Below, in pieces: positions 1 through 64,000 of a stretch of DNA of 64,000 nucleotides. The notes beneath the pieces were generated by a model, which was not told the origin of the DNA, did not search any database, and was given only the letters and a program-made list of their open reading frames with translations. Made by a program: the position numbers and the translations under genes. Each line of letters opens with the position of its first letter. The first letter of the stretch is position 1. The DNA comes from Paraglaciecola psychrophila 170 (GTDB lineage Bacteria; Pseudomonadota; Gammaproteobacteria; Enterobacterales; Alteromonadaceae), in assembly GCF_000347635.1 (NCBI RefSeq), contig NC_020514.1:4898001-4962000 (forward strand), written 5' to 3'.

Positions 1-2442
1 GCTACCACCTGAAGAACGACTTTCAACAGGCACTTCCACTTCCGGCTCTTCTTCAACTGGCGCATCGAGCTGTAAGCTAACCAATACTGGGTCATGGTCA
101 GAACTGCGATATGCATCAGCAGCATAGAAGCTAATGATTTGAGCGTCTGACTTAAACCTTGTGTTGTAGTCCAGTGCAATTGGCTCGTCAGCATTGATGT
201 GCCATTCAGTAACATCAATCGTCTTGGCCAAAGCGCTTTCATTCGCAAGAGCATGATCTAAGTTACCCAATAAACCATTAAACGAGTAAGAATAAGCCTC
301 TGCGCCACCAAAAGTATTAACTACATTGGTATAACCAGCTTCTTCTAGCAATGAAATTGGATCTTCTTTTGCGTAAGAATTTAAGTCACCAATAATTAAT
401 GCAGCTGCATCAGGAAATTCGCTAGCAATAAATGTCGTTAAAGCTTGTGCAGCTCGAGTACGGGTCACATTACAACTACCTTGACCAGTTGTTTCATCGT
501 CATCACCGGCACCACAACTTGAGCCTTTAGACTTAAAGTGATTAACACTGATAACAATAGTTTCACCATTTTCAACTAAAGCGAATTGTTGGTTTAGCGA
601 CGGACGGTTTTTAGTATCGTCAAATAATGCATCACCATTATCGTCAGACGCCGAATTTGCACTTGTCAATATGGCTGCGTCACCCTCAAGTGTCACTACA
701 GCTGGCTTATAAATAAACGCGACGGTTATTGCATCAGTACCTATAGGTGCTCCTGGATTAAGGATTGAATAGGTACCACCACCCATCTCTGCGTTAATAC
801 CAGCCACTAAATCAGCAATAGCAGAGTCGTCATCAAAACCATTGTTCTCGATTTCCATTAAACCAACTATATCTGCATCCATCGCAACAATTGCCGATAT
901 AATTTTGGCTTTTTGACGTCCAAACTCTTCAGCATCATCTGCACCACGACAGCTTGAATCAGCAGCTGGACCACAGATATTCGAACCATCATCAATGGTT
1001 TCAAAATAATTAAGCACATTTAAGCTTGCGACTCTCAAATTACCTAGGTCTAAATCTGGCGCATCTGTACGAGGATTCGTTCCTGCGAACGTTGGATCAC
1101 CGACTGGAATAACTAGGTATTCGCCGAAGCTATAATCTACCACCGCGGTAAGTGTTGAAACCGTATCACCTAAACGTAAAGAATTGACTGCAGACAAACC
1201 ACCAGAAGGGTAGGGAATAGAGTCAGGATTCTGACTGCTATCGCCATCATCTAAAATAATTTGGTCTAAGGCATTAGATGCTTCTAAAGCAATGGCTTCA
1301 TCTGTGCCTGGGGCATGTATATTGGTTGGTGTGTATAATCTTTTAGAGGACAACGTTGCCTGGCCATATCTGGCAAGACCGAAGTTATTAGTGACTAATA
1401 ACTCTTGAGCGCTGCTGACTAACATACCTTCTAGTGCTTCGACATCATCTAAAGAAGCAAATGGCATTACTAAATCAGCAATACTAGGAGTTTCTGTACC
1501 ACAACCTTGCAATATCTCTGAAGCTTCAAGTTGTGTTTTATCATAAAACTCTGATACATCACCCAATACACGCACTACTTCGCCTTCAACTGGCAGTGTG
1601 TCATTGTAAAAAACAAAGATGCCTTCAGATGTTAACGCATTATCATCCATATCGGTTGTTTCTTCTTGTACGAAGAAGCCGGACAAATTAGGTGTAGCAG
1701 CGGTGACAACCCCTTCTATTACAAGTGTTTCGCCAACCAGTGGTGATGCACTGCCAGGGCCTTGAATGGCACTGATAAGTGTTGATATTTCGGCACAGGC
1801 ACCAATTAATACAGGCTCTACCTCCGCTGCTACTTCGCCACCGCCACCAAAGGTACTGGTCTCAGTAGCAAAGGTCTTAATTGGAAATTTAGTCGCTGCA
1901 GAATCATTGGTTGCTTCGTCATCTAGCGCGTTAGCCCCGCTAAATGTCCAGTTGGCAATAACAAAAGCAGCGCCATCTGGGCCTGTATCAGAATTTCGGT
2001 AAGCCCAACCATCAAGGTATTCCCAAGCTTCGCCATTTCCATCAACATTAATATCACCAAATGTATCTATAACAGTATCATTACAAAAAAGCTCAACACC
2101 ATCATCGCCATTAATTTCTAACGCGTTGCCACCTACATGAGTAGGGGCAAAACCCATGAAAGTGACAAAGTTTTCACTTTCAGAAGCAACATATAGGTAG
2201 CTTCCTGCTGTAGCTGCAGCGGCTTCAAAAGTGAATTCTTGTCCATCGGTTCCTCCGCCATTATTGGCTGAGCCTAATCCGCATACCGATAAGTCAGGAA
2301 TATCGTTAACCACAAATATTTCAACGGCTTTTGGGGTTCCGCCCGTTAAAGTTGCATCCATGACCCCAGTAATAACCAAATCAGTGGCTTGTAATGACGA
2401 TATGTATAGGGCAGCAACCAGCGCCGGGTATTTTAATTTCAT
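1..2442 (-). CDS. ExeM/NucH-family secreted endonuclease (3' end outside window)
   Basis: The frame is open from an ATG at 2442 to the window edge (814 codons, no stop), so the C-terminus is missing. An N-terminal signal peptide (MKLKYPALVAALYISSLQA) is followed by a lamin-tail-like domain (roughly residues 20-190, with NGDDGVELF), an OB-like middle region, and an endonuclease/exonuclease/phosphatase domain from about residue 465. That domain shows LRVASLNVLNYF, MEIENNGFDDD, NHFKSKGSSCG, IIGDLNSYAKEDP and SSDHDPVLVSL, the usual metal and catalytic motifs. The last visible residues are Gly/Ser-rich, as before a C-terminal sorting tail. ExeM-type enzymes are extracellular or surface nucleases that degrade environmental or biofilm DNA. 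A RutR-like palindrome lies 109 bp upstream, suggesting control by pyrimidine availability (inference). Confidence 0.9.
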   Translation of the reverse strand, partial: MKLKYPALVAALYISSLQATDLVITGVMDATLTGGTPKAVEIFVVNDIPDLSVCGLGSANNGGGTDGQEFTFEAAAATAGSYLYVASESENFVTFMGFAPTHVGGNALEINGDDGVELFCNDTVIDTFGDINVDGNGEAWEYLDGWAYRNSDTGPDGAAFVIANWTFSGANALDDEATNDSAATKFPIKTFATETSTFGGGGEVAAEVEPVLIGACAEISTLISAIQGPGSASPLVGETLVIEGVVTAATPNLSGFFVQEETTDMDDNALTSEGIFVFYNDTLPVEGEVVRVLGDVSEFYDKTQLEASEILQGCGTETPSIADLVMPFASLDDVEALEGMLVSSAQELLVTNNFGLARYGQATLSSKRLYTPTNIHAPGTDEAIALEASNALDQIILDDGDSSQNPDSIPYPSGGLSAVNSLRLGDTVSTLTAVVDYSFGEYLVIPVGDPTFAGTNPRTDAPDLDLGNLRVASLNVLNYFETIDDGSNICGPAADSSCRGADDAEEFGRQKAKIISAIVAMDADIVGLMEIENNGFDDDSAIADLVAGINAEMGGGTYSILNPGAPIGTDAITVAFIYKPAVVTLEGDAAILTSANSASDDNGDALFDDTKNRPSLNQQFALVENGETIVISVNHFKSKGSSCGAGDDDETTGQGSCNVTRTRAAQALTTFIASEFPDAAALIIGDLNSYAKEDPISLLEEAGYTNVVNTFGGAEAYSYSFNGLLGNLDHALANESALAKTIDVTEWHINADEPIALDYNTRFKSDAQIISFYAADAYRSSDHDPVLVSLQLDAPVEEEPEVEVPVESRSSGGS

Positions 2443-2550
2443 GTTCTCTCCCGAGATATTAGCGATTTTAGTAATCTATTTTGAAGCGAGTATTTTCGCC
2501 TCTTCGATTTATATATTATTATGAAAATCGACTAAGTTACTTTACAACAC

Positions 2551-2566
2551 TTGACCAGTTGGTCAA
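2551..2566. promoter_or_regulatory. RutR-like operator upstream of the secreted nuclease
   Basis: TTGACCAGTTGGTCAA has two perfect 7-bp arms (TTGACCA/TGGTCAA) around a 2-bp centre. This is exactly the published E. coli RutR consensus TTGACCAnnTGGTCAA. RutR is a TetR-family regulator of pyrimidine use that responds to uracil. The site lies 109 bp from the nuclease ATG. A variant occurs at 21541-21554. No rutR gene lies in this window, so the regulator is inferred. Confidence 0.6.
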
Positions 2567-2593
2567 TGATTAAGAAAAAAGTCATGTTTTTTT

Positions 2594-2654
2594 GAATGGT
2601 TTTTTCGTATCAACAAGGCTTAGTATTGACTTCAATTACCAACAAAAACCATTC
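2594..2654. repeat. Inverted repeat, 11-bp arms
   Basis: GAATGGTTTTT at 2594-2604 is exactly complementary to AAAAACCATTC at 2644-2654, with a 39-nt spacer. It sits just upstream of the RutR-like site relative to the nuclease gene. It could be a second operator pair or a cruciform; no function is assigned. Confidence 0.5.
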
Positions 2655-2859
2655 TAAAAGATAGCTTAAACCTATCTATATCAGTGTTTCATACACATTT
2701 AACCTACTACTGAATAACCAACAACACACTATTCATATTTTATATATGATTTTTACCTTAGCGAACAGCGTTCTAAAATTAACGATGCAAGATAGTCATT
2801 AAAGTATAAAGTTGTGAGTGAGCAACGTGTCATCAGTTGTGTTTAATTTTCCTGTTCTG

Positions 2860-2888
2860 CATATTTCATACTCCAATAGTGAAATATG
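2860..2888. repeat. Inverted repeat upstream of mgtE
   Basis: CATATTTCA (2860-2868) and TGAAATATG (2880-2888) form a perfect 9-bp stem around an 11-nt loop, 92 bp before mgtE. It may be a leader hairpin or an operator. No match to a known Mg2+-sensing RNA was recognised. Confidence 0.45.
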
Positions 2889-2891
2889 TGC

Positions 2892-2908
2892 TGACCAACT
2901 AGTGGTCA
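2892..2908. promoter_or_regulatory. Palindrome with RutR-type arms but longer spacing, upstream of mgtE
   Basis: TGACCAACTAGTGGTCA has TGACCA/TGGTCA arms like the site at 2551 but a 5-bp rather than 2-bp centre. A TetR-type dimer fixed on the shorter spacing would not be expected to bind well. An imperfect direct copy of its right half (AACTAGTG then CTCAT) follows at 2917-2930. It lies 72 bp upstream of mgtE. Confidence 0.35.
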
Positions 2909-2980
2909 TGGATTAAACTAGTGACTCATAATCAAGCACTACCTCCTTTTATTGTTCCAGCGAGTAAGTTTATCTAAGCC

Positions 2981-4336
2981 ATGCCAAATACCTTCGAAGC
3001 CAAGAGCAGTCACAACCAACTTCATGACATCAATGAAGCCTTAGGTAGCGGTCAAACAGAGCTCGCCAAAGAGATGTTGCACCAGTTGCAACCCGGTGAT
3101 CTTGCTTTGCTTTTAGAATCAAGCCGCAGTCGCAATCGTTTAGATATTTGGCAACTTATCCAGCCTGATCTATACAGTGACGTGCTCGAAGAACTATCTG
3201 ATGATGTACGTAATGGCATTATCAGAAAAATGCTACCAGAAAAAGTTGCCGATGCCCTAGAAGAGATGGACACCGATAACTTAGTCGATACTTTACGTGG
3301 TTTGCCTCAGGAAGTAGCTCAAAATTTATTGGCTGCCATGGATGAACAAGACCGTTCCAGAGCCGAGCTGGGGTTATCTTATGGTGAAGAAACCGCTGGT
3401 TTTATCATGAATACCGATGCTATTACACTTCGCCCTGGCATTAATGTAGATGTGATCCTGCGATATTTACGCCTCAAAGGTGATATGCCCGAGCACACAG
3501 ATACATTATATGTAGTAGATCGCGACTATAGATTAATGGGTGGCGTGGCACTCACTCGGCTCATAACTGCAGCTGCTGCTACACCAATAGAGTCTTTAAT
3601 GAAAACTTCTGAAGCCATTCCTGCCAGTATGATGGATAACGAAGTAGCCAGTTTATTTGAGCGTTACAACTGGTTATCTGCCCCTGTAGTAGATGAAAAT
3701 AATCAATTGTTAGGGCGTATCACTATTGATGATGTGGTTGACATAATTCGTGAAGACGCAGAACACTCAATGATGAGTATGGCCGGTTTGGACGATGAAG
3801 AAGATACCTTCGCACCCGTTATCAAGAGTACTCAGCGCCGCTCAATTTGGTTAGGTGTGAATCTGCTGACTGCCTTAATGGCAGCTGCGGTAAGTGACTT
3901 ATTTGAAGCCGCTTTAAGCCAACTGGCCGTGTTGGCAATCCTCAACACTATTGTTCCCAGTATGGGCGGGGTAGCGGGAAATCAAACCCTTACCCTAGTT
4001 ATACGCGGAATGGCTTTGGGCCACGTAAACTCAGCTAATGCCAGATGGTTGATTAGCAAAGAATTAGCGATTGGTTTCTTAAATGGCGTGATATGGTCGG
4101 TGTTGATCGCATCGGTCATTGCCATTTGGAAACAAGACTTAATGTTAGGCGCAGTGATCGCCTTTGCGATGCTTATCAATATGATTGCTGCTGGATTAGC
4201 AGGGGCGAGTTTGCCCATTATCATGAAAAAATTGAAAATAGATCCTGCTTTAGCAGGCAGTGTAATTTTAACCACTATCACTGATGTAGTCGGTATATTT
4301 GCATTTTTAGGCTCTGCTACTTGGCTGTTGATATAG
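2981..4336 (+). CDS. mgtE: MgtE magnesium transporter
   Basis: This 451-residue protein has the standard MgtE order. A cytoplasmic superhelical N domain (about residues 25-130, with repeated LPxEVAxxLLxxM-like helices) is followed by two CBS domains (about 135-260). The CBS part includes GRITIDDVVDIIREDAEH, the conserved linker into the membrane. A C-terminal five-helix channel (about 285-450) carries NTIVPSMGGVAGNQTLTLV, the family's signature pore region. MgtE is a Mg2+-gated, Mg2+-selective inner-membrane channel whose cytoplasmic domains close the pore when internal Mg2+ is high. The length is normal. The start ATG at 2981 gives a typical N-terminus. The next gene overlaps its end. Confidence 0.95.
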   Translation: MPNTFEAKSSHNQLHDINEALGSGQTELAKEMLHQLQPGDLALLLESSRSRNRLDIWQLIQPDLYSDVLEELSDDVRNGIIRKMLPEKVADALEEMDTDNLVDTLRGLPQEVAQNLLAAMDEQDRSRAELGLSYGEETAGFIMNTDAITLRPGINVDVILRYLRLKGDMPEHTDTLYVVDRDYRLMGGVALTRLITAAAATPIESLMKTSEAIPASMMDNEVASLFERYNWLSAPVVDENNQLLGRITIDDVVDIIREDAEHSMMSMAGLDDEEDTFAPVIKSTQRRSIWLGVNLLTALMAAAVSDLFEAALSQLAVLAILNTIVPSMGGVAGNQTLTLVIRGMALGHVNSANARWLISKELAIGFLNGVIWSVLIASVIAIWKQDLMLGAVIAFAMLINMIAAGLAGASLPIIMKKLKIDPALAGSVILTTITDVVGIFAFLGSATWLLI

Positions 4337-5211
4337 GTTTGAGCTTCCCTCGAACAATTATTTTAACACTTTTAGCTTTATTCGCTTTTGCTGCCAATTC
4401 TGTTTTATGTCGTCTTGCATTAAATACAGAGCAGGTTAACCCTGCAGATTTCACGTCTATTCGATTGCTTTGTGCGGCGCTTATTTTGGCCCTTATAATT
4501 ATGATCAAAGACAAATCGGTGATCAGTAAAATTAATCAATATGGTAGCCACAGCGGTGCTTTGTCTCTGTTTGTTTATGCCGCAGCTTTTTCTTATGCCT
4601 ATATCACTCTCAACACAGCAACTGGGGCGCTAATATTATTCGCAGCAGTGCAGTTTACTATGCTGTTCAAAGGATGGTTAACTGGTAATAAAATGGGCTT
4701 TCAAGAATATACGGGGGTTTTATTGTCTCTGTTGGGATTCATTTATTTTGTCTTTCCAGAGCTGGAGAATCCTAGTTTACTCGGATGCTTGCTGATGGTC
4801 TTAGCAGGCATAGCTTGGGGTATTTATAGCTTAATTGGCGCCCAATCGAGGTACCCACTTTATGATACAGCCAGTAACTTTATTCGATTAGTCCCCATTG
4901 CCATCATTGGTCTGATAGTGATGTATTTTAGTTTTGGCATCAATATCAGCTTAAAGGGGTTACTCTACACTTTTTGCTCAGGAGCACTCGCTTCAGGAGT
5001 AGGTTACACCATTTGGTATCAAGTCATGCCTAAGTTAAAACCTAGTATTGCAGCAGTATGTCAGCTATCAGTGCCAATTTGGGCTGCTTTAGGCGGGATA
5101 TTGTTAGTTGATGAACCTATTGATTTACATATTGCAGCGTCGGCATCAGTTATCCTAGGTGGGATATTGTTAGTGATACTGGCTAAGAAAAAGAGCTCAC
5201 CGCAAATATGA
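4321..5211 (+). CDS. EamA/DMT-family permease
   Basis: About ten hydrophobic helices in two homologous halves, with a LGGILLV-type end in the second half, mark a drug/metabolite (EamA) transporter of up to 296 residues. No ATG gives a full-length protein. The usable starts are TTG at 4321, inside the last codons of mgtE, or TTG at 4339, just after the mgtE stop. The second gives a more normal N-terminus. The overlap suggests translational coupling to mgtE. A short Lys-rich tail ends the protein. The substrate cannot be told from sequence; family members export amino acids or other small metabolites. A strong hairpin follows the gene. Confidence 0.8.
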   Translation: MAVDIGLSFPRTIILTLLALFAFAANSVLCRLALNTEQVNPADFTSIRLLCAALILALIIMIKDKSVISKINQYGSHSGALSLFVYAAAFSYAYITLNTATGALILFAAVQFTMLFKGWLTGNKMGFQEYTGVLLSLLGFIYFVFPELENPSLLGCLLMVLAGIAWGIYSLIGAQSRYPLYDTASNFIRLVPIAIIGLIVMYFSFGINISLKGLLYTFCSGALASGVGYTIWYQVMPKLKPSIAAVCQLSVPIWAALGGILLVDEPIDLHIAASASVILGGILLVILAKKKSSPQI

Positions 5212-5327
5212 AGCTAAATTATAGATAGAAATTCCAACACAAATGACAGTCCATCAACACCTTGATATCTTAACTGTTATTAAAATATCTTACGTTATAT
5301 TTGATATTAGGAATACACACCAAAACA

Positions 5328-5364
5328 TTGAAAATGCAACTAACTACATTAGTTGCATTTTCAA
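5328..5364. terminator. Bidirectional hairpin terminator between the DMT permease and galK
   Basis: A perfect 16-bp stem (TTGAAAATGCAACTAA, 5328-5343) with the 5-nt loop CTACA pairs to 5349-5364. It lies between convergent genes. The A/T-rich stem ends would serve either direction, although no long T tract follows. Confidence 0.7.
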
Positions 5365-5380
5365 CGTCCAATTTGTTTAA

Positions 5381-6568
5381 TTATATCTCCCCCGCTCCTT
5401 CACTGGCACTACAAATATAAATAGTCTCTTGATAACCAGTCTCTGCTTGATAACGCTTAGCCATCAACTGTTTTGCACCTTCCACCAAATCGTGAGGCAT
5501 AATAGCCACCATACAGCCACCAAAGCCTCCGCCTGTCATTCGAACGCCTCCCTTATCGCCTAAGTATTCAGTTAATATTTTTACGGCGAAATCAATTTGC
5601 GGTACTGTGATTTCAAAGTCGTCACGCATTGAGATGTGAGACGCAGCCATTAATCTGGACAGCTGCACCACATCATTTGTTTTCAGAGCTTGCGCAGCTA
5701 AAACAGTCCGTTCACTATCTGACACCACATGGTGGGCGCGTCGATAAACCACTTCAGGCAGTTTATCTTTATTGCTATGTAAGTCAGCCAAGCTGATATC
5801 ACGTAAAGCTTTTAACCCCAAAGTACCAGCGGCCTCTTCACACTGAAGGCGGCGGGTATTGTATTCACTATCGACTAAACCCCGTTTCACATTGGAGTTG
5901 ATGATCATCACCGCAAGGTTTTCTGGCATTGAAATCAGCTCTGCATCTAACGAACGACAATCTAATAACAAGGCGTTAAATTTAGAGCCACAAGCACTGA
6001 CCATTTGATCCATGATGCCGCACTGACACCCTACAAATTGATTTTCAGCTTCTTGACCGTTTAACGCCACTTCTGCTTTAGTTAGTAATAAATCATATAA
6101 ACCACGAAAGGTTTCACCAATTGCCACTTCCAAAGAAGCAGAGGAGCTTAACCCTGCACCTTGCGGCACATTACCGGTTATAGCCAAATTGGCACCTTTA
6201 AACACATGCCCTCTCATTTGCAGGTGTTTGATGACTCCGCGCACATAATTACTCCACAATTGTGAAGAGTGAGCTGAAATTTCATTTTCCAGCGAAAACT
6301 CATCTTGCTGGTTGTTGTAATCAACAGCCACAACTTTGACCGTCATATCATCTCTGGGTGTGACAGCGACTAAAGTTTGATAGTTAATCGCACATGGCAG
6401 CACAAAACCATCGTTGTAGTCCGTGTGCTCACCTATTAAATTGACCCTGCCCGGTGCTTGGAAATGACGAGTGGGCGCGGAACCAAATGTCTGGGTAAAA
6501 ACGGAGTCAAGTTCAGTTAACATGCTTTGACAGATATTTGACTCAGGTTTAGAAGTATTGAAAGTCAT
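5381..6568 (-). CDS. galK: Galactokinase
   Basis: This 395-residue GHMP kinase phosphorylates galactose to galactose-1-phosphate in the Leloir pathway. Motif 1 is [19 protein letters not shown] near residue 42. Motif 2 is [17 protein letters not shown] near residue 140, the ATP loop. Motif 3 is [13 protein letters not shown] near residue 350. A conserved GIMDQM segment lies between motifs 2 and 3. The ATG at 6566-6568 overlaps the galT stop as ATGA, so the two genes are translationally coupled. Because galT is frameshifted, galK expression by coupling may be weakened, and galactose-1-phosphate could accumulate if galK is still expressed. Confidence 0.96.
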
Positions 6569-7622
6569 AAACCTAAGGCTCCAGCCGATTCGTTGTAATG
6601 CACATCGCTGAGCGCCTGCAAACGCTGTGCAGCTTGCTCTGGAGTTAAATCTCGTTGTGGCTCTGCCATCATTTCATAACCTACCATAAATTTACGCACC
6701 GTAGCTGAACGTAATAACGGCGGATAAAAATGCGCATGCACCTGCCAATGCTCTGTCGACTCTAGATTATTTGGCGCACCGTGCCAGCCCATTGAGTAAG
6801 GAAAAGAACATTGAAACAAATTATCATAGCGACTAGTGAGTTTTTTAATAGCGATAGCCAAATCGGCTTTTTGTGCTGGGTTAACATCAGTTAATCTGGC
6901 ACAAGTAAACTTAGGTATAAGCAACGTTTCAAACGGCCAAGCCGCCCAGTAAGGCACAACTGCTATCCAATGTTCGGTTTCAACTACGGTACGCGAGCCA
7001 TCCGCCGATTCCTTTTCCGCATAATCTAACAACAGCGAACTAGCATGTTTATCAAAGTACGCTTTTGGCTAGCTTCGGCTTTCGCCACTTCATTAGGTAT
7101 GAAGTCATTTGCCCAGACTTGCCCGTGGGGATGAGGATTAGAGCAACCCATGGCTGCACCTTTGTTCTCAAATACTTGTACCCAAACATAATCTTTGGAT
7201 AAATCCGCTACTTGTTCTTGCCACGTATCAATCACCCCTTCTAAAGCGGGTAAAGATAATTCCGGTAAGGTTTTATTATGCTCGGGAGAAAAACAAATAA
7301 CTCGGCTGGTGCCTCTGGCTGCTTGCAAAGTAAACAGGTCATCATTCGACTGCTCAGACGCGGGAGTGTCTTGCATTAACGCGGCAAAATCATTGGTAAA
7401 TACGAATGTACCCGCATACTCAGGGTTAACTTCACCATTAATACGAGTGTTACCTGAACATAAGAAACACTTGGGGTCGTAAGCCGCAGTATCAGTTACC
7501 TGTGGTTTCTCTACTTGGCCTTGCCAAGGACGTTTCGCTCTATGGGGTGAAACTAACACCCAATCACCCGTTAACGGATTGCGACGACGGTGAGAGTGAT
7601 CGACTGGATCAAATGTAGACAT
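6565..7622 (-). pseudogene. galT: Galactose-1-phosphate uridylyltransferase, frameshifted
   Basis: Two overlapping frames together give a normal-length GalT of about 350 residues. The N-terminal part (7622 to about 7060) has the zinc-site CFLCSGN and the active-site [11 protein letters not shown]. The C-terminal part (about 7060 to 6565) has DGSRTVVETEHW, WPFETLLIPK and HAHFYPPLLRS. The break is at 7058-7063. On the coding strand AAGCGTACTTTGAT should read AAG-CGN-TAC-TTT-GAT, so one base is missing and the first frame stops 12 codons later. There is no homopolymer at the break, so a simple run-length error is less likely. The enzyme would swap UMP between UDP-glucose and galactose-1-phosphate. 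The truncated product would lack the C-terminal half. Confidence 0.9.
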
Positions 7623-7645
7623 AACTTATATAACCTATTTGTGTT

Positions 7646-7663
7646 GCCGTTAACTTAAACGGC
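7646..7663. promoter_or_regulatory. Palindrome 24 bp upstream of galT
   Basis: GCCGTT and AACGGC arms surround AACTTA, just ahead of the galT start and behind the arcB stop. It could be an operator for galTK or a weak arcB terminator. There is no T tract, and it does not match the E. coli GalR operator closely. Confidence 0.3.
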
Positions 7664-7767
7664 GAGTGACCAATATGTTACATCTAAAACCCAGCTAACC
7701 AATAAAAATCTTATCATCTTTTTTAATAAATTAACTACTCTTTAAGTTACAGGCTTGCTAAGTCCCT

Positions 7768-10125
7768 TCAGTCATCAATGTCTTGCTGACCTAACCAGTT
7801 AATTAATTTTTGCATATCTTGGTTAGCGGCCTGATGCAATTGTTCTACCCAATCATGCACATTTTGCCACCAAGCAGGATGATCACCTTGTTGGATTTCA
7901 TTAGCAATTTTTTGCACTCTGTATAAGCCTACCGAGCTCGCAGCACCTTTTATTTTGTGTGCCTGGGAGCACACTTCATCTTTTTCATCGGCACTTAAAC
8001 TAAGTTGCAAAATTTCTAAATATTCGGGCATCTTTTCCTGAAACACCTTAACACTGGTACGTACCATTTCGTGGCCAATCGTATCTACCAACATTTGTAA
8101 CAAGTCCAAATCAAGAACAGTATTTAACGGGTCTATTTTAGGCTCTGGAGCAGGTTGATGAGGTACGCTAGGTTGTTCGCAGAACAGACTATTAAACACT
8201 TCAATAATACGACTTTTTTTGACTGGTTTCGAGATGACTTCATCCATACCGTTATCCAGATATTCTTGACGCGTTTTAATCACATTCGCGGTCAACGCCA
8301 CAATACTGGTTTGCTCTACCAAAGATTCTTCATGTAAAACATTTGCAACCTCAAAGCCATTCATATCAGGCAATTGAATATCCAGTAATACCAAATCATA
8401 TTGTTTGTTACGAGCCATATTAATGGCCTCATTGCCTGTCATAGCTACGTCAACATGTTGTCCAAGTTTTTCCAACAGCGCTTTGGCAACCATCACATTT
8501 AACTCAATGTCCTCTACCAACAATATCTGTAAGCCTGTGACTTTAAGGGTTTCAACTTGAATAGGTTTTTTGCTGATCCCAAGGGGCAAGTCAACGGTAA
8601 AACAGGTACCTTCACCTATTACACTGCTGACACTAATTTTACCATTCATCAAAGACACCATTTGTTGGCATATAGCAAGACCAATGCCTGTACCTGTGGC
8701 ACTTTGATGTTCGGGTGAGTCAACTTGATAATACATTGCGAAAATTTTATCTAAGTCTTGCTGGGGAATACCCACACCCGTATCACACACTTTGAATGTG
8801 ACCATGGATGTTTCAGCATCAACCTTCTCAGCTTTAACCTCTAAAGACACCGTTCCTCGTTGGGTAAACTTGACTGCGTTAAATAATAAATTCCACAAAA
8901 TTTGTCTTAAGCGGGTACCGTCAACCTCAACCAAAGCCGGTAAAGGCTCCTCTACATGCGCAGCAAAAGTGAGGTCTTTATCGTCAGCTAATAGCTCTAT
9001 AATACTGCTTAGCTCTTGAGTGAAATCTTTTATCGATACAGTTTTCAGTGATAATTCGAGCCTGTCTCTGTCTAAGCGGTCCAAATCAATGATGTCGTTA
9101 AATATATTACCTAGCGTAATGCCACTCGCGTAAATCGTACTGACCCAAGCAAACTGCTCGCTAGTCAGATCAGTATCACGCAACATTCTGCTTAGACCAA
9201 CAATGCCATTAAGGGGCGTTCGTAACTCATGGCTGATAGTGGCAATGAAGGCAGTTTTGTCTTTACTCGCTTTAGCTACCACATTCTCAGCTTGTTTACG
9301 CTCGGTGATATCACGCCCAAAAGCAAGAATACCGAGACGAGTATCGTCTGCGCTATAGAATGGCACCTTACGCATTTCATAAAAGCGGCGGCGGCCATCA
9401 GCAAATCGTAACCATAATTCTTCGGTAATACTGGTATTATTTTCGAGCACGTCTTGATCACTTGCAACCACCTGTCGGGCCAGTTCTTCGTCGTACACTT
9501 GATGTGGCGTTAAGCCAATCAACTCTTGTTCGGTTTTACCCGTCATCTCTTCAGCAACACGATTGCAGCCGGCAAATTGACCTTCTTGATTACGGTAATA
9601 AATCAAGTCTGGAGAGGCATCGATAATCGATCGCAGTAAAGTAGATAAGCGTAATGCTTGTTGCTCTTTTTCAGCTCTATCAGTGATTTCACGCTCGAGG
9701 TCAGAGAACACACTTTCTCGCTCTAACTGAGCATTTTTTCGCTGCTCAATTTCATGGTTGAGTTGCTTGATATTATTCTGAAGAGTGTGATTCAGTAACT
9801 CATCTTCTTTACGCAATCGCTCTAACTCAGTAACCGCGTCTGCAAGGCTCTCCCTGGAGCGCTCCAGTTGTTTAACTAACTCGCTAAAAACCCATAGTAC
9901 CCAAGGCGCACTGAGTAGAGTCAGTACAATGGCAATTAAGAAGTCTTCAGTGTGAGCTTGGTCACTGAGAAACATTCTAAGAAAATAGGTGCCAGAAAAA
10001 GTGAATATTAAAGTCAAAATAACGAATAAAACACTGGTCTTTACCGCGCCAAAACGGTTGATAAGCTGAGCAATACGGATAGCCCATGGGTCAACGGAGG
10101 TCTTTTTTGTCTTCTTATTCGTCAT
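7768..10125 (-). CDS. arcB: ArcB-type hybrid sensor histidine kinase
   Basis: At 785 residues it is close to E. coli ArcB (778) and has the same order. Two membrane helices (about 28-52 and 60-82) are followed by a coiled-coil linker (about 84-160) and a PAS domain (165-280). Then come HisKA with ISHELRTPLNG (His299), HATPase, a receiver with LVLLDIQLPDMNG (Asp near 583) and an Hpt domain with QAHKIKGAASS (His near 724). ArcB senses quinone redox state and phosphorylates ArcA under low oxygen. One redox cysteine is kept in the PAS domain (C187, matching E. coli C180). The second (E. coli C241) is replaced: DGRRRFYEMRK instead of DGRKACFEIRK. Proximity to gltBD matches the E. coli gene order. 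Confidence 0.92.
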   Translation of the reverse strand: MTNKKTKKTSVDPWAIRIAQLINRFGAVKTSVLFVILTLIFTFSGTYFLRMFLSDQAHTEDFLIAIVLTLLSAPWVLWVFSELVKQLERSRESLADAVTELERLRKEDELLNHTLQNNIKQLNHEIEQRKNAQLERESVFSDLEREITDRAEKEQQALRLSTLLRSIIDASPDLIYYRNQEGQFAGCNRVAEEMTGKTEQELIGLTPHQVYDEELARQVVASDQDVLENNTSITEELWLRFADGRRRFYEMRKVPFYSADDTRLGILAFGRDITERKQAENVVAKASKDKTAFIATISHELRTPLNGIVGLSRMLRDTDLTSEQFAWVSTIYASGITLGNIFNDIIDLDRLDRDRLELSLKTVSIKDFTQELSSIIELLADDKDLTFAAHVEEPLPALVEVDGTRLRQILWNLLFNAVKFTQRGTVSLEVKAEKVDAETSMVTFKVCDTGVGIPQQDLDKIFAMYYQVDSPEHQSATGTGIGLAICQQMVSLMNGKISVSSVIGEGTCFTVDLPLGISKKPIQVETLKVTGLQILLVEDIELNVMVAKALLEKLGQHVDVAMTGNEAINMARNKQYDLVLLDIQLPDMNGFEVANVLHEESLVEQTSIVALTANVIKTRQEYLDNGMDEVISKPVKKSRIIEVFNSLFCEQPSVPHQPAPEPKIDPLNTVLDLDLLQMLVDTIGHEMVRTSVKVFQEKMPEYLEILQLSLSADEKDEVCSQAHKIKGAASSVGLYRVQKIANEIQQGDHPAWWQNVHDWVEQLHQAANQDMQKLINWLGQQDIDD

Positions 10126-10338
10126 AACGAGTGGGTCTCAAACATCTGTGGTTCTTGCCAATTTTCGATATGCTAGCAAGAAAATTCCGAGGATCAAAAT
10201 ACTAGCCTAGCATTAAACTGTAAATCTAAAGCTTCCAAAGACTATTTATTCATTTTATTTATATATTAATTCAGTACGCAACAAGCTGCAAAAATAAAAA
10301 AACGTCTTTTTTAACGTTTTAATAACAACTAGCACTGT

Positions 10339-10365
10339 TTATAAGCTTTTATATATAGCTTATAA
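10339..10365. repeat. AT-rich inverted repeat in the gltB upstream region
   Basis: TTATAAGCT and AGCTTATAA form 9-bp perfect arms around TTTATATAT. It lies between arcB and gltB, over 300 bp from gltB. It could be a protein-binding site or a weak hairpin; no function is assigned. Confidence 0.4.
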
Positions 10366-10657
10366 CCAAGCCACAAAAATACCGCATACCATTGAATTAA
10401 AAGAACTTTCGACGCTTATTAGAGCCTTCATCCTGAAAAATATAAAATACACCATATAAGTGAATTGATTTATAAAATAATCCTCGGTATTTTGTACGAC
10501 CTGCTTAGTATAAATATTCGATACTCGACTGGTATCCTCAATAATAATTACGACCAGAAAATAAGCATCAGGGCATGAAGCCACTTCACGTTCATACACG
10601 TATTTAGATGTATGATTAGCAATAACAACATACAACACCCTGTCCAGTCTAAGGTTG

Positions 10658-10663
10658 AAGGAG
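10658..10663 (+). promoter_or_regulatory. Ribosome-binding site fixing the gltB start
   Basis: AAGGAG lies 9 nt before the ATG at 10673. It excludes the in-frame TTG at 10655, which lies upstream of this site. The ATG start leaves a 12-residue propeptide before the catalytic cysteine, as in other GltB proteins. Confidence 0.8.
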
Positions 10664-10672
10664 TCTACATTA

Positions 10673-13600
10673 ATGAGTTTATATCATCCTAATGATTCAA
10701 AAGATAATTGTGGTTTTGGCCTCATCGCCCACACCAAAGGCGAGCCAAGTCATAAGTTGGTTAGTACCGCAATTGAGGGGCTTGACCGCATGCAGCATCG
10801 TGGCGGTATCGCTGCTGATGGCAAAACAGGCGATGGTTGTGGTTTATTGTTGCAAAAACCCGACGCATTTTTTCGCAAAATAGCTGAACAGCAAAACTGG
10901 AAGCTAGGCAAAATGTACGGTGTTGGTGTGATTTTCCTTAACCAAGACCAAGCATTAGCTGACTTGGCCAAACAGGTCATTACTGAAGAATTAGAAAAAG
11001 AGACGTTGGCTGTTGTTGGCTGGAGAGTTGTGCCTACAGATAATTCAGTCTTAGGTGATCTTGCGGTCTCGTGTGTGCCTCAAGTTGAACAAGTATTCGT
11101 TAACGGGCCATCAGGATGGCGCTCTCAAGATTTAGAACGACGTTTATTTATGGCTCGCAGGCGGGCAGAAAAACGTCTATCTAATGACGAAGATTTCTAT
11201 ATCGCCAGTTTGTCTAGTTTAGTCACAATATACAAAGGCCTAGTTATGGCCGGCGACTTACCCCGGTTTTATCTAGACTTAGCAGACGAAAACATGAAGT
11301 CAGCTATTTGTGTGTTTCATCAACGTTTTTCAACTAACACGTTGCCACGATGGTCATTGGCTCAACCATTTCGATATTTGGCACACAATGGTGAAATTAA
11401 TACCATCCGTGGTAACCGCGATTGGGCACAAGCGCGAACAGGTAAATTCAAAACACCTTTGCTACCTGATTTAGCGGATGCGGCACCTTTTGTTAACGAA
11501 GTAGGTTCTGACTCTTCATCATTAGATAATATGTTAGAGCTGTTTTTAGCTGGCGGCATGGATTTATTCCGTGCAATGCGTTTATTAGTGCCACCTGCTT
11601 ATCAAAATAACAAAACCATGGATGAAGATTTAAAGGCCTTTTACGAGTTCAACTCCATGCACATGGAGCCTTGGGATGGCCCAGCTGGTATTGTATTAAC
11701 TAACGGTCGCCATGCAGCGTGTAATCTTGACCGCAACGGCCTTCGTCCTGCACGATATGTCATAACTAAAGATGGTTTAATCACTTTAGCTTCAGAAGTG
11801 GGTATTTGGGATTATAAACAAGAAGACGTGATTGAAAAAGGGCGTGTAGGACCTGGCGAAATGCTAGCTATAGATACTGAGACGGGTAAATTATGGCGCT
11901 CAAATGAAATAGATGATGATTTAAAAGGTCGCCATCCATATAAAGAATGGCTAGATAAAAGTATTCGCCGCTTAACACCTCTTGAAAAATGTGACGCGCC
12001 TGAAATCGGCAAACGTATGTTTGACGACGATATGATGAATACGTACTTTAAGCAGTTTAATTACAGCTATGAAGAACTTGAGCAAGTGGTGAAAGTTTTG
12101 GCTAAAGACGGCCAAGAAGCCACAGGCTCTATGGGTGACGACACACCCATGGCTGTACTTTCTGGGAAAAGTCGTACAATTTACGATTATTTTCGTCAAC
12201 AATTCGCTCAGGTAACCAACCCCCCAATTGATTCCTTACGTGAAAACCACGTGATGTCACTCGCTACTTGTATTGGCCGTGAAAAATCAGTATTCACAGA
12301 AACATCGGGGTACGCTGATCGCGTGTTGTTCGACTCACCTATCATGGTGTATACGGATCTTAAACAATTACGTGATTACGACCCGGAGCATTATTATTCT
12401 GAGTTTGTTGATCTTAATTACCCACCGGAAGAAGGGCTTAAGACAGCCATTAATCGTATTTGTAATGAAGTTGAGCACTTAGTTTCTCACAAACGCGCCG
12501 CCTTTGTTATTTTATCTGATCGAGCCATCAAATCGTCACGGATCCCTATCCCGGCAGCTATGGCAGTGGGTGCGGTGCAAAAACGCTTAGTAGATAAAGG
12601 ATTGCGTTGTGATGCAAATATAGTAGTAGAGACAGCATCGGTCAGAGACTCGCATCACTATGCAGTATTGATTGGTCTGGGTGCTACAGCAATATATCCG
12701 TTCTTGGCGTACGAAATTATTGAACAAATGTGTGAGTCTGGGCATCTAGACATGACGCCGATGCAAGCAATTGTTAATTATCGCAAAGCGATAAACAAAG
12801 GTTTGTACAAGATCATGTCAAAAATGGGGATCTCAACCGTTGCTAGTTACCGTAGCTCAAAATTATTTGAAGCGATTGGTATTAGCAGATCTGTTATGGA
12901 CATTTGCTTTAAAGGGGTGCCAAGCCGTATTCAAGGTGCTGACTTTGAGGATTTCCAACAAGATCAAGTTAATTTAAATCGTGTCGCTTGGTTAAAACGT
13001 AAAAATGTAGACCACGGCGGGTTATTAAAATACGTACACGGCGGTGAATATCACTCTTACAACCCTGACGTAGTCACAACACTACAAAAAGCTGTGATAA
13101 GTGGTGATTACTCGGATTACCAAAAATTTAGCACCTTGGTAAATGAAAGACCAACTGCTTGTTTACGTGATTTATTGGCTTTATCACCTGATTCAGAAGC
13201 CATCTCGATTGATGAAGTTGAACCTGCAGAAAACTTATATCCGCGCTTTGACACGGCAGCTATGTCAATTGGTTCCTTAAGCCCTGAAGCTCACGAGTCT
13301 TTAGCTATCGCTATGAACCGTTTAGGTGGTAATTCTAACTCGGGTGAAGGTGGCGAAGATCCAAAGCGTTTTGGTAATGAACGTAACTCAAATATTAAAC
13401 AAATCGCATCAGGTCGATTTGGGGTAACACCACACTATTTGGTCAATGCAAAAATCTTACAGATAAAGGTTGCACAGGGTGCTAAACCTGGTGAAGGTGG
13501 CCAATTACCGGGTGATAAGGTTAACAAGTATATTGCAGAACTACGTCATTCGGTGCCCGGAGTCACGCTAATATCTCCACCACCCCACCACGACATTTAT

Positions 13601-15139
13601 TCTATCGAAGATTTAGCTCAGTTAATTTTCGACTTAAAACAAGTGAACCCTGATGCGCTAATTTCAGTGAAGTTAGTGTCGGAGCCAGGTGTAGGTACTA
13701 TCGCTTGTGGTGTTGCCAAAGCTTATGCCGATTTGATTACTATTTCGGGTTATGACGGCGGTACAGGTGCCAGTCCATTATCTTCAGTTAAATACGCAGG
13801 TAGCCCTTGGGAATTAGGTCTTGCAGAAACTCAGCAAGCTTTAGTAAGCAATGGTTTACGCCATAAAGTACGTGTACAGACAGATGGTGGTTTAAAAACC
13901 GGTTTAGATGTTGTTAAAGGTGCTATTTTAGGTGCGGAGAGCTTCGGTTTTGGTACTGGACCAATGGTTGCTTTAGGCTGTAAATATCTACGTATTTGTC
14001 ACTTGAATAATTGCGCGACAGGTATCGCCACACAAGATGAGAATTTACGTGATAATTATTTTGCGGGTTTACCTAATATGGTGATGAACTACTTCAAATT
14101 TATTGCACAAGAAGTACGTGAGATTATGGCTTCAATGGGTGTGCGTAAGTTGGATGACCTGATTGGACGTACTGATTTGTTAAAAATATTAAACGGCGTA
14201 ACGGCTAAACAGAACAAATTAGATCTCAGTCCTATTTTAGCTAAACCGTTAGCAGGCGACCACACTAAACTTTTTTGCAGTGAAGGCGCTAATGCACCTG
14301 CTGATAAAGGAGATTTGAATCAGTTATTATTAGCAGATTTAGCATCTGCAGTGAAAAACAAAAGCGGCGGTATATTCAACTATTCTATTCGTAATACGGA
14401 CAGGTCTGTTGGCGCTATTATTTCTGGTTTAATTGCCAAACATCATGGCAATAAAGGCATGAGTGAAGACCCCATTAAATTAAACTTTACCGGTACGGCT
14501 GGGCAAAGTTTTGGTGTTTGGAATGCGGGTGGTTTAGAAATGACTTTAATAGGTGATGCCAATGATTACGTAGGTAAAGGAATGGCTGACGGTAAACTCG
14601 TTATTCATCCACCTAGAGGTGTCAGCTTTAAGTCAAATGAAAGTGTGATAGCAGGTAACACCTGTCTATATGGTGCAACTGGTGGTAAATTATTTGCTGC
14701 AGGGCTCGCTGGAGAACGCTTTGCTGTGCGTAATTCTGGTGCTATAGCTGTTGTTGAAGGCATAGGTGATAACGGCTGTGAATATATGACTGGCGGTATT
14801 GTGGCAGTGCTTGGACGCACTGGTGTAAACTTTGGCGCGGGTATGACCGGTGGTTTTGCTTATATTCTGGATGAACAAAATGATATTGAGCATCGCGTAA
14901 ATAGTGAATTAGTAGAGCTTATGTCTATCGAAGATAAAGTGATTTTGATGGAACACTTACGAGGTTTAATTAATCAGCATTATGAAGCAACAGGTAGTGA
15001 ACATGCTCACAAAATATTAAGCAACTTTGCTGCATATTTACCGAAATTCAGACTGGTTAAGCCAAAAACTAGTGACGTTAAAAATTTACTTGGTCACATA
15101 AGTCGGTCTACTGCCGAACTTCGTGTTCAAGTACAATAA
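10673..15139 (+). CDS. gltB: Glutamate synthase (NADPH) large subunit
   Basis: This 1488-residue protein is the usual length. After a short propeptide (MSLYHPNDSKDN) the class-II glutamine amidotransferase begins at Cys13 (CGFGLIAH), which becomes the N-terminal nucleophile on processing. The central domain is followed by the FMN-binding TIM barrel with GEGGQLPGDKV, VKLVSEPGVGTIACGVAKA and SGYDGGTGASPLSS. Next are the 3Fe-4S cysteines (CHLNNCATGIATQ) and a C-terminal beta-helix (GXXG repeats). It hydrolyses glutamine and transfers ammonia to 2-oxoglutarate, making two glutamates with NADPH electrons supplied by GltD. gltD follows after 9 bp. Confidence 0.98.
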   Translation: MSLYHPNDSKDNCGFGLIAHTKGEPSHKLVSTAIEGLDRMQHRGGIAADGKTGDGCGLLLQKPDAFFRKIAEQQNWKLGKMYGVGVIFLNQDQALADLAKQVITEELEKETLAVVGWRVVPTDNSVLGDLAVSCVPQVEQVFVNGPSGWRSQDLERRLFMARRRAEKRLSNDEDFYIASLSSLVTIYKGLVMAGDLPRFYLDLADENMKSAICVFHQRFSTNTLPRWSLAQPFRYLAHNGEINTIRGNRDWAQARTGKFKTPLLPDLADAAPFVNEVGSDSSSLDNMLELFLAGGMDLFRAMRLLVPPAYQNNKTMDEDLKAFYEFNSMHMEPWDGPAGIVLTNGRHAACNLDRNGLRPARYVITKDGLITLASEVGIWDYKQEDVIEKGRVGPGEMLAIDTETGKLWRSNEIDDDLKGRHPYKEWLDKSIRRLTPLEKCDAPEIGKRMFDDDMMNTYFKQFNYSYEELEQVVKVLAKDGQEATGSMGDDTPMAVLSGKSRTIYDYFRQQFAQVTNPPIDSLRENHVMSLATCIGREKSVFTETSGYADRVLFDSPIMVYTDLKQLRDYDPEHYYSEFVDLNYPPEEGLKTAINRICNEVEHLVSHKRAAFVILSDRAIKSSRIPIPAAMAVGAVQKRLVDKGLRCDANIVVETASVRDSHHYAVLIGLGATAIYPFLAYEIIEQMCESGHLDMTPMQAIVNYRKAINKGLYKIMSKMGISTVASYRSSKLFEAIGISRSVMDICFKGVPSRIQGADFEDFQQDQVNLNRVAWLKRKNVDHGGLLKYVHGGEYHSYNPDVVTTLQKAVISGDYSDYQKFSTLVNERPTACLRDLLALSPDSEAISIDEVEPAENLYPRFDTAAMSIGSLSPEAHESLAIAMNRLGGNSNSGEGGEDPKRFGNERNSNIKQIASGRFGVTPHYLVNAKILQIKVAQGAKPGEGGQLPGDKVNKYIAELRHSVPGVTLISPPPHHDIYSIEDLAQLIFDLKQVNPDALISVKLVSEPGVGTIACGVAKAYADLITISGYDGGTGASPLSSVKYAGSPWELGLAETQQALVSNGLRHKVRVQTDGGLKTGLDVVKGAILGAESFGFGTGPMVALGCKYLRICHLNNCATGIATQDENLRDNYFAGLPNMVMNYFKFIAQEVREIMASMGVRKLDDLIGRTDLLKILNGVTAKQNKLDLSPILAKPLAGDHTKLFCSEGANAPADKGDLNQLLLADLASAVKNKSGGIFNYSIRNTDRSVGAIISGLIAKHHGNKGMSEDPIKLNFTGTAGQSFGVWNAGGLEMTLIGDANDYVGKGMADGKLVIHPPRGVSFKSNESVIAGNTCLYGATGGKLFAAGLAGERFAVRNSGAIAVVEGIGDNGCEYMTGGIVAVLGRTGVNFGAGMTGGFAYILDEQNDIEHRVNSELVELMSIEDKVILMEHLRGLINQHYEATGSEHAHKILSNFAAYLPKFRLVKPKTSDVKNLLGHISRSTAELRVQVQ

Positions 15140-16564
<1,425 letters not shown>

Positions 16565-16590
16565 GCGGTTAGATACATAAGGCAAATAGA

Positions 16591-16616
16591 AAAAAGGGGC
16601 TTGCGCCCCTTTTTTT
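16591..16616 (+). terminator. Rho-independent terminator of gltBD
   Basis: A stem GGGGC/GCCCC with loop TTGC is flanked by A5 before and T7 after, 27 bp past the gltD stop. It is a canonical intrinsic terminator. Confidence 0.9.
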
Positions 16617-16647
16617 ATCTTAGGCGAAAAAAGTAAAAATATTTTAA

Positions 16648-16739
16648 ACCACAGAGGACAAAGAGCACTTCGCTACACAGAGGAACAGACTTCAAAATTC
16701 ACTTTTCTTTTCCTCTGTGACCTCCTTATCCTCGGTGGT
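16648..16739. repeat. Palindromic REP/MITE-like element, copy 1
   Basis: The 92-bp unit starts ACCACAGAGGACA and ends TATCCTCGGTGGT, which are near-perfect inverted termini. Internal arms CACAGAGGA and TCCTCTGTG also pair. A second copy follows at 16773. It has no coding content. It resembles interspersed palindromic repeats found in many gammaproteobacteria. Confidence 0.7.
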
Positions 16740-16740
16740 G

Positions 16741-16763
16741 AGCAATCTTTTATTTCGTAATGG
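16741..16763 (-). repeat. Duplicated 3' tip of the EEP nuclease gene
   Basis: These 23 bp match 16880-16902, which includes the last codons of the EEP gene, at 19 of 23 positions. On the minus strand they would read LTITK-stop, against DITVTK-stop in the gene. The offset is 139 bp, so the gene tip and one repeat copy form a diverged tandem duplication unit. Confidence 0.6.
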
Positions 16764-16772
16764 TCAGGATTT

Positions 16773-16879
16773 CACCACTGAGAACACAGAGCGCTGCGCT
16801 ACACAGAGAAAATATTTAGAATTTAAAAGACTCATCATATTTTTGTTTTTCCTCTGTAGCCTCATTGTCCTCGGTGGTG
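16773..16879. repeat. Palindromic REP/MITE-like element, copy 2
   Basis: The 107-bp unit has termini CACCACTGAG and CTCGGTGGTG (one mismatch when paired) and inner arms CACAGAG and CTCTGTAG. Same orientation as copy 1. It ends immediately next to the 3' end of the EEP gene. Confidence 0.7.
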
Positions 16880-16888
16880 AGCAAGCTT

Positions 16889-18055
16889 CTATTTTGTAAC
16901 GGTAATATCTACCCACACTAATCGATGATCCGACGAACTCTGTCGGTCTTTAATTAAACGAAACAAAGGATCATCTGGTTTAGGCCAAAATACGCCACTC
17001 CCCTTCACGTTAAGTGATGTTGAAGGTAATACATAATCAGCTCGCATTGCCCATTCCGCAGTATGTTGTGCTGAATAGGGATTAGCGGGCGTATGAACGC
17101 TGCCAGCTTCACTTTGTGGCACAATTGAATCATTAACTAGCGAATGCTCAAGTAGCCCTTTTATGCCGCTCTTGATGCCATCACCTTCAACTGGTGAGGC
17201 ATTTAAATCACCGGCAATAACAAAGTGTTCGCCTTTAAAACCACCTCGTTTTTGATTGTCATCGTAAATATAAGCCGATAGTTCACTGCCAGATAAGTAA
17301 TCAGTCCAAAAACGTATCTCATCGTGATTACGTTTACCATTACGATTTTCTGGACCATCAAATACAGGGGGTGTGGGATGACTGGCCAGTAAATGAATGC
17401 GGCGATCACCCACTTTAATGGGAATATCCCAGTGGGACTTAGACGACAATCGCAATATTTGCTGCGCATCTTGGTTGTAATATGGCACCCCGTTTACGTC
17501 CTTGATAGTTGCCATTAAATTATCTGGCATATCTTTCCACAGGAAATGTTGAAACGTACGGATTTGGTCAAATTGAATCGGATATTTACTCAGTACCAAC
17601 ATACCATAGTGGCCTGGGAAAAAGCCGAAGCCAAAGGCATCGCCTTTCGTGCCAGATGCTATTCCGTCTTTATCTAGATCTAAGCCAGAATCAACACCTG
17701 TATTGACAGGAGCACTATAGAAATAAGGGTAATCAATAGGCTTAATATTATTCTGAGATACGTTTAGATAATGCTTTATAAAATTCTGAGCGTCTGTTGC
17801 TGACTGGTTTGAATAATCAAACTCATTTAAAAGAACAATGTCAGGTCTTATTCTCTGAATAATTTCTGCAATGTTTTTAATTTGTGTATGTTTACCATCG
17901 TGTAAGTTGCTCTGCAACGCATCACCTGTAGTCGTCTGGCCTTTTGCAACATAATTGGTGGCATCCATACTGACATTAAACGTGGCAATTCGAATACTTT
18001 GGCTATTTGAAGACATACTGAATACCATTAAGAAGATAAAAAATAATTTAAACAT
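16889..18055 (-). CDS. Secreted endonuclease/exonuclease/phosphatase-family protein
   Basis: This 388-residue protein has a signal peptide (MFKLFFIFLMVFSMSSNSQ) and an EEP domain with IRIATFNVSMD, DIVLLNEFDYS, LLASHPTPP, VIAGDLNASPVEGDG and SSDHRLVWVD. These include the conserved metal-binding Asn/Glu, the catalytic His and the C-terminal SDH. EEP proteins cleave phosphodiester or phosphoester bonds, and the secreted DNase-I-like branch acts on nucleic acids, though phytase- or sphingomyelinase-like roles cannot be excluded. It lies downstream of the TonB receptor on the same strand, but a terminator separates them. A periplasmic or extracellular site of action is expected. Confidence 0.88.
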   Translation of the reverse strand: MFKLFFIFLMVFSMSSNSQSIRIATFNVSMDATNYVAKGQTTTGDALQSNLHDGKHTQIKNIAEIIQRIRPDIVLLNEFDYSNQSATDAQNFIKHYLNVSQNNIKPIDYPYFYSAPVNTGVDSGLDLDKDGIASGTKGDAFGFGFFPGHYGMLVLSKYPIQFDQIRTFQHFLWKDMPDNLMATIKDVNGVPYYNQDAQQILRLSSKSHWDIPIKVGDRRIHLLASHPTPPVFDGPENRNGKRNHDEIRFWTDYLSGSELSAYIYDDNQKRGGFKGEHFVIAGDLNASPVEGDGIKSGIKGLLEHSLVNDSIVPQSEAGSVHTPANPYSAQHTAEWAMRADYVLPSTSLNVKGSGVFWPKPDDPLFRLIKDRQSSSDHRLVWVDITVTK

Positions 18056-18081
18056 TATTTAACCGTTTTTGAATTACAAAT

Positions 18082-18112
18082 AAAAAAGCCGACCCAGAGG
18101 AGTCGGCTTTTT
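18082..18112 (-). terminator. Intrinsic terminator after the TonB-dependent receptor
   Basis: AAAAAGCCGAC and GTCGGCTTTTT form a strong A/T-flanked stem-loop between the receptor stop and the EEP gene start. The T tract on the minus strand fits termination of the receptor transcript. Confidence 0.85.
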
Positions 18113-18130
18113 AGATTCTAAATTAAATAT

Positions 18131-21100
18131 TTAGAACTTATAGTTAACACCTATGCGAACTGACCACAACGATGCATCACCAACTCGAGTCTGACCAGCA
18201 GGATCTAAAAATGCTTCATATTCATACTGACCAAGCTCATTAATTGAAGCTTGTATTGCAGGCTGTGCACGAGGGAAGCTTGTTTCATACAAAACACCCC
18301 AGTCATCGTTCAGCATGTTACCAAAGTTCTCAACCACGATAAACGCTTCACCTTTATGCTCCTTCATGAAACCAGGAAATTCCTGAGAAACACGAAGATC
18401 CACTTTGGTCCACCAATCGCCATTAATGCTGTTACGCTCCATGATTCCACCACGCTTCAGACCTTCTGAATCGATGAATGCGTTAAATGCTTCTACATCG
18501 AAATCGTCGCCATAAACAACGTTACTATCGTTAAGATCAGGAACGTATAATAAATGACGGTCGACGAAACCAACTGAGTCACCAAACGCGAAACCTGTAT
18601 CCTCGCCAAATGTATAACTATACGGGCGGCCTTCGTTAACTGTAGCGAACATATTGAAACGTGTTCTGTAGCCATCAAAAAACTCATTCGTATAAGCTAA
18701 GCTAAACGTAAAACGTTGAGGGATCTCGTAGTTAGACGCAGCTAAACCTGGATTCTCAGGGTCAGAGGTGTTGTTCAAATAGTTAGAAAACGCAACAGAG
18801 CTTGTCATTGGGCTGACTTCATCAGTTGAAACGTTTGCGTATGAAGCACTCCAGTCAATGCCGTTATCAAGAGACTGGCTTAAACCAACTGAAAAAGTTG
18901 TTGAATCGCCTGAATCGCCGTTAACATTTGTCAAAACAAAATCTTGACTACGTCCATTCACACTTGTGTAAATCGGGCGTCCGTCAGGGGCAGTATTACC
19001 ACTCAAACCACGACTGAAATCACTAATAATTGCTGAGTTTTTCTTATCTGAGTAAAGAAGGTCAAGCATCACCAACAAATCATTTTCGAATGTATAAGTT
19101 GCACCTAGAGCGAACTTCCACTCAGAAGGAATTTCGAAGTCAGGGTCTTGAATATTCAGACCACCGTTACGACCTTCACCATTTGCAACGGCATCAAAAA
19201 GATCTTGTGGAATATCGAGAATTGGATTGCCTCCACCATTGAAGGCCATTTCAAATACTGAAGTACCAGATCTGTCTTGGTTCTCAAGCTGAATAACACC
19301 GTTGTTTGAATAGTTATTAGAAAGCCATACATTTGGGTTACCGCCGGAGTACAAACCAACACCACCACGCACTTCCAATTGTTCACTAGCGTTCCAGTTT
19401 ATGCCTAAACGGGGTTGTAACAAATCAAGACCGTCTAAATTTTGTTGGTTACTGAATCCATATGTGGCTTCAACTAATGGGTTTTCTGGAGGAAGATCAT
19501 CACTGCTATACCAATCATAACGCAAACCGTAAGTGACGGTGACGTCTTCATCTAACCAGTAATACTCGTCCTGAACATAAAGAGTATTGATTTCGTAAGC
19601 AAAGGTAGCCGCCGCATCTGACGGATTGTTAGTCACTCCCGCATTCTCATATGTAATACGATTAGGCGTTCCAGCTTCGAAGTCATCAATCGAACTAAAG
19701 CGATACTCGCCTTCAGCCTCTTGGATAAACAAGTTAAACACATCAAGCTTCTCGTACTCATATCCAGCAGTAATCACGTGGTCACCAACCGTATAGGTAC
19801 CGGCTAGTTTTATCGTGTCTGTGTCGTAAGTTAATTTATTCGCGTGACGTGAGTCATCTGCACCTAAATAAACTGTAGCACGAGAATTGGAACCATCACC
19901 GTCATGGTCAAACTCGGTACGTATCTGCACTTCACCAAAATCAGTGCCACCAAGAGGCGTAACTGACGCTTCGAAATCTGATGTACCTATCCTTAATTCG
20001 GTAGAAAAATTATCTGTCCAGTCGGAGTAAACAGAAGCGACATAAGAAGTAAATTCACCGCGTTGGTCGTAGTAATGGTCAGAAAACTCAAACTCGTTTG
20101 AATCACCATCTGATTCGCGGATGATGTTCCCATCGTTGAAGTTATACACAAATGATGCACGATGCGCATCATTAATTTGCCAATCTAATTTAAGAAGAAC
20201 TTTTTCATCTTCTACTGGGATACTGGACACAAGACCGCCAGGGGTATAGCCGTAGCTATCTATGGCTATTTGTTGAATACGGTCAAGCTGAGCTTGTGAG
20301 ACACCTTGAACAGGTGTTGCTGCATTTGAGTCACCTGCACCTCGGTCAAACAAGGTGGCACCTTCTAGCTTTTCGTAAGCACCATAAAAAAACAGTTTGT
20401 CTTCTATTAATGCTCCACCAAAGTTAACACCGTAACGCTTCTCAGTAAAGTCGCCGGTATTAAGCTTATCGCCTTCTAATTCATCACCACGAAGAGAGTC
20501 ACTAGTATAGTCAAAGAAAGAACCGCCGTGCCATTCGTTGCTACCAGACTTAGTTACAGCGTTAATATTGCATGCAGTGAAACCACCATACTGAACATCA
20601 AATGGTGCTAATTCAACAGCTACCTGAGCAATGGCATCGTAAGAAAATGGAATACGAACCGTTGGGTAACCATTTTGATTAAGACCAAAGTTATCATTCA
20701 TCCGCACACCGTCAAGCGTCAAGCTGTTGAAACGTGAGCTTGCACCAGCACACTGAATACTGTCTTCGTTAGCCTCATTAATATAAATACGCGGGTCAAT
20801 TTTAATAAGGTCTTTAATATCACGGTTGATAGCTGGCGCAGTTTCTAAATCATTTAAACCAAAGTTTGCAACAGGACCTGACGAACCATACGATGAGTTA
20901 ACTATTGAACTAGTAACAGCGATGCGCTCGATATTTTCTTGGCTTTTCAGATCGATGTTTTGGTTTAAGGTCTCGCCCAATGTTAGATACACATCAGTCA
21001 TTGTGCTGGTTCCAGCAGTATCCTGCACTGCGATTGTGTAAGGACCACCTACACGCAAACCTCGCAAGTTATAACGGCCAGTTTCATTAGTAGAAATAAC

Positions 21101-21283
21101 TTTAACAGAACCGGTGCGGGAGTCAGTAATGGTAACTGTTGCTCCTGCCACTGACTGCCCATTTGCAGATAATACTGTACCATTAATAGCTGAAGAAGTT
21201 TCTTGCGCCATTGCCGCAGTTGACATGCCAACTGCCATAGCGACTGCAATCGCGATGCGATTGAGTTGTGTTTTTTTTAACAT
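18131..21283 (-). CDS. Oar-like TonB-dependent receptor
   Basis: Starting at the ATG at 21283 (preceded by AGGAAA) the protein is 1050 residues with a clear signal peptide (MLKKTQLNRIAIAVAMAVG then MSTAAMA). A longer in-frame start at 21397 would bury this signal and is rejected. After the signal comes a carboxypeptidase-regulatory-like (Ig-like) domain, about residues 28-110, with NGTVLSANGQSVAGATVTI. The plug follows (about 150-250, with SRFNSLTLDGVRMNDNFG). The rest is a long beta-barrel ending in SVRIGVNYKF, the terminal aromatic typical of outer-membrane proteins. Such receptors import large or scarce substrates using TonB energy. Divergence from udk and a CNT transporter across a RutR-like site suggests nucleosides, nucleotides or oligonucleotides (inference). 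Confidence 0.92.
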   Translation of the reverse strand: MLKKTQLNRIAIAVAMAVGMSTAAMAQETSSAINGTVLSANGQSVAGATVTITDSRTGSVKVISTNETGRYNLRGLRVGGPYTIAVQDTAGTSTMTDVYLTLGETLNQNIDLKSQENIERIAVTSSIVNSSYGSSGPVANFGLNDLETAPAINRDIKDLIKIDPRIYINEANEDSIQCAGASSRFNSLTLDGVRMNDNFGLNQNGYPTVRIPFSYDAIAQVAVELAPFDVQYGGFTACNINAVTKSGSNEWHGGSFFDYTSDSLRGDELEGDKLNTGDFTEKRYGVNFGGALIEDKLFFYGAYEKLEGATLFDRGAGDSNAATPVQGVSQAQLDRIQQIAIDSYGYTPGGLVSSIPVEDEKVLLKLDWQINDAHRASFVYNFNDGNIIRESDGDSNEFEFSDHYYDQRGEFTSYVASVYSDWTDNFSTELRIGTSDFEASVTPLGGTDFGEVQIRTEFDHDGDGSNSRATVYLGADDSRHANKLTYDTDTIKLAGTYTVGDHVITAGYEYEKLDVFNLFIQEAEGEYRFSSIDDFEAGTPNRITYENAGVTNNPSDAAATFAYEINTLYVQDEYYWLDEDVTVTYGLRYDWYSSDDLPPENPLVEATYGFSNQQNLDGLDLLQPRLGINWNASEQLEVRGGVGLYSGGNPNVWLSNNYSNNGVIQLENQDRSGTSVFEMAFNGGGNPILDIPQDLFDAVANGEGRNGGLNIQDPDFEIPSEWKFALGATYTFENDLLVMLDLLYSDKKNSAIISDFSRGLSGNTAPDGRPIYTSVNGRSQDFVLTNVNGDSGDSTTFSVGLSQSLDNGIDWSASYANVSTDEVSPMTSSVAFSNYLNNTSDPENPGLAASNYEIPQRFTFSLAYTNEFFDGYRTRFNMFATVNEGRPYSYTFGEDTGFAFGDSVGFVDRHLLYVPDLNDSNVVYGDDFDVEAFNAFIDSEGLKRGGIMERNSINGDWWTKVDLRVSQEFPGFMKEHKGEAFIVVENFGNMLNDDWGVLYETSFPRAQPAIQASINELGQYEYEAFLDPAGQTRVGDASLWSVRIGVNYKF

Positions 21284-21540
21284 TATGTGTTTCCTAAGTT
21301 TTATCTGTTCTGAACATTTGGCCAGAACTGTTGTCTGTGTAGAATGCCATGAGACAATGCCAATGGCTTGGTTGATCGATTCAAATCGATTTCTCATTCC
21401 GTTAAACGCAAGTTTAACAGATTAATTATGACACTTTTATTACAGCCGTAACAGTGTTGGTGTAAATTCATCAAACTGTCTCATTTCTCTGACCAAATCA
21501 TACAAGTTAGCAACATATCTTAACAAAAATCTTACAAACC

Positions 21541-21554
21541 TGACCAGTAGGTCA
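21541..21554. promoter_or_regulatory. RutR-like operator in the receptor/udk divergent region
   Basis: TGACCAGTAGGTCA has 5-bp perfect arms TGACC/GGTCA with a 4-bp centre. It differs from the core of the 2551-2566 site at one position (AGTA for AGTT). The half-site spacing equals that of the E. coli RutR consensus. It is 87 bp before udk and about 258 bp from the receptor start, so it could control either or both. Confidence 0.5.
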
Positions 21555-21572
21555 AGTGTAAAAATCTACATT

Positions 21573-21597
21573 GTGAACTGACTTTTAGCAAGTTCAC
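21573..21597. repeat. Inverted repeat in the udk leader
   Basis: GTGAACT and AGTTCAC (7-bp perfect arms, 11-nt loop) lie 45 bp before the udk ATG, just downstream of the RutR-like site. It could be a leader hairpin or a second operator. Confidence 0.35.
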
Positions 21598-21641
21598 TGG
21601 TATCTTTCGTACTAATTTACTTCTTTAAGAAACGGTTTGGT

Positions 21642-22265
21642 ATGTCTACCCCTTTAGTTATTGCCATTTCAGGCGCATCTGGTTCTGGTAAGTCTTTGTT
21701 TACTGAGAATTTATTGAAAGAGTTCTCAGAAGAAGGCAAAACTGTTCAAATTTTACGAGAAGATCATTATTATCGTTCCCAAGACCATTTACCCATGGCA
21801 GAACGAGAAAAAAATAATTATGACCACCCAAAAGCATTCGAACATGAATTATTAGTTGAACATTTAGAAGCATTAATAAACTGGAAAGCGATCGAGTATC
21901 CTCATTATTGCTACAAGACTCATACTCGTCTCGAGCAAACAGAACACTTGATTTCAGCACCCGTTATTATCGTCGAAGGCATTATGTTGTTAGCAAACGA
22001 GGCCTTGCAGCCTTTATTTGATATTAAAATATTTGTCGATACGCCCTTGGATATTTGCTTATTACGCAGAATGAAAAGAGATATTGCCGAAAGAGGTCGT
22101 ACGTTAGAGTCTGTGGCCAAGCAATACGAATCAACCGTTAAACCTATGTATCACCAATTCATTTCACCCAGTCGCTTTACTGCTGATGTGATTGTCACTC
22201 AAGGCGGTAAGAACCGGATTGCACTCGATGTGATTAAATCTCATATTCAGCAAAGCCTGCTTTAA
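21642..22265 (+). CDS. udk: Uridine kinase
   Basis: This 207-residue P-loop kinase has Walker A GASGSGKSLF at residues 10-19. The uridine-binding region has EDHYYR and NYDHPKAFEHELL. FVDTPLDICLLRRMKRDI follows, with ERGR in the lid. It phosphorylates uridine and cytidine to UMP and CMP in pyrimidine salvage. The length and motifs are normal. It is the first gene of a three-gene run with a CNT transporter 47 bp later and an oxygenase after that. The upstream RutR-like palindrome suggests induction by pyrimidines (inference). Confidence 0.94.
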   Translation: MSTPLVIAISGASGSGKSLFTENLLKEFSEEGKTVQILREDHYYRSQDHLPMAEREKNNYDHPKAFEHELLVEHLEALINWKAIEYPHYCYKTHTRLEQTEHLISAPVIIVEGIMLLANEALQPLFDIKIFVDTPLDICLLRRMKRDIAERGRTLESVAKQYESTVKPMYHQFISPSRFTADVIVTQGGKNRIALDVIKSHIQQSLL

Positions 22266-22312
22266 AACAGCAGAGTGATGTGGATTACTAATAAAAATAT
22301 AAAGGAAATCAT

Positions 22313-23521
22313 ATGGTTAGTCTAATAGGCGTTGCACTTATGCTGCTCATCGCCTTTGCATTGTCGTCTCACAGAAAATCGATCAACTGGCGCACCGTGG
22401 GGGGAGCATTTGCTATCCAGGCCTCTGTTGGCGCATTGGTGCTGTATTTCCCTCCTGGTAAACAGTTTCTGTTGTCGTTAACAAGTTACGTAGAAAATAT
22501 TATTAGCTATAGCCAAGATGGTATTACCTTTATTTTTGGCCCGTTAGGTAATAAATCGATGGGTTTTATCTTCGCTTTTAATGTGTTGCCGGTGATTATA
22601 TTTTTCTCTTCGCTGATTACAGTTTTATATCACTTAAAAATTATGAATGTCATTATCCGAGTTATTGGCGGATTTTTACAATATTTCCTTAAAACCAGTC
22701 GTCCAGAGTCTATGTCCGCCGCAGCCAATATTTTTGTCGGTCAAACCGAAGCGCCATTAGTTATTAAACCTTATATACCCAATTTAACCCGGTCTGAACT
22801 TTTTGCCGTTATGGTAGGTGGTTTAGCCTCCATCGCAGGCTCAGTTATGGCTGGTTATGCGAGTATGGGTGTTGAAATAGAATATTTACTGGCGGCGAGC
22901 TTTATGGCGGCACCGGGTGGTTTATTAATGGCCAAAATTATTATTCCTGAAACAGAACAAGTCAAAAATGAACTGACTGAGAAGGAAGAACAAGACAATG
23001 AATACGCTAATATTTTTGATGCCGCGGCCAGTGGCGCAGCCAATGGTTTACATCTGGCATTAAACGTTGGCGCAATGTTATTAGCCTTCATTGGTTTGAT
23101 CGCATTATTAAATGGACTGATTGGCTGGGGTGGCGGTTTCTTTGGTGCCGAAGATATCAGTTTTCAGGTGATATTAGGTTATGTCTTTCAACCAATTGCT
23201 TGGACATTAGGTGTGCCATGGGAAGAAGCTAATATAGCGGGCAGCTTTATTGGCCAAAAAATGGTGGTGAACGAGTTTGTTGCTTATCTTGATTTCCTCA
23301 AGCACCAAGATCAACTTTCCCCGATTACTCAAGCTATCGTAATTTTTTCTTTGTGTGGATTTGCAAACTTTTCATCTATCGCCATATTAATGGGTGGAAT
23401 AGGTGCAATGGCACCAACTAGACGTAAAGAAATTGCCCAGTTGGGTTTAAAAACAGTATTCGCAGCAACTTTAGCCAATTTAATGAGTGCCGCCTTAGCA
23501 GGTTTCTACCTCAGCCTTTGA
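22313..23521 (+). CDS. Concentrative nucleoside transporter (CNT/NupC family)
   Basis: This 402-residue protein has three N-terminal helices and a core with the CNT signatures. [15 protein letters not shown] and the [19 protein letters not shown] stretch form the first re-entrant/helix motif. [12 protein letters not shown] and [19 protein letters not shown] form the second. It is an inner-membrane symporter driven by H+ or Na+ that imports nucleosides. A ribosome-binding site (AAAGGAAATC) precedes the ATG. It sits between udk and the oxygenase with short gaps (47 and 22 bp), so the three are probably one operon: import, phosphorylation and an oxidation step. Confidence 0.94.
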
Positions 23522-23543
23522 CAGAGAAACAAGTAGAGAGAAA

Positions 23544-24389
23544 ATGATTATGGAATTAGTAGCAGTAGATTATAAAGCACCCGATGCAGACAAACTTTTT
23601 GTAGAGTCCTTGCACAAAACCGGCTTTGGTGTATTGAAAAACCACCCTATTAGTCAGGACAGAGTCAGCAGTATTTATAAGCGCTGGCAGGCTTTTTTTA
23701 ACAGTGAAGAAAAGAATCAATTTACGTTTGATAAAGATACTCACGATGGATTTTTTTCAACTGAAATATCTGAAACCGCAAAGGGCTTTAAGAAAAAAGA
23801 TATTAAAGAATATTTTCATTTTTACCCATGGGGGCGTTGCCCAGAAGCATTAAAGCAAGAAGTAGCAGATTATTATCGAGATACTAATGCATTAGCTTCA
23901 GAGTTACTCACATGGGTTGAGAAATACTCACCACCAGAAGTGTCAGCTAAGTTCACACAATCGCTCTCGAGCATGGTGACTAATAGTGAACAAACCCTGT
24001 TACGTATTCTGCATTATCCGCCATTAGACGGCTCTGAGGAGCCAGATGCAATCCGTGCCGCGGCTCATGAAGACATTAACTTGCTCACATTATTACCTTC
24101 AGCCAATGAACCTGGTTTGCAGGTAAAAGGTACCGGTGATTCATGGATTGATGTACCTTGCGATTTTGGTAACTTAATCGTAAATATTGGCGATATGCTG
24201 CAAGAGGCATCTGGCGGGTACTTCCCATCTACGACCCACAGAGTGGTTAACCCTCAAGGCAGCGATCAAACTAAAGCGCGGGTTTCTTTGCCATTATTTT
24301 TGCACCCGAATCCAGAAGTAGTTTTGTCTGAAAGATACACGGCCAGAAGTTACTTGAAAGAGCGCCTTGAAGAGTTAGGTGTCGCTTAA
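23544..24389 (+). CDS. 2-oxoglutarate/Fe(II)-dependent oxygenase of the isopenicillin N synthase-like family
   Basis: This 281-residue protein (a second ATG lies two codons in) has the IPNS-like layout. The N-terminal DIOX_N-like part has GFGVLKNHPI. The jelly-roll core has the iron triad H175-x-D177 (AAHEDINLLTLLP) and H232 (STTHRVVNP). The 2OG-binding R246-x-S248 is in KARVSLPLFLHP. Family members oxidise small molecules, and thymine-7-hydroxylase of fungi belongs to the same fold. The substrate is not known. Co-operonic position after udk and a nucleoside transporter points to a pyrimidine base or nucleoside (inference). Confidence 0.85.
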   Translation: MIMELVAVDYKAPDADKLFVESLHKTGFGVLKNHPISQDRVSSIYKRWQAFFNSEEKNQFTFDKDTHDGFFSTEISETAKGFKKKDIKEYFHFYPWGRCPEALKQEVADYYRDTNALASELLTWVEKYSPPEVSAKFTQSLSSMVTNSEQTLLRILHYPPLDGSEEPDAIRAAAHEDINLLTLLPSANEPGLQVKGTGDSWIDVPCDFGNLIVNIGDMLQEASGGYFPSTTHRVVNPQGSDQTKARVSLPLFLHPNPEVVLSERYTARSYLKERLEELGVA

Positions 24390-24409
24390 TCTAACACCTG
24401 ATAAGGATC

Positions 24410-24436
24410 AGCCGCCTGGAAACTAACTAGGCGGCT
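24410..24436 (+). terminator. Stem-loop after the udk operon
   Basis: AGCCGCCT and AGGCGGCT pair perfectly around an 11-nt loop, 20 bp past the oxygenase stop. No T tract follows, so it is a weaker terminator candidate or a processing/stability hairpin. Confidence 0.5.
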
Positions 24437-24476
24437 CCTGGGGCAAAAATGCAAAATGTAGATATGTGTCAAATTT

Positions 24477-25656
24477 CTATAAATTACGTAGAAAGTCTAT
24501 TTTATGTTGATACTTGTCTTCATTTTGACGATTATGCGCTTTATTTTTGGCCTGTTTAAAATATCGTTTGCTTTGTTGTAACTCACCAATCTCGAAGTAA
24601 ACTCGAGCCAGTCCAAAATACACTTCATGCTTACTTCTATCTAAAGCTAAAGCCCTTCGAAAATGTCCTAAAGCTTGATCCCAATGTTCCTGCTCCATCT
24701 CTTGTTCACCTAAATTGACATGGTAATAAGGATTGCTGTTGCGCTTATATTCAACTTTAGCCAAAATGGCTTCAGCTTCCTCTTCTCGTCCGGTAAAGGT
24801 ATACAGATAAGCAAGGTTTTCCGACGCCGTTAGACTATCAGAGTTCAATCCCAGTGCATGTTGATAGGTTTTTTCAGCCTGATTAAAATACCCGCTTAAT
24901 CGATACACAATGCCAAGATTTATCCATCCCGAGTCAAAATTAGGGTCAATTAACAAAGCCTCACGAAAATAGGCATAGGCGGAGGTATAATCTTTTCGCA
25001 ATAAAGCATCAGCACCTTTATTATTATAAAACATCGCCATTACAGCTTGTTTACTCACGATTTTTTTTGGGCAGTCCACTTCTTGATGATTGGGGGTCGA
25101 AATCAACCTGAAAACTGCGCTTGTTAAGCATGAAAACATTTGGATCATGGGGAGCAAACATTTTTAAATTGATATGCCCATTTAACAAGCTAAAACCCGC
25201 CTTTCTTGTCCAAAACTCAGGGATCATAATTTCCTGAAAATCCACATAAAAACCTGCTTCTTTTGCCATAGCATACGTCATGATAGACATAGACAAACAA
25301 TTCGCTGCACGGGAATGAAAGGTCTCAATGGCGGTGTTGTTGGCATCTCCCTGATAGAGTAAATTGAGATCTGAGCGATCAAATATGCCTCGCACCAATG
25401 CTTCCATTTGATCAATTTTATTTGTCTTTGATGCAATGGTTGATTTGACGAATGCTTTAGCCTTGTCATCTAATCTAAAAATTTCCTGCTCTGACTCTAT
25501 TTGAACTTGTGTAAAACCAACAAAACCTCGATCGTATAACAACAACTCAGAGGGAGTAACATAGACGCTTGTAGACTGACAGCCACAAAAAGACAAAGAG
25601 AAAACAAGTGTAATTAGAATATTCTGGATACTTGAAGCTAGCTGCATTTGATGCAC
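24477..25656 (-). pseudogene. Transglutaminase-like/TPR lipoprotein, copy 1, frameshifted
   Basis: Two frames together give one protein of about 390 residues. The first (25656-25051) has a lipoprotein-like signal ending FCGC and a transglutaminase-like core: RAANCLSMSIMTYAMAKEAGF with the Cys, NGHINLK with the His, VDFDP with the Asp. The second (to 24477) has TPR units (FYNNKGADALLRKDYTSAYAY, INLGIVYRLSG, ENLAYLYTFTG, FGLARVYFEIG). The frames join at an A8 run (CCC-A8-TCG, coding strand, near 25060). Seven As would give one continuous reading frame (GLPKKIVSKQAV). It may be a real pseudogene, a sequencing error, or a gene rescued by slippage on A8. A broken paralogue follows upstream. The function of the family is not known to me. 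Confidence 0.8.
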
Positions 25657-25737
25657 TCCACCAGTAAATCAACATAATATTAACATAGCTGCAATAAGGA
25701 ATAACTGCTAGTTAACTCAACGTAATAAATAACTGAT

Positions 25738-26919
25738 TCATCCTGGTTTAATGGTCGCTAACATGTCAATTTTCCCCTGATACGCGGCCTGTTCCTGTTG
25801 AGTTCTTGATTTCTTGATTTCTTGATTTCTTGATTTCTTTTTAGCAAGCTGTAAATAATGATAACTACGTTTAATATTGCCTAATTCAAAATAAGTTTCC
25901 CCTAAACCAAAGAATACTTCGTGAGTGCTTTTATCTAACTTTAAAGCGAACTGATAATGCCTTAGGGCAATTTTCCATTGTTGTTTTTCAAACGCTTTAT
26001 CCTCCAGATTAATATGAAAAAAGGGATTGTCTGCTCGTTTACGTTTAACCCGATTCACTATATCGTTGGCTTTTTCATCATGGCCCATATATCGATATAA
26101 ATAAGATAAATTACGCCAAGCAGTTAAGTTGTTTTTATCTTGTTTGATGGCTCTCAGGTAGGTTCTTTCAGCAAGCTCATAGTGACCTGTGAGTCGATAC
26201 AAATAACCTAAGTTTGCCAAAACAGAAGGCAGGTCAGAAGATTGCATAAAAGCAGCTCGAAAATATGCATATGCTTTTACGTAGTCTTTTTTTAATAATG
26301 CATCAGCACCATTATTATTGTAAAACATGGCGACAACTTGATTGAGTTTAGCAGTGCTTTAGGGAAATGCTGTCGGGTAGTTTGTGCATCAAAATCGACT
26401 TCAAAGCCTCGCGTGAAAAATTGAATATGATCCCGACTGGAAGGGGGTAATATCTGCAAATTAATATGCCCATTTAGCAAGCTTTGCCCTTCTCTTATTG
26501 TCCAGTACTCAGGAATTTCAATATCTTGGAATCTCACCTTAAAACATAGCTCATTAGCTAAAGCATAAGTCATAATTAACATTGAAAGGCAGTTGGCAGC
26601 TCGATTGCGAAAGGTTTGATTGGCGACAGTCTTCGCTTCAGCTCGATACAATAAATTTAAATCTGAACGAGAAAAAACATGTTGAACCAAGGCTTGAATT
26701 TGATCTTTGGGTTTAATTACGCCTTTTATCGCTGATTTAGCAAAGGCTTTAGCTTCATCATTCAATTCAAAAATTGTCTGTTTAACTTTCTACATTGACA
26801 CTTCCAAATCCTACAAACCCTTGATCATAAAGCAACGTTTTATGACTAATCGGCATTTTTGGAACGGTCTGACAACCAATAAAAAGCATAGCAATGAGTA
26901 AAATACTGAAGCGTTTCAT
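25738..26919 (-). pseudogene. Transglutaminase-like/TPR lipoprotein, copy 2, twice frameshifted
   Basis: This tandem paralogue of the preceding gene starts at an ATG at 26919 with a lipoprotein signal (MKRFSILLIAMLFIGC). The frame breaks at 26787-26789, where GAAAGTT would be in frame as GAAGTT. The transglutaminase-like core (RAANCLSMLIMTYALA, NGHINLQ, VDFDAQ) follows in the next frame. A second break near 26368, where CCTAAAGCAC seems to lack one A, shifts into the TPR frame (FYNNNGADALLKKDYVKAYAY and three further TPR units). Both copies are broken at the same domain junction, but by opposite changes. The 3' end carries an octanucleotide repeat. Confidence 0.8.
25803..25834. repeat. Octanucleotide tandem repeat (TTCTTGAT x4)
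   Basis: Four perfect copies of TTCTTGAT lie in tandem inside the 3' part of the broken TPR gene, encoding SRNQEIKK-like residues on the minus strand. Loss or gain of one unit shifts the frame, as in contingency loci. Confidence 0.85.
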
Positions 26920-27081
26920 AGATCACCTAAAGTTGATAATAAGGTTGTCGGACTTTCAGCAATATACTGTATTGTTTTTGATTTACTCGAAGTTCAAACC
27001 TTTGAGTTGTTTTATAACACTAGCAGACGTATTAGACTTAGGTTTGATTGATCTTAACTAAATGTGAATAAAGAAAACACT

Positions 27082-27777
27082 ATGAAAATTGCTATTTTAG
27101 GTGCTATGGATGAAGAAATAACCCTTATTCGTGCATCTCTAGAGAATTGCCAAGAACAAAATTTTAATCATCTGACCGTGTATGTTGGCAAATTGGGGGA
27201 AGTCGACGTTGTTTTGGTCAAATGTGGAATAGGTAAAGTAGCGGCATCTGTTTCAACCAGTGTGGTGATCCATCATTTCACTCCTGATTTTGTCATCAAT
27301 ACAGGTTCGGCTGGGGGCTTTTCAAGTCACCTCAACATTGGGGACATTGTTATAGCGAATGAGTTACGACACCACGATGCTGACCTAACACACTTTGGCT
27401 ACGAACTTGGCCAAACTGCAGGTATGCCAGCATATTTTGAATGTGACAAACGTCTACTTGCACATGCCACTGAGGCCGCATTTAGTCTGCAAAACGTTCA
27501 AGTTCAACAAGGCCTCATTTGTACTGGAGATTCTTTTGTTGGAAGTGATGAAGCCGCTGCCGTGATTAGACAGAACTTCCCATCTGTCTGTGCCGTAGAA
27601 ATGGAAGGTGTCGCTATTGCACAGAGTTGTCATTTATTAGGCACACCATTTTTGGTGATCCGCTCATTGTCTGATATTGCGGGCAAAACATCGACGGTTT
27701 CTTTTGAGACATACCTCGAACAAGCAGCCAAAAATTCGGCAACGCTAGTGATGCAAACTATTGCAAAATTAGCCTAA
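27082..27777 (+). CDS. mtnN: 5'-methylthioadenosine/S-adenosylhomocysteine nucleosidase
   Basis: From the ATG at 27082 the protein is 231 residues (E. coli Pfs is 232). A GTG 18 bp upstream is in frame but would add six unneeded residues. The family motifs are KIAILGAMDEEI, NTGSAGGF, GDSFVGSDE, VEMEGVAIAQ (substrate ribose and catalytic Glu) and RSLSDIAG with the catalytic Asp. It cleaves adenine from MTA, SAH and 5'-deoxyadenosine, so it serves methionine recycling, autoinducer-2 precursor formation and radical-SAM by-product removal. The next gene begins on the last base of its stop codon. Confidence 0.95.
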   Translation: MKIAILGAMDEEITLIRASLENCQEQNFNHLTVYVGKLGEVDVVLVKCGIGKVAASVSTSVVIHHFTPDFVINTGSAGGFSSHLNIGDIVIANELRHHDADLTHFGYELGQTAGMPAYFECDKRLLAHATEAAFSLQNVQVQQGLICTGDSFVGSDEAAAVIRQNFPSVCAVEMEGVAIAQSCHLLGTPFLVIRSLSDIAGKTSTVSFETYLEQAAKNSATLVMQTIAKLA

Positions 27778-28739
27778 TGCATAGCATTATCAATACCTTT
27801 TTAAGTGAGCAACTTTTGCCATTTTGGGTATTGTTATTGATTGTAGTTGTTGAAAGGTACCTACCTTGGCCTGACAAATACCACCCACTCAGTTTTATAA
27901 GAGTATTAGCAAGGGGGATGCAGGCTAAAGTACTTTCGCCTGAGAGAAATGCGATTCGACAACAAAAAGTATCAGGCTCTTTAGCCTGTGTCGTTTTGTT
28001 GCTACCTTTTTGTAGCATATTGGCGGTGTTTAAATACTTATCTGAGTATCCAATTTTTTTTGAAGCCTTGATGCTACTTGTCGCTTTACGCTTCCAGGAT
28101 ATTCCTAAACAAACGCGCCGAGTCAGTGCCGCGTTATTAAAGCAGCAAAAAATGCTAGCTCGACATGCACTATCACAAATAGTCATAAGAGAAACACAGA
28201 AAATGTCACCCTTAGGCATGGTAAAGGCCAATATCGAGTCATTATTACTTCGATATAGTTATCAATATTGTTCAGTGATTTTCTGGTACCTACTCACAGG
28301 AGGAGTGGGAGCCCTGATCTATCGTTTAGTCTACGAATTATCTTTGTGTTGGAATACTAAATTGACAAGATTTAAGCATTTTGGACAGCCTGTTCGCAGT
28401 GTTGTCAATATACTGCAATGGTTACCTAGCAAATTAGCTAGCCTGAGTGTTGTGATAGCAGTCAACATTAGCCAAGGCTCAGCTGCGATATTCCAGCGTA
28501 TAAGCTACCAGTGTAATCATGTATTTGTTTTAAACCTCTGTGGAGCCAGTTTAGGCATTGAGCTAGGCGGTCCAGCCTACTACGAACTACAAAAAGTACG
28601 TACCAAAAAATGTGGTGGCAACAGACAGGTCATACTAGCCGATAACATCAGAGCTTTAGCCGCAATCAATCGAGCAACATGGGTATGGTTAACCCTGTAC
28701 TTCTTTGGGTGTGCGCTGGCGTTTTTAGTCGCTAAATAG
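27777..28739 (+). CDS. CobD/CbiB-like integral membrane protein
   Basis: This 320-residue protein has several hydrophobic helices and a weak CobD/CbiB pattern. HPLSFI is near the start. VIRETQKMSPLGMVKANIESLLLR is followed by GGVGALIYRLV and a later FGQPVRSVVN with a PSKLASL segment. True CbiB proteins make adenosylcobinamide phosphate. Here the conserved AEN...D and NTLD motifs are changed (ANIESLLLR, YELSLCW), so the same reaction is not certain. It overlaps mtnN by one base, implying coupled expression. The mtnN-cobD-like pair recurs in related gammaproteobacteria, as I recall. Confidence 0.7.
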   Translation: MHSIINTFLSEQLLPFWVLLLIVVVERYLPWPDKYHPLSFIRVLARGMQAKVLSPERNAIRQQKVSGSLACVVLLLPFCSILAVFKYLSEYPIFFEALMLLVALRFQDIPKQTRRVSAALLKQQKMLARHALSQIVIRETQKMSPLGMVKANIESLLLRYSYQYCSVIFWYLLTGGVGALIYRLVYELSLCWNTKLTRFKHFGQPVRSVVNILQWLPSKLASLSVVIAVNISQGSAAIFQRISYQCNHVFVLNLCGASLGIELGGPAYYELQKVRTKKCGGNRQVILADNIRALAAINRATWVWLTLYFFGCALAFLVAK

Positions 28740-28841
28740 TAAAAACCCAATATAAATTCGCGAGTCAAATACTAATCCCCTTTACACACTGCACTGCACT
28801 ATTTACTATCGGCACTCACTCAACAAGACGGAATACATATT

Positions 28842-29231
28842 GTGTTCAAACACGCTATTTTCTGGATACTAAGCTTACTAAGTATTACAGCCTACTCTGC
28901 TGACGTTAGTAATATAAGCCAACAAGAATTGCTCGAAGTCAATACCAACAACGTTGTAATAGTAGACGTTCGCACACCTGAAGAATTCCAACAAGGACAT
29001 GTACCGAACGCGATAAATGTTCCCTTAAGCGATATTATTGATAATCCTGCTATTTTGACGTCATCCAAGGAAAAACCAATCGTGCTGTATTGTCGTTCCG
29101 GTTATCGAGCGGGCAAAGCAGCTGAAGCTTTACTCAAGGAGGGTTATCCAAACCTGCGGCATCTTGAGGGTGATATGCAGGGTTGGTTAAAAGCAGGCTT
29201 GTCTGTTGAAAAAATAATCTTAGTAATATAG
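28842..29231 (+). CDS. Periplasmic rhodanese-domain protein
   Basis: This 129-residue protein starts at GTG (28842). A signal peptide (MFKHAIFWILSLLSITAYSA) precedes one rhodanese domain with VIVDVRTPEEFQQGHVPNA and the active-site loop CRSGYRAG (Cys about residue 88). Single-domain rhodaneses move sulfane sulfur or act as thiol/persulfide carriers. The signal places it in the periplasm. A DUF2721 gene follows after 13 bp, so the two are probably co-transcribed. Confidence 0.88.
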   Translation: MFKHAIFWILSLLSITAYSADVSNISQQELLEVNTNNVVIVDVRTPEEFQQGHVPNAINVPLSDIIDNPAILTSSKEKPIVLYCRSGYRAGKAAEALLKEGYPNLRHLEGDMQGWLKAGLSVEKIILVI

Positions 29232-29244
29232 GTAGACTCAGTTT

Positions 29245-29667
29245 ATGGATATCACTTTAACCACGCCAGCAATGTTGTTTCCGGCCATATCCTTGCTGTT
29301 ATTAGCCTATACCAACCGTTTTCTAGCGCTTGCCAGTATCATTAGAAATTTTGACTTCAGTGGTAGTAACGAAAATGATCAGGGGCAAATCAAAAATCTA
29401 CGCTCACGTATTCAATTGATCAAAAATATGCAGGGGGCTGGCATGGGTAGTTTTTTCTTATGTGTATTATCCATGTTAGCTATTTACGCTGAATATCAAA
29501 CAGTAGGCAGCACAATATTTGCTTTTAGCTTAGTGTTATTATTGTATTCGCTGTGGCTGTCAGTAAGAGAAATACATATATCTGTCGAAGCCCTAGATAT
29601 GCATCTGAGTAACTTGAATATACCCACTAAAAAACGTTCTTGGAACAAATCTAATACCAATAGATAA
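29245..29667 (+). CDS. DUF2721-family membrane protein
   Basis: This 140-residue protein has three hydrophobic helices (about 8-28, 66-86, 88-108) and the family pattern TPAMLFPAISLLLLAYTNRFL near the N-terminus, followed by RSRIQLIKNMQ. The function is unknown. It follows the rhodanese gene closely on the same strand. Confidence 0.75.
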   Translation: MDITLTTPAMLFPAISLLLLAYTNRFLALASIIRNFDFSGSNENDQGQIKNLRSRIQLIKNMQGAGMGSFFLCVLSMLAIYAEYQTVGSTIFAFSLVLLLYSLWLSVREIHISVEALDMHLSNLNIPTKKRSWNKSNTNR

Positions 29668-29696
29668 ATTAGAAAACAGTCACCAAGGATCTTCGG

Positions 29697-29724
29697 GAGG
29701 CCAACTTTAAAGGAAATTGGCCTC
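29697..29724. terminator. Stem-loop between convergent DUF2721 gene and tyrS
   Basis: GAGGCCAA and TTGGCCTC form an 8-bp perfect stem with a 12-nt loop between convergent genes. There is no strong T tract, so confidence as an intrinsic terminator is moderate. Confidence 0.5.
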
Positions 29725-29731
29725 GATATTT

Positions 29732-30931
29732 CTACTTAAACGTTATGCGAGCAAATTTGCGTTTACCAATCTGCAGAACCGTTTGCAGAGGTAGAGTAAA
29801 CTGGTGTTTAGTATTATCAACTTTTTCACCATCAATTTTAACCGCACCTTGTTTAATCATACGCATAGCATCAGAAGTCGAATTGACCAGGCCGGCGTCT
29901 TTTAAAACATTTGCAATCATTATCCCTTCAGCAGGCAACAAAAAATCAAACTCTGGCATCTCATCCGGAATGGCATTTTTCTGAAAACGCTGGATAAAAT
30001 CTTGATGTGCCGACTCTGCATCTTGTTCGCTATGAAAACGCGCAATCAACTCTTTTGCTAACTCGATTTTTGTATCTCTTGGGTTTAAACCAGCTACCAC
30101 TTTTTGTTTAATAGCTTCGATTTCATCTTTAGGTTTAAAACTCAGTAACTCATAATAACGCCACATTAAATCATCAGATATGGACATCACCTTGCCAAAC
30201 ATATCGTTTGGCGCATCGGTAATCCCAATATAATTACCTAAAGATTTAGACATTTTTTGAACACCATCTAATCCTTCAAGTAACGGCATCATCAATACGG
30301 TTTGTTGTCTTTGGCCTTCAGATTTTTGTAATTCTCTGCCCATTAACAGGTTAAAACGTTGATCAGTGCCACCCAGTTCAACATCGGCTTTTAATGCAAC
30401 TGAATCCCAACCTTGTACAAGAGGGTATAGAAATTCGTGGATCGCTATGGGTTGACCACCGGCATAACGTTTTTTGAAATCATCCCTTTCCAACATTCTC
30501 GCTACCGTCTGATTAGACGCCAGTTTTATCATACCTGCAGCACCCAACTTTTCCATCCACTGAGAATTAAAACGAATCGTTGTTTTTGCTGGATCGAGGA
30601 TCTTGAAAACCTGCTCTTTATAGGTTTCAGCGTTGGCTAATACATCTTCTTTAGTCAGTGGTTTTCTGGTGACGTTTTTGCCAGTTGGATCACCAATCAT
30701 TCCAGTGAAATCGCCAATCAAAAATATAACTTCATGACCTAACTGCTGGAAAGTGCGTAACTTATTGATTAATACAGTATGGCCTAAATGCAAGTCAGGT
30801 GCGGTAGGATCAAATCCTGCCTTAATTTTTAATGGCTTGCCCTCTTTTAGTTTGGCAACCAGTTCATCTTCTAATAATATTTCCTCTGCTCCGCGCTGAA
30901 TTTCAGCCATCGCACTTTGCCAATCTAACAT
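29732..30931 (-). CDS. tyrS: Tyrosyl-tRNA synthetase (KMSKS-type)
   Basis: This 399-residue class I synthetase has the HIGH-like [12 protein letters not shown] near residue 47 and [11 protein letters not shown] near residue 230. A C-terminal S4 RNA-binding domain ([17 protein letters not shown]) follows. The KMSKS form and length match the TyrZ-like branch rather than E. coli TyrS, which has KFGKT and 424 residues. It charges tRNA-Tyr in the cytoplasm. The start ATG at 30931 is preceded by AAGG. It diverges from the M23 peptidase gene. Confidence 0.96.
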
Positions 30932-31139
30932 TTTTATAACCTTGTAAAAAATCTAATATTTATCTTATCTTTTATACTTTACTTGCCAAGCCCCAGCAAT
31001 GAAAGGGCTAAGGTATTTTTTACGATAACTAAAAGTCATTACCTACACCCAATAAATAGTTCAAAATCCGAGCTACAACTGGAAAATCCTTTGTATTCCA
31101 TATATTCTGCAATTAAGTTTCAACGAGTGTGTTGTATTT

Positions 31140-32360
31140 GTGATTAAAAAAACCTTTAAAAAGATGCCTAAACCGCACCGCTGGATCATGTCTTTGGTGG
31201 CTGGATTTTTGTTTGTTTTGTTTCTTTTGCCTTCTGAACCAGTCAGCGCATACAAAAGCACAGCTTCGACTTTAGAAGCGGGTAAACGTTATGAACTTCA
31301 GGTTAACTTTGATAACTTTCCTGTAGAAAATGTCTTCGGTCTTGAAGAAAAAAATGAAGCGCAGTCTGTCGTTGTCAAAAAAGGCGATAACTTGGCGATG
31401 ATATTCAAACGCAGCGGTTTGTCTCCACAGCAAACCTACCGTGTCAGTAAAGCAGGTAGACTGGCAAAAAAACTCCTAAAAATAATGCCAGGCGACGTAT
31501 TAGAATTACAAATTGATCCACAAGGTCAGTTAATCTCATTGCAGTACCCATTTTCAAGCACAGATACCTTGATTGTCACTAAGGGCGAAGACAACACATT
31601 TACCAGTAAAATTGAAACACTTAAAGTAGATGTCCGTCTAAATTATACCCAAGGTGATGTTACTAACAGCTTTTGGAATGCTGGGCTGAAGGCCAATTTA
31701 ACTGATAATCAAATCATGCAAGTAGCAGGAATTTTTGGTTGGGATGTAGATTTTGCTTTAGGTCTTAGAGCCGGTGACAGTTTTTATGTGATGTTTGAAG
31801 AACACTACATTAATGGTGAATTCATTGAAAATGGCGATATAGTCGCCGCACAATTTGTCAATCAAGGTGAGGCATTCACCGCTATTCGTTATGATGATGG
31901 GAACTTTTACACGCCCGAAGGGCGCAGTATGCGCAAGAGCTTTTTACGCGCACCAGTCAACTTCAGGTATATCAGTTCGAGCTTCAAGAAAAACCGCTTT
32001 CATCCGGTACAAAAACGTTGGAAAGCTCATAGAGGCGTAGACTATGCCGCGGACCGTGGTACCCCCGTAATGGCTGCAGGTGACGGTAAAGTGATAAAAT
32101 CAGCTTATGATAAATATAATGGTCATCATGTATTCATTCAGCACGGTGAAAAATATGTGACCAAGTATCTGCACTTTACAAAACGGAAAGTCAAAAAAGG
32201 CCAAACAGTTAAACAAGGGCAAGTGATAGGCACTGTCGGTTCGACAGGTTTGGCTTCAGGGCCACATTTACATTATGAATTTTTGGTCAATGGAGTACAT
32301 CGCAACCCACGTACGGTGAAGCTACCTAAAGCACAACCCATTGCAAAAAAGAAAAGTTAA
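31140..32360 (+). CDS. Murein DD-endopeptidase, OapA-LysM plus M23 (MepM-like)
   Basis: This 406-residue protein starts at GTG. An N-terminal membrane anchor (LVAGFLFVLFLLPSEPVSA) is followed by an OapA/LysM-like domain (about 75-130, KKGDNLAMIFKRSGLSPQQTY). A linker leads to an M23 domain (about 290-385) with the zinc ligands in HRGVDYA and GPHLHYEF. These are the features of a lysostaphin-type endopeptidase that cuts peptidoglycan cross-links during growth. Placement between tyrS and anmK suggests a cell-wall turnover pair with the downstream recycling kinase. Confidence 0.93.
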   Translation: MIKKTFKKMPKPHRWIMSLVAGFLFVLFLLPSEPVSAYKSTASTLEAGKRYELQVNFDNFPVENVFGLEEKNEAQSVVVKKGDNLAMIFKRSGLSPQQTYRVSKAGRLAKKLLKIMPGDVLELQIDPQGQLISLQYPFSSTDTLIVTKGEDNTFTSKIETLKVDVRLNYTQGDVTNSFWNAGLKANLTDNQIMQVAGIFGWDVDFALGLRAGDSFYVMFEEHYINGEFIENGDIVAAQFVNQGEAFTAIRYDDGNFYTPEGRSMRKSFLRAPVNFRYISSSFKKNRFHPVQKRWKAHRGVDYAADRGTPVMAAGDGKVIKSAYDKYNGHHVFIQHGEKYVTKYLHFTKRKVKKGQTVKQGQVIGTVGSTGLASGPHLHYEFLVNGVHRNPRTVKLPKAQPIAKKKS

Positions 32361-32441
32361 ATTTACTGACATTGCGGCGAGCAGATTAGAGCAATTAAAT
32401 AATAATAAACGTATTATGTTAGCAATGAATTAGGGGCAGTT

Positions 32442-33557
32442 ATGCCGCAGCTATATCTAGGATTGATGTCTGGTACCAGTATTGATGGAGTGGATGTAGC
32501 ACTCGTAGACTTCTCTGGCTCTCACCCTAGGCTGTTAGATTGTAGAACATTTCCTTTCTCTTGCTCTTTATCTGATGAGTTACATCAACTGAGCGCACCT
32601 AGCGACAATGAAATAGAGCTGATGGGCCGTGCAGACAGGGCTGTGGCTGAAGTGTTTGCTGAGGCGTCACTGCAGCTGCTTAAAGACAATTATATTCGAC
32701 CTGACCAAATCATAGCCATTGGCTCACACGGGCAAACAATTCGACATATTCCCTTCGGCGAACATAGCTTTAGCTTACAAATCGGTGACCCTAACACCTT
32801 AGCGACACTAACAGGCATTGATGTAATTGCTGACTTTAGACGAAAAGATATCGCCTTAGGCGGTCAAGGCGCGCCCTTGGTACCAGCTTTTCACAAAGCG
32901 GTGTTTGCCAGCTCAACAAAATCAAGAATTGTGATCAACATTGGTGGTATAACGAATATTACCTACCTACCAAAAAGTAATTCCGATGACATTATTGGTT
33001 TCGACACAGGTCCTGGAAATACCTTGTTAGACGCATGGTGTAAATTACATACTGGGCAAAACTATGATGAAAAAGGACAATGGGCGGCGCAATGTTCTGC
33101 CGATCCTGAGTTATTACAACTATTGATCAAACATCCATATTTTTCAGCGCCGGCGCCCAAGAGCACTGGGCGTGAGCAGTTTAACCTGTCATGGTTGCAG
33201 CAAAATTTAACCCGTATGCATCGGTATATCGATCCACAAGTTGTGCAGGCAACATTAGTCATGTTGACGACCTCAACGATTGCCAAGCAAATTTTTAAAT
33301 TTAAAGATGTTGAGCAAGTATATATCTGCGGTGGCGGAGCACGAAATGAGTTTTTAATGGAAGAGCTTGAGTCCGAACTACATGAATGTGAATTATTCAC
33401 CACAGATGAATTAGGCGTAACAGCTGATGCGGTAGAAGCGATGGCATTTGCTTGGCTCGCCTATGCACATGTTAATAAGATACAGGGCAGTATCGCCAGT
33501 GTGACAGGTGCGTCGAAAGGTGCAATATTAGGCACTTATTGTCCAGGTAGAGAGTAG
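32442..33557 (+). CDS. anmK: Anhydro-N-acetylmuramic acid kinase
   Basis: This 371-residue protein carries the N-terminal ATP-loop signature LGLMSGTSIDGVDVAL. It also has GSHGQTIRH, ADFRRKDIALGGQGAPLVP, NIGGITNITYL, GFDTGPGN and ICGGGARN, all diagnostic for AnmK. It phosphorylates and opens 1,6-anhydroMurNAc to MurNAc-6-phosphate in peptidoglycan recycling. It follows the M23 endopeptidase by 81 bp. The next gene starts 2 bp after its stop. Confidence 0.96.
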   Translation: MPQLYLGLMSGTSIDGVDVALVDFSGSHPRLLDCRTFPFSCSLSDELHQLSAPSDNEIELMGRADRAVAEVFAEASLQLLKDNYIRPDQIIAIGSHGQTIRHIPFGEHSFSLQIGDPNTLATLTGIDVIADFRRKDIALGGQGAPLVPAFHKAVFASSTKSRIVINIGGITNITYLPKSNSDDIIGFDTGPGNTLLDAWCKLHTGQNYDEKGQWAAQCSADPELLQLLIKHPYFSAPAPKSTGREQFNLSWLQQNLTRMHRYIDPQVVQATLVMLTTSTIAKQIFKFKDVEQVYICGGGARNEFLMEELESELHECELFTTDELGVTADAVEAMAFAWLAYAHVNKIQGSIASVTGASKGAILGTYCPGRE

Positions 33558-33559
33558 TC

Positions 33560-34027
33560 ATGTCAAAACGCCCGTTAGACAAAACAGACATCGCCATTTT
33601 AGCGGCCTTATACAAAGACGCAAGGATGAATAATAAAGACATTGCCGAACTGGTTGGACTAGCACCATCTACATGTCTTGAGAGAATTAAAAAATTACAA
33701 AGTGAACTGGTGATTAAAGGCGCACAGTTAAATGTCGACTTCCAAGCCTTAGGTGGCAATATCCAAGTGATGATTTCTATTCGCCTTGCTGATCACAGTC
33801 GAACCACCATCAATACGTTTCAGAAACAGTTGGCGTTGTTGCCTGAAGTGATCAGTCTTTATCATATGGGAGGCGAAAACGATTTTTTACTGCATGCGAG
33901 TTTGGGTGATACAGAACATTTACGAGACTTTGTGTTTAATGCCATCACCGCAAGAAAAGAAGTCAACCACGTTGAAACGGCTCTGATTTACGACCAAATA
34001 AACGGAACCGTTCTACCCAAAGTTTGA
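33560..34027 (+). CDS. Lrp/AsnC-family transcription regulator
   Basis: This 155-residue protein has an N-terminal helix-turn-helix (about residues 8-55, with MNNKDIAELVGLAPSTCLERIKKLQ) and a C-terminal RAM ligand-binding domain (about 70-145, VISLYHMGGENDFLLHAS). Such proteins form octamers that respond to amino acids. It is shorter in linker than global Lrp. The ligand and targets are unknown. It begins 2 bp after anmK and is convergent with the AstE-like gene, a possible but unproven target. Confidence 0.9.
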   Translation: MSKRPLDKTDIAILAALYKDARMNNKDIAELVGLAPSTCLERIKKLQSELVIKGAQLNVDFQALGGNIQVMISIRLADHSRTTINTFQKQLALLPEVISLYHMGGENDFLLHASLGDTEHLRDFVFNAITARKEVNHVETALIYDQINGTVLPKV

Positions 34028-34053
34028 AATAAGCTCAATTTTAAACTCTTCGT

Positions 34054-35169
34054 CTATAGCTCATAATATTCGGTAAAACACTTATACAACTGCGTACCGC
34101 TTAACACTGAAGCGGAGGGAAAATGCAAAATAGCCACTAAATCACAGGGGGCTAATATATCTGTAGTCGCTCTATCAGTGTCTAAATTATCAACATTCAG
34201 CACTCTAGCTAATACCCCACCTTGTTTGACAAAATCGCCAGGTTTAGCAATATATTCTACTATGCCACCTTGTTGGGTAAACAGTGTCTTATAATTTTTT
34301 AGCATAACGGCCTTGCGCAACATGTTTTCAGGTATAGTGGCACTATCGGGTAAACATCCCTTTGCAGTCAAATACGTCAAAATACTTTTAGCGTCGTATT
34401 CGCCTTCTTGAAAACTAATCACCTCTTGGCTTCCCATCTCTAATGTAAAAGCCTCAACAGCAAAATCGACCGGCTTTTTGCGTTTACTACTGATTAAATC
34501 GGTCAGCAGCCACCAAGGGCAAAACGTGGCTTCATCCAAAGCGCCTGAAAACACATTGGGCATAAATATCACATGGGGAATATTGAACAAACTAGCAGAA
34601 GCCTTAGCATATTCAGGCACATAAATATGCCGAGTGGATACAGGACCATTATGTAAGTCCAGCACATAGTCGGCGTCAAATGCTAACTGTTGCAGCTTTA
34701 AATTAAGATGCTGGGCTAGACCGATACCCCAAGTTTCACTTAATCTAGCTTGTAATTGTTGTTTCATTTTTTGTCTAAAACGGGATTTTATCGACTCAAC
34801 AGATTCATCATCATCAATGCTTTGTGCAAATGTATGGATAAAAGCGTCATCGTAATAGTAACCACGATTCCAATTTGTTCCATTCACAGGATCAAAGCGT
34901 CCCAAGGTATATTCGCCTGCTTTGATGTTAGTGCCGACCGGATTACAGTTGGGAACTAACAACACTTCCCCACAGATAGGTAACGTTTTAAGCCATTGAA
35001 TAAGTTGATAAATAACCACATTACCTTGCACTTCTGCACCGTGGATTGAGCTCTGGATATATACCTTCGGCCCTGGTTTCTCTCCAATAAACCGATACAA
35101 AGGCACATTCATGTTTCGGCCTGAGGCGTTTTGCGCCACCACTATATGTTCTTTTAACAACTTATTCAT
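34054..35169 (-). CDS. Succinylglutamate desuccinylase/aspartoacylase-family metallohydrolase
   Basis: This 371-residue M14-like zinc protein has SSIHGAEVQGNVV (zinc His and Glu), VPNCNPVGTN, DLHNGP (third ligand) and FTLEMGSQEVI, with a C-terminal biotinyl-lipoyl-like beta domain (GGIVEYIAKPGDFVKQGGVLARV). The family includes AstE and aspartoacylase, which remove acyl groups from amino acids. It is not AstE itself, since no ast genes are nearby. The substrate is unknown. It runs toward the Lrp-type regulator. Confidence 0.85.
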   Translation of the reverse strand: MNKLLKEHIVVAQNASGRNMNVPLYRFIGEKPGPKVYIQSSIHGAEVQGNVVIYQLIQWLKTLPICGEVLLVPNCNPVGTNIKAGEYTLGRFDPVNGTNWNRGYYYDDAFIHTFAQSIDDDESVESIKSRFRQKMKQQLQARLSETWGIGLAQHLNLKLQQLAFDADYVLDLHNGPVSTRHIYVPEYAKASASLFNIPHVIFMPNVFSGALDEATFCPWWLLTDLISSKRKKPVDFAVEAFTLEMGSQEVISFQEGEYDAKSILTYLTAKGCLPDSATIPENMLRKAVMLKNYKTLFTQQGGIVEYIAKPGDFVKQGGVLARVLNVDNLDTDRATTDILAPCDLVAILHFPSASVLSGTQLYKCFTEYYEL

Positions 35170-35195
35170 GCTACTCGAGGGTCCTATCGAAAGCG

Positions 35196-36437
35196 CTAGG
35201 CTTTGGAGGATGGAAAGTGTGGGGATATAGACTTGCGAACGCCATTACCCCAGAGAATAGCTTCGTTAAACAAACTATGTAGAAGCTTTTGATCAATGTT
35301 TAAGATTTTTGATATTCTGATAACTTTTAACCAATTACCACTTTCAAAGGCTTTAGCTAACGTTAAAAACATAGATAAATCATTTTGACCGCCACACAAG
35401 GCTTCTTTCACCTCGTCCACTAAAGGCAATTTTTCGATCAAATGCTCCATTTGTTGATCAAGTAAGGCGTCCAACATTGAAAACAATCCTACTAAAAATG
35501 CTGTAGGAGGATTACTACCTATATTTTTTTCAGCGCCCAATAGATCGCAGAATTTTGCTCGCACAAACGATAAATGCAGTAACTCTAAAGGTTTATCATC
35601 AGATAAATTAGCCAGAGCCAGCAAAGCAATAAACTTCTTAATTTCTACTTCACCCATATAATTTAGAGCATGTCGTAGTGAAGTAATCTTGTAACGCTTG
35701 TTGATAGTGGGGTTGTTGATAAATCGCAACAGCATGTAAGACAAACCCACATCATGCTCAATAACATTATTAATACTTTCTACATCGAAAGACTCACTAG
35801 AACTAGCACCCATTAATTCAACTAACGTTAGTTTAGAAGTAGGCAGATTTTTATTGGATACGGATTCTGGTCTGGCGAAGAAGTATCCTTGAAAATAATC
35901 AAAGCCCATATCTCTAAAGGTATTAAAGCTGTTTTGTGTGTCAACTTTATCTGCAATCAGTTGCACATTCGCATCAATAAATCGATTGACATTTTTTGTC
36001 AAAAAATCCAGATTTTCGGTGTTGGTGTTCACTTTGAGCAAATCAATGAAAGGTAAATACTCATTCCAACGTGGTTCAAGGCTAGAGTCTTCCAAAGCGA
36101 TTTTAAATCCCATCTTTTTAACATGCTTACACATATCTAACAGGCTGCTATCACCACTTCGGTCAGCCAACAACTCAACCACCACATTTTCAGGGTCAAG
36201 AGACGCTGGCAAGCCACTCATAAGTGTTTCTGGTTGAAAATTGATAAAAGATTTTTTACTGCAAGAGATATCGTCTAAATTAAGTGTTTGATAATTTTTA
36301 GCAATCAGTTTGGAAGTAGTCGTATCTCTTTCGACACTGGGATAACAATTATTTTTACCATCTCTAAAAAACAACTCGTAGGCGAAAACTTTTTTGTCCC
36401 TATCTAATATTGGTTGGCGAGCTATAAAAGCAAACAT
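35196..36437 (-). CDS. EAL-HDOD (YuxH-type) signalling protein
   Basis: From the ATG at 36437 the protein is 413 residues and begins MFAFIARQPILDRDKKVFAYEL, the family's usual N-terminus; an in-frame ATG at 36515 would add 26 unlike residues. An N-terminal degenerate EAL domain (about 1-205) is followed by an HDOD domain (about 205-400, with YMLLRFINN and ALNYMGEVEIKKF). The catalytic EAL and metal residues are mostly changed (VVELLAD, ALEDSS), so it probably lacks c-di-GMP phosphodiesterase activity and acts as a scaffold or sensor. A broken tandem copy lies 162 bp upstream. Confidence 0.88.
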   Translation of the reverse strand: MFAFIARQPILDRDKKVFAYELFFRDGKNNCYPSVERDTTTSKLIAKNYQTLNLDDISCSKKSFINFQPETLMSGLPASLDPENVVVELLADRSGDSSLLDMCKHVKKMGFKIALEDSSLEPRWNEYLPFIDLLKVNTNTENLDFLTKNVNRFIDANVQLIADKVDTQNSFNTFRDMGFDYFQGYFFARPESVSNKNLPTSKLTLVELMGASSSESFDVESINNVIEHDVGLSYMLLRFINNPTINKRYKITSLRHALNYMGEVEIKKFIALLALANLSDDKPLELLHLSFVRAKFCDLLGAEKNIGSNPPTAFLVGLFSMLDALLDQQMEHLIEKLPLVDEVKEALCGGQNDLSMFLTLAKAFESGNWLKVIRISKILNIDQKLLHSLFNEAILWGNGVRKSISPHFPSSKA

Positions 36438-36598
36438 ATCAGTCCTGTCTAAGTATTTCTTTATTGTGGCCATTCGCTGAGTCGATAAAAGCAGACAATG
36501 TGTATTGGTCAACATAATTTAAACGTTATATTCGAGTTATCATAGCACTAAAAAAAAAGGGGGTGAATACACCTGTATTTATTAAACTAAAATTGCAA

Positions 36599-37817
36599 TC
36601 AACCACTTACCGATTGCCTCATTGCTATGCCCCACTTCAACGATTGATTATAGATAGCGTGGGACATTTTCACGTCGAGTGATAATTGTTTCGAAATAGT
36701 CACGACTCCTTGCCAGTAGACACTTTCAAAAGCTCTGATTAAAACCAAAAATCGTTTTAGCTCATTTTCATTACCACATAATGCAGCCTTAATATCTTCA
36801 CCTATAGGTAACTTTTCAACAATGCTCTGCATAGGTTGGTCGAGTAATGCATCAAGGAGTGAAAATAACCCGACTAAAAACCCTGTATGAGAGTTGTTAC
36901 TCAATGATTTTGCCTGTCCAACTAGGTCACAAAACTTGGCTCTGACCAATGATAAATGTAGGAGTTCGACTGGCTTATTGTCACCTACATTAGCCAAGGC
37001 TAGTAATGCAGTAAACTTTTTCACTTCTAACTGCCCCATATAATTGAGCGCATGACGCAAATCACAAATTTTATTAGTTTTATTGACGAGTGAATTATTG
37101 ATAAATCGCAATAGCTTATATGACAAAGACACGTCGCGTTGAATAATAGTGTTGACCTTATCTAAATCGACCACAGCAGACGAACTTGATCCTATCAATT
37201 CAATTAAAGATAACTTCGAAGTAGGCAGTTTTTTTGTTTTATGATCTCTGGTTTGGCAAAGAAGTAGCCTTGAAAATAATCGAACCCCATATCTCGATAC
37301 TTTTCGAAATCATCCATAGTCTCAATCTTTTCGGCAACAAGTAATATATTCGAGTCTACATATTTACCAATGTTATCAATGAGAACTTGCTGATCGCACT
37401 CAACAATATCCACTTTGATAATATCGGTATAGGGTAAAAGTACATCCCACTGTGGATCAAAGTTATTATCATCCAGCGCTATTGTGTAACCTAATTCTTT
37501 AATGGTCTTACAGGCTTGAACCAACTCAGGGGTAGGCTTCACTGTTTCTACCACCTCAATCACTACTTTTTGGGGTCGAGTGAAGTTGGAAAACGATGCA
37601 CTAGTGTATCTTGGTGAAAATTAATAAAAACAAGTTCACCCGCAGATATTTCTTCCAAACCTAAATCTAAATGGCTATCGGTTAATATTTTTGATGTTGC
37701 TTCATCCGGCGAAATATCTGGAAAGCAATTATTTTCGCCATCTCTGAACAATAGTTCATAGGCATATAATTCCCTGTTTTTATTCAATATTGCTGGGCGC
37801 GCGATGTATGCAAACAT
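36599..37817 (-). pseudogene. EAL-HDOD protein, tandem copy, two frameshifts
   Basis: Three consecutive frames reconstruct a paralogue of the gene just downstream. The first (37817-37563) begins MFAYIARPAILNKNRELYAYEL. The second covers the rest of the EAL-like part (VVETVKPTPELVQ to DYFQGYFFAKPE). The third is the HDOD domain (SYKLLRFINN, ALNYMGQLEVKKF). The first break is at an A5 run (GACCCC-A5-GTAG) where A6 would restore LDPKKVVIEVVE. The second is at an A7 run (AC-A7-CTGCC, near 37228-37234) where A8 would restore KKLPTSKLSLIEL. Both are single-base losses in A runs, so sequencing error or slippage must be considered. Confidence 0.85.
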
Positions 37818-37904
37818 AAAACTTTTTACCTATATAGGATTTATTATGACGAAGAGTATTGATCCCATAGGCATCACCACTTCGTATTCTACGATATATT
37901 AGAT

Positions 37905-37958
37905 TTGCAACCAATAACATGTGAATATTTTACGGGTATGTTTTATTTATGGTTGCAA
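37905..37958. repeat. Inverted repeat upstream of rpoH
   Basis: TTGCAACCA (37905-37913) and TGGTTGCAA (37950-37958) are 9-bp perfect arms 36 nt apart. The spacing is long for a terminator, so it may be a pair of protein-binding sites. Confidence 0.4.
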
Positions 37959-38011
37959 TTTATATTTAAGACATAACTTATACCTATGCTATAAGTATTT
38001 TGGGAATTTTT

Positions 38012-38054
38012 TTGAAAAATTGCGGTCTATTAAGCGAGACCAAACAATTTCGAA
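38012..38054 (+). repeat. Extended imperfect hairpin in the rpoH leader
   Basis: The core GGTCT...AGACC (8-nt loop) is flanked by imperfectly paired TTGAAAAATTG and CAATTTCGAA. It ends about 80 nt before the rpoH start. It could take part in heat control of the mRNA, but in E. coli the thermosensor involves the start region itself, so this is speculative. Confidence 0.35.
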
Positions 38055-38132
38055 AATAATGGAATCAATTTAGGTCGCAGAGCAGTTTTTATTTTGCTAG
38101 AATCGCGAACCAAAGTGGAATACGAGGTAACT

Positions 38133-38987
38133 ATGAGTACAGATTTACGCGCACTGACATTGACCGTACCGCAAACCGGTAGTATCGAAACTTATGTTCA
38201 AGCTGTGAGCAGCATTAATATGCTCAGCGCTGAAGACGAGCGTGGGTTAGCTGAACGTTTACAACAAGACGATGATTTACAAGCTGCCAGAAAGCTTATT
38301 ATGTCTCACTTGAGATTTGTTGTGCACATCGCAAAATCGTATTCTGGTTATGGTTTGCCGCAAGCGGATTTAATCCAAGAAGGTAATATTGGTTTGATGA
38401 AAGCAGTTAAACGCTTCGATCCAACGGTTGGTGTTCGCCTAGTTTCTTTTGCTGTGCATTGGATAAAAGCCGAAATACATGAATTTGTACTAAAGAACTG
38501 GCGGATCGTTAAAGTCGCTACCACCAAAGCTCAGCGTAAGTTGTTTTTTAATCTGCGTAAGAACAAAAAACGTCTTGGTTGGTTTACGCATGCAGAAGTA
38601 CAAAATGTGGCAGAAACTTTAGGTGTTAGCACCAAAGAAGTATTGCAGATGGAAGCTCGTATGAGCAGTCATGACCAGGCATTCGATTTATCTGCTGATG
38701 ACGATGAAAGTAGTAGTTTTGCACCGGTGCAATTCTTGGAAGATAAAACCACAGATGTAGAGTCTGATGTTATTAATGCTGACTGGGATTCAAATGCTTC
38801 GGGTAGATTGTATGCGGCGTTAAAAACACTTGACGACCGTAGCCAGCATATTATCCAAACTCGCTGGTTGTCAGATGACAAAACGACATTACAAGACTTA
38901 GCTGATAAATACCAAGTGTCTGCGGAGCGTGTTCGTCAAATTGAAAAAAACGCGATGAAAAAGCTACAGACTTCGATGGTAGCCTAA
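38133..38987 (+). CDS. rpoH: RNA polymerase heat-shock sigma factor (sigma-32)
   Basis: From the ATG at 38133, preceded by GAGGTAACT, the protein is 284 residues, the same as E. coli RpoH. Upstream in-frame codons from 38094 lack a ribosome-binding site and family similarity. Region 2 has [19 protein letters not shown] and [16 protein letters not shown]. The RpoH box is recognisable as [19 protein letters not shown], the segment used in RNA polymerase binding and regulated proteolysis. Region 4 has [20 protein letters not shown]. It directs transcription of chaperone and protease genes. It stands alone here, without the ftsYEX genes that precede it in E. coli. Confidence 0.96.
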
Positions 38988-39013
38988 TCACATTTTGCTA
39001 AATTCATAACGAC

Positions 39014-39043
39014 AATAAAAGCGCGAATATCGCGCTTTTTTAT
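39014..39043. terminator. Bidirectional terminator after rpoH
   Basis: AAAAGCGCG and CGCGCTTTT pair around AATAT and are followed by more Ts. It lies between convergent rpoH and the yiiD-like gene, so it can serve both strands. Confidence 0.88.
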
Positions 39044-39057
39044 TGTCTACAAGAAAA

Positions 39058-39969
39058 TTAAGTTCCAGTTTCTTTAGTGGGCAACACCCAAAATACACCA
39101 GAGAATTCAGCTACAGCATTATCACTGTCCATGATAGAGACATTGAGTTTAATCTGGCATTTTTTATTTTTAGCCAGAGATTCAAACTTACCATTCAGTG
39201 ACTCAATATTGCATAACGCTCTAGGCTGCATAGTAATAGGTTTATGATAATTAATATTACCGTCACCTAACACAATATCCCCGACTAGCCCTTTTTCTTT
39301 AAGCTGTAAAAATATCATGCCCCACCCCGTCAATGTCGCCAGAGAAAAAATACTGCCGGCAAACATTGTGCCATGTAGATTAATGTTTTTATTCAAAGAT
39401 GCCCGTGTCTCGAGAGTACGTCCGCTATATTGATGTATTTTGATCCCCATTTGTTCACTAATAGGGATGGTTTCATGCCAGGTACGTTGTAATAATTCAC
39501 ACCATTTTGGATGCAATAGAAAACTACTTGGATCGAATATTTTTTTTACCATCTGCTGACGTTGCTGCTCTCCTAGCTCTTTAATTGATCCCTTTTGTGC
39601 CTTAAACCCCAAGCTGGTAAACAAAGCAATCGAAGCCTGAGTGCTGTTAGTCACGATCCGCTCCGCACCTTCAGCTCTGGCTACCGCCTCTAAAGAAGCC
39701 ACTAACATTTTTGCTAATCCTTTTCCTTGGTAATCTTTTTCAACAGCAACATGGCGCACTTGGGCTTCTTCTCCCGAATTCATATGTACTCGGCCAACGG
39801 CAATCACATCCCCGTCGGGATTACGGATCATTCGATGTTGACTAACTTGTTCATATTCATCCTTTTCAGAGCCTTCAGGATACTTCCATGGCTCTCTTAG
39901 CATTTTCCAACGAAATGCAAAATATTCAGTAAAATCTTGTTCACTCGATGGCGTATCAATTTTATACAT
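39058..39969 (-). CDS. YiiD-like GNAT/thioesterase-fold fusion protein
   Basis: This 303-residue protein has an N-terminal GNAT domain (about 1-145) with VRHVAVEKDYQGKGLAKMLVASLE, the acetyl-CoA loop. A C-terminal hotdog thioesterase-like domain (about 155-300) has NLHGTMFAGSIFSLATLTGWGM. This is the layout of E. coli YiiD (also called FabY/MadA), which feeds fatty-acid initiation by acting on malonyl-ACP. The location next to dtd matches the E. coli order dtd-yiiD. It lies 90 bp after dtd on the same strand. Activity is inferred from family. Confidence 0.85.
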   Translation of the reverse strand: MYKIDTPSSEQDFTEYFAFRWKMLREPWKYPEGSEKDEYEQVSQHRMIRNPDGDVIAVGRVHMNSGEEAQVRHVAVEKDYQGKGLAKMLVASLEAVARAEGAERIVTNSTQASIALFTSLGFKAQKGSIKELGEQQRQQMVKKIFDPSSFLLHPKWCELLQRTWHETIPISEQMGIKIHQYSGRTLETRASLNKNINLHGTMFAGSIFSLATLTGWGMIFLQLKEKGLVGDIVLGDGNINYHKPITMQPRALCNIESLNGKFESLAKNKKCQIKLNVSIMDSDNAVAEFSGVFWVLPTKETGT

Positions 39970-40059
39970 CTAATCAAGGCTCCCATGTATTTAGTTGGCT
40001 GAAGACGCTTACCCCAACATTAGCCAGCTATTAGAAACTATAAAACGAGTAGCAGCAAA

Positions 40060-40497
40060 TTATACTTGTAGTTGAAAAGTGACTGGACCGTCATTCAGCA
40101 ATGAAACCTGCATATCTGCTCCAAACACCCCAGTTTGACAAGGTATCCCGTTAGTCTGACAACATTCGGTAAAGTATTGGTATAAGGCTTCGCCTAACTC
40201 TGCAGGCGCAGCACTGGAAAAACTAGGTCGATTACCACTTTGTGTATCCGCGACCAAAGTAAACTGAGAAACAATGAGCAATTCCCCTTCCACTTGCTTC
40301 ACATTGAGATTCATCTTTCCCCGTTGATCCGAAAAAATGCGGTAGTTCATGACTTTCTGACTCAGCTTTCGTGCCTTGATTTCATCATCGTTTTTTTCTA
40401 CGCCCAATAACACTAATATCCCTTGACCAATTTCACCTACGGTATGCCCAGCCACTTGTACTCTAGCCTGCTTAACTCTTTGGATAAGCGCAATCAT
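40060..40497 (-). CDS. dtd: D-aminoacyl-tRNA deacylase
   Basis: This 145-residue protein is the same length as E. coli Dtd and has the two active-site signatures, VSQFTLVAD and NDGPVTFQL. It removes D-amino acids (and Gly) mischarged on tRNA, a proofreading step in the cytoplasm. Its ATG overlaps the stop of the broken pip gene upstream as ATGA, so it may have depended on translational coupling with that gene. Confidence 0.96.
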
Positions 40498-41462
40498 TGC
40501 TGCTCTAGCCAGAAGGCAGACATAGATTTACTGGCCGCACATAAGGCTTGAGTGATCAGTTTCTCACTCGCACTATGCCCTGATTCAGGTATGATATTTA
40601 GTTGACTATTTTGCCAGCGTTGGCTTAATGAATAAGCAGCTTCAATTTTGCATACGCAGTCATAACGTCCATGAATAATAGTCACTGGCAGATGTTGTAT
40701 TTTGTCTACGTTCTGCAAAATATAATCTTCTGAAATAAAACATTGATGTTTTATGTAATGGCATTCCAACAGAGCCAAACTAATAGCGCGATGCAAATCT
40801 GAAACCAACTGCACCTCATCGAACTGGCAATGTAAACGGCTTATTCGCGCTTCCCACAGACACCATGCCTTGATAGCCGCCATTTTCTGAACTTCATTAT
40901 TACTATTGAATATTTGGTAGTAGGCATCGACGATAGAGACATTGCTAGGCCTTCTTTTTATTGGCGCTAAAAAGTCTTGGTGATATTCTGGAAAAAGCTG
41001 TGCAGCGCCACCTGATGCCTCTAGATACCAAGTATAATCTTGCTCTCTTGCTAGAAAAATTCCCCGTAAAATAAGCCCTATAGCACTTTCAGGTTGCCTA
41101 ATCGCCACTAATAAAGCCAAAGTCGAGCCCCAAGAACCACCAAATAAACCCATTTTTTAATTTTAAGATGTTGCTGAATAATAAGTACATCGTCGACCAG
41201 AGCATGGCTATCATTATGTTCAAGTCTACCAAAAGGCATTGATTTTTCCACACCCTCTTTGGTCATAACCAATTATCCAATATTTATCAGGATCAAAAAA
41301 TCGGCGGTAATCTTTGCCTATTCCAGCACCTGGACCTCCATGTAAATAAAGCACTGGGATGCCTCTAGGGTTTCCAGTTTGTTCCAGATATAATGAATTT
41401 CCATTCGATACGGTTAACATCTCAGATGTGAAGGCGTGAATTTCGGGGAACAGATGAGTCAT
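40494..41462 (-). pseudogene. pip: Proline iminopeptidase, two frameshifts
   Basis: The pieces add up to a normal S33 iminopeptidase of about 320 residues. The first frame has LYLHGGPGAGIGKDYRRFFDP and GYDQRGCG. It breaks in an A5 run near 41248, where A4 would give GKSMPFGRLEHNDSHALVDDV. A second break near 41155, where TGGGTTTATTT seems to lack one T, restores the frame at LFGGSWGSTLALL with the catalytic Ser. The catalytic Asp/His region (HGRYDCVCK, SGHSASE) follows. It would release N-terminal proline from peptides. Both lesions are in short runs. Confidence 0.85.
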
Positions 41463-41557
41463 ACGAATTTACATATCCCAATTGTTTATTATTCAGTAAT
41501 GCTTTAATTTACTACTTAAGCAGATTAAACGTTACTTTATTTTTACGGAGACAAAAT

Positions 41558-41785
41558 ATGTCAGGACAAGGTTCAGGTGGCAATGTATTAGCCGCAATAT
41601 GTAGTTTTTTTATTCCAGGATTGGGTCAATTAGTACAAGGTAGAATTTTAGCAGCCACTATATTTTTTGTACTAGTCAGTGTAAATTATTCATTAGCCGC
41701 TACTGGAATTTTATTTTTTATGGCCATTTTTGGCTTTATTTTCCATCTATGGGCCATCATTGATGCCGCCCGTTATAAATGTTGA
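41558..41785 (+). CDS. Small two-helix membrane protein
   Basis: This 75-residue protein has two hydrophobic segments (about 10-30 and 34-68) with SFFIPGLGQLVQGR between the Gly-rich N-terminus and helix 2, a pattern seen in TM2-like small proteins. GGAG lies 8 nt before the ATG. It overlaps or abuts the DUF2959 gene, indicating an operon. The function is unknown. Confidence 0.75.
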   Translation: MSGQGSGGNVLAAICSFFIPGLGQLVQGRILAATIFFVLVSVNYSLAATGILFFMAIFGFIFHLWAIIDAARYKC

Positions 41786-41787
41786 TT

Positions 41788-42426
41788 ATGAAAAAGCTGA
41801 TATTCGTATCATTGATCATTTTCTTAGCTGGATGCCAAAGTGCCTATTATGCTGCTTGGGAAAAGGTGGGTGTTGAAAAACGCGATATCTTAGTCGATAG
41901 AGTAGAAGATGCAAAAGAATCGCAAGAAGATGCCCAAAAACAATTTAGCTCGGCGTTGGATGAGTTTAGCCAGATAGTTAGTTATAACGGCGGCGAACTG
42001 CAAGATGTTTATAACCAACTCAAAAATCAGTTTGAAGCCAGTGAACAATCTGCGGCTTCGGTAACAAGCAGAATTGATAAGGTAGAAAGTGTTGCTGAGG
42101 CACTGTTTGATGAATGGGAAGAAGAGCTAGAAAAATATACCAACAACAATCTCAAACGCGAAAGTCAAAATAGACTAAGAGATACACAGCGCCGTTACAA
42201 GTCGTTGGTTAGCTCAATGAAAAAAGCTGAAAGCAAAATGGAACCAGTACTATCTGCGTTGCGAGACAACGTGTTGTATTTGAAACATAACCTTAACGCC
42301 AGTGCGATAGGTGCTTTACAAGGCGAGTTCAATGGAATTAAGAAAGAAATCAACCAGCTCGTCTTAGAGATGAATAAAGCTATTTCCGAATCAAATAGCT
42401 TTATCTCAAGTATGAAAAGTAAATAG
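41788..42426 (+). CDS. DUF2959-family lipoprotein
   Basis: From the ATG at 41788 (an in-frame ATG at 41779 lies inside the previous gene) the protein is 212 residues. A lipoprotein signal (MKKLIFVSLIIFLAGC) precedes a long alpha-helical, charged, coiled-coil-like body (about 35-210) rich in Glu, Lys and Gln. YYAAWEKVGVEKRDILVDRV is the conserved family start. The function is unknown. The start falls 2 bp after the small membrane protein stop, so the two are co-translated. Confidence 0.82.
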   Translation: MKKLIFVSLIIFLAGCQSAYYAAWEKVGVEKRDILVDRVEDAKESQEDAQKQFSSALDEFSQIVSYNGGELQDVYNQLKNQFEASEQSAASVTSRIDKVESVAEALFDEWEEELEKYTNNNLKRESQNRLRDTQRRYKSLVSSMKKAESKMEPVLSALRDNVLYLKHNLNASAIGALQGEFNGIKKEINQLVLEMNKAISESNSFISSMKSK

Positions 42427-42443
42427 AATGAATCAAAGTAAAT

Positions 42444-43352
42444 TTATGATGGCGAGCTTAGCTCGTCATCATCATCTGCCTCGTCAGTAAACGTATCTTC
42501 TGATTGCTCATTTAGAAACACTTCCAACACATGAGTTATCTCAGCCCCCACTAACACTACAATCCACGATAAATACACCCAAACAAATAGAATGGGTATT
42601 ACCGCCAATGCACCATAAATCAATTGATATGATGGAAAACTCGTCACATACATCGCAAATAGCTTTTTGCTTGCTTCAAATAAAATAGCACCCACCATTG
42701 CACCACAAACAGCATGTTTAGGGGATATTTTTTTATTTGGCACCAACATGTAGACGATAAAAAAGGCGAAAACTGATGTCACAAAAGGTAACGTTTTGAG
42801 TAATACCGTTGTCAGACCAGGGGTGTACTCCTCAGCATAGTTTGCCAGCCCAATCAGGTAAGAGCTCATAATGACACTCGAGCCCATTAAAAGCGGTCCA
42901 AGCGTCAAAACCATCCAGTAAATTGCAAAGGTGAAAATCAGCGGCCGTTCACTTTTTGACTGCCATATCGTATTCAACGTTTTATCAATATTGGATATCA
43001 ACATCAAGGCCACAAACATCAATGACAAGATACCAATGGCGCCCATTTCTGATGCGTTACCCACAAACTCAGCCATATAATTTTGCACTTGGTCGCCAGC
43101 AGTTGGTACAAAACTATCAAAAATTAACGTCTCTAAATCTTCTTTTGCCTCTGAAAAGGCCGGAAAAGCCGATAGCATCGTAAAAAACACCATTATAAAT
43201 GGCACAAGCGACAACAGTGACACATAGGCCAAATGCCCAGCAGACACTGTTATTTTGTCTCGCTTACAATGTGCAGCAAATAACAAAAAAAAATCTCTTG
43301 TTGTTATCACGCTTTGTTGAAAGTTAGGAATGTGAATCGACTTAAACAACAT
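42444..43352 (-). CDS. YihY/BrkB-family inner-membrane protein
   Basis: This 302-residue protein has six hydrophobic helices and the family motifs GHLAYVSLLSLVPF near residue 40 and LIYGALAVIPILFVWVYLSW near residue 245, ending in an acidic tail. The family was once called RNase BN, but that activity belongs to another protein; the role is unknown and a transporter-like function is likely. In E. coli yihY lies beside dtd. Here the pair is interrupted by pip and the DUF2959 operon. Confidence 0.9.
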   Translation of the reverse strand: MLFKSIHIPNFQQSVITTRDFFLLFAAHCKRDKITVSAGHLAYVSLLSLVPFIMVFFTMLSAFPAFSEAKEDLETLIFDSFVPTAGDQVQNYMAEFVGNASEMGAIGILSLMFVALMLISNIDKTLNTIWQSKSERPLIFTFAIYWMVLTLGPLLMGSSVIMSSYLIGLANYAEEYTPGLTTVLLKTLPFVTSVFAFFIVYMLVPNKKISPKHAVCGAMVGAILFEASKKLFAMYVTSFPSYQLIYGALAVIPILFVWVYLSWIVVLVGAEITHVLEVFLNEQSEDTFTDEADDDDELSSPS

Positions 43353-43384
43353 TGTGGTAAAACAACCTCTGTAAACTAATAATG

Positions 43385-44304
<920 letters not shown>

Positions 44305-44324
44305 AAAATAAACTTTGAACGTAA

Positions 44325-44348
44325 AGCCGTCAAGATGTTTAGCAGTCT
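44325..44348. promoter_or_regulatory. MetJ operator, array 2
   Basis: Three tandem 8-bp boxes, AGCCGTCA, AGATGTTT and AGCAGTCT, each match the consensus AGACGTCT at about 6 of 8 positions. Tandem imperfect boxes are the usual MetJ target. The array is 65 bp before metJ, so the repressor probably controls itself and metF. Confidence 0.75.
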
Positions 44349-44412
44349 ATCATTGACCTTTTGCCCGTATTGTTTAGAATTTCAATGCATAAGAAAGACA
44401 AAAGATTGAAAA

Positions 44413-44745
44413 ATGGCAAATTTAACAAAATGGAACGGTGAATATATTCATCCTTACGCAGAACATGGTAAAAAAAGTGAGATGGTGAAAAAGGTCACAG
44501 TATCGATACCACTCAAAGTATTAAAAGTACTCACCGACGAGCGTACTCGTCGTCAGGTGAATAATTTACGGCATGCAACTAATTCTGAATTATTATGTGA
44601 AGCATTTTTACATGCTTTTACAGGTCAACCCTTGCCAGATGATGAAGATTTAGGGAAAGACAACACCCAGCTTATCCCCAAAGAAGTCAGAAAACTGATG
44701 ATGGAGATGAACTTATCAAAAGAAAAAGATGAAGATGAAGACTGA
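44413..44745 (+). CDS. metJ: Methionine repressor
   Basis: This 110-residue ribbon-helix-helix protein (E. coli 105) has [20 protein letters not shown], the DNA-binding strand and helix. It continues [24 protein letters not shown] and QPLPDDEDL. It binds met boxes with S-adenosylmethionine as co-repressor. The C-terminus has an extra acidic/Lys stretch ([11 protein letters not shown]). Divergent placement to metF with met boxes between them supports the call. Confidence 0.97.
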
Positions 44746-44814
44746 ATATTAAAAAGTAGACTCTAAAACAGCAAATTTCATTCACAAACTGAGATTTACG
44801 ACTCTACCTCTATC

Positions 44815-45495
44815 TTAAACATAATCATATTTCCCTCCTTTTTCTAAGGCCGCTTGATAAGCAGGTCTTCCATGGAATTTATTAACGAACTTATTAATAT
44901 TTGGGAAGGTTTTAGTATTGCCTCGTGCCACTGCAGCCTCAAGTGGAAAACTCATTTGTATATCTGCACCTGATAGTTCTGCACCTGCAAACCAAGCGTT
45001 ATGCTCTAAGTGACTTTCAATGAAATCCATGTTTTTGGCAATAATCGGTCCGTAATAGGCTGCCATTAATTTATCCACAATCTTATTGGCAATTATTTTA
45101 ACAAAGAATGGTTTGGCATTTGTTCTGACTCGATCCAGCACTAGCTTAGCTACTAAAGGCGGCATTAGCGTGCCTTCAGCAAAATGCAGCCAGTATGTAT
45201 ATTGCCTATGTACCTCAGTACCTCGTTGCGGATCAGTTAACTGCCCTGCAACTCCCTTTTTATAATAAGTCCCGATTAAATATTCAATTATGGCACCTGA
45301 TTCAGCCACCGTGATATCACCATCGGTAATTATCGGGGATTTACCTAGAGGGTGGATTAATGTCAGGGTATTAGGTGCTAGATTGGTTTCACTGTCTCTA
45401 TGATAAAGCTTTACATCATATTCTAGTTCAAGTTCTTCTAGCAGCCACAATATACGTTGCGAACGGGAGTTGTTTAAATGGTGGAGTACAATCAT
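44815..45495 (-). CDS. Glutathione S-transferase family protein
   Basis: This 226-residue protein has an N-terminal thioredoxin-like domain (about 1-80) with NSRSQRILWLLEEL, HPLGKSPII and ESGAIIEYL (glutathione-binding Glu-Ser). A helical C-terminal domain (about 90-215) has AGAELSGADIQMSF. It would conjugate or isomerise with glutathione in the cytoplasm; the substrate is unknown. It stands alone on the minus strand. Confidence 0.9.
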   Translation of the reverse strand: MIVLHHLNNSRSQRILWLLEELELEYDVKLYHRDSETNLAPNTLTLIHPLGKSPIITDGDITVAESGAIIEYLIGTYYKKGVAGQLTDPQRGTEVHRQYTYWLHFAEGTLMPPLVAKLVLDRVRTNAKPFFVKIIANKIVDKLMAAYYGPIIAKNMDFIESHLEHNAWFAGAELSGADIQMSFPLEAAVARGNTKTFPNINKFVNKFHGRPAYQAALEKGGKYDYV

Positions 45496-45604
45496 CGAGC
45501 CTTCCTTAATAACAAATCATGCACTTGTATACGCCTATACATTGTCTAAGACCACTTTAATAGAAAAATTTGCATATATGTGTAAAATTTATTAATACTC
45601 TTTT

Positions 45605-46186
45605 CTAGAGTCTCAAACCTACCCGAACACCTGCATCTATCACTTGCTGTTTTATCCATTGCCACAATTGCGGGTTAGCCTTTTCGATAGAGGCATTTTT
45701 AAGTAATATTTGGCTGACAGAAACATTGTGGTCAATCCAGCTTTGGCAGCCGTTATGTAAGTTTTGTATCACAGGCATTAATCTATCAATAGCCTTGGAG
45801 AATTGAGCTTCTGGGGTTTGAGCTTGTTCAAATTCGATCCACAGTTTGAGAAAAGATGTTGCTTGTTCTGTGGGCAAAATAGCAAAAATTCTTTGCGCCG
45901 ATACCAATTCATTTTCATAGTCATCGTGATTAGCATCGTAAGCGAATTTATCACCCGTATCGATTTCAACGATGTCATGCAACAACAACATAGTCACCAC
46001 TGTGAGTGGGTCTGGATTTTGAGCTGCATAAGGTAAAAGAGTTAAAGCTAGTAAAGCAATTTGCCAGCTATGTTCAGCGCTATTTTCATAACGTGTGAAG
46101 CCAACGGGCTTAATTTTACGCTCAACATTTTTTAATTTTTCTATTTCAACTATAAACTGGGTAATAGCTTGAAAATTTTCAGTCAT
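45605..46186 (-). CDS. HD-domain phosphohydrolase (YfbR/HDDC2-like)
   Basis: This 193-residue protein has the metal-binding set NSAEHSWQIALLAL (first His), LLLHDIVEIDTGD (HD) and a later KAIDRLMPV with the final Asp. The order and length match the YfbR/HDDC2 branch, which includes 5'-deoxynucleotidases that dephosphorylate deoxynucleoside monophosphates. The exact substrate is not certain. It is not linked to the udk region, although the likely activity is related. Confidence 0.85.
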   Translation of the reverse strand: MTENFQAITQFIVEIEKLKNVERKIKPVGFTRYENSAEHSWQIALLALTLLPYAAQNPDPLTVVTMLLLHDIVEIDTGDKFAYDANHDDYENELVSAQRIFAILPTEQATSFLKLWIEFEQAQTPEAQFSKAIDRLMPVIQNLHNGCQSWIDHNVSVSQILLKNASIEKANPQLWQWIKQQVIDAGVRVGLRL

Positions 46187-46246
46187 TTATTACTCGCTAA
46201 GCTAAGGGCGGTGATCATATTTTGGTGTATTGTGACTACACTTCGT

Positions 46247-46573
46247 TTATTTGCCTGCTGGATCTAAACTCGCATAATATGCAGATAGATTAGCAATATC
46301 GGTATCACTTAAGCCGGCAGCCATAGGCGACATCACCATGTTTTTGCGGTCTCCATCACGAAAAGCTTTAATTTGTAAAACCAGATACTGCTCTTTTTGC
46401 CCAGCTAAGTTAGGATACATAGGGATCATAGAAATGCCTTTGTTGCCATGACACGCAGCACAAGTCGCAGATTTAGATTTACCTGCTGCAACATCTGCTG
46501 CAAACACAGGTTGTGAAAGTAGCCCACCAGCAGCGAAAAGTATTATTAATATATTATTCCGAATTTTTTTCAT
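46247..46573 (-). CDS. Periplasmic cytochrome c (class I, c553-like)
   Basis: This 108-residue protein has a signal peptide ([18 protein letters not shown]) and one CAACH haem site at about residue 38, with [20 protein letters not shown] supplying the distal Met. It is the size of a small electron-carrier cytochrome c. It would move electrons in the periplasm between respiratory complexes. Confidence 0.92.
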
Positions 46574-46627
46574 GTTTGAACCTTAGCGTTATACCCAAAT
46601 GCATGAGTGGTAAATTAGTGTTATCAA

Positions 46628-48089
46628 ATGAGCGTACATATGAAGTTAGACTTCTCTTATGCTGAAGAACTTACTGCACTGGGTAGTGAAGTCAAGCCAA
46701 TTAAGTTGATAAATTCACGCTTAGCCGTTTTTAATCATAGTCTTGCGACAGAATTAAACCTCCCGAGTGAATGGCAACACGAGAATCATTTATTCAAAGC
46801 TTTATTCATTGAAAACGGCACATTAAATCGCAATTCTATGGCACAAAAATATGGCGGACATCAATTTGGACACTGGAACCCAGAACTAAGCGATGGACGT
46901 GGACTCTTATTGGCAGAAACCATAGATGACCAAAACAACGATGGGATTTACATCTCAAAGGAGCAGGACCCACTCCCTATTCAAGATTTGCTGACGGGCG
47001 AGCGGTATTACGTTCGACGATAAGGGAATACTTAGCCAGTGAAGCATTACATTATTTGGGCATTCCTACTTCACGGGCATTATGCTTAATTGTCAGTGAT
47101 GAACCTGTATATCGTGAAAAACAAGAGCATGCTGCCAAGATGATCCGTGCCTGCCAGAGTCACCTGCGTTTTGGACACTTCGAGTACTTTTATCACAGTA
47201 AACAACCTAAAAAACTACAAAGCTTATTTGATTATTGTTTTAAATATCACTTAACCGAGTGTGCCCAAGCAGAATCCCCCTATTTAGCCATGCTTCAAAA
47301 AATTGTGCATGACACAGCCCTGTTAATTGCAAAATGGCAAGCTTTTGGCTTTAATCATGGTGTAATGAATACCGATAATATGTCTATTCATGGCATTACT
47401 TTCGATTATGGCCCCTATGCATTTCTAGATAATTTCGAGCCTGGTTTTAACTGTAATCACTCCGATCCTCAAGGCCGGCATTCCTTCGATAGCCAACCGG
47501 GAATAGGGCAGTGGAACTTAAATGCATTAGCACAGACATTCACTCCACATCTAGAAATAGAACAAATAAATCAAGCCCTTAGAAATTATAAGCCAACATT
47601 GCTAAAAGAGTATTCAACACTAATGCATAATAAACTAGGTCTTTTGCCTGGGGCATTATACGGCGATGCTAACTCACATATCATCAACACTTGGTTAGAT
47701 ATTTTGGCGGTAGAAAAAAAGGACTACTCTGAAACGTTTAGGCAGCTGTGTGAGTTTGATACCCTCGGGGACAATCAAAATTTGCGTAATCAATTTATTA
47801 ATCGTGAAAGATTTGATGAGTGGGCTAAACATTATATTTTAGCCTTAACGGAGCAAGGTATGAACCCAACACAAAAACAATCGCAAATGCGCCAACACAA
47901 CCCACATATTGTGCTGCGTAATTATTTGGCTCAGGAAGTGATTGACCGGGCAGAAAAAGTGATTTTAAGATGTTTCACCAGTTTATTGGGACGCTGAAAA
48001 AACCATACGAAAATATTCAGAAGTACCAAAAGTTTTCTGTCCCCTCACCCCGTTCGGGGAAAAATTTAGAAATATCTTATAGTAATTAG
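46628..48089 (+). pseudogene. selO: SelO/YdiU AMPylase, two frameshifts
   Basis: The pieces together give about 485 residues, the usual SelO length. The first frame has NSMAQKYGGHQFGHW and LSDGRGLLLAE. It breaks near 46953, where one base is missing, and the next frame continues HLKGAGPTPYSRFADGRAVLRST. It goes on through GVMNTDNMSIHGITFDYGPYAF (the pseudokinase active site) to NPHIVLRNYLAQEVIDRAEK. A second break near 47959 (GAAAAAGTGA lacks one G) moves to a frame reading GDFKMFHQFIGTLKKPYEN. That frame ends at the TAG at 48087. SelO transfers AMP to Ser/Thr/Tyr of target proteins in redox control. Confidence 0.88.
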
Positions 48090-48187
48090 ACATATTATCT
48101 TTGTATTAGCTAAGATTTTTTTAAAAGTAGTGGTATTAATATTCAATATACGCCAACGTATATGATGCTCATATCTTCAGGACAGCC

Positions 48188-51034
48188 ATGAAATCACTCT
48201 ACTCAATTGGTTTAATGTTATGTTTATTAAGTGCTCTTTGGCACTCAAAAAACATTGCATCAGAGCAAGTAGTGATATCACAACACAACTCCCATATAAA
48301 TTTACTTAGTCAAATTGACTGGTTGATCAAAGAAAAAAGTATGCAGTTGTCAGACATTCAAAATTTACAAGATTGGCAAACTAGCTATATTCCCAATCAA
48401 GTAAGCCAAGATAAAAGCTTGTGGGGGAGGTTCAACATTGTGTTTGATTATCCAGAAGAGGAACAGTATTTTTTGACGGTTGGCAACCCTCAACTGGATT
48501 ATGTAGATGTTTTTTTACTGGATGAAAAAGACCGTATCTTAGGTTCTTATTTAATGGGTGGTAATCGAGATTATTCTAAACGTCCTTTCAAACACAGATT
48601 ATTTATTACCCCAATCAGTGCAGATCAACAAACGGTAACAGTTTTTTTAAGAGTTAACGACGATGGCCCATTGGTTTTCCCTGTAGACCTAGACAAGCAG
48701 TCATCATTGGTCGAAAGAGAACAATTACTGTTAGCAATCATTGGTTTTATTAGTGGTGGCCTTGCTTTACTGGCTTGTTATTTTTTGATTACTTATATCT
48801 TTATGCGCAGCCCCGTACGTTTTTGGTTTGCCCTTTCTAGTGCCGCATTTTTATTGTTGTTTTTAAATACTAAAGGCGTGTTGGGTCAAATCACCGGGAT
48901 CACTGCCTACATATCTAATCTCAGCTGTGCATTGCTTGGATTGTTGTTATTAACGTCAGCAAAAGTTACTTTTGCAATATTAGAAAAAGTCCCAACAGTC
49001 TGGCGCTATGCTTTATATAGCTTTGGATTTATTACTCTGGGTATGGCTTTTTTCTCAAATAGCGCACAGCAAATCACGTTTTCAGCGCTAATGTCGGCTC
49101 TATCAGGATCACTTATCGGTATACTCGCATTTTTCTATCATAAACCCGATAAAAAAATAGCTAACTTGGTTTGTTTGTTGGGGCTAGCCTTTATCGCCAT
49201 AAGTGGCTTTGTCCAGGTAACGTTATTTCTATCTGGCATGCCATTAACGCAAAAAGCCTCTTTGATTTTTACGGTGTTAATCATGATAGGCATTATGTTA
49301 ATCGCACTCGCTATTGAAGCGCATGAGCGGGTATTAACATACCGTCACAACATACAACAACAGTTAGCAATTAAAGATTTACAACACTTTTACGACTTAT
49401 TCAGAAATTCCGCTGAAGGCTTATATACTTCCAGTCTGGACGGTCGACTCATCACTGTTAATCCTGCCATGTGCAGCCTGTTTGGTTATGCAGACGAGAC
49501 TGAGATGTTAAGGGAAGTAAGTAATGCCGATCAGTTTTATGCCAACCCTCAAGATCGCGCAATCATGCTGGGAGAGATACATAAGGGCGGTAAAGTCATT
49601 GGCAAAGAAATAAAAGGTGTGCGTAAAGATGGCAGTGAATTTTGGTTTTCAATCTCAGGGCAAATTAAGCAAGAACACGAGAAACAGTACCTGTTTGGTT
49701 CCATTTCAGATGTAACTGAGCGAAAGCAATCAAATATTAGTTTGGAATATTTGGCGACACACGATTCACTCACGGGGGTCTACAATAGACGTGAATTTGA
49801 ACGTCAACTGCAAAATGGTTTACTTAAAGCGCAAAATCAAAACAGTGATTTAACATTACTTTACATGGACTTAGACCAATTTAAGGTAGTTAACGACACC
49901 TGCGGACACAAAGCGGGCGACTTGTTAATCAAACAACTATCACAAAAACTTGATGCGGTAGTGATGGAAAAAGGTATTTTGGCAAGACTCGGCGGTGATG
50001 AATTTGGTGTATTGCTTGAAGGCGATAATGCACAAATGGCTTACTTACTGGCCAACAAATTACTCAATGCAGTGCAAGAATTTCGTTTCATATGGGAAAA
50101 TCGAATCTTCACTTTAGGTATCAGTATTGGCCAAGTGCCTTGGCAACCGAATATTTATTCGCCAGAGCAATTATTAAGCATGGCTGATTCAGCCTGTTAT
50201 TTAGCCAAAGAGCGTGGCCGTAACCAAATACATACTTATTCAGCTGAAGATGAACACATGCAGCGCTATGAGTCTGAAATGTCTTGGGTGTCACATATTA
50301 ATCATGCTCTGGAAAATGATAGCTTTGAGCTGTATTACCAGCATTATCAAGCGCTGAGTCGACGTGCAGAAGGACATCACTATGAAATATTACTTAGAAT
50401 GCGCGATCAGGAAGGCAAGATTGTCTCTCCCAGCACTTTTTTACCCGCTGCGGAACGTTATAATCTCACTGCACAAATAGACCGTTGGGTAGTTGAGAAT
50501 TACTTTCGCTGGTTGGCGGATAACCCCCAGCATAATGCTGAACTAAGTCGAGTAAGTATTAATTTAAGTGGTCATTCATTAGCAGATAAAGAGCTTAAAC
50601 TATTTGTTTTGAATGCTTTTGAAAAGTACAAAGTCCCTTACAAAAAAGTATGTTTCGAAATTACTGAAAGCATGGCCATTTTAAAGATGGATGAAACCTT
50701 AGAGTTTATTAATACCTTCCACAAATTGGGCTGCTTATTTGCTCTAGATGATTTTGGTAGTGGATTTTCTTCTTATGGCTATTTAAAAAACCTGCCCGTT
50801 GATCAAGTCAAAATAGATGGTAGTTTTGTAAAAGACATACTGGTTGACCCTGTAGATATGGCTATGGTTAACTCAATTAAAGATGTGGCTAAAGCAATGG
50901 GAATGGAGACCGTGGCCGAGTTTGTTGAATCAACTGAAATAATGGTGGAGTTAGGTAAAATGGGTGTTGATTTTGCCCAAGGGTATGGCGTTGCTAAACC
51001 TCATGCACTGGCTGACTTTACTCAGCATAGATAA
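48188..51034 (+). CDS. 7TMR-DISM/PAS/GGDEF/EAL c-di-GMP enzyme
   Basis: This 948-residue inner-membrane protein has an N-terminal signal/helix, a periplasmic 7TMR-DISMED2-like domain (about 25-165) and seven membrane helices (about 175-380). A PAS domain (about 395-515, AEGLYTSSLDGRLITVNPAM) follows. The GGDEF domain (about 525-680) has RLGGDEFGVLLEG intact. The EAL domain (about 690-945) has EILLRM in place of EALLRM, then INLSGHSL, CFEITES and ALDDFGSGFSSYGYL. Diguanylate cyclase activity is likely. The phosphodiesterase is also plausible because the main metal residues remain. The periplasmic domain suggests sensing of a small ligand. Confidence 0.93.
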   Translation: MKSLYSIGLMLCLLSALWHSKNIASEQVVISQHNSHINLLSQIDWLIKEKSMQLSDIQNLQDWQTSYIPNQVSQDKSLWGRFNIVFDYPEEEQYFLTVGNPQLDYVDVFLLDEKDRILGSYLMGGNRDYSKRPFKHRLFITPISADQQTVTVFLRVNDDGPLVFPVDLDKQSSLVEREQLLLAIIGFISGGLALLACYFLITYIFMRSPVRFWFALSSAAFLLLFLNTKGVLGQITGITAYISNLSCALLGLLLLTSAKVTFAILEKVPTVWRYALYSFGFITLGMAFFSNSAQQITFSALMSALSGSLIGILAFFYHKPDKKIANLVCLLGLAFIAISGFVQVTLFLSGMPLTQKASLIFTVLIMIGIMLIALAIEAHERVLTYRHNIQQQLAIKDLQHFYDLFRNSAEGLYTSSLDGRLITVNPAMCSLFGYADETEMLREVSNADQFYANPQDRAIMLGEIHKGGKVIGKEIKGVRKDGSEFWFSISGQIKQEHEKQYLFGSISDVTERKQSNISLEYLATHDSLTGVYNRREFERQLQNGLLKAQNQNSDLTLLYMDLDQFKVVNDTCGHKAGDLLIKQLSQKLDAVVMEKGILARLGGDEFGVLLEGDNAQMAYLLANKLLNAVQEFRFIWENRIFTLGISIGQVPWQPNIYSPEQLLSMADSACYLAKERGRNQIHTYSAEDEHMQRYESEMSWVSHINHALENDSFELYYQHYQALSRRAEGHHYEILLRMRDQEGKIVSPSTFLPAAERYNLTAQIDRWVVENYFRWLADNPQHNAELSRVSINLSGHSLADKELKLFVLNAFEKYKVPYKKVCFEITESMAILKMDETLEFINTFHKLGCLFALDDFGSGFSSYGYLKNLPVDQVKIDGSFVKDILVDPVDMAMVNSIKDVAKAMGMETVAEFVESTEIMVELGKMGVDFAQGYGVAKPHALADFTQHR

Positions 51035-51177
51035 ATGAAAGCTATTGTAAAAGATTGAATCATGCCCATATAGTGAAACATATTATAAATAACGCGCACA
51101 CAAACACTAGTGTTTGTGTGCTAGTAAATGGGCAAATCGCCTGCAACTTCCCTTTAATTAAGTACGTTTTACAAAAT

Positions 51178-51795
51178 ATGAAGCCTAAATTAGACCAATA
51201 TCAATATGTTAGTTCGGCCAAGTTACCCACTCACTGGGGTAAATTTTACATCCATGGTTTTATTGATAATAAGCTAGCGCAAGAACATGTCGCTCTTTCA
51301 TACGGAGAATGGGACCCAGACGATGTGGTACTTATTCGTATTCATTCCGAGTGTTTGACCGGTGATGCATTGTTCAGTTCGCGCTGTGATTGTGGTGCTC
51401 AACTTGAAAAAGCGTTAGAAAATATTGTTCAGCAAGGCAAAGGAGTATTGTTGTATTTGCGTCAGGAAGGCAGGGGCATAGGTTTGCTCAACAAAATTCG
51501 TGCTTATCAATTACAAGATGAAGGTATGGATACTGTCGAAGCAAATGAGCACTTGGGCTTTGATGCTGATATTAGGGATTATGGTATTTGTAAATTGATG
51601 TTAGATAAATTGAATATTAAAAACGTCAACCTCATGACTAACAACCCTAAGAAAAGTTTAGCCCTAACTAATATGGGCATTAACGTGGCGCAACGCACTC
51701 CTATTGATCACGGAATAACCGATGATAATCGAAATTACATTCGTACTAAAACGGAAAAGTTAGGTCATCAGTTCGATAAACATCTTCTCAAATAA
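51178..51795 (+). CDS. ribA: GTP cyclohydrolase II
   Basis: From the ATG at 51178 the protein is 205 residues (E. coli 196). The family begins at YVSSAKLPTHWGKFYIHGF. The zinc site has SECLTGDALFSSRCDCG with three Cys. The substrate loop is RQEGRGIGLLNKIRAYQLQ, and NPKKSLALTNMGI is near the end. It converts GTP to the first riboflavin intermediate. An in-frame TTG at 51055 would add 41 residues without family similarity and is rejected. It follows the GGDEF-EAL gene but lacks other rib genes nearby. Confidence 0.93.
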   Translation: MKPKLDQYQYVSSAKLPTHWGKFYIHGFIDNKLAQEHVALSYGEWDPDDVVLIRIHSECLTGDALFSSRCDCGAQLEKALENIVQQGKGVLLYLRQEGRGIGLLNKIRAYQLQDEGMDTVEANEHLGFDADIRDYGICKLMLDKLNIKNVNLMTNNPKKSLALTNMGINVAQRTPIDHGITDDNRNYIRTKTEKLGHQFDKHLLK

Positions 51796-51916
51796 TGCCC
51801 CGTCAGTGAATATTCAGCCATGGTTAAGGCTGACAGTCGTATAACTCAATCTACCGTCTTAAATGTTGCCTACACCTTTGGGTACACTGGATTTTCGATT
51901 ACGGAAGGAAAGGGTT

Positions 51917-53317
51917 ATGCGAAATCAAACCAAGTACCTATATATCTATTTATACGTTGTATGCTTATTAGTAGGCAATGTCCTGCAGCTTGCTCAAGCG
52001 CAAGAAAAAGTCAGTTCAGAAATATCTGAAGCTGCGATACTTGATCAAGCACAACTCGATCAAATGTTAGCGCCAATTGCCCTTTATCCTGACACTTTAC
52101 TGTCACATATTTTAGTCGCATCAACCTACCCTTTAGAAGTGATCCAAGCCGCTCGTTGGCGCGCAGTTAATACAGACCTAGATGAGCAACAAGCTTTAAA
52201 TGCAGTGGAAGATAAAGGCTGGGATCCTAGTGTCCAAGCCTTGGTGCCGTTTAATGACTTATTACAGAAGCTCAGTGAAGACTTGGACTGGTTACAATCT
52301 TTAGGTAGTGCGTTCTTAGTGAATGAACAGCAGATATTAACAAGTGTCCAAAATTTACGTCAAAAAGCCTATGAGCAAGGTAACTTGACTGCTAATGACT
52401 ATGTCAATATACAACAAGAACAAGGTGAAATAGTCATAGAAACCGTGCGTAAAGAAGTAGTCTATGTACCCTACTATGATACGCGCGTTGTTTATGGAAA
52501 TTGGTGGTGGCAAGACCATCAGCCATACTATTGGCACAGACCCAGTCACAGCATTTTTAATGCTGGTTTGTATTGGAGCACAGGGGTTTACATTCGCCCC
52601 AGTTTTTATTTTGGTGGCTTTCATTGGCGTAATCGTCATGTAGTCGCTAACTATCACTACCGCAGTCATTCAGACAGATACTGGTCAAATAATCACAATA
52701 ATCGTCAAGTGGTTCGAGTTAAAGAATACCCTCGCTGGAACCATAACCAACAACATAGACGGGGTGCACAATATCGAGTTAACGGTCAACGTATTGTGCG
52801 TAACATTAGTGGTGGCAGTAAAAATAAAGTTTACCATCAGATTGATAAACAAAGAGTTTTGAACATTAACAGCTATTCGAATAAACAGAGTAAAAACACT
52901 GCTAAACGTTTCAAACAAGCCCTAAGTAAGCAACAGTCTGTTGATCATACAAAAACGCTTAGGTCGAATAAACAGTCGAGAAACAAACAACGGGGTTTAA
53001 TTCAAAAACAAGCTCAAAAACAAAGTCAAAGTGGAAGCCAACAGAGGCAAAAGCAAAGCAATCATTATCGACCTAAAAAAACAGATAGGGCAGATACACC
53101 GAAAATGAACATCGGAAAATCACAAAGATCCCCATCGTTAGAAGTGCGAAACAACAAAGTAAGGCACTTTACAGCCGACCCTCAAAATAAAACCCGTACT
53201 TACATATCGAAAAACAACAGCAGTCCTAAAAGTAGTAACGATCGGGCTAGTTCACATAAGCAAAACAAGTCCAGACCAATAAAAGTTTCGCGTCAAAATA
53301 AGATTAAACAAAGATAA
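51917..53317 (+). CDS. DUF3300-family secreted protein with basic low-complexity tail
   Basis: From the ATG at 51917, preceded by GGAAAGG, the protein is 466 residues. A signal peptide (YLYVVCLLVGNVLQLAQAQ) leads to a DUF3300 domain (about 30-240) with LDQMLAPIALYPDTLLSHIL and VIQAARW. A WWWQDHQPYYWH-like aromatic stretch follows. The last 200 residues are Gln/Asn/Lys/Arg/Ser-rich and strongly basic. The function is unknown. The in-frame start at 51863 would disrupt the signal and is rejected. Confidence 0.85.
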   Translation: MRNQTKYLYIYLYVVCLLVGNVLQLAQAQEKVSSEISEAAILDQAQLDQMLAPIALYPDTLLSHILVASTYPLEVIQAARWRAVNTDLDEQQALNAVEDKGWDPSVQALVPFNDLLQKLSEDLDWLQSLGSAFLVNEQQILTSVQNLRQKAYEQGNLTANDYVNIQQEQGEIVIETVRKEVVYVPYYDTRVVYGNWWWQDHQPYYWHRPSHSIFNAGLYWSTGVYIRPSFYFGGFHWRNRHVVANYHYRSHSDRYWSNNHNNRQVVRVKEYPRWNHNQQHRRGAQYRVNGQRIVRNISGGSKNKVYHQIDKQRVLNINSYSNKQSKNTAKRFKQALSKQQSVDHTKTLRSNKQSRNKQRGLIQKQAQKQSQSGSQQRQKQSNHYRPKKTDRADTPKMNIGKSQRSPSLEVRNNKVRHFTADPQNKTRTYISKNNSSPKSSNDRASSHKQNKSRPIKVSRQNKIKQR

Positions 53318-53341
53318 CTCACTGTTGAAAACAATAATCTG

Positions 53342-53388
53342 CTCACGTTATTATTCTTAAAGTATAAAATAATAATGTGAGTTTTTTT
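53342..53388 (+). terminator. Strong rho-independent terminator after the DUF3300 gene
   Basis: CTCACGTTATTATT (53342-53355) pairs with AATAATAATGTGAG (53368-53381), 13 of 14 positions, and is followed by T7. It also overlaps the first codon of the truncated GNAT gene. Confidence 0.9.
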
Positions 53389-53692
53389 GAGAATACAAAT
53401 AGATGACTTAGCCCACCCCAAGGTAGCAGTGCTGTTGCAACAACATTTAGACGATATGTATGCCACCCCGCCAGCAGAAAGTGTACATGCATTGGATTTA
53501 GAAACGCTTCGTAAACCGGATATCACGTTCTGGACAGCTTGGCAGCAACAAGAGCTATTAGGCTGTGGAGCATTGAAAAGCCTAAGCACTCAACATGCTG
53601 AAATTAAATCCATGCGCACCGACCGAAAGTATTTACGTAAAGGGGTCGCCGCTCGGACACTTGAACACGATGCTGTAACGAATTTTGTGTAA
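53387..53692 (+). pseudogene. GNAT N-acetyltransferase, truncated by an IS256-family element
   Basis: The frame from a TTG at 53387 begins MRIQIDDLAHPKVAVLLQQHLD and carries VHALDLETLRKPDITFW and GCGALKSL. It runs into IKSMRTDRKYLRKGVAARTLEH, the acetyl-CoA loop, a common GNAT family. The coding similarity stops at about 53668, where the terminal inverted repeat of an IS begins, and the frame ends 8 codons into the IS. The missing C-terminal third is not found on the far side of the element. It is therefore a broken gene. Confidence 0.82.
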
Positions 53693-54982
53693 CTGCTTAT
53701 CATAAATTACTCTATTGAGAGTTAAGGATAGGCAGATGCAAATGAACAGAAAAGAACTTGAAGCTTTCGCTAAAGAAGCGGCCAAAGGCATTAAAACCCC
53801 AGAAGACTTAAATGATTTCAGCCGAATGCTAAGAAAATAACCGTTGAGGCTACATTAAACGCTGAGATGGAAGAGCATTGAGGCTACCAGAAGCATGCTA
53901 AGTCAGTAGTAAAGAATAGTCGTAACGGCAGGACGTCTAAACGGATAAAAACGGAAGATGGTGAGTTCGACCTCGACACACCACGTTATCGTGATGGCTC
54001 TTTTGAGCCTAAATTGGTCAAAAAGAATCAGTCTCGATTTACGTCCATGGATGAAAAAATCCTTTGGCTATATGCGCAAGGCATGAGCACACGTGAAATC
54101 GTACAAGCCTTTGATGAATAGTTCGGGGCAGACATCTCACCCACGCTTATATCAAGAGTGACGAACGCCGTCATCGACAAAGTCGTTGAATGGCAATCAC
54201 GACCGCTCGACCCCATTTATCCGATTATTTATCTCGATTGTCTTGTGGTGAAAATTCGCCAAAATAAGCGTGTTATCAATAAATCCATCTTCCTTGCGCT
54301 TGGTATTAATATCGAAGGCCACAAAAAGCTAATGGGCATGTGGGTAGCCGAGAACGAAGGCGCTAAGTCCTGGTTGAGTGTGCTGACGGAGCTGCAACAT
54401 CGGGGTGTAGAAGACATCCTAATTGCCTGCGTAGATGGCCTCAAAGGCTTTCCTGACGCGATTAATGCAGTGTTTCCACAAACCAATGTGCAACTGTGTA
54501 TCGTGCACATGGTGCGTAACTCACTTAAATACGTTTTTTGGAAAGACTACAAGGCTGTGACGACTGATTTAAAGCGTGTGTATCGTTCAAGTACAGAGGA
54601 AGAAGCCTTACTTGAACTAGAGCGTTTTAGCGACACCTGGGACGAGCAATATCCGCAGATTAGTAAGTCATGGCGAACACACTGGCAGAACTTAAATACT
54701 ATCTTTAATTATCCTGCGGACATCCGAAAAGCGATATATACGACCAACGCCATTGAGTCTCTCAACAGCGTTATCTGCAAGGCACTTAAGAAACGAAAGA
54801 TATTTCCAAGCGACGATCCAGCTAAGAAAATGGTGTACTTAGCCATCACCGAAGCATCAAAAAAATGGTCTATGCCAGTTCATAACTGGCGGCAGGCGAT
54901 GGTTCGCTTTATTATCGAGTTCGGGGACCGCCTCGAGAAACATCTTAAATAATGGCAGTTACACAGAATCTGTTACAGGCTC
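53669..54982 (+). mobile_element. Decayed IS256-family insertion sequence
   Basis: The 1314-bp element has imperfect terminal inverted repeats: left GATGCTGTAACGAATTTTGT..., right (reverse complement) GAGCCTGTAACAGATTCTGT.... About 23 of 28 positions agree, and both continue GTGTAACTGC. One transposase-like region fills the inside. The 8 bp on each side (TTGAACAC and AAATGTAG) do not match, so no target duplication is seen. That suggests a deletion or rearrangement after insertion. The size is typical of IS256 elements. Confidence 0.85.
53736..54952 (+). pseudogene. IS256-family transposase, one frameshift and two stops
   Basis: The N-terminus (MQMNRKELEAFAKEAAKGI then KTPEDLNDFSRMLRK) reaches an early TAA at 53837, because AGAAAATAACC seems to lack one A. 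The restored frame (ITVEATLNAEMEEH) hits TGA at 53878 in EEH-stop-GY and TAG at 54118 in FDE-stop-FGAD. The rest is open from there to 54952. It has the DDE residues in IYLDCLVVKIRQ, CVDGLKGFPDAI and TTNAIESLNSVI. It is a mutator-type transposase that cannot be made whole. The substitutions to stop show real decay, not only run-length errors. Confidence 0.88.
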
Positions 54983-55060
54983 AAATGTAGCGGAATATTA
55001 ATTGAAATATGCAGTGCAAATGACTCAATAGATAAAAATGTACAACTAATCTCGGTGGCG

Positions 55061-55356
55061 TTACTTCAGTACTTGATCATACTACACCTCTGGAAACGGT
55101 TCATAAAAGCGGTGTAATAAAGCACTCCATTATTGATAACCCGCAGATTCTCGAAAGCTTATAGTGTGCTCCTCTAACGTTTGCCAATTGACCAACAAAA
55201 GGTAGCGACTTTCGGTTTCAATATTCTTTTTTAACTTATGGCTAGTGTCTGTTGAGTTTTCATATAGCCGGGCATAGATGAAATAATTTATTGCGGCTGT
55301 GAAAACACTTGTAGTGTTTCAGTAATAACATCCAACACTGCTGTTTCAAATATCAT
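55061..55356 (-). pseudogene. Antibiotic-biosynthesis-monooxygenase (ABM) family remnant
   Basis: Reading the minus strand from an ATG at 55356 gives MIFETAVLDVITETLQVFSQPQ then a stop. In a second frame it continues KKNIETESRYLLLVNWQTLEEH with TISFRESAGYQ, a TAA, then WSALLHRFYEPFPEV, a TAG, and YDQVLK. This follows the layout of a roughly 100-residue ABM protein, with a frameshift and at least two premature stops. Intact members are small ferredoxin-like dimers that oxidise quinone-like substrates. It lies between the dead IS and a DUF2937 gene, and its ATG overlaps the 3' end of that gene by 4 bp. Confidence 0.78.
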
Positions 55357-55877
55357 GCACTTAACTTCTTATGTCTTTTATTGAGCCTTGATAAATATCC
55401 AATACCGTAAAAGAGTAAATCGAAAAAGCTAGCGATTAAAAGCCCACTGATCAAGCCCCATATCAAAGCTTGTGGGTCAATGAGTATCATGTAACTGTAG
55501 TGTTCTAATGTTTGTTGAAAAACCTTGTTATCCGCAAAAAACAACACATGTGCTGTTCTCATTAAGGCAGATTGCTCAAGTGCTAATTTTTCTGATTTAA
55601 GATAAGTCACACGGTCTGAAATGAACAGAATACTAGTCGCGTCGTTTTTAAATACTGGATCGTCGCTACTTTTATAGTGGCTGATTAAGTTTTTAATATT
55701 ACCTTTAAAATAAAGATCTGCGGTTTGTTGAAAACCCGCAAAAACATCTACAGCTTCGGTGAGTTGTGCATCAATTCTCTTGGCATACTGGTCTACTACA
55801 GCAGGGATTTGAATACCTATTAGCAAACCGCCACAAAATAGTATAATACGTAAATAGTCTGCACAGAACTTTATCAT
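55353..55877 (-). CDS. DUF2937-family membrane protein
   Basis: This 174-residue protein has an N-terminal helix (about 8-30) and a C-terminal helix (about 138-160, LIWGLISGLLIASFFDLLFYG) around a helical middle (YAKRIDAQLTEAVDVFAGFQ). The layout and length match DUF2937, whose function is unknown. The last bases overlap the start of the dead ABM remnant, so the two probably once formed an operon. Confidence 0.75.
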   Translation of the reverse strand: MIKFCADYLRIILFCGGLLIGIQIPAVVDQYAKRIDAQLTEAVDVFAGFQQTADLYFKGNIKNLISHYKSSDDPVFKNDATSILFISDRVTYLKSEKLALEQSALMRTAHVLFFADNKVFQQTLEHYSYMILIDPQALIWGLISGLLIASFFDLLFYGIGYLSRLNKRHKKLSA

Positions 55878-55978
55878 TTATATACTCATTAACGGTTAAT
55901 CATACCTTTGACACATTGAATAGACTTGATGCAAAGTTGATGTGCTTCTATAGTAGGCATAAATTTTGGGTTGGGGAT

Positions 55979-56362
55979 ATGTGTTTGTTAAAATTAAGAT
56001 TTAAAGTGTTTGCGATGTTTGTAATAACGTCTGACGGATTGTTACACGCAGAAGAACTGCAAATTGAAGCAAACAGCAGTGTGCAAAGTTGCCCACAAGA
56101 CTTCCATACCCTACCCTTATATCCAAATGCCAAATTTTGCCAGTTGTTTAACGAAGAGTTGCCTGCAAGTATGTCTTATTTTGCGAGCAGCGATCAGCAA
56201 AGCGCCAAAGATTTTTACATCAGCCAACTAGGCCAAGCCGATGATGAAAAAATGCTTAAAGGCCGTATTGTGTTACAATATTCAAATGGACGGAAAGTAG
56301 TAGTCATATCTAAAGACGGCGAAGGTAGTCAGGTAGATATCCTTATAAAATCAGCTGGTTAA
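55979..56362 (+). CDS. Small secreted protein of unknown function
   Basis: From the ATG at 55979 (GGGG lies just upstream) the protein is 127 residues. A signal-like N-terminus (MCLLKLRFKVFAMFVITSDG) is followed by HAEELQIEANSS, a Cys pair (SCPQDFHTLPLYPNAKFCQ) and a hydrophilic domain ending VVVISKDGEGSQVDILIKSAG. An in-frame start at 55916 would lengthen it by 21 residues and hide the signal. I do not recognise the family. A disulfide between the two Cys is plausible in the periplasm. Confidence 0.6.
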   Translation: MCLLKLRFKVFAMFVITSDGLLHAEELQIEANSSVQSCPQDFHTLPLYPNAKFCQLFNEELPASMSYFASSDQQSAKDFYISQLGQADDEKMLKGRIVLQYSNGRKVVVISKDGEGSQVDILIKSAG

Positions 56363-56494
56363 GTGCAATATAAAACGATTCTAGCGCCCAAAATTTAAAA
56401 ATCTCCTCTTAATCCCGCCATTGGCACTTTCTTTGCTTACTCAGGAAAAGACTAACACCTAGTCAATTTTCTGACATTGGCTTTTGGAGATATT

Positions 56495-57115
56495 ATGGAA
56501 CTAGCAATTGTATTGATGATGTTACTGATCATCGTGGCTGTAGGCGCTATGAAATTATATGAACCGGGTTTGGCATTTCCTTTCAAAAAGAAAAGCAATT
56601 TATTCACACCCGTTGAGCGTACGTTTTTAGGACTTATCGAAGAAGCGGTAGGAAATGAATTTCGTATTTTATGCAGAGTTAAGATGAGCGACATATTAAC
56701 TATCCATCAAAATACAGATAAAAAAACCAGCAAAAATGCGTTTTCCCGAGCAGCCAGCAAACATCTTGATTTTGTACTTTGCTCCAAGGCAGACATGTCG
56801 CCTATTATTGCTATTGATTTAGTTCATAACAGCGGCAAAGATGGTTATAAAAGCCAGCGTGACTTCTATGTAAGTGGGGCACTTGATGCCGCACATATAC
56901 CTCATGTTAGGATAAAAGTACGCTCTGGCTACAAAGCACATGATATTAGAGAGTGTATCCAAGCTAAGTTACCAAAACCTAAGGTTAAGCAACTATCCGC
57001 GCCTACGCCTCAAAGTGGTGGAAAGTTAATGCCGGCGTTTGCCAGACAGTCCAAGCCCACGAGACCCATTCAAACTAATAAAACGGTAACCAGTCGCCCT
57101 GTCGCTGCGGCGTAA
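56495..57115 (+). CDS. DUF2726-domain membrane-anchored protein
   Basis: From the ATG at 56495, preceded by GGAG, the protein is 206 residues. A single N-terminal helix (MELAIVLMMLLIIVAVGAM) is followed by a DUF2726 domain (about 35-155), with LFTPVERTFLGLIEEAVG, LDFVLCSKADMSPIIAIDLVHNS and AHIPHVRIKVRSGY. DUF2726 has a restriction-endonuclease-like core (here an FVLC-x10-AIDL pattern). The C-terminal 50 residues are Pro/Lys/Thr-rich. A nucleic-acid role is possible but unproven. Confidence 0.8.
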   Translation: MELAIVLMMLLIIVAVGAMKLYEPGLAFPFKKKSNLFTPVERTFLGLIEEAVGNEFRILCRVKMSDILTIHQNTDKKTSKNAFSRAASKHLDFVLCSKADMSPIIAIDLVHNSGKDGYKSQRDFYVSGALDAAHIPHVRIKVRSGYKAHDIRECIQAKLPKPKVKQLSAPTPQSGGKLMPAFARQSKPTRPIQTNKTVTSRPVAAA

Positions 57116-57138
57116 TAACCAATGTATATTCCTTAAAT

Positions 57139-57179
57139 ATAAAAAGCCCCTAAGAGGTATCATCTAAGGGGCTTTTTAT
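57139..57179. terminator. Bidirectional terminator between the DUF2726 gene and mdh
   Basis: AAAAAGCCCC (57141-57150) pairs with GGGGCTTTTT (57168-57177), with further partial pairing inside. It lies between convergent genes and has A/T runs on both sides. Confidence 0.9.
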
Positions 57180-57210
57180 TAGCGTTTATTTATAAGCGCT
57201 TCAATAAAAC

Positions 57211-58146
57211 CTAACCTGTAACGAATTTAACACCCATAGCGATATCGCTACGTAAGCCTTCTAACATGGCATTTTTGGCATTTTCTTCAAATTCACTCAA
57301 CTCGCCGTAAGAAAGAATTTCTTCTACGCCGTTTTTACCTAACCGTACTGGATGGGCAAAGAATTCAGCATCATCACTATTGGTTTCAACATACGTGTAT
57401 TCTACTACGTTTTCTCCGCGCATCGCATCTACCAAAGATAGGCAGAATCTTGCAGCAGCATGACCCATAGATAATGTAGCTGATCCGCCGCCCGCTTTTG
57501 CTTCAACAACTTCAGTGCCCGCATTTTGGATGCGAGTAGTCAAACTTGCTACTTCTTCATCCGTAAAGTCTACACCTTGAACTTGTGATAGAAGAGGCAA
57601 AATAGTGGTGCCAGAGTGACCGCCAATAACTGGAACATGCACATTAGCCGGGTTTAGTCCTTTTAAATTACCGACGAAAGTTTCTGAACGGATAACATCT
57701 AAAGTCGTCACACCAAACAATTTGTTTTTGTTGTAAACACCTTTAGCTTTTAACGCTTCAGCTGCAATAGCAACCGTTGTATTCACTGGGTTAGTAATGA
57801 TACAAGTACACGCTTCTGGACAGTTGTCAGCAATAGCATCAACTAAATTTCTAACAATACCAGCATTGATATTAAACAAATCAGAGCGGTCCATACCTGG
57901 CTTACGAGGCACGCCCGCTGGGATTAGCACAATGTCACAACCGGTTAAGGCGTCAGCTAAATCATCTTTTCCATAACCTTGTACTTTAACATCAGTAGGG
58001 ATGTGGCTTAAATCGACCGCTACGCCAGGAACCACTGGAGCAACATCATACAAAGATAGCTCAGAACCTGCTGGCAATTGAACTTTTAATAATAGTGATA
58101 ACGCTTGGCCGATACCACCGGCTGCACCTAATACGGCTATTTTCAT
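57211..58146 (-). CDS. mdh: Malate dehydrogenase
   Basis: This 311-residue protein has the length of E. coli Mdh. The NAD loop is [19 protein letters not shown] at residue 2. Active-site features are [17 protein letters not shown] (substrate loop), [14 protein letters not shown] and [14 protein letters not shown] with the catalytic His. It interconverts malate and oxaloacetate in the TCA cycle. AGGAGAG precedes the ATG. It diverges from argR, an order conserved across gammaproteobacteria. Confidence 0.98.
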
Positions 58147-58366
58147 GACTCTCTCCTGTGAAAAGCTTTCTGCTTTGCAACTACCAAAGCTAACATGGGT
58201 TATAAATTATAAGATTTTAAGAACGCAGGATTATACTAGGGTCTTGCTCGATTTAATAGTTAGCTGTGTTTTATCATATACTCACCGTTATTGTTTGTGC
58301 AGGCAAATTGCTTAAACCTCTGCAATACGGCAAAATACAACTATTAACTCCAGCAACGAGTTCTCT

Positions 58367-58831
58367 ATGGCCACCGCTAAACAAGACGCACTGATTAAAG
58401 CTTTTAAAGACATTCTTAAAACGGAAAGTTTTGGATCCCAGGGCGATATAGTCGAAGCGTTGAAGATGCAACAGTTCGATAATATCAGTCAATCCAAAGT
58501 ATCCCGTATGTTAAGTAAATTTGGCGCGGTGCGAACTCGTAACGCCCGAGGAGATATGGTTTATTGTTTGCCACCTGAACTGGGAATGCCCACAGCAAAA
58601 AGCCCCCTAAAACAACTTGTGCTCGATATTGTGCACAACAATGTCATGGTAATTATTCGCACCAGCCCTGGCGCAGCTCAGTTGATTGCTCGTTTATTAG
58701 ACTCTTTAGGCAAAAAAGACGGCGTATTGGGCACGATTGCAGGCGATGACACGATATTTATTGCACCTGCCGATGTAAGTACTATCGAAGATACTCGCAA
58801 ACGAGTCGAAGCATTATTTGAAAACGTTTGA
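58367..58831 (+). CDS. argR: Arginine repressor
   Basis: This 154-residue protein (E. coli 156) has an N-terminal winged helix (about 10-75, with [20 protein letters not shown] then SKVSRML). A C-terminal oligomerisation/arginine-binding domain has [18 protein letters not shown] and [13 protein letters not shown]. Bound to arginine as a hexamer, it represses arginine biosynthesis. I saw no clear ARG box in the 220-bp mdh-argR gap, so autoregulation is not demonstrated. A PqiA-like gene follows 2 bp after its stop. Confidence 0.96.
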
Positions 58832-58833
58832 AT

Positions 58834-59406
58834 ATGTATAAAAAACACCTTGGTTTTGCGTTTAATATTATCGCATTGGGGCTATTTTTCCCCGGCATAC
58901 TGCTGACTATGTTTTCTTTTAATATGGAAATGGCAGCCAACCTTAGCGGTTCAGCCCTTACCTCGTCTTTGATAGATAAAGAACTGTCAATTATGGCGAC
59001 AATTAGCGAATTATGGGAAGATCAAAGATTATTGGTTGCTGCGCTGATATTTGCCTTTTCAGTGTGTATTCCACTTTTAAAAACCTTACTGCTTTGTTTT
59101 GCCTACTTTACTAAATCGCCGCAAATTGAAAAGAGACTCATCAACTTTGTGGGGGCCATAGGCAAATGGTCAATGGCAGACGTGTTTGTTATCGCGATCT
59201 TCTTAGCCATTATGTCTACCAACCATGCCGAAACGATTACGTCTGAGCAATTCAGCGTATTTGGTTTTAAGATTGCTTTAGATATCAGTACTCAAACATT
59301 ATCTGCTGCTGGAGAAGGCTTTTATTACTTCACTGCATACTGTTTACTGTCTTTGATTGGTACTCAATTGACAAGTTCTGGGATTAAACATAAGCCTATG
59401 ACTTAA
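58834..59406 (+). CDS. PqiA-like (paraquat-inducible protein A) membrane protein
   Basis: From the ATG at 58834, two bases past the argR stop, the protein is 190 residues. It has four hydrophobic segments. The PqiA-domain pattern FSVCIPLLKTLLLCFAYFT is followed by the motif GKWSMADVFVIAIFLAIM. PqiA proteins are inner-membrane partners of MCE-type lipid transport systems. Here a single half-length domain stands alone, without pqiB, so its role is unclear. An upstream TTG at 58828 overlaps argR and is less likely. Confidence 0.8.
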   Translation: MYKKHLGFAFNIIALGLFFPGILLTMFSFNMEMAANLSGSALTSSLIDKELSIMATISELWEDQRLLVAALIFAFSVCIPLLKTLLLCFAYFTKSPQIEKRLINFVGAIGKWSMADVFVIAIFLAIMSTNHAETITSEQFSVFGFKIALDISTQTLSAAGEGFYYFTAYCLLSLIGTQLTSSGIKHKPMT

Positions 59407-59540
59407 ACCAATATTCGCCGGGTGAAACAATTAATCGTATCGACCTGTCTAGTTATTTATTAGGGGCATGAACAACTTTGTAAATGATCTTAAATGACAG
59501 CTAACTTGTAGCTAATCACGTTGATAAAAAGAAAATAATC

Positions 59541-61163
59541 ATGAATCAAAAACTATTGTTAGCTCTTATTACTGTTATGAGCCTTGTTCTTAATGCCTGC
59601 GGTGGCGGTAGTTCGCTGCCACCAATAGTGCCCAAAATACCTAAGATTACCGAACCAGGCTGGTTAACGGGACAATTTTCAGATGATTCAATTTACAAAG
59701 ATCTCTGTGCCGTCCCAAGAATAGGCCCAGATAGTAATGGCGATACGTTCTCTGATGCTCAAGGCAGCAGCATGCATGAAAAGATGTGGCTTCGCTCTTG
59801 GACTAACGATACTTACCTTTGGTATAGCGAAGTGGATGATAACAATCCTTCACCTTTTACTGTTGCTGCTTATTTTAACCAGCTAAAAACCAATGAGCGC
59901 ACTGCATCAGGAACGTTCAAAGATAACTTCCATTTTTCCCAATCGACCGAAGACTACAATCAACGCACACAAAGCGGTGTCACCTCTGGATATGGCATCA
60001 GTTGGGAATTTGTTAGTTCAAGTTCACCGAGGCGTTTGATAGTGCGTTATACCGAACCGAGTTCGCCAGCCGCCATCGCTTCTGTTAGCAGAGGTTACGA
60101 ATTAAAGACCATTGATGGCATTGATTTTATTAATGCCACTTCTCAGGCTAACGTTGACCAAATTAATGCTGCGTTGTTCCCATCAGATGCGGGGCAGACC
60201 TTTAACTTTGTGTTTACCGATGAAGCTGAAAATGAGCTGTTAACTGTCAACTTAACCTCAGAAAACATTGAATTACAACCCGTACAAAACGTAAAAGTGA
60301 TAGACACAGCCGTTGGCCGGATGGGCTATATGCAATTCAATTCATTTATCCGCGCAGGGCAACAGGGGTTAATTGATGGGTTTCAGCAGTTTGTTGACCA
60401 AGGTGTCACTGAACTGGTTATTGACCTACGTTATAATGGCGGCGGTTTGTTAGCGATGGCTTCGCAAGTTGCTTATATGGTAGCGGGCAGTGCGCAAACC
60501 AGTAATCAAACCTTTGAAACACTTCAATTCAATGATAAATACCCTAACGTAGACCCAGTAACAGGTAACACATTACGCCCAACCCCTTTCTACACTAGAG
60601 AAATTGATTGGACTACTAGTCAATTTATTAATGATAGCCCTTTGCCAACTGTTAATTTGACCCGTGTCTTCATACTGGCGACAGACAATACCTGCTCGGC
60701 TAGCGAAGCCGTTATTAATGGCCTACGAGGTATTGATGTAGAAGTGGTGTTAATTGGGAATACCACATGTGGTAAGCCCTACGGCTTTTACCCCACCGAT
60801 AATTGTAGTATTACCTACTTCACTATTCAGTTTCAAGGCGTAAATGCCAAGGGATTTGGGGAATACTCGGAAGGATTTTTGCCCGTCACTAGCCCGGTAT
60901 TCGACGACCAATTACCGGGTTGCACAGTTACTGATAATTTCACTCAAGTCTTGGGGAACAAAAATGAGTCACTTTTAGCAGCGGCTATTGGATATGCTGA
61001 AACAGGTGTTTGTACACTTCAAAATAAACCTGCAAATAAACCTAAAAATAAAAGTGTGAATGAAAACAGTTTGCATAAATCGGGGATTTCAATCAAGACC
61101 CCGAATACTATTCTTGATTCAATTAAGATATTTACCCCAATTACCGAGCCAACAGAATTGTGA
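59541..61163 (+). CDS. S41-family (C-terminal-processing-like) lipoprotein peptidase
   Basis: This 540-residue protein has a lipoprotein signal (LVLNACGGGSS). An N-terminal cap has KMWLRSWTNDTYLWYSEVDD, and a PDZ-like segment follows (about 150-240, VRYTEPSSPAAIASVSRGY). The S41 catalytic core is about 255-440. It has ELVIDLRYNGGG, NTCSASEAVINGL with the nucleophile Ser and NTTCGKPYGFYP with the catalytic Lys. The last 50 residues are Lys/Asn-rich. It would cleave periplasmic or outer-membrane substrates. The following lipoprotein gene overlaps its stop. Confidence 0.9.
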   Translation: MNQKLLLALITVMSLVLNACGGGSSLPPIVPKIPKITEPGWLTGQFSDDSIYKDLCAVPRIGPDSNGDTFSDAQGSSMHEKMWLRSWTNDTYLWYSEVDDNNPSPFTVAAYFNQLKTNERTASGTFKDNFHFSQSTEDYNQRTQSGVTSGYGISWEFVSSSSPRRLIVRYTEPSSPAAIASVSRGYELKTIDGIDFINATSQANVDQINAALFPSDAGQTFNFVFTDEAENELLTVNLTSENIELQPVQNVKVIDTAVGRMGYMQFNSFIRAGQQGLIDGFQQFVDQGVTELVIDLRYNGGGLLAMASQVAYMVAGSAQTSNQTFETLQFNDKYPNVDPVTGNTLRPTPFYTREIDWTTSQFINDSPLPTVNLTRVFILATDNTCSASEAVINGLRGIDVEVVLIGNTTCGKPYGFYPTDNCSITYFTIQFQGVNAKGFGEYSEGFLPVTSPVFDDQLPGCTVTDNFTQVLGNKNESLLAAAIGYAETGVCTLQNKPANKPKNKSVNENSLHKSGISIKTPNTILDSIKIFTPITEPTEL

Positions 61164-61546
61164 GTAAGTACATACCCAAAAGTATATTGATTATGGCTCC
61201 TTTGCTGTTGAGCAGCTGCTCAGCAACACAACCTTTGGAGCCCATTCCGGCATTGCTCGTTCAGCCTACAGAAGATAATCGCATAGTTTTAGAACATGCC
61301 ATAGGCGACTTGTTTAATAGCCAGCCAATAAAACTGGCTAATGGCGTATTTACACAACAAAGCAAGGTCGTAATAGAGCGGCGTCTTGCCAAAGACAACC
61401 GTGGCAATCTACTTGATGGGCGAGAAATTCGTGAGGCTGATAGCGTTTCATTACTCACTGAAGATGGTCAATGTTATATCCGCCATGACCAAACTGGAAA
61501 TATCAAATTAGTTCACAGTATCAATTGCCTCGCCACACAAAATTAA
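61160..61546 (+). CDS. Small lipoprotein of unknown function
   Basis: The GTG at 61160 overlaps the S41 peptidase stop (GTGA), so the two are translated together. The 128-residue product has a lipoprotein signal (ILIMAPLLLSSC). A hydrophilic domain with EHAIGDLFNSQPIKLANGVFTQ and an alternating-charge RRLAKDNRGNLLDGREIRE region follows. Two Cys (QCYIRHD and NCLATQN) near the C-terminus may pair. I do not recognise the family. The tight linkage suggests a partner or substrate of the peptidase. Confidence 0.7.
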   Translation: MSKYIPKSILIMAPLLLSSCSATQPLEPIPALLVQPTEDNRIVLEHAIGDLFNSQPIKLANGVFTQQSKVVIERRLAKDNRGNLLDGREIREADSVSLLTEDGQCYIRHDQTGNIKLVHSINCLATQN

Positions 61547-61809
61547 ACAGCGAACGTGACTAACAAGCAGTATCTCAAATCGGCTTGTTTCCAAGTGATA
61601 TCAACGTCAAAAAGTTACCCGTAATCGTTACCATTACCGGCAACAGAGTCGCGTTTGAAAGTTTTAATATTATGCTTGGAGTTGTATTCGAATCGTTCGT
61701 CAAGGATTTTCAGATGCAGGTTATGTACTAGACTTTTATACCTGTGTGAGCAGGAATTTCTGCCCACAAAGACTGCATATATAACGAGTAAAAGTGCTAA
61801 TGGCCGTTT
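61547..61809. other. Short intergenic region, nothing recognised
   Basis: These 263 bp lie between convergent genes. No gene, clear terminator or repeat was found. Confidence 0.5.
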
Positions 61810-62937
61810 TTAGAAACGTTGTATCGACCAGTTGATGGCAATGATGCCAATAATTATCGAACCCAATTTGAGCCCGTATTTCGGATACCACTGCTTACTA
61901 CGACAGAAAAACAATACCGGTAACAGTGCTAGTAAAATCATTAATTGTCCTGCTTCAACACCGATATTAAACGCCAAAATAGATAACAGAGTATGTTGTT
62001 CACTTAAGCCCAGCTCGCCCAACACACTGGCAAAACCCATGCCGTGTAACAAACCAAATCCAAAGGTTATCAAACTAAGTCGCGTCACTAATGGCCACAA
62101 ATTATTGAGTGCGGTGAGTACAATTGATAACGCAATACCAAATTCAACCCAACGACTAGAAGGAACAATCCAGCCAATTGCTGTAGCACTTAAGGTAATA
62201 GAGTGAGCAAGCGTAAAAGCAGTAATAACCCATGCGGTATCTTTGATCACTTGGCTATTATTTAGCTTGGGTATCCATTTTCCATTTTGATAGGTCAACA
62301 CACTGGTAAGCACCAGCACAACCAAAAACAAAATGTGATCAGTACCGATAAAAATATGCACAATACCTTGATAGACATAACTGCTTAACACGCTAAACCA
62401 ATCACTACTTTGCAAATCGATGTTCACTTGTTGCTGATCCACTGATATAACTTGACTGGCAATACCTGTTTTATCCGACCCAATGCCAGTCAGGTTAACG
62501 ATAAGTTTATGCTCTGGGTCTTGGGAAAACACACCAGTGTATTTAATCACTAAGTCATCAATGTTCTGGCTTTTACAATCAGCAATCAAAGCAACAGACA
62601 AGTAACCTTCGTCAAAATGAGTATCTGCTCGCAAACCTTCTGGCATCGTTAAGACACAGCGCTGTTGATTAGCTTGAAAAGATAAATTGGCTTCAACAAA
62701 CTGCAATATCTGGTCTTTTTGGCTGACCACTTCTTGCCATTGCAACTGACCATCGAGGTTATTATCAAGCTTAACCTGGCTATCTACGTCAAACCAACGT
62801 AATTGCAATTGACCTTGAATACCTTGTTCTTGATACGTAGACAAATCCAGATTTAAGTAGCCAGTGCTCATTTGGTGGGCTTGTATTGAACATGTGAAAC
62901 TAGCCAGCAATAACAACCAACATAAACGGATTAACAC
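61810..62937 (-). CDS. HupE/UreJ-family membrane protein with periplasmic N domain
   Basis: This 375-residue protein starts with a signal (MLIRLCWLLLLASFTCSIQA). A periplasmic domain (about 25-180) has QMSTGYLNLDL at its start and a NDG-like EGYLSVALIADC segment. Six helices (about 195-375) carry the HupE/UreJ signature GTDHILFLVVLVLTSVLT and AHSITLSATAIGW, with FGLLHGMGFASVLGELG. HupE/UreJ proteins are linked to nickel or metal uptake, but this two-part form occurs without hydrogenase or urease. It is 1 bp from the TPR gene upstream. Confidence 0.85.
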   Translation of the reverse strand: MLIRLCWLLLLASFTCSIQAHQMSTGYLNLDLSTYQEQGIQGQLQLRWFDVDSQVKLDNNLDGQLQWQEVVSQKDQILQFVEANLSFQANQQRCVLTMPEGLRADTHFDEGYLSVALIADCKSQNIDDLVIKYTGVFSQDPEHKLIVNLTGIGSDKTGIASQVISVDQQQVNIDLQSSDWFSVLSSYVYQGIVHIFIGTDHILFLVVLVLTSVLTYQNGKWIPKLNNSQVIKDTAWVITAFTLAHSITLSATAIGWIVPSSRWVEFGIALSIVLTALNNLWPLVTRLSLITFGFGLLHGMGFASVLGELGLSEQHTLLSILAFNIGVEAGQLMILLALLPVLFFCRSKQWYPKYGLKLGSIIIGIIAINWSIQRF

Positions 62938-62938
62938 A

Positions 62939-64000
62939 TTAACTCTCCTTAACCTTCATCTGCTGTTTAAGCATCATTGCTTGCGCCTTTTTATGCAACG
63001 CATAATCTTCATGGGATAGACTTTGAGCCAAATTTTGTTGTGCCCAAAACAACGCTTGTTCTGGATTGGGTTCAATATAAATATAGAACCTCGATAAGTC
63101 GGCAGCATGGTAAGTATCATTGCGTTGCAACCTTAAAGTGACCCGGTTTTTAGCAGATAATTGCCACTTCTGTTGGGTACTATTATGATTCGAATCTCGA
63201 TTAGATTGGACTTCAGCCATAGCCAAGCGCATTAGCAACGCATCATCTTGATACCCAACTTGTTGCACTATCTCACCCAACCTATCCAACACATTTTCAT
63301 ATTGACCTAAGTCGAGTTGCGTATCTGCCCATTGACTCATGTAGCTAATAGGTGTTTTTTCTAGGGGATAAATACTCATCCAAACAGCAGACTGTTGGGT
63401 TAAGTTTAATTGAGTGGCCATATCAGCAGCCAATTGCACTAACCATATGTTACTAGCTGCAATATTGTCAGAGTCATGATGAAGCCTTTTTACTATAGGT
63501 TGTAATTTTGCATAAGCCGTTTTGACCTGTTCAACACCTTTTGCAGTCTGCAGAGAGCACGCTAGAGCAATATCAACATTCGCCATTCCAATTAAACGCA
63601 AACAGGTTTGTTTAGCACTGTTATTTTCCCCCATTAGTAATAATACATTTGATTTCATCAACCATGCAGAAATAAAGGTTTCATCCAGTTCTAGCGCATT
63701 ATCTAAGGCTTGTAATGCTGCGGCAAATTGATGTTGGTGCTCTAAGACACGGGCTTTGTAATACCAGTATTCTGGTTTATCTGCTTGGGTTTCTTCCAAG
63801 TTGTCTAACATCATGCTGGCCTGGCGCAAATGCAGGTTAGACGACCCCGCGTATTGCGACTGCTGCAAATGCCATTCGACATTTCGTAAACTGACTCGTG
63901 TATTATTCAATGATTGGCTGGAATCCCAGCTCGCCACAACTTGATTAACTGTTGGTCGATAAACCTCTGCCATACTGTTTAGACTAAACAATATAGCTAA
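62939..64000 (-). CDS. TPR-containing exported protein (5' end outside window)
   Basis: The frame is open through the right window edge. The first visible residues (LAILFSLNSMAEVYRP) look like the end of a signal peptide, so the true start lies outside. A run of TPR helices covers about residues 70-175 (YWYYKARVLEHQHQFAAALQALD, AWLMKSNVLLLMGENNSAKQ). The C-terminal third has YIYIEPNPEQALFWAQQNL and ends in a Lys-rich tail (MMLKQQMKVKES). One base separates its stop from the HupE/UreJ-like gene start. The function is unknown; it may be a scaffold for that transporter. Confidence 0.75.
   Translation of the reverse strand, partial: LAILFSLNSMAEVYRPTVNQVVASWDSSQSLNNTRVSLRNVEWHLQQSQYAGSSNLHLRQASMMLDNLEETQADKPEYWYYKARVLEHQHQFAAALQALDNALELDETFISAWLMKSNVLLLMGENNSAKQTCLRLIGMANVDIALACSLQTAKGVEQVKTAYAKLQPIVKRLHHDSDNIAASNIWLVQLAADMATQLNLTQQSAVWMSIYPLEKTPISYMSQWADTQLDLGQYENVLDRLGEIVQQVGYQDDALLMRLAMAEVQSNRDSNHNSTQQKWQLSAKNRVTLRLQRNDTYHAADLSRFYIYIEPNPEQALFWAQQNLAQSLSHEDYALHKKAQAMMLKQQMKVKES

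Follow-up and report, generated by a model that had tools for sequence, protein, structure and literature searches.

Conserved RutR-type sites point to a nucleic-acid scavenging regulon under a predicted RutR paralogue in Paraglaciecola psychrophila 170

In the sea, dissolved DNA serves as a pool of nutrients. In E. coli, RutR responds to uracil and binds TTGACCANNTGGTCAA, as the letters were given in a preliminary description of the locus analyzed here. RutR is described as a uracil-sensing TetR repressor of the rut operon and carAB, in which W77, Y97, W167, Q171 and Q179' contact uracil and K52 and K62 contact DNA (PMC10891134). Comparative genomics has already been applied to RutR regulons in Proteobacteria; the RegPrecise account places them under pyrimidine catabolism, with 273 sites in 68 genomes of 13 taxa (PMC5343134), and some of the targets predicted below may already be in its RutR gene lists. 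The same source describes the HypR regulon of Alteromonadales as a catabolic regulon reaching secreted collagenases and a putative TonB-dependent transporter. The regulon predicted here likewise extends upstream from catabolism to secreted hydrolases and an outer-membrane protein, whereas HypR is a GntR regulator, concerned with proline/hydroxyproline and with a protein polymer rather than nucleic acid. Two parts of the locus have described relatives. ExeM of Shewanella (PMC6085458) belongs to the same ExeM/NucH nuclease family as our ExeM, whose gene carries a putative RutR-type operator. Oar of Myxococcus xanthus (PMC6434023) is an Oar-type outer-membrane protein, a label that our protein receives from its domain make-up; the former is described in protease secretion, whereas the latter lies in a context of nucleic-acid degradation and uptake. 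Among the matches listed from open-licence PMC titles and abstract openings, none connected regulators of the RutR family with genes for nucleases or Oar.

We analyzed 64,000 nucleotides of the P. psychrophila 170 chromosome (NC_020514.1, positions 4,898,001 to 4,962,000), hereafter the window (Table 1). The preliminary description had placed one RutR-type palindrome upstream of an ExeM nuclease gene and another between genes for an Oar-like protein and for udk, CNT and an oxygenase. Both palindromes exist (2551-2566, and a second inside 21540-21555), and profile matches confirmed these neighbours; they also revealed a second nuclease-type gene, encoding an EEP-family protein (16889-18055), that had been missing. 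ExeM, cut at the window edge, scored 639.5 bits against NF033681 (cut-off 300) and, in the same cut form, 367.2 against the ExeM-GG exception model NF033680, below its cut-off of 1300; the open frame has 843 amino acids in the full genome. Oar combines a CarboxypepD_reg domain (PF13620, 57.4 bits) with an outer-membrane barrel (PF25183, 122.2 bits). The TonB plug PF07715 was unreported for it at E 0.001 and scored 26.4 bits in the Colwellia relative (cut-off 23.9). No solved structure matched Oar by sequence at E 0.001.

Table 1. Features of the predicted regulon; positions are those of the window except for rutR2.
Feature	Position	Strand	Basis or remarks
exeM, ExeM/NucH-family extracellular endonuclease	1..2442	-	NF033681; 3' end beyond window
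Putative exeM operator, perfect TTGACCA-GT-TGGTCAA palindrome	2551..2566	.	Motif scans; conservation upstream of ExeM orthologues
EEP-family (PF03372) nuclease or phosphatase, signal-like N-terminus	16889..18055	-	Profile match; follows oar after a gap of 75 bp
oar, carboxypeptidase-regulatory-domain and OMP_b-brl_4 outer-membrane protein	18131..21283	-	Domain profiles
Putative operator CTGACCAGTAGGTCAA in oar//udk divergent promoter region	21540..21555	.	Motif scans; conservation
udk, uridine kinase (PRK/uridine kinase family)	21642..22265	+	PF00485
CNT-family concentrative nucleoside transporter	22313..23521	+	PF07662, PF01773, PF07670
2OG-Fe(II) oxygenase (DIOX_N and 2OG-FeII_Oxy)	23544..24389	+	Domain profiles
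rutR2	2884104-2884742		Same chromosome, outside window; neighbours xdhA-xdhB-xdhC, OHCU decarboxylase, guaD, puuD-like gene, puuE

The palindrome TTGACCA-NN-TGGTCAA, the form expected of a RutR-family operator, is present in the predicted target promoters. The putative exeM operator, TTGACCAGTTGGTCAA, has 0 mismatches to the RutR-type consensus and is its sole perfect match in a scan of the whole 5.41 Mb genome, where about 0.02 would be expected by chance (5.4 Mb / 4^14). It overlaps a -35-like hexamer: TTGACC on the minus strand can serve as the -35 element of a putative sigma70-like exeM promoter (TTGACC-N16-TAAAGT, 2566-2539), and binding at the palindrome should therefore block transcription. 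Six promoter-like pairs were found in this region vs 2.6 expected from shuffles. The oar//udk site differs from the consensus at 2/14 positions. The genome holds exactly two copies of TGACCAGTWGGTCA, each inside the window, but this is not independent evidence because the pattern was derived from the same two sites. TGACCA-ACTAG-TGGTCA (2892-2908), a palindrome-like sequence in front of mgtE with a 5 bp spacer, was left out of the site count.

Independent support for these putative sites is comparative, and the expectation that they would be conserved in orthologous promoters was borne out. A RutR-type site with at least 11/14 matches lies upstream of udk in 16/21 promoters of the genus, at two positions, and 13/17 genus genomes have such a site upstream of exeM (one of the 13, in G019, at -7 relative to an uncertain start); these counts are not independent because the genomes are related. 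TTGACCA ranked first of 630 half-site permutations both at the udk promoters (permutation mean 0.23) and at the exeM promoters (mean 0.30), where the permuted half-site TGACATC was nearly as frequent, with 12/17 vs 13/17. oar and udk adjoin on one contig in 20/21 genus genomes, and in 7/8 genomes with two genes between oar and udk, a separate site for oar lies at -124/-125. In G009, despite RutR2, neither udk nor oar carries a site, and in G018, also despite RutR2, udk lacks one. An EndA-type nuclease gene carries a site (at least 11/14) in five of the six genus genomes that have the gene; the sixth is P. psychrophila 170 itself, and the EndA site is therefore not claimed for it.

Site counts alone were rejected as evidence, since the reversed control gives nearly as many matches as the degenerate patterns. 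Degenerate sites numbered 42 vs 30 reversed in three genomes, and in G003 the control even exceeded the real sites (12 vs 10). Within the window, 8 matches with at most 3 mismatches were found vs 3.7 expected, a number reached in 5/100 shuffles. Genome-wide hits allowing 2 mismatches were not used because the reversed pattern gave an equal total (56 and 56). A scan of the own genome with WGACYANNTRGTCW gave 14 places, nine of them adjoining nucleotide or nucleic-acid genes or an Oar paralogue, by gene labels assigned after the sites were known, vs 0 or 1 of 11 beside such genes in the reversed control (p=0.001 or 0.012); one of the control places (L415) precedes dusB-fis-purH. Final tallies over scan places were 7/10 for G003 and 24/42 for the three genomes together. 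The motif is further present at promoters for purine catabolism, nucleoside hydrolase and rutR2. Sites are found before purH and purL as well, a poor fit to simple induction by purines.

A RutR-like gene of the TetR family had been expected in the genome, and two PF08362 regulators were found: RutR1, whose gene adjoins the rut operon, and RutR2, encoded next to xdhABC/puuE/guaD. RutR1 exceeds the cut-off of NF011584 (288.7 vs 230) and stays below that of TIGR03613 (319.7 vs 368); it is linked to rutA, rutB and rutD, which score above cut-off, to rutF, which scores below (219.5 vs 254.75), and to a rutE-type reductase. RutR2 has TetR_C_3 (PF08362, 164.1 bits, cut-off 25) and TetR_N (PF00440, 45.5 bits, cut-off 24) domains and lies below both curated RutR cut-offs (TIGR03613, 189 vs 368; NF011584, 157.4 vs 230). 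Since it is linked to xdhA, xdhB, xdhC, puuE and guaD and not to the rut operon, we class it as a paralogue of RutR rather than as RutR itself. RutR2 resembles E. coli RutR in its TetR_C_3 family, the 16-bp palindrome type and the uracil-contact residues, but is a separate paralogue linked to purine catabolism, and its predicted targets include secreted nucleases as well as an outer-membrane protein. All five uracil contacts are present in RutR2 and kept in every row of its group (28 rows, RutR2 included); Y97 is replaced by F (5) or I (1) in the six RutR-D proteins. The udk site was found in 22/28 genomes with a RutR2/RutR-D match vs 0/5 without one (p=0.002), and among the former in 10/12 with RutR1 and 12/16 without a RutR1 match. 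The gap upstream of rutR2 carries a site in 20/23 loci; the other three have no divergent xdhA.

It is thus likely that both window sites are operators of RutR2, and that RutR2 represses a nucleic-acid scavenging regulon from which a nucleobase releases it. From the computed sites, their conservation, their co-occurrence with RutR2/RutR-D, the synteny and the conserved ligand-contact residues, we infer binding, repression, an effector and an Oar cargo as follows. RutR2 would bind TTGACCA-NN-TGGTCAA-like palindromes at exeM and oar//udk and, on the exeM palindrome, block transcription. When intracellular nucleic-acid bases accumulate, a base with a uracil-like face would fill the pocket and RutR2 would leave; xanthine or uracil are the leading candidates because the uracil-contact residues are conserved in RutR2. 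After release, ExeM and the EEP nuclease would be made and exported and Oar would be made, CNT would import nucleosides, Udk would phosphorylate uridine/cytidine, and the nucleoside hydrolase and purine-catabolic enzymes would degrade the remainder. The preliminary description had one pyrimidine-responsive repressor govern nuclease, Oar, import and kinase. A RutR-family link among them is most likely, given the conserved sites and a regulator gene inside the oar-nuclease loci of relatives (see below), but the regulator is probably the purine-locus paralogue and not the rut-operon RutR, to judge from udk sites in genomes without RutR1. "Pyrimidine-responsive" as written is unsupported; the core of the predicted regulon is purine catabolism. 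If RutR2 has this role, one repressor ties extracellular DNA breakdown, outer-membrane passage and nucleobase catabolism together, which would offer a testable genetic approach to which organisms consume DNA and at what times. The RutR family would then have split into branches for pyrimidines, purines and DNA that share an operator.

Could RutR1, sensing uracil, bind the window sites, with RutR2 acting on purine genes only? RutR1 passes the NCBI RutR model NF011584, E. coli RutR is described as binding a ~16-bp palindromic consensus (PMC10891134), and the putative operators of RutR1 are TGGACTGAATGGTCTG-like, with a core in common with the window motif. However, perfect udk sites are kept in G001, G006, G007, G008 and G015, in each of which the RutR2 query matches once and there is hence no RutR1 match, and three intergenic stretches of the own rut region hold no close motif match (best 8-10 of 14). 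We regard this reading as quite improbable, and RutR1 as sole regulator was rejected because udk-site retention is independent of RutR1. Cross-binding by RutR1 is possible, since its putative operators share the core and TTGACCA motifs adjoin RutR-family genes in other bacteria. If both paralogues shared operators, genomes having both would receive a dual pyrimidine-purine input. This fits the DNA-contact lysines K52 and K62 common to both, the similar operator cores and the description of E. coli RutR as coordinating pyrimidine and purine metabolism (PMC10891134), but the flanks differ (TTGAC/CTGAC in the window motif vs TGGAC/TAGAC in the RutR1 putative operators) and sites are kept regardless of RutR1; we consider it unlikely. 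That the palindromes are accidental, or serve some unrelated regulator, is hardly credible: degenerate versions do occur near chance frequency within a single genome, but TTGACCA ranks first at two separate promoters, and the sites are repositioned yet conserved, with none found where the regulator is absent.

The role of Oar bears two readings, both compatible with control by RutR2. Synteny and predicted co-regulation make Oar a candidate receptor dedicated to nucleosides or oligonucleotides, as had been suggested, and hence a candidate for carrying pieces of nucleic acid across the outer membrane. A Colwellia MAG and five family members have a third RutR-type gene, which shares its locus with oar, with genes for the same secreted nuclease and for an alkaline phosphatase, and usually also with cdd-deoA and nucleoside uptake genes. 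We tentatively propose a nucleic-acid utilisation locus in Alteromonadaceae and Colwellia, a counterpart of the polysaccharide utilisation locus, in which a secreted nuclease and phosphatase, an Oar transporter specific for nucleic-acid fragments, inner-membrane nucleoside uptake and salvage/catabolism would all answer to a RutR-clade repressor dedicated to them. The Paraglaciecola locus has no regulator gene; there the purine-locus paralogue would run the whole programme, so that a purine such as xanthine would signal available DNA. Oar might instead be an exporter, a channel driven by TonB that secretes the EEP nuclease, whose gene comes right after oar; Myxococcus Oar is described as required for secretion of the protease PopC (PMC6434023). 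The oar and EEP genes are adjacent in 19/21 genus loci and stand together with the RutR-type gene in Colwellia and the five relatives; however, the neighbouring uptake and salvage genes equally suit an importer, and Oar paralogues have no such nuclease in their 1.5 kb flanks (0/4). We hold export to be rather unlikely.

On the udk side of the putatively RutR2-controlled region, the 2OG-Fe(II) oxygenase gene probably belongs to the udk operon as its third member; it also stands next to CNT in L226 and L227, the two longer genus loci read.

Both palindromes were found where the preliminary description had placed them, one upstream of exeM and one in the gap between the divergent oar and udk genes. 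The perfect palindrome TTGACCANNTGGTCAA occurs only once in the 5,413,691-base chromosome, at exeM. Looser matches in the window alone were about at chance (8 against 3.7 expected), and the question was therefore decided by genome comparison, with sites scored as matches to the 14 consensus positions of TTGACCA-NN-TGGTCAA. A udk search of 60 genomes, including the window's, gave a match in 47, and the best 30 of the 47 loci were used. The proposed regulon implies that the motif recurs in orthologous promoters, and sites were indeed conserved upstream of udk (at least 11/14 in 16 of 21 genus genomes, at least 10/14 in 19 of 21) and of exeM (13 of 17), counts in which the genomes are related and the events not independent. 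No udk-upstream site was found in two of the 21, G009 and G018. The udk site lies at about -100 in one genome group and at -178 in another; the word is kept while position and flanks vary, which points to selection acting on the site. As a control, every permutation of the half-site letters, 630 in total, was scored in the identical palindromic frame. TTGACCA ranked first of 630 at udk (n=21; 16 promoters at 11 or more, against 4 for the second by mean score and a permutation mean of 0.23) and also at exeM (n=17; 13 promoters, against 12 for the second, TGACATC, and a permutation mean of 0.30). The exeM set consisted of the own gene and 16 of 20 fetched starts, leaving out the contig-end cases L241 and L244 and both copies of G035, a genome of another genus; both G035 copies carry sites scoring 12. 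One of the 13 exeM sites, in G019, is at -7 of an uncertain start, and the pattern scan adds exeM sites in two more genomes, G016 (L197) and G003 (L205). The exeM palindrome overlaps a promoter-like pair, TTGACC-N16-TAAAGT, one of 6 such pairs in this region against 2.6 expected in shuffles. This overlap of putative operator and promoter would fit repression, although it is no proof. No promoter-like pair overlapping the oar//udk site was found.

Domain searches revealed 18 TetR_N matches in the genome, and the RutR-type regulator anticipated in the preliminary description proved to be present twice, as the C-terminal domain PF08362 occurs in two of the 18. RutR1 scores above the NF011584 cut-off. 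Its neighbours are rutA, rutB and rutD, which all exceed their NCBI cut-offs, a gene for a rutE-type reductase and a rutF-like gene just under the cut-off. RutR2 is under both RutR cut-offs; its neighbours above cut-off are xdhA, xdhB, xdhC, OHCU decarboxylase, puuE and guaD, and a further one, which has no NCBIfam hit at 1e-30, was named puuD by eye. Of 109 proteins collected, 67 entered a quick tree, supported by SH-aLRT only, that set rut-linked RutR1 and alphaproteobacterial RutR apart from a group of RutR2, RutR-D (the DNA-locus type) and another purine-locus type. Among the 33 genomes for which the udk upstream region was available, a site scoring 11 or more within 300 bp was present in 22 of 28 with a RutR2/RutR-D match versus none of 5 without a match at E 1e-10 (Fisher p=0.002). 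Presence of RutR1 had no effect (10/12 with, 12/16 without, p=0.67); it was deduced from additional matches at roughly 39-43% identity, most of them not placed in the tree. Of 23 rutR2 loci, 20 have a site scoring 10 or more in the upstream gap; the three others do not have xdhA as divergent neighbour. We consider it likely that RutR2 is the repressor of the predicted scavenging regulon. This confidence was lowered very slightly because of the near-miss controls and of G009, which retains rutR2, oar, two inserted genes and udk, yet has no oar or udk site, a natural loss (L424). An additional RutR2-like paralogue adjoins purine-permease-like and TonB-receptor-like genes in G002, G013 and G004 (L345, L346, L347).

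PMC10891134 describes uracil in E. coli RutR as held by W77, W167, Q171, Q179' and, via water, Y97. All five residues are kept in RutR2. The first four are invariant among 65 proteins of nine groups, and Y97 is replaced in RutR-D. Adjacent positions 78, 81 and 84 vary between groups, suggesting that RutR2 probably still reads the ring in changed surroundings. The DNA-contacting lysines K52 and K62 are common to RutR1 and RutR2. The dioxopyrimidine edge of uracil is also present in xanthine, which is the substrate of the product of the adjacent xdh genes; for these reasons we infer xanthine as the first candidate effector of RutR2 and uracil as the second.

An unbiased scan of the own genome with WGACYANNTRGTCW gave 14 places, 9 of them at nucleotide or nucleic-acid genes or a second oar, versus none of 11 for the reversed pattern, or one counting L415, upstream of dusB-fis-purH with dusB as immediate neighbour (p=0.001 or 0.012; gene labels were assigned after the sites were seen). 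Outside open frames of at least 100 aa lie 10 of the 14 places, versus 2 of 11 in the control (3 with a boundary case; p=0.015 or 0.047). Places at such genes were 8 of 18 in G012 and 7 of 10 in G003. Total counts were barely above control (42 versus 30 in three genomes), and in G003 the control was higher (10 versus 12). The oar//udk site itself falls outside this strict pattern. The biosynthesis genes purH (own genome, G003) and purL (own genome) carry an upstream site of a catabolic motif, which agrees poorly with plain induction by purines. The NYN-domain (putative RNase) gene has an upstream site in three genus genomes: the own one, G014 and G003 (L351, L173, L202/L394). In two genomes (L176, L189), TTGACCAAATAGTCAA lies about 190 bp upstream of a gene that, judging by its N-terminus, is probably pyrG (CTP synthase). 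Six of 22 genus genomes encode an endonuclease I with a carbohydrate-binding domain (E 1e-40; L358-L363). Five of these six genes have a site scoring 11 or more, the exception being the copy in the window genome.

Scan places at nucleotide or nucleic-acid genes or a second oar, and features of the window
Feature	Position	Remark
exeM site	window 2551-2566	scan place
oar//udk site	window 21540-21555	
pfkB-nucleoside hydrolase operon		scan place
second oar		scan place
8-oxoguanine deaminase//rhodanese		scan place
add//xanthine-permease-like gene		scan place
rutR2//xdhA		scan place
NYN-domain gene		scan place; family tested in G003 copy, own copy by like N-terminus or neighbours
purL	3625642 or 5293714	scan place; own genome; the other coordinate belongs to purH
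purH		scan place; family tested in G003 copy (L390 1501-1514), own copy by like N-terminus or neighbours
TGACCA-ACTAG-TGGTCA	window 2892-2908	second palindrome, upstream of mgtE
galT, two overlapping open frames	window 7026-7622 and 6565-7032, minus strand	adjoins galK; names by eye
gltD/EEP-nuclease gap	window 16648-16899	38-nt and 58-nt elements, two copies each, 84% identical
exeM	window 1-2442	843-aa frame

In 20 of the 21 genus genomes, oar lies next to udk on a single contig (in G004 the two are on separate contigs), and the EEP nuclease gene adjoins oar in 19 of 21. Eight genomes have two genes between oar and udk; the product of one, as tested in the G012 copy, is similar to a phosphonate-type periplasmic binding protein. 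Seven of the eight have an own oar site at -124/-125 and keep the udk site at -178, the eighth being G009. Of four extra oar paralogues, three have a site scoring 11 or more within 400 bp. In other relatives, the locus has its own RutR-type regulator. In a Colwellia MAG (L267), deoA, cdd and oar form a single run with a RutR-like gene and the genes for the EEP nuclease and an alkaline phosphatase, and no site of at least 12 was seen in its regulator//oar gap. The family members G022, G027, G032 and G033 have this set plus tdk, deoC, CNT and udk genes; the family tests of tdk and deoC covered the G032 copies. Within the stretches read, three of these four genomes also have upp and three have deoB. 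In G028, oar is grouped with the regulator, nuclease and phosphatase genes. The regulator//oar gap contains a site scoring 12 or more in G032, G033 and G028, and in neither G022 nor G027. In G022, G027 and G033, sites of this strength precede udk and are also found ahead of cdd-deoA or at its start. In a Cellvibrionales MAG, CNT-deoB-deoD-upp and a deaminase gene adjoin a RutR-like gene. Thus, even with the motif left aside, physical linkage connects a RutR-type regulator with Oar, a secreted nuclease and nucleoside uptake. The preliminary description had proposed one pyrimidine-responsive RutR-type repressor over nuclease, Oar receptor, nucleoside import and phosphorylation; this linkage supports a RutR-type regulator, and udk sites are retained with or without a match to rut-linked RutR1.

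Predicted co-regulation and synteny link Oar to the use of nucleic acids. Of its two possible roles, fragment import is the simpler reading, and export is a serious rival, as the nuclease gene adjoins oar and, according to PMC6434023, Oar of Myxococcus is required for protease secretion and depends on TonB energy. RutR, ExeM, CNT and Oar all belong to known families. A RutR-type regulator/nuclease/Oar arrangement was not found among the titles and abstract openings of the literature searched, and RegPrecise, with RutR regulons in 68 genomes (PMC5343134), may already list some of these targets. HypR is a precedent for a catabolic regulon that also takes in secreted hydrolases and a TonB-dependent transporter (PMC5343134).

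Other features of the window were also observed. The second palindrome has the operator's half-sites with a 5-bp spacer. The split galT reflects a frameshift or a sequencing error, and the elements beside gltD resemble a dispersed intergenic repeat. The window exeM is shorter than most genus orthologues, which are about 1230-1540 aa in most cases (L139-L156), and several of these match its N-terminus twice.
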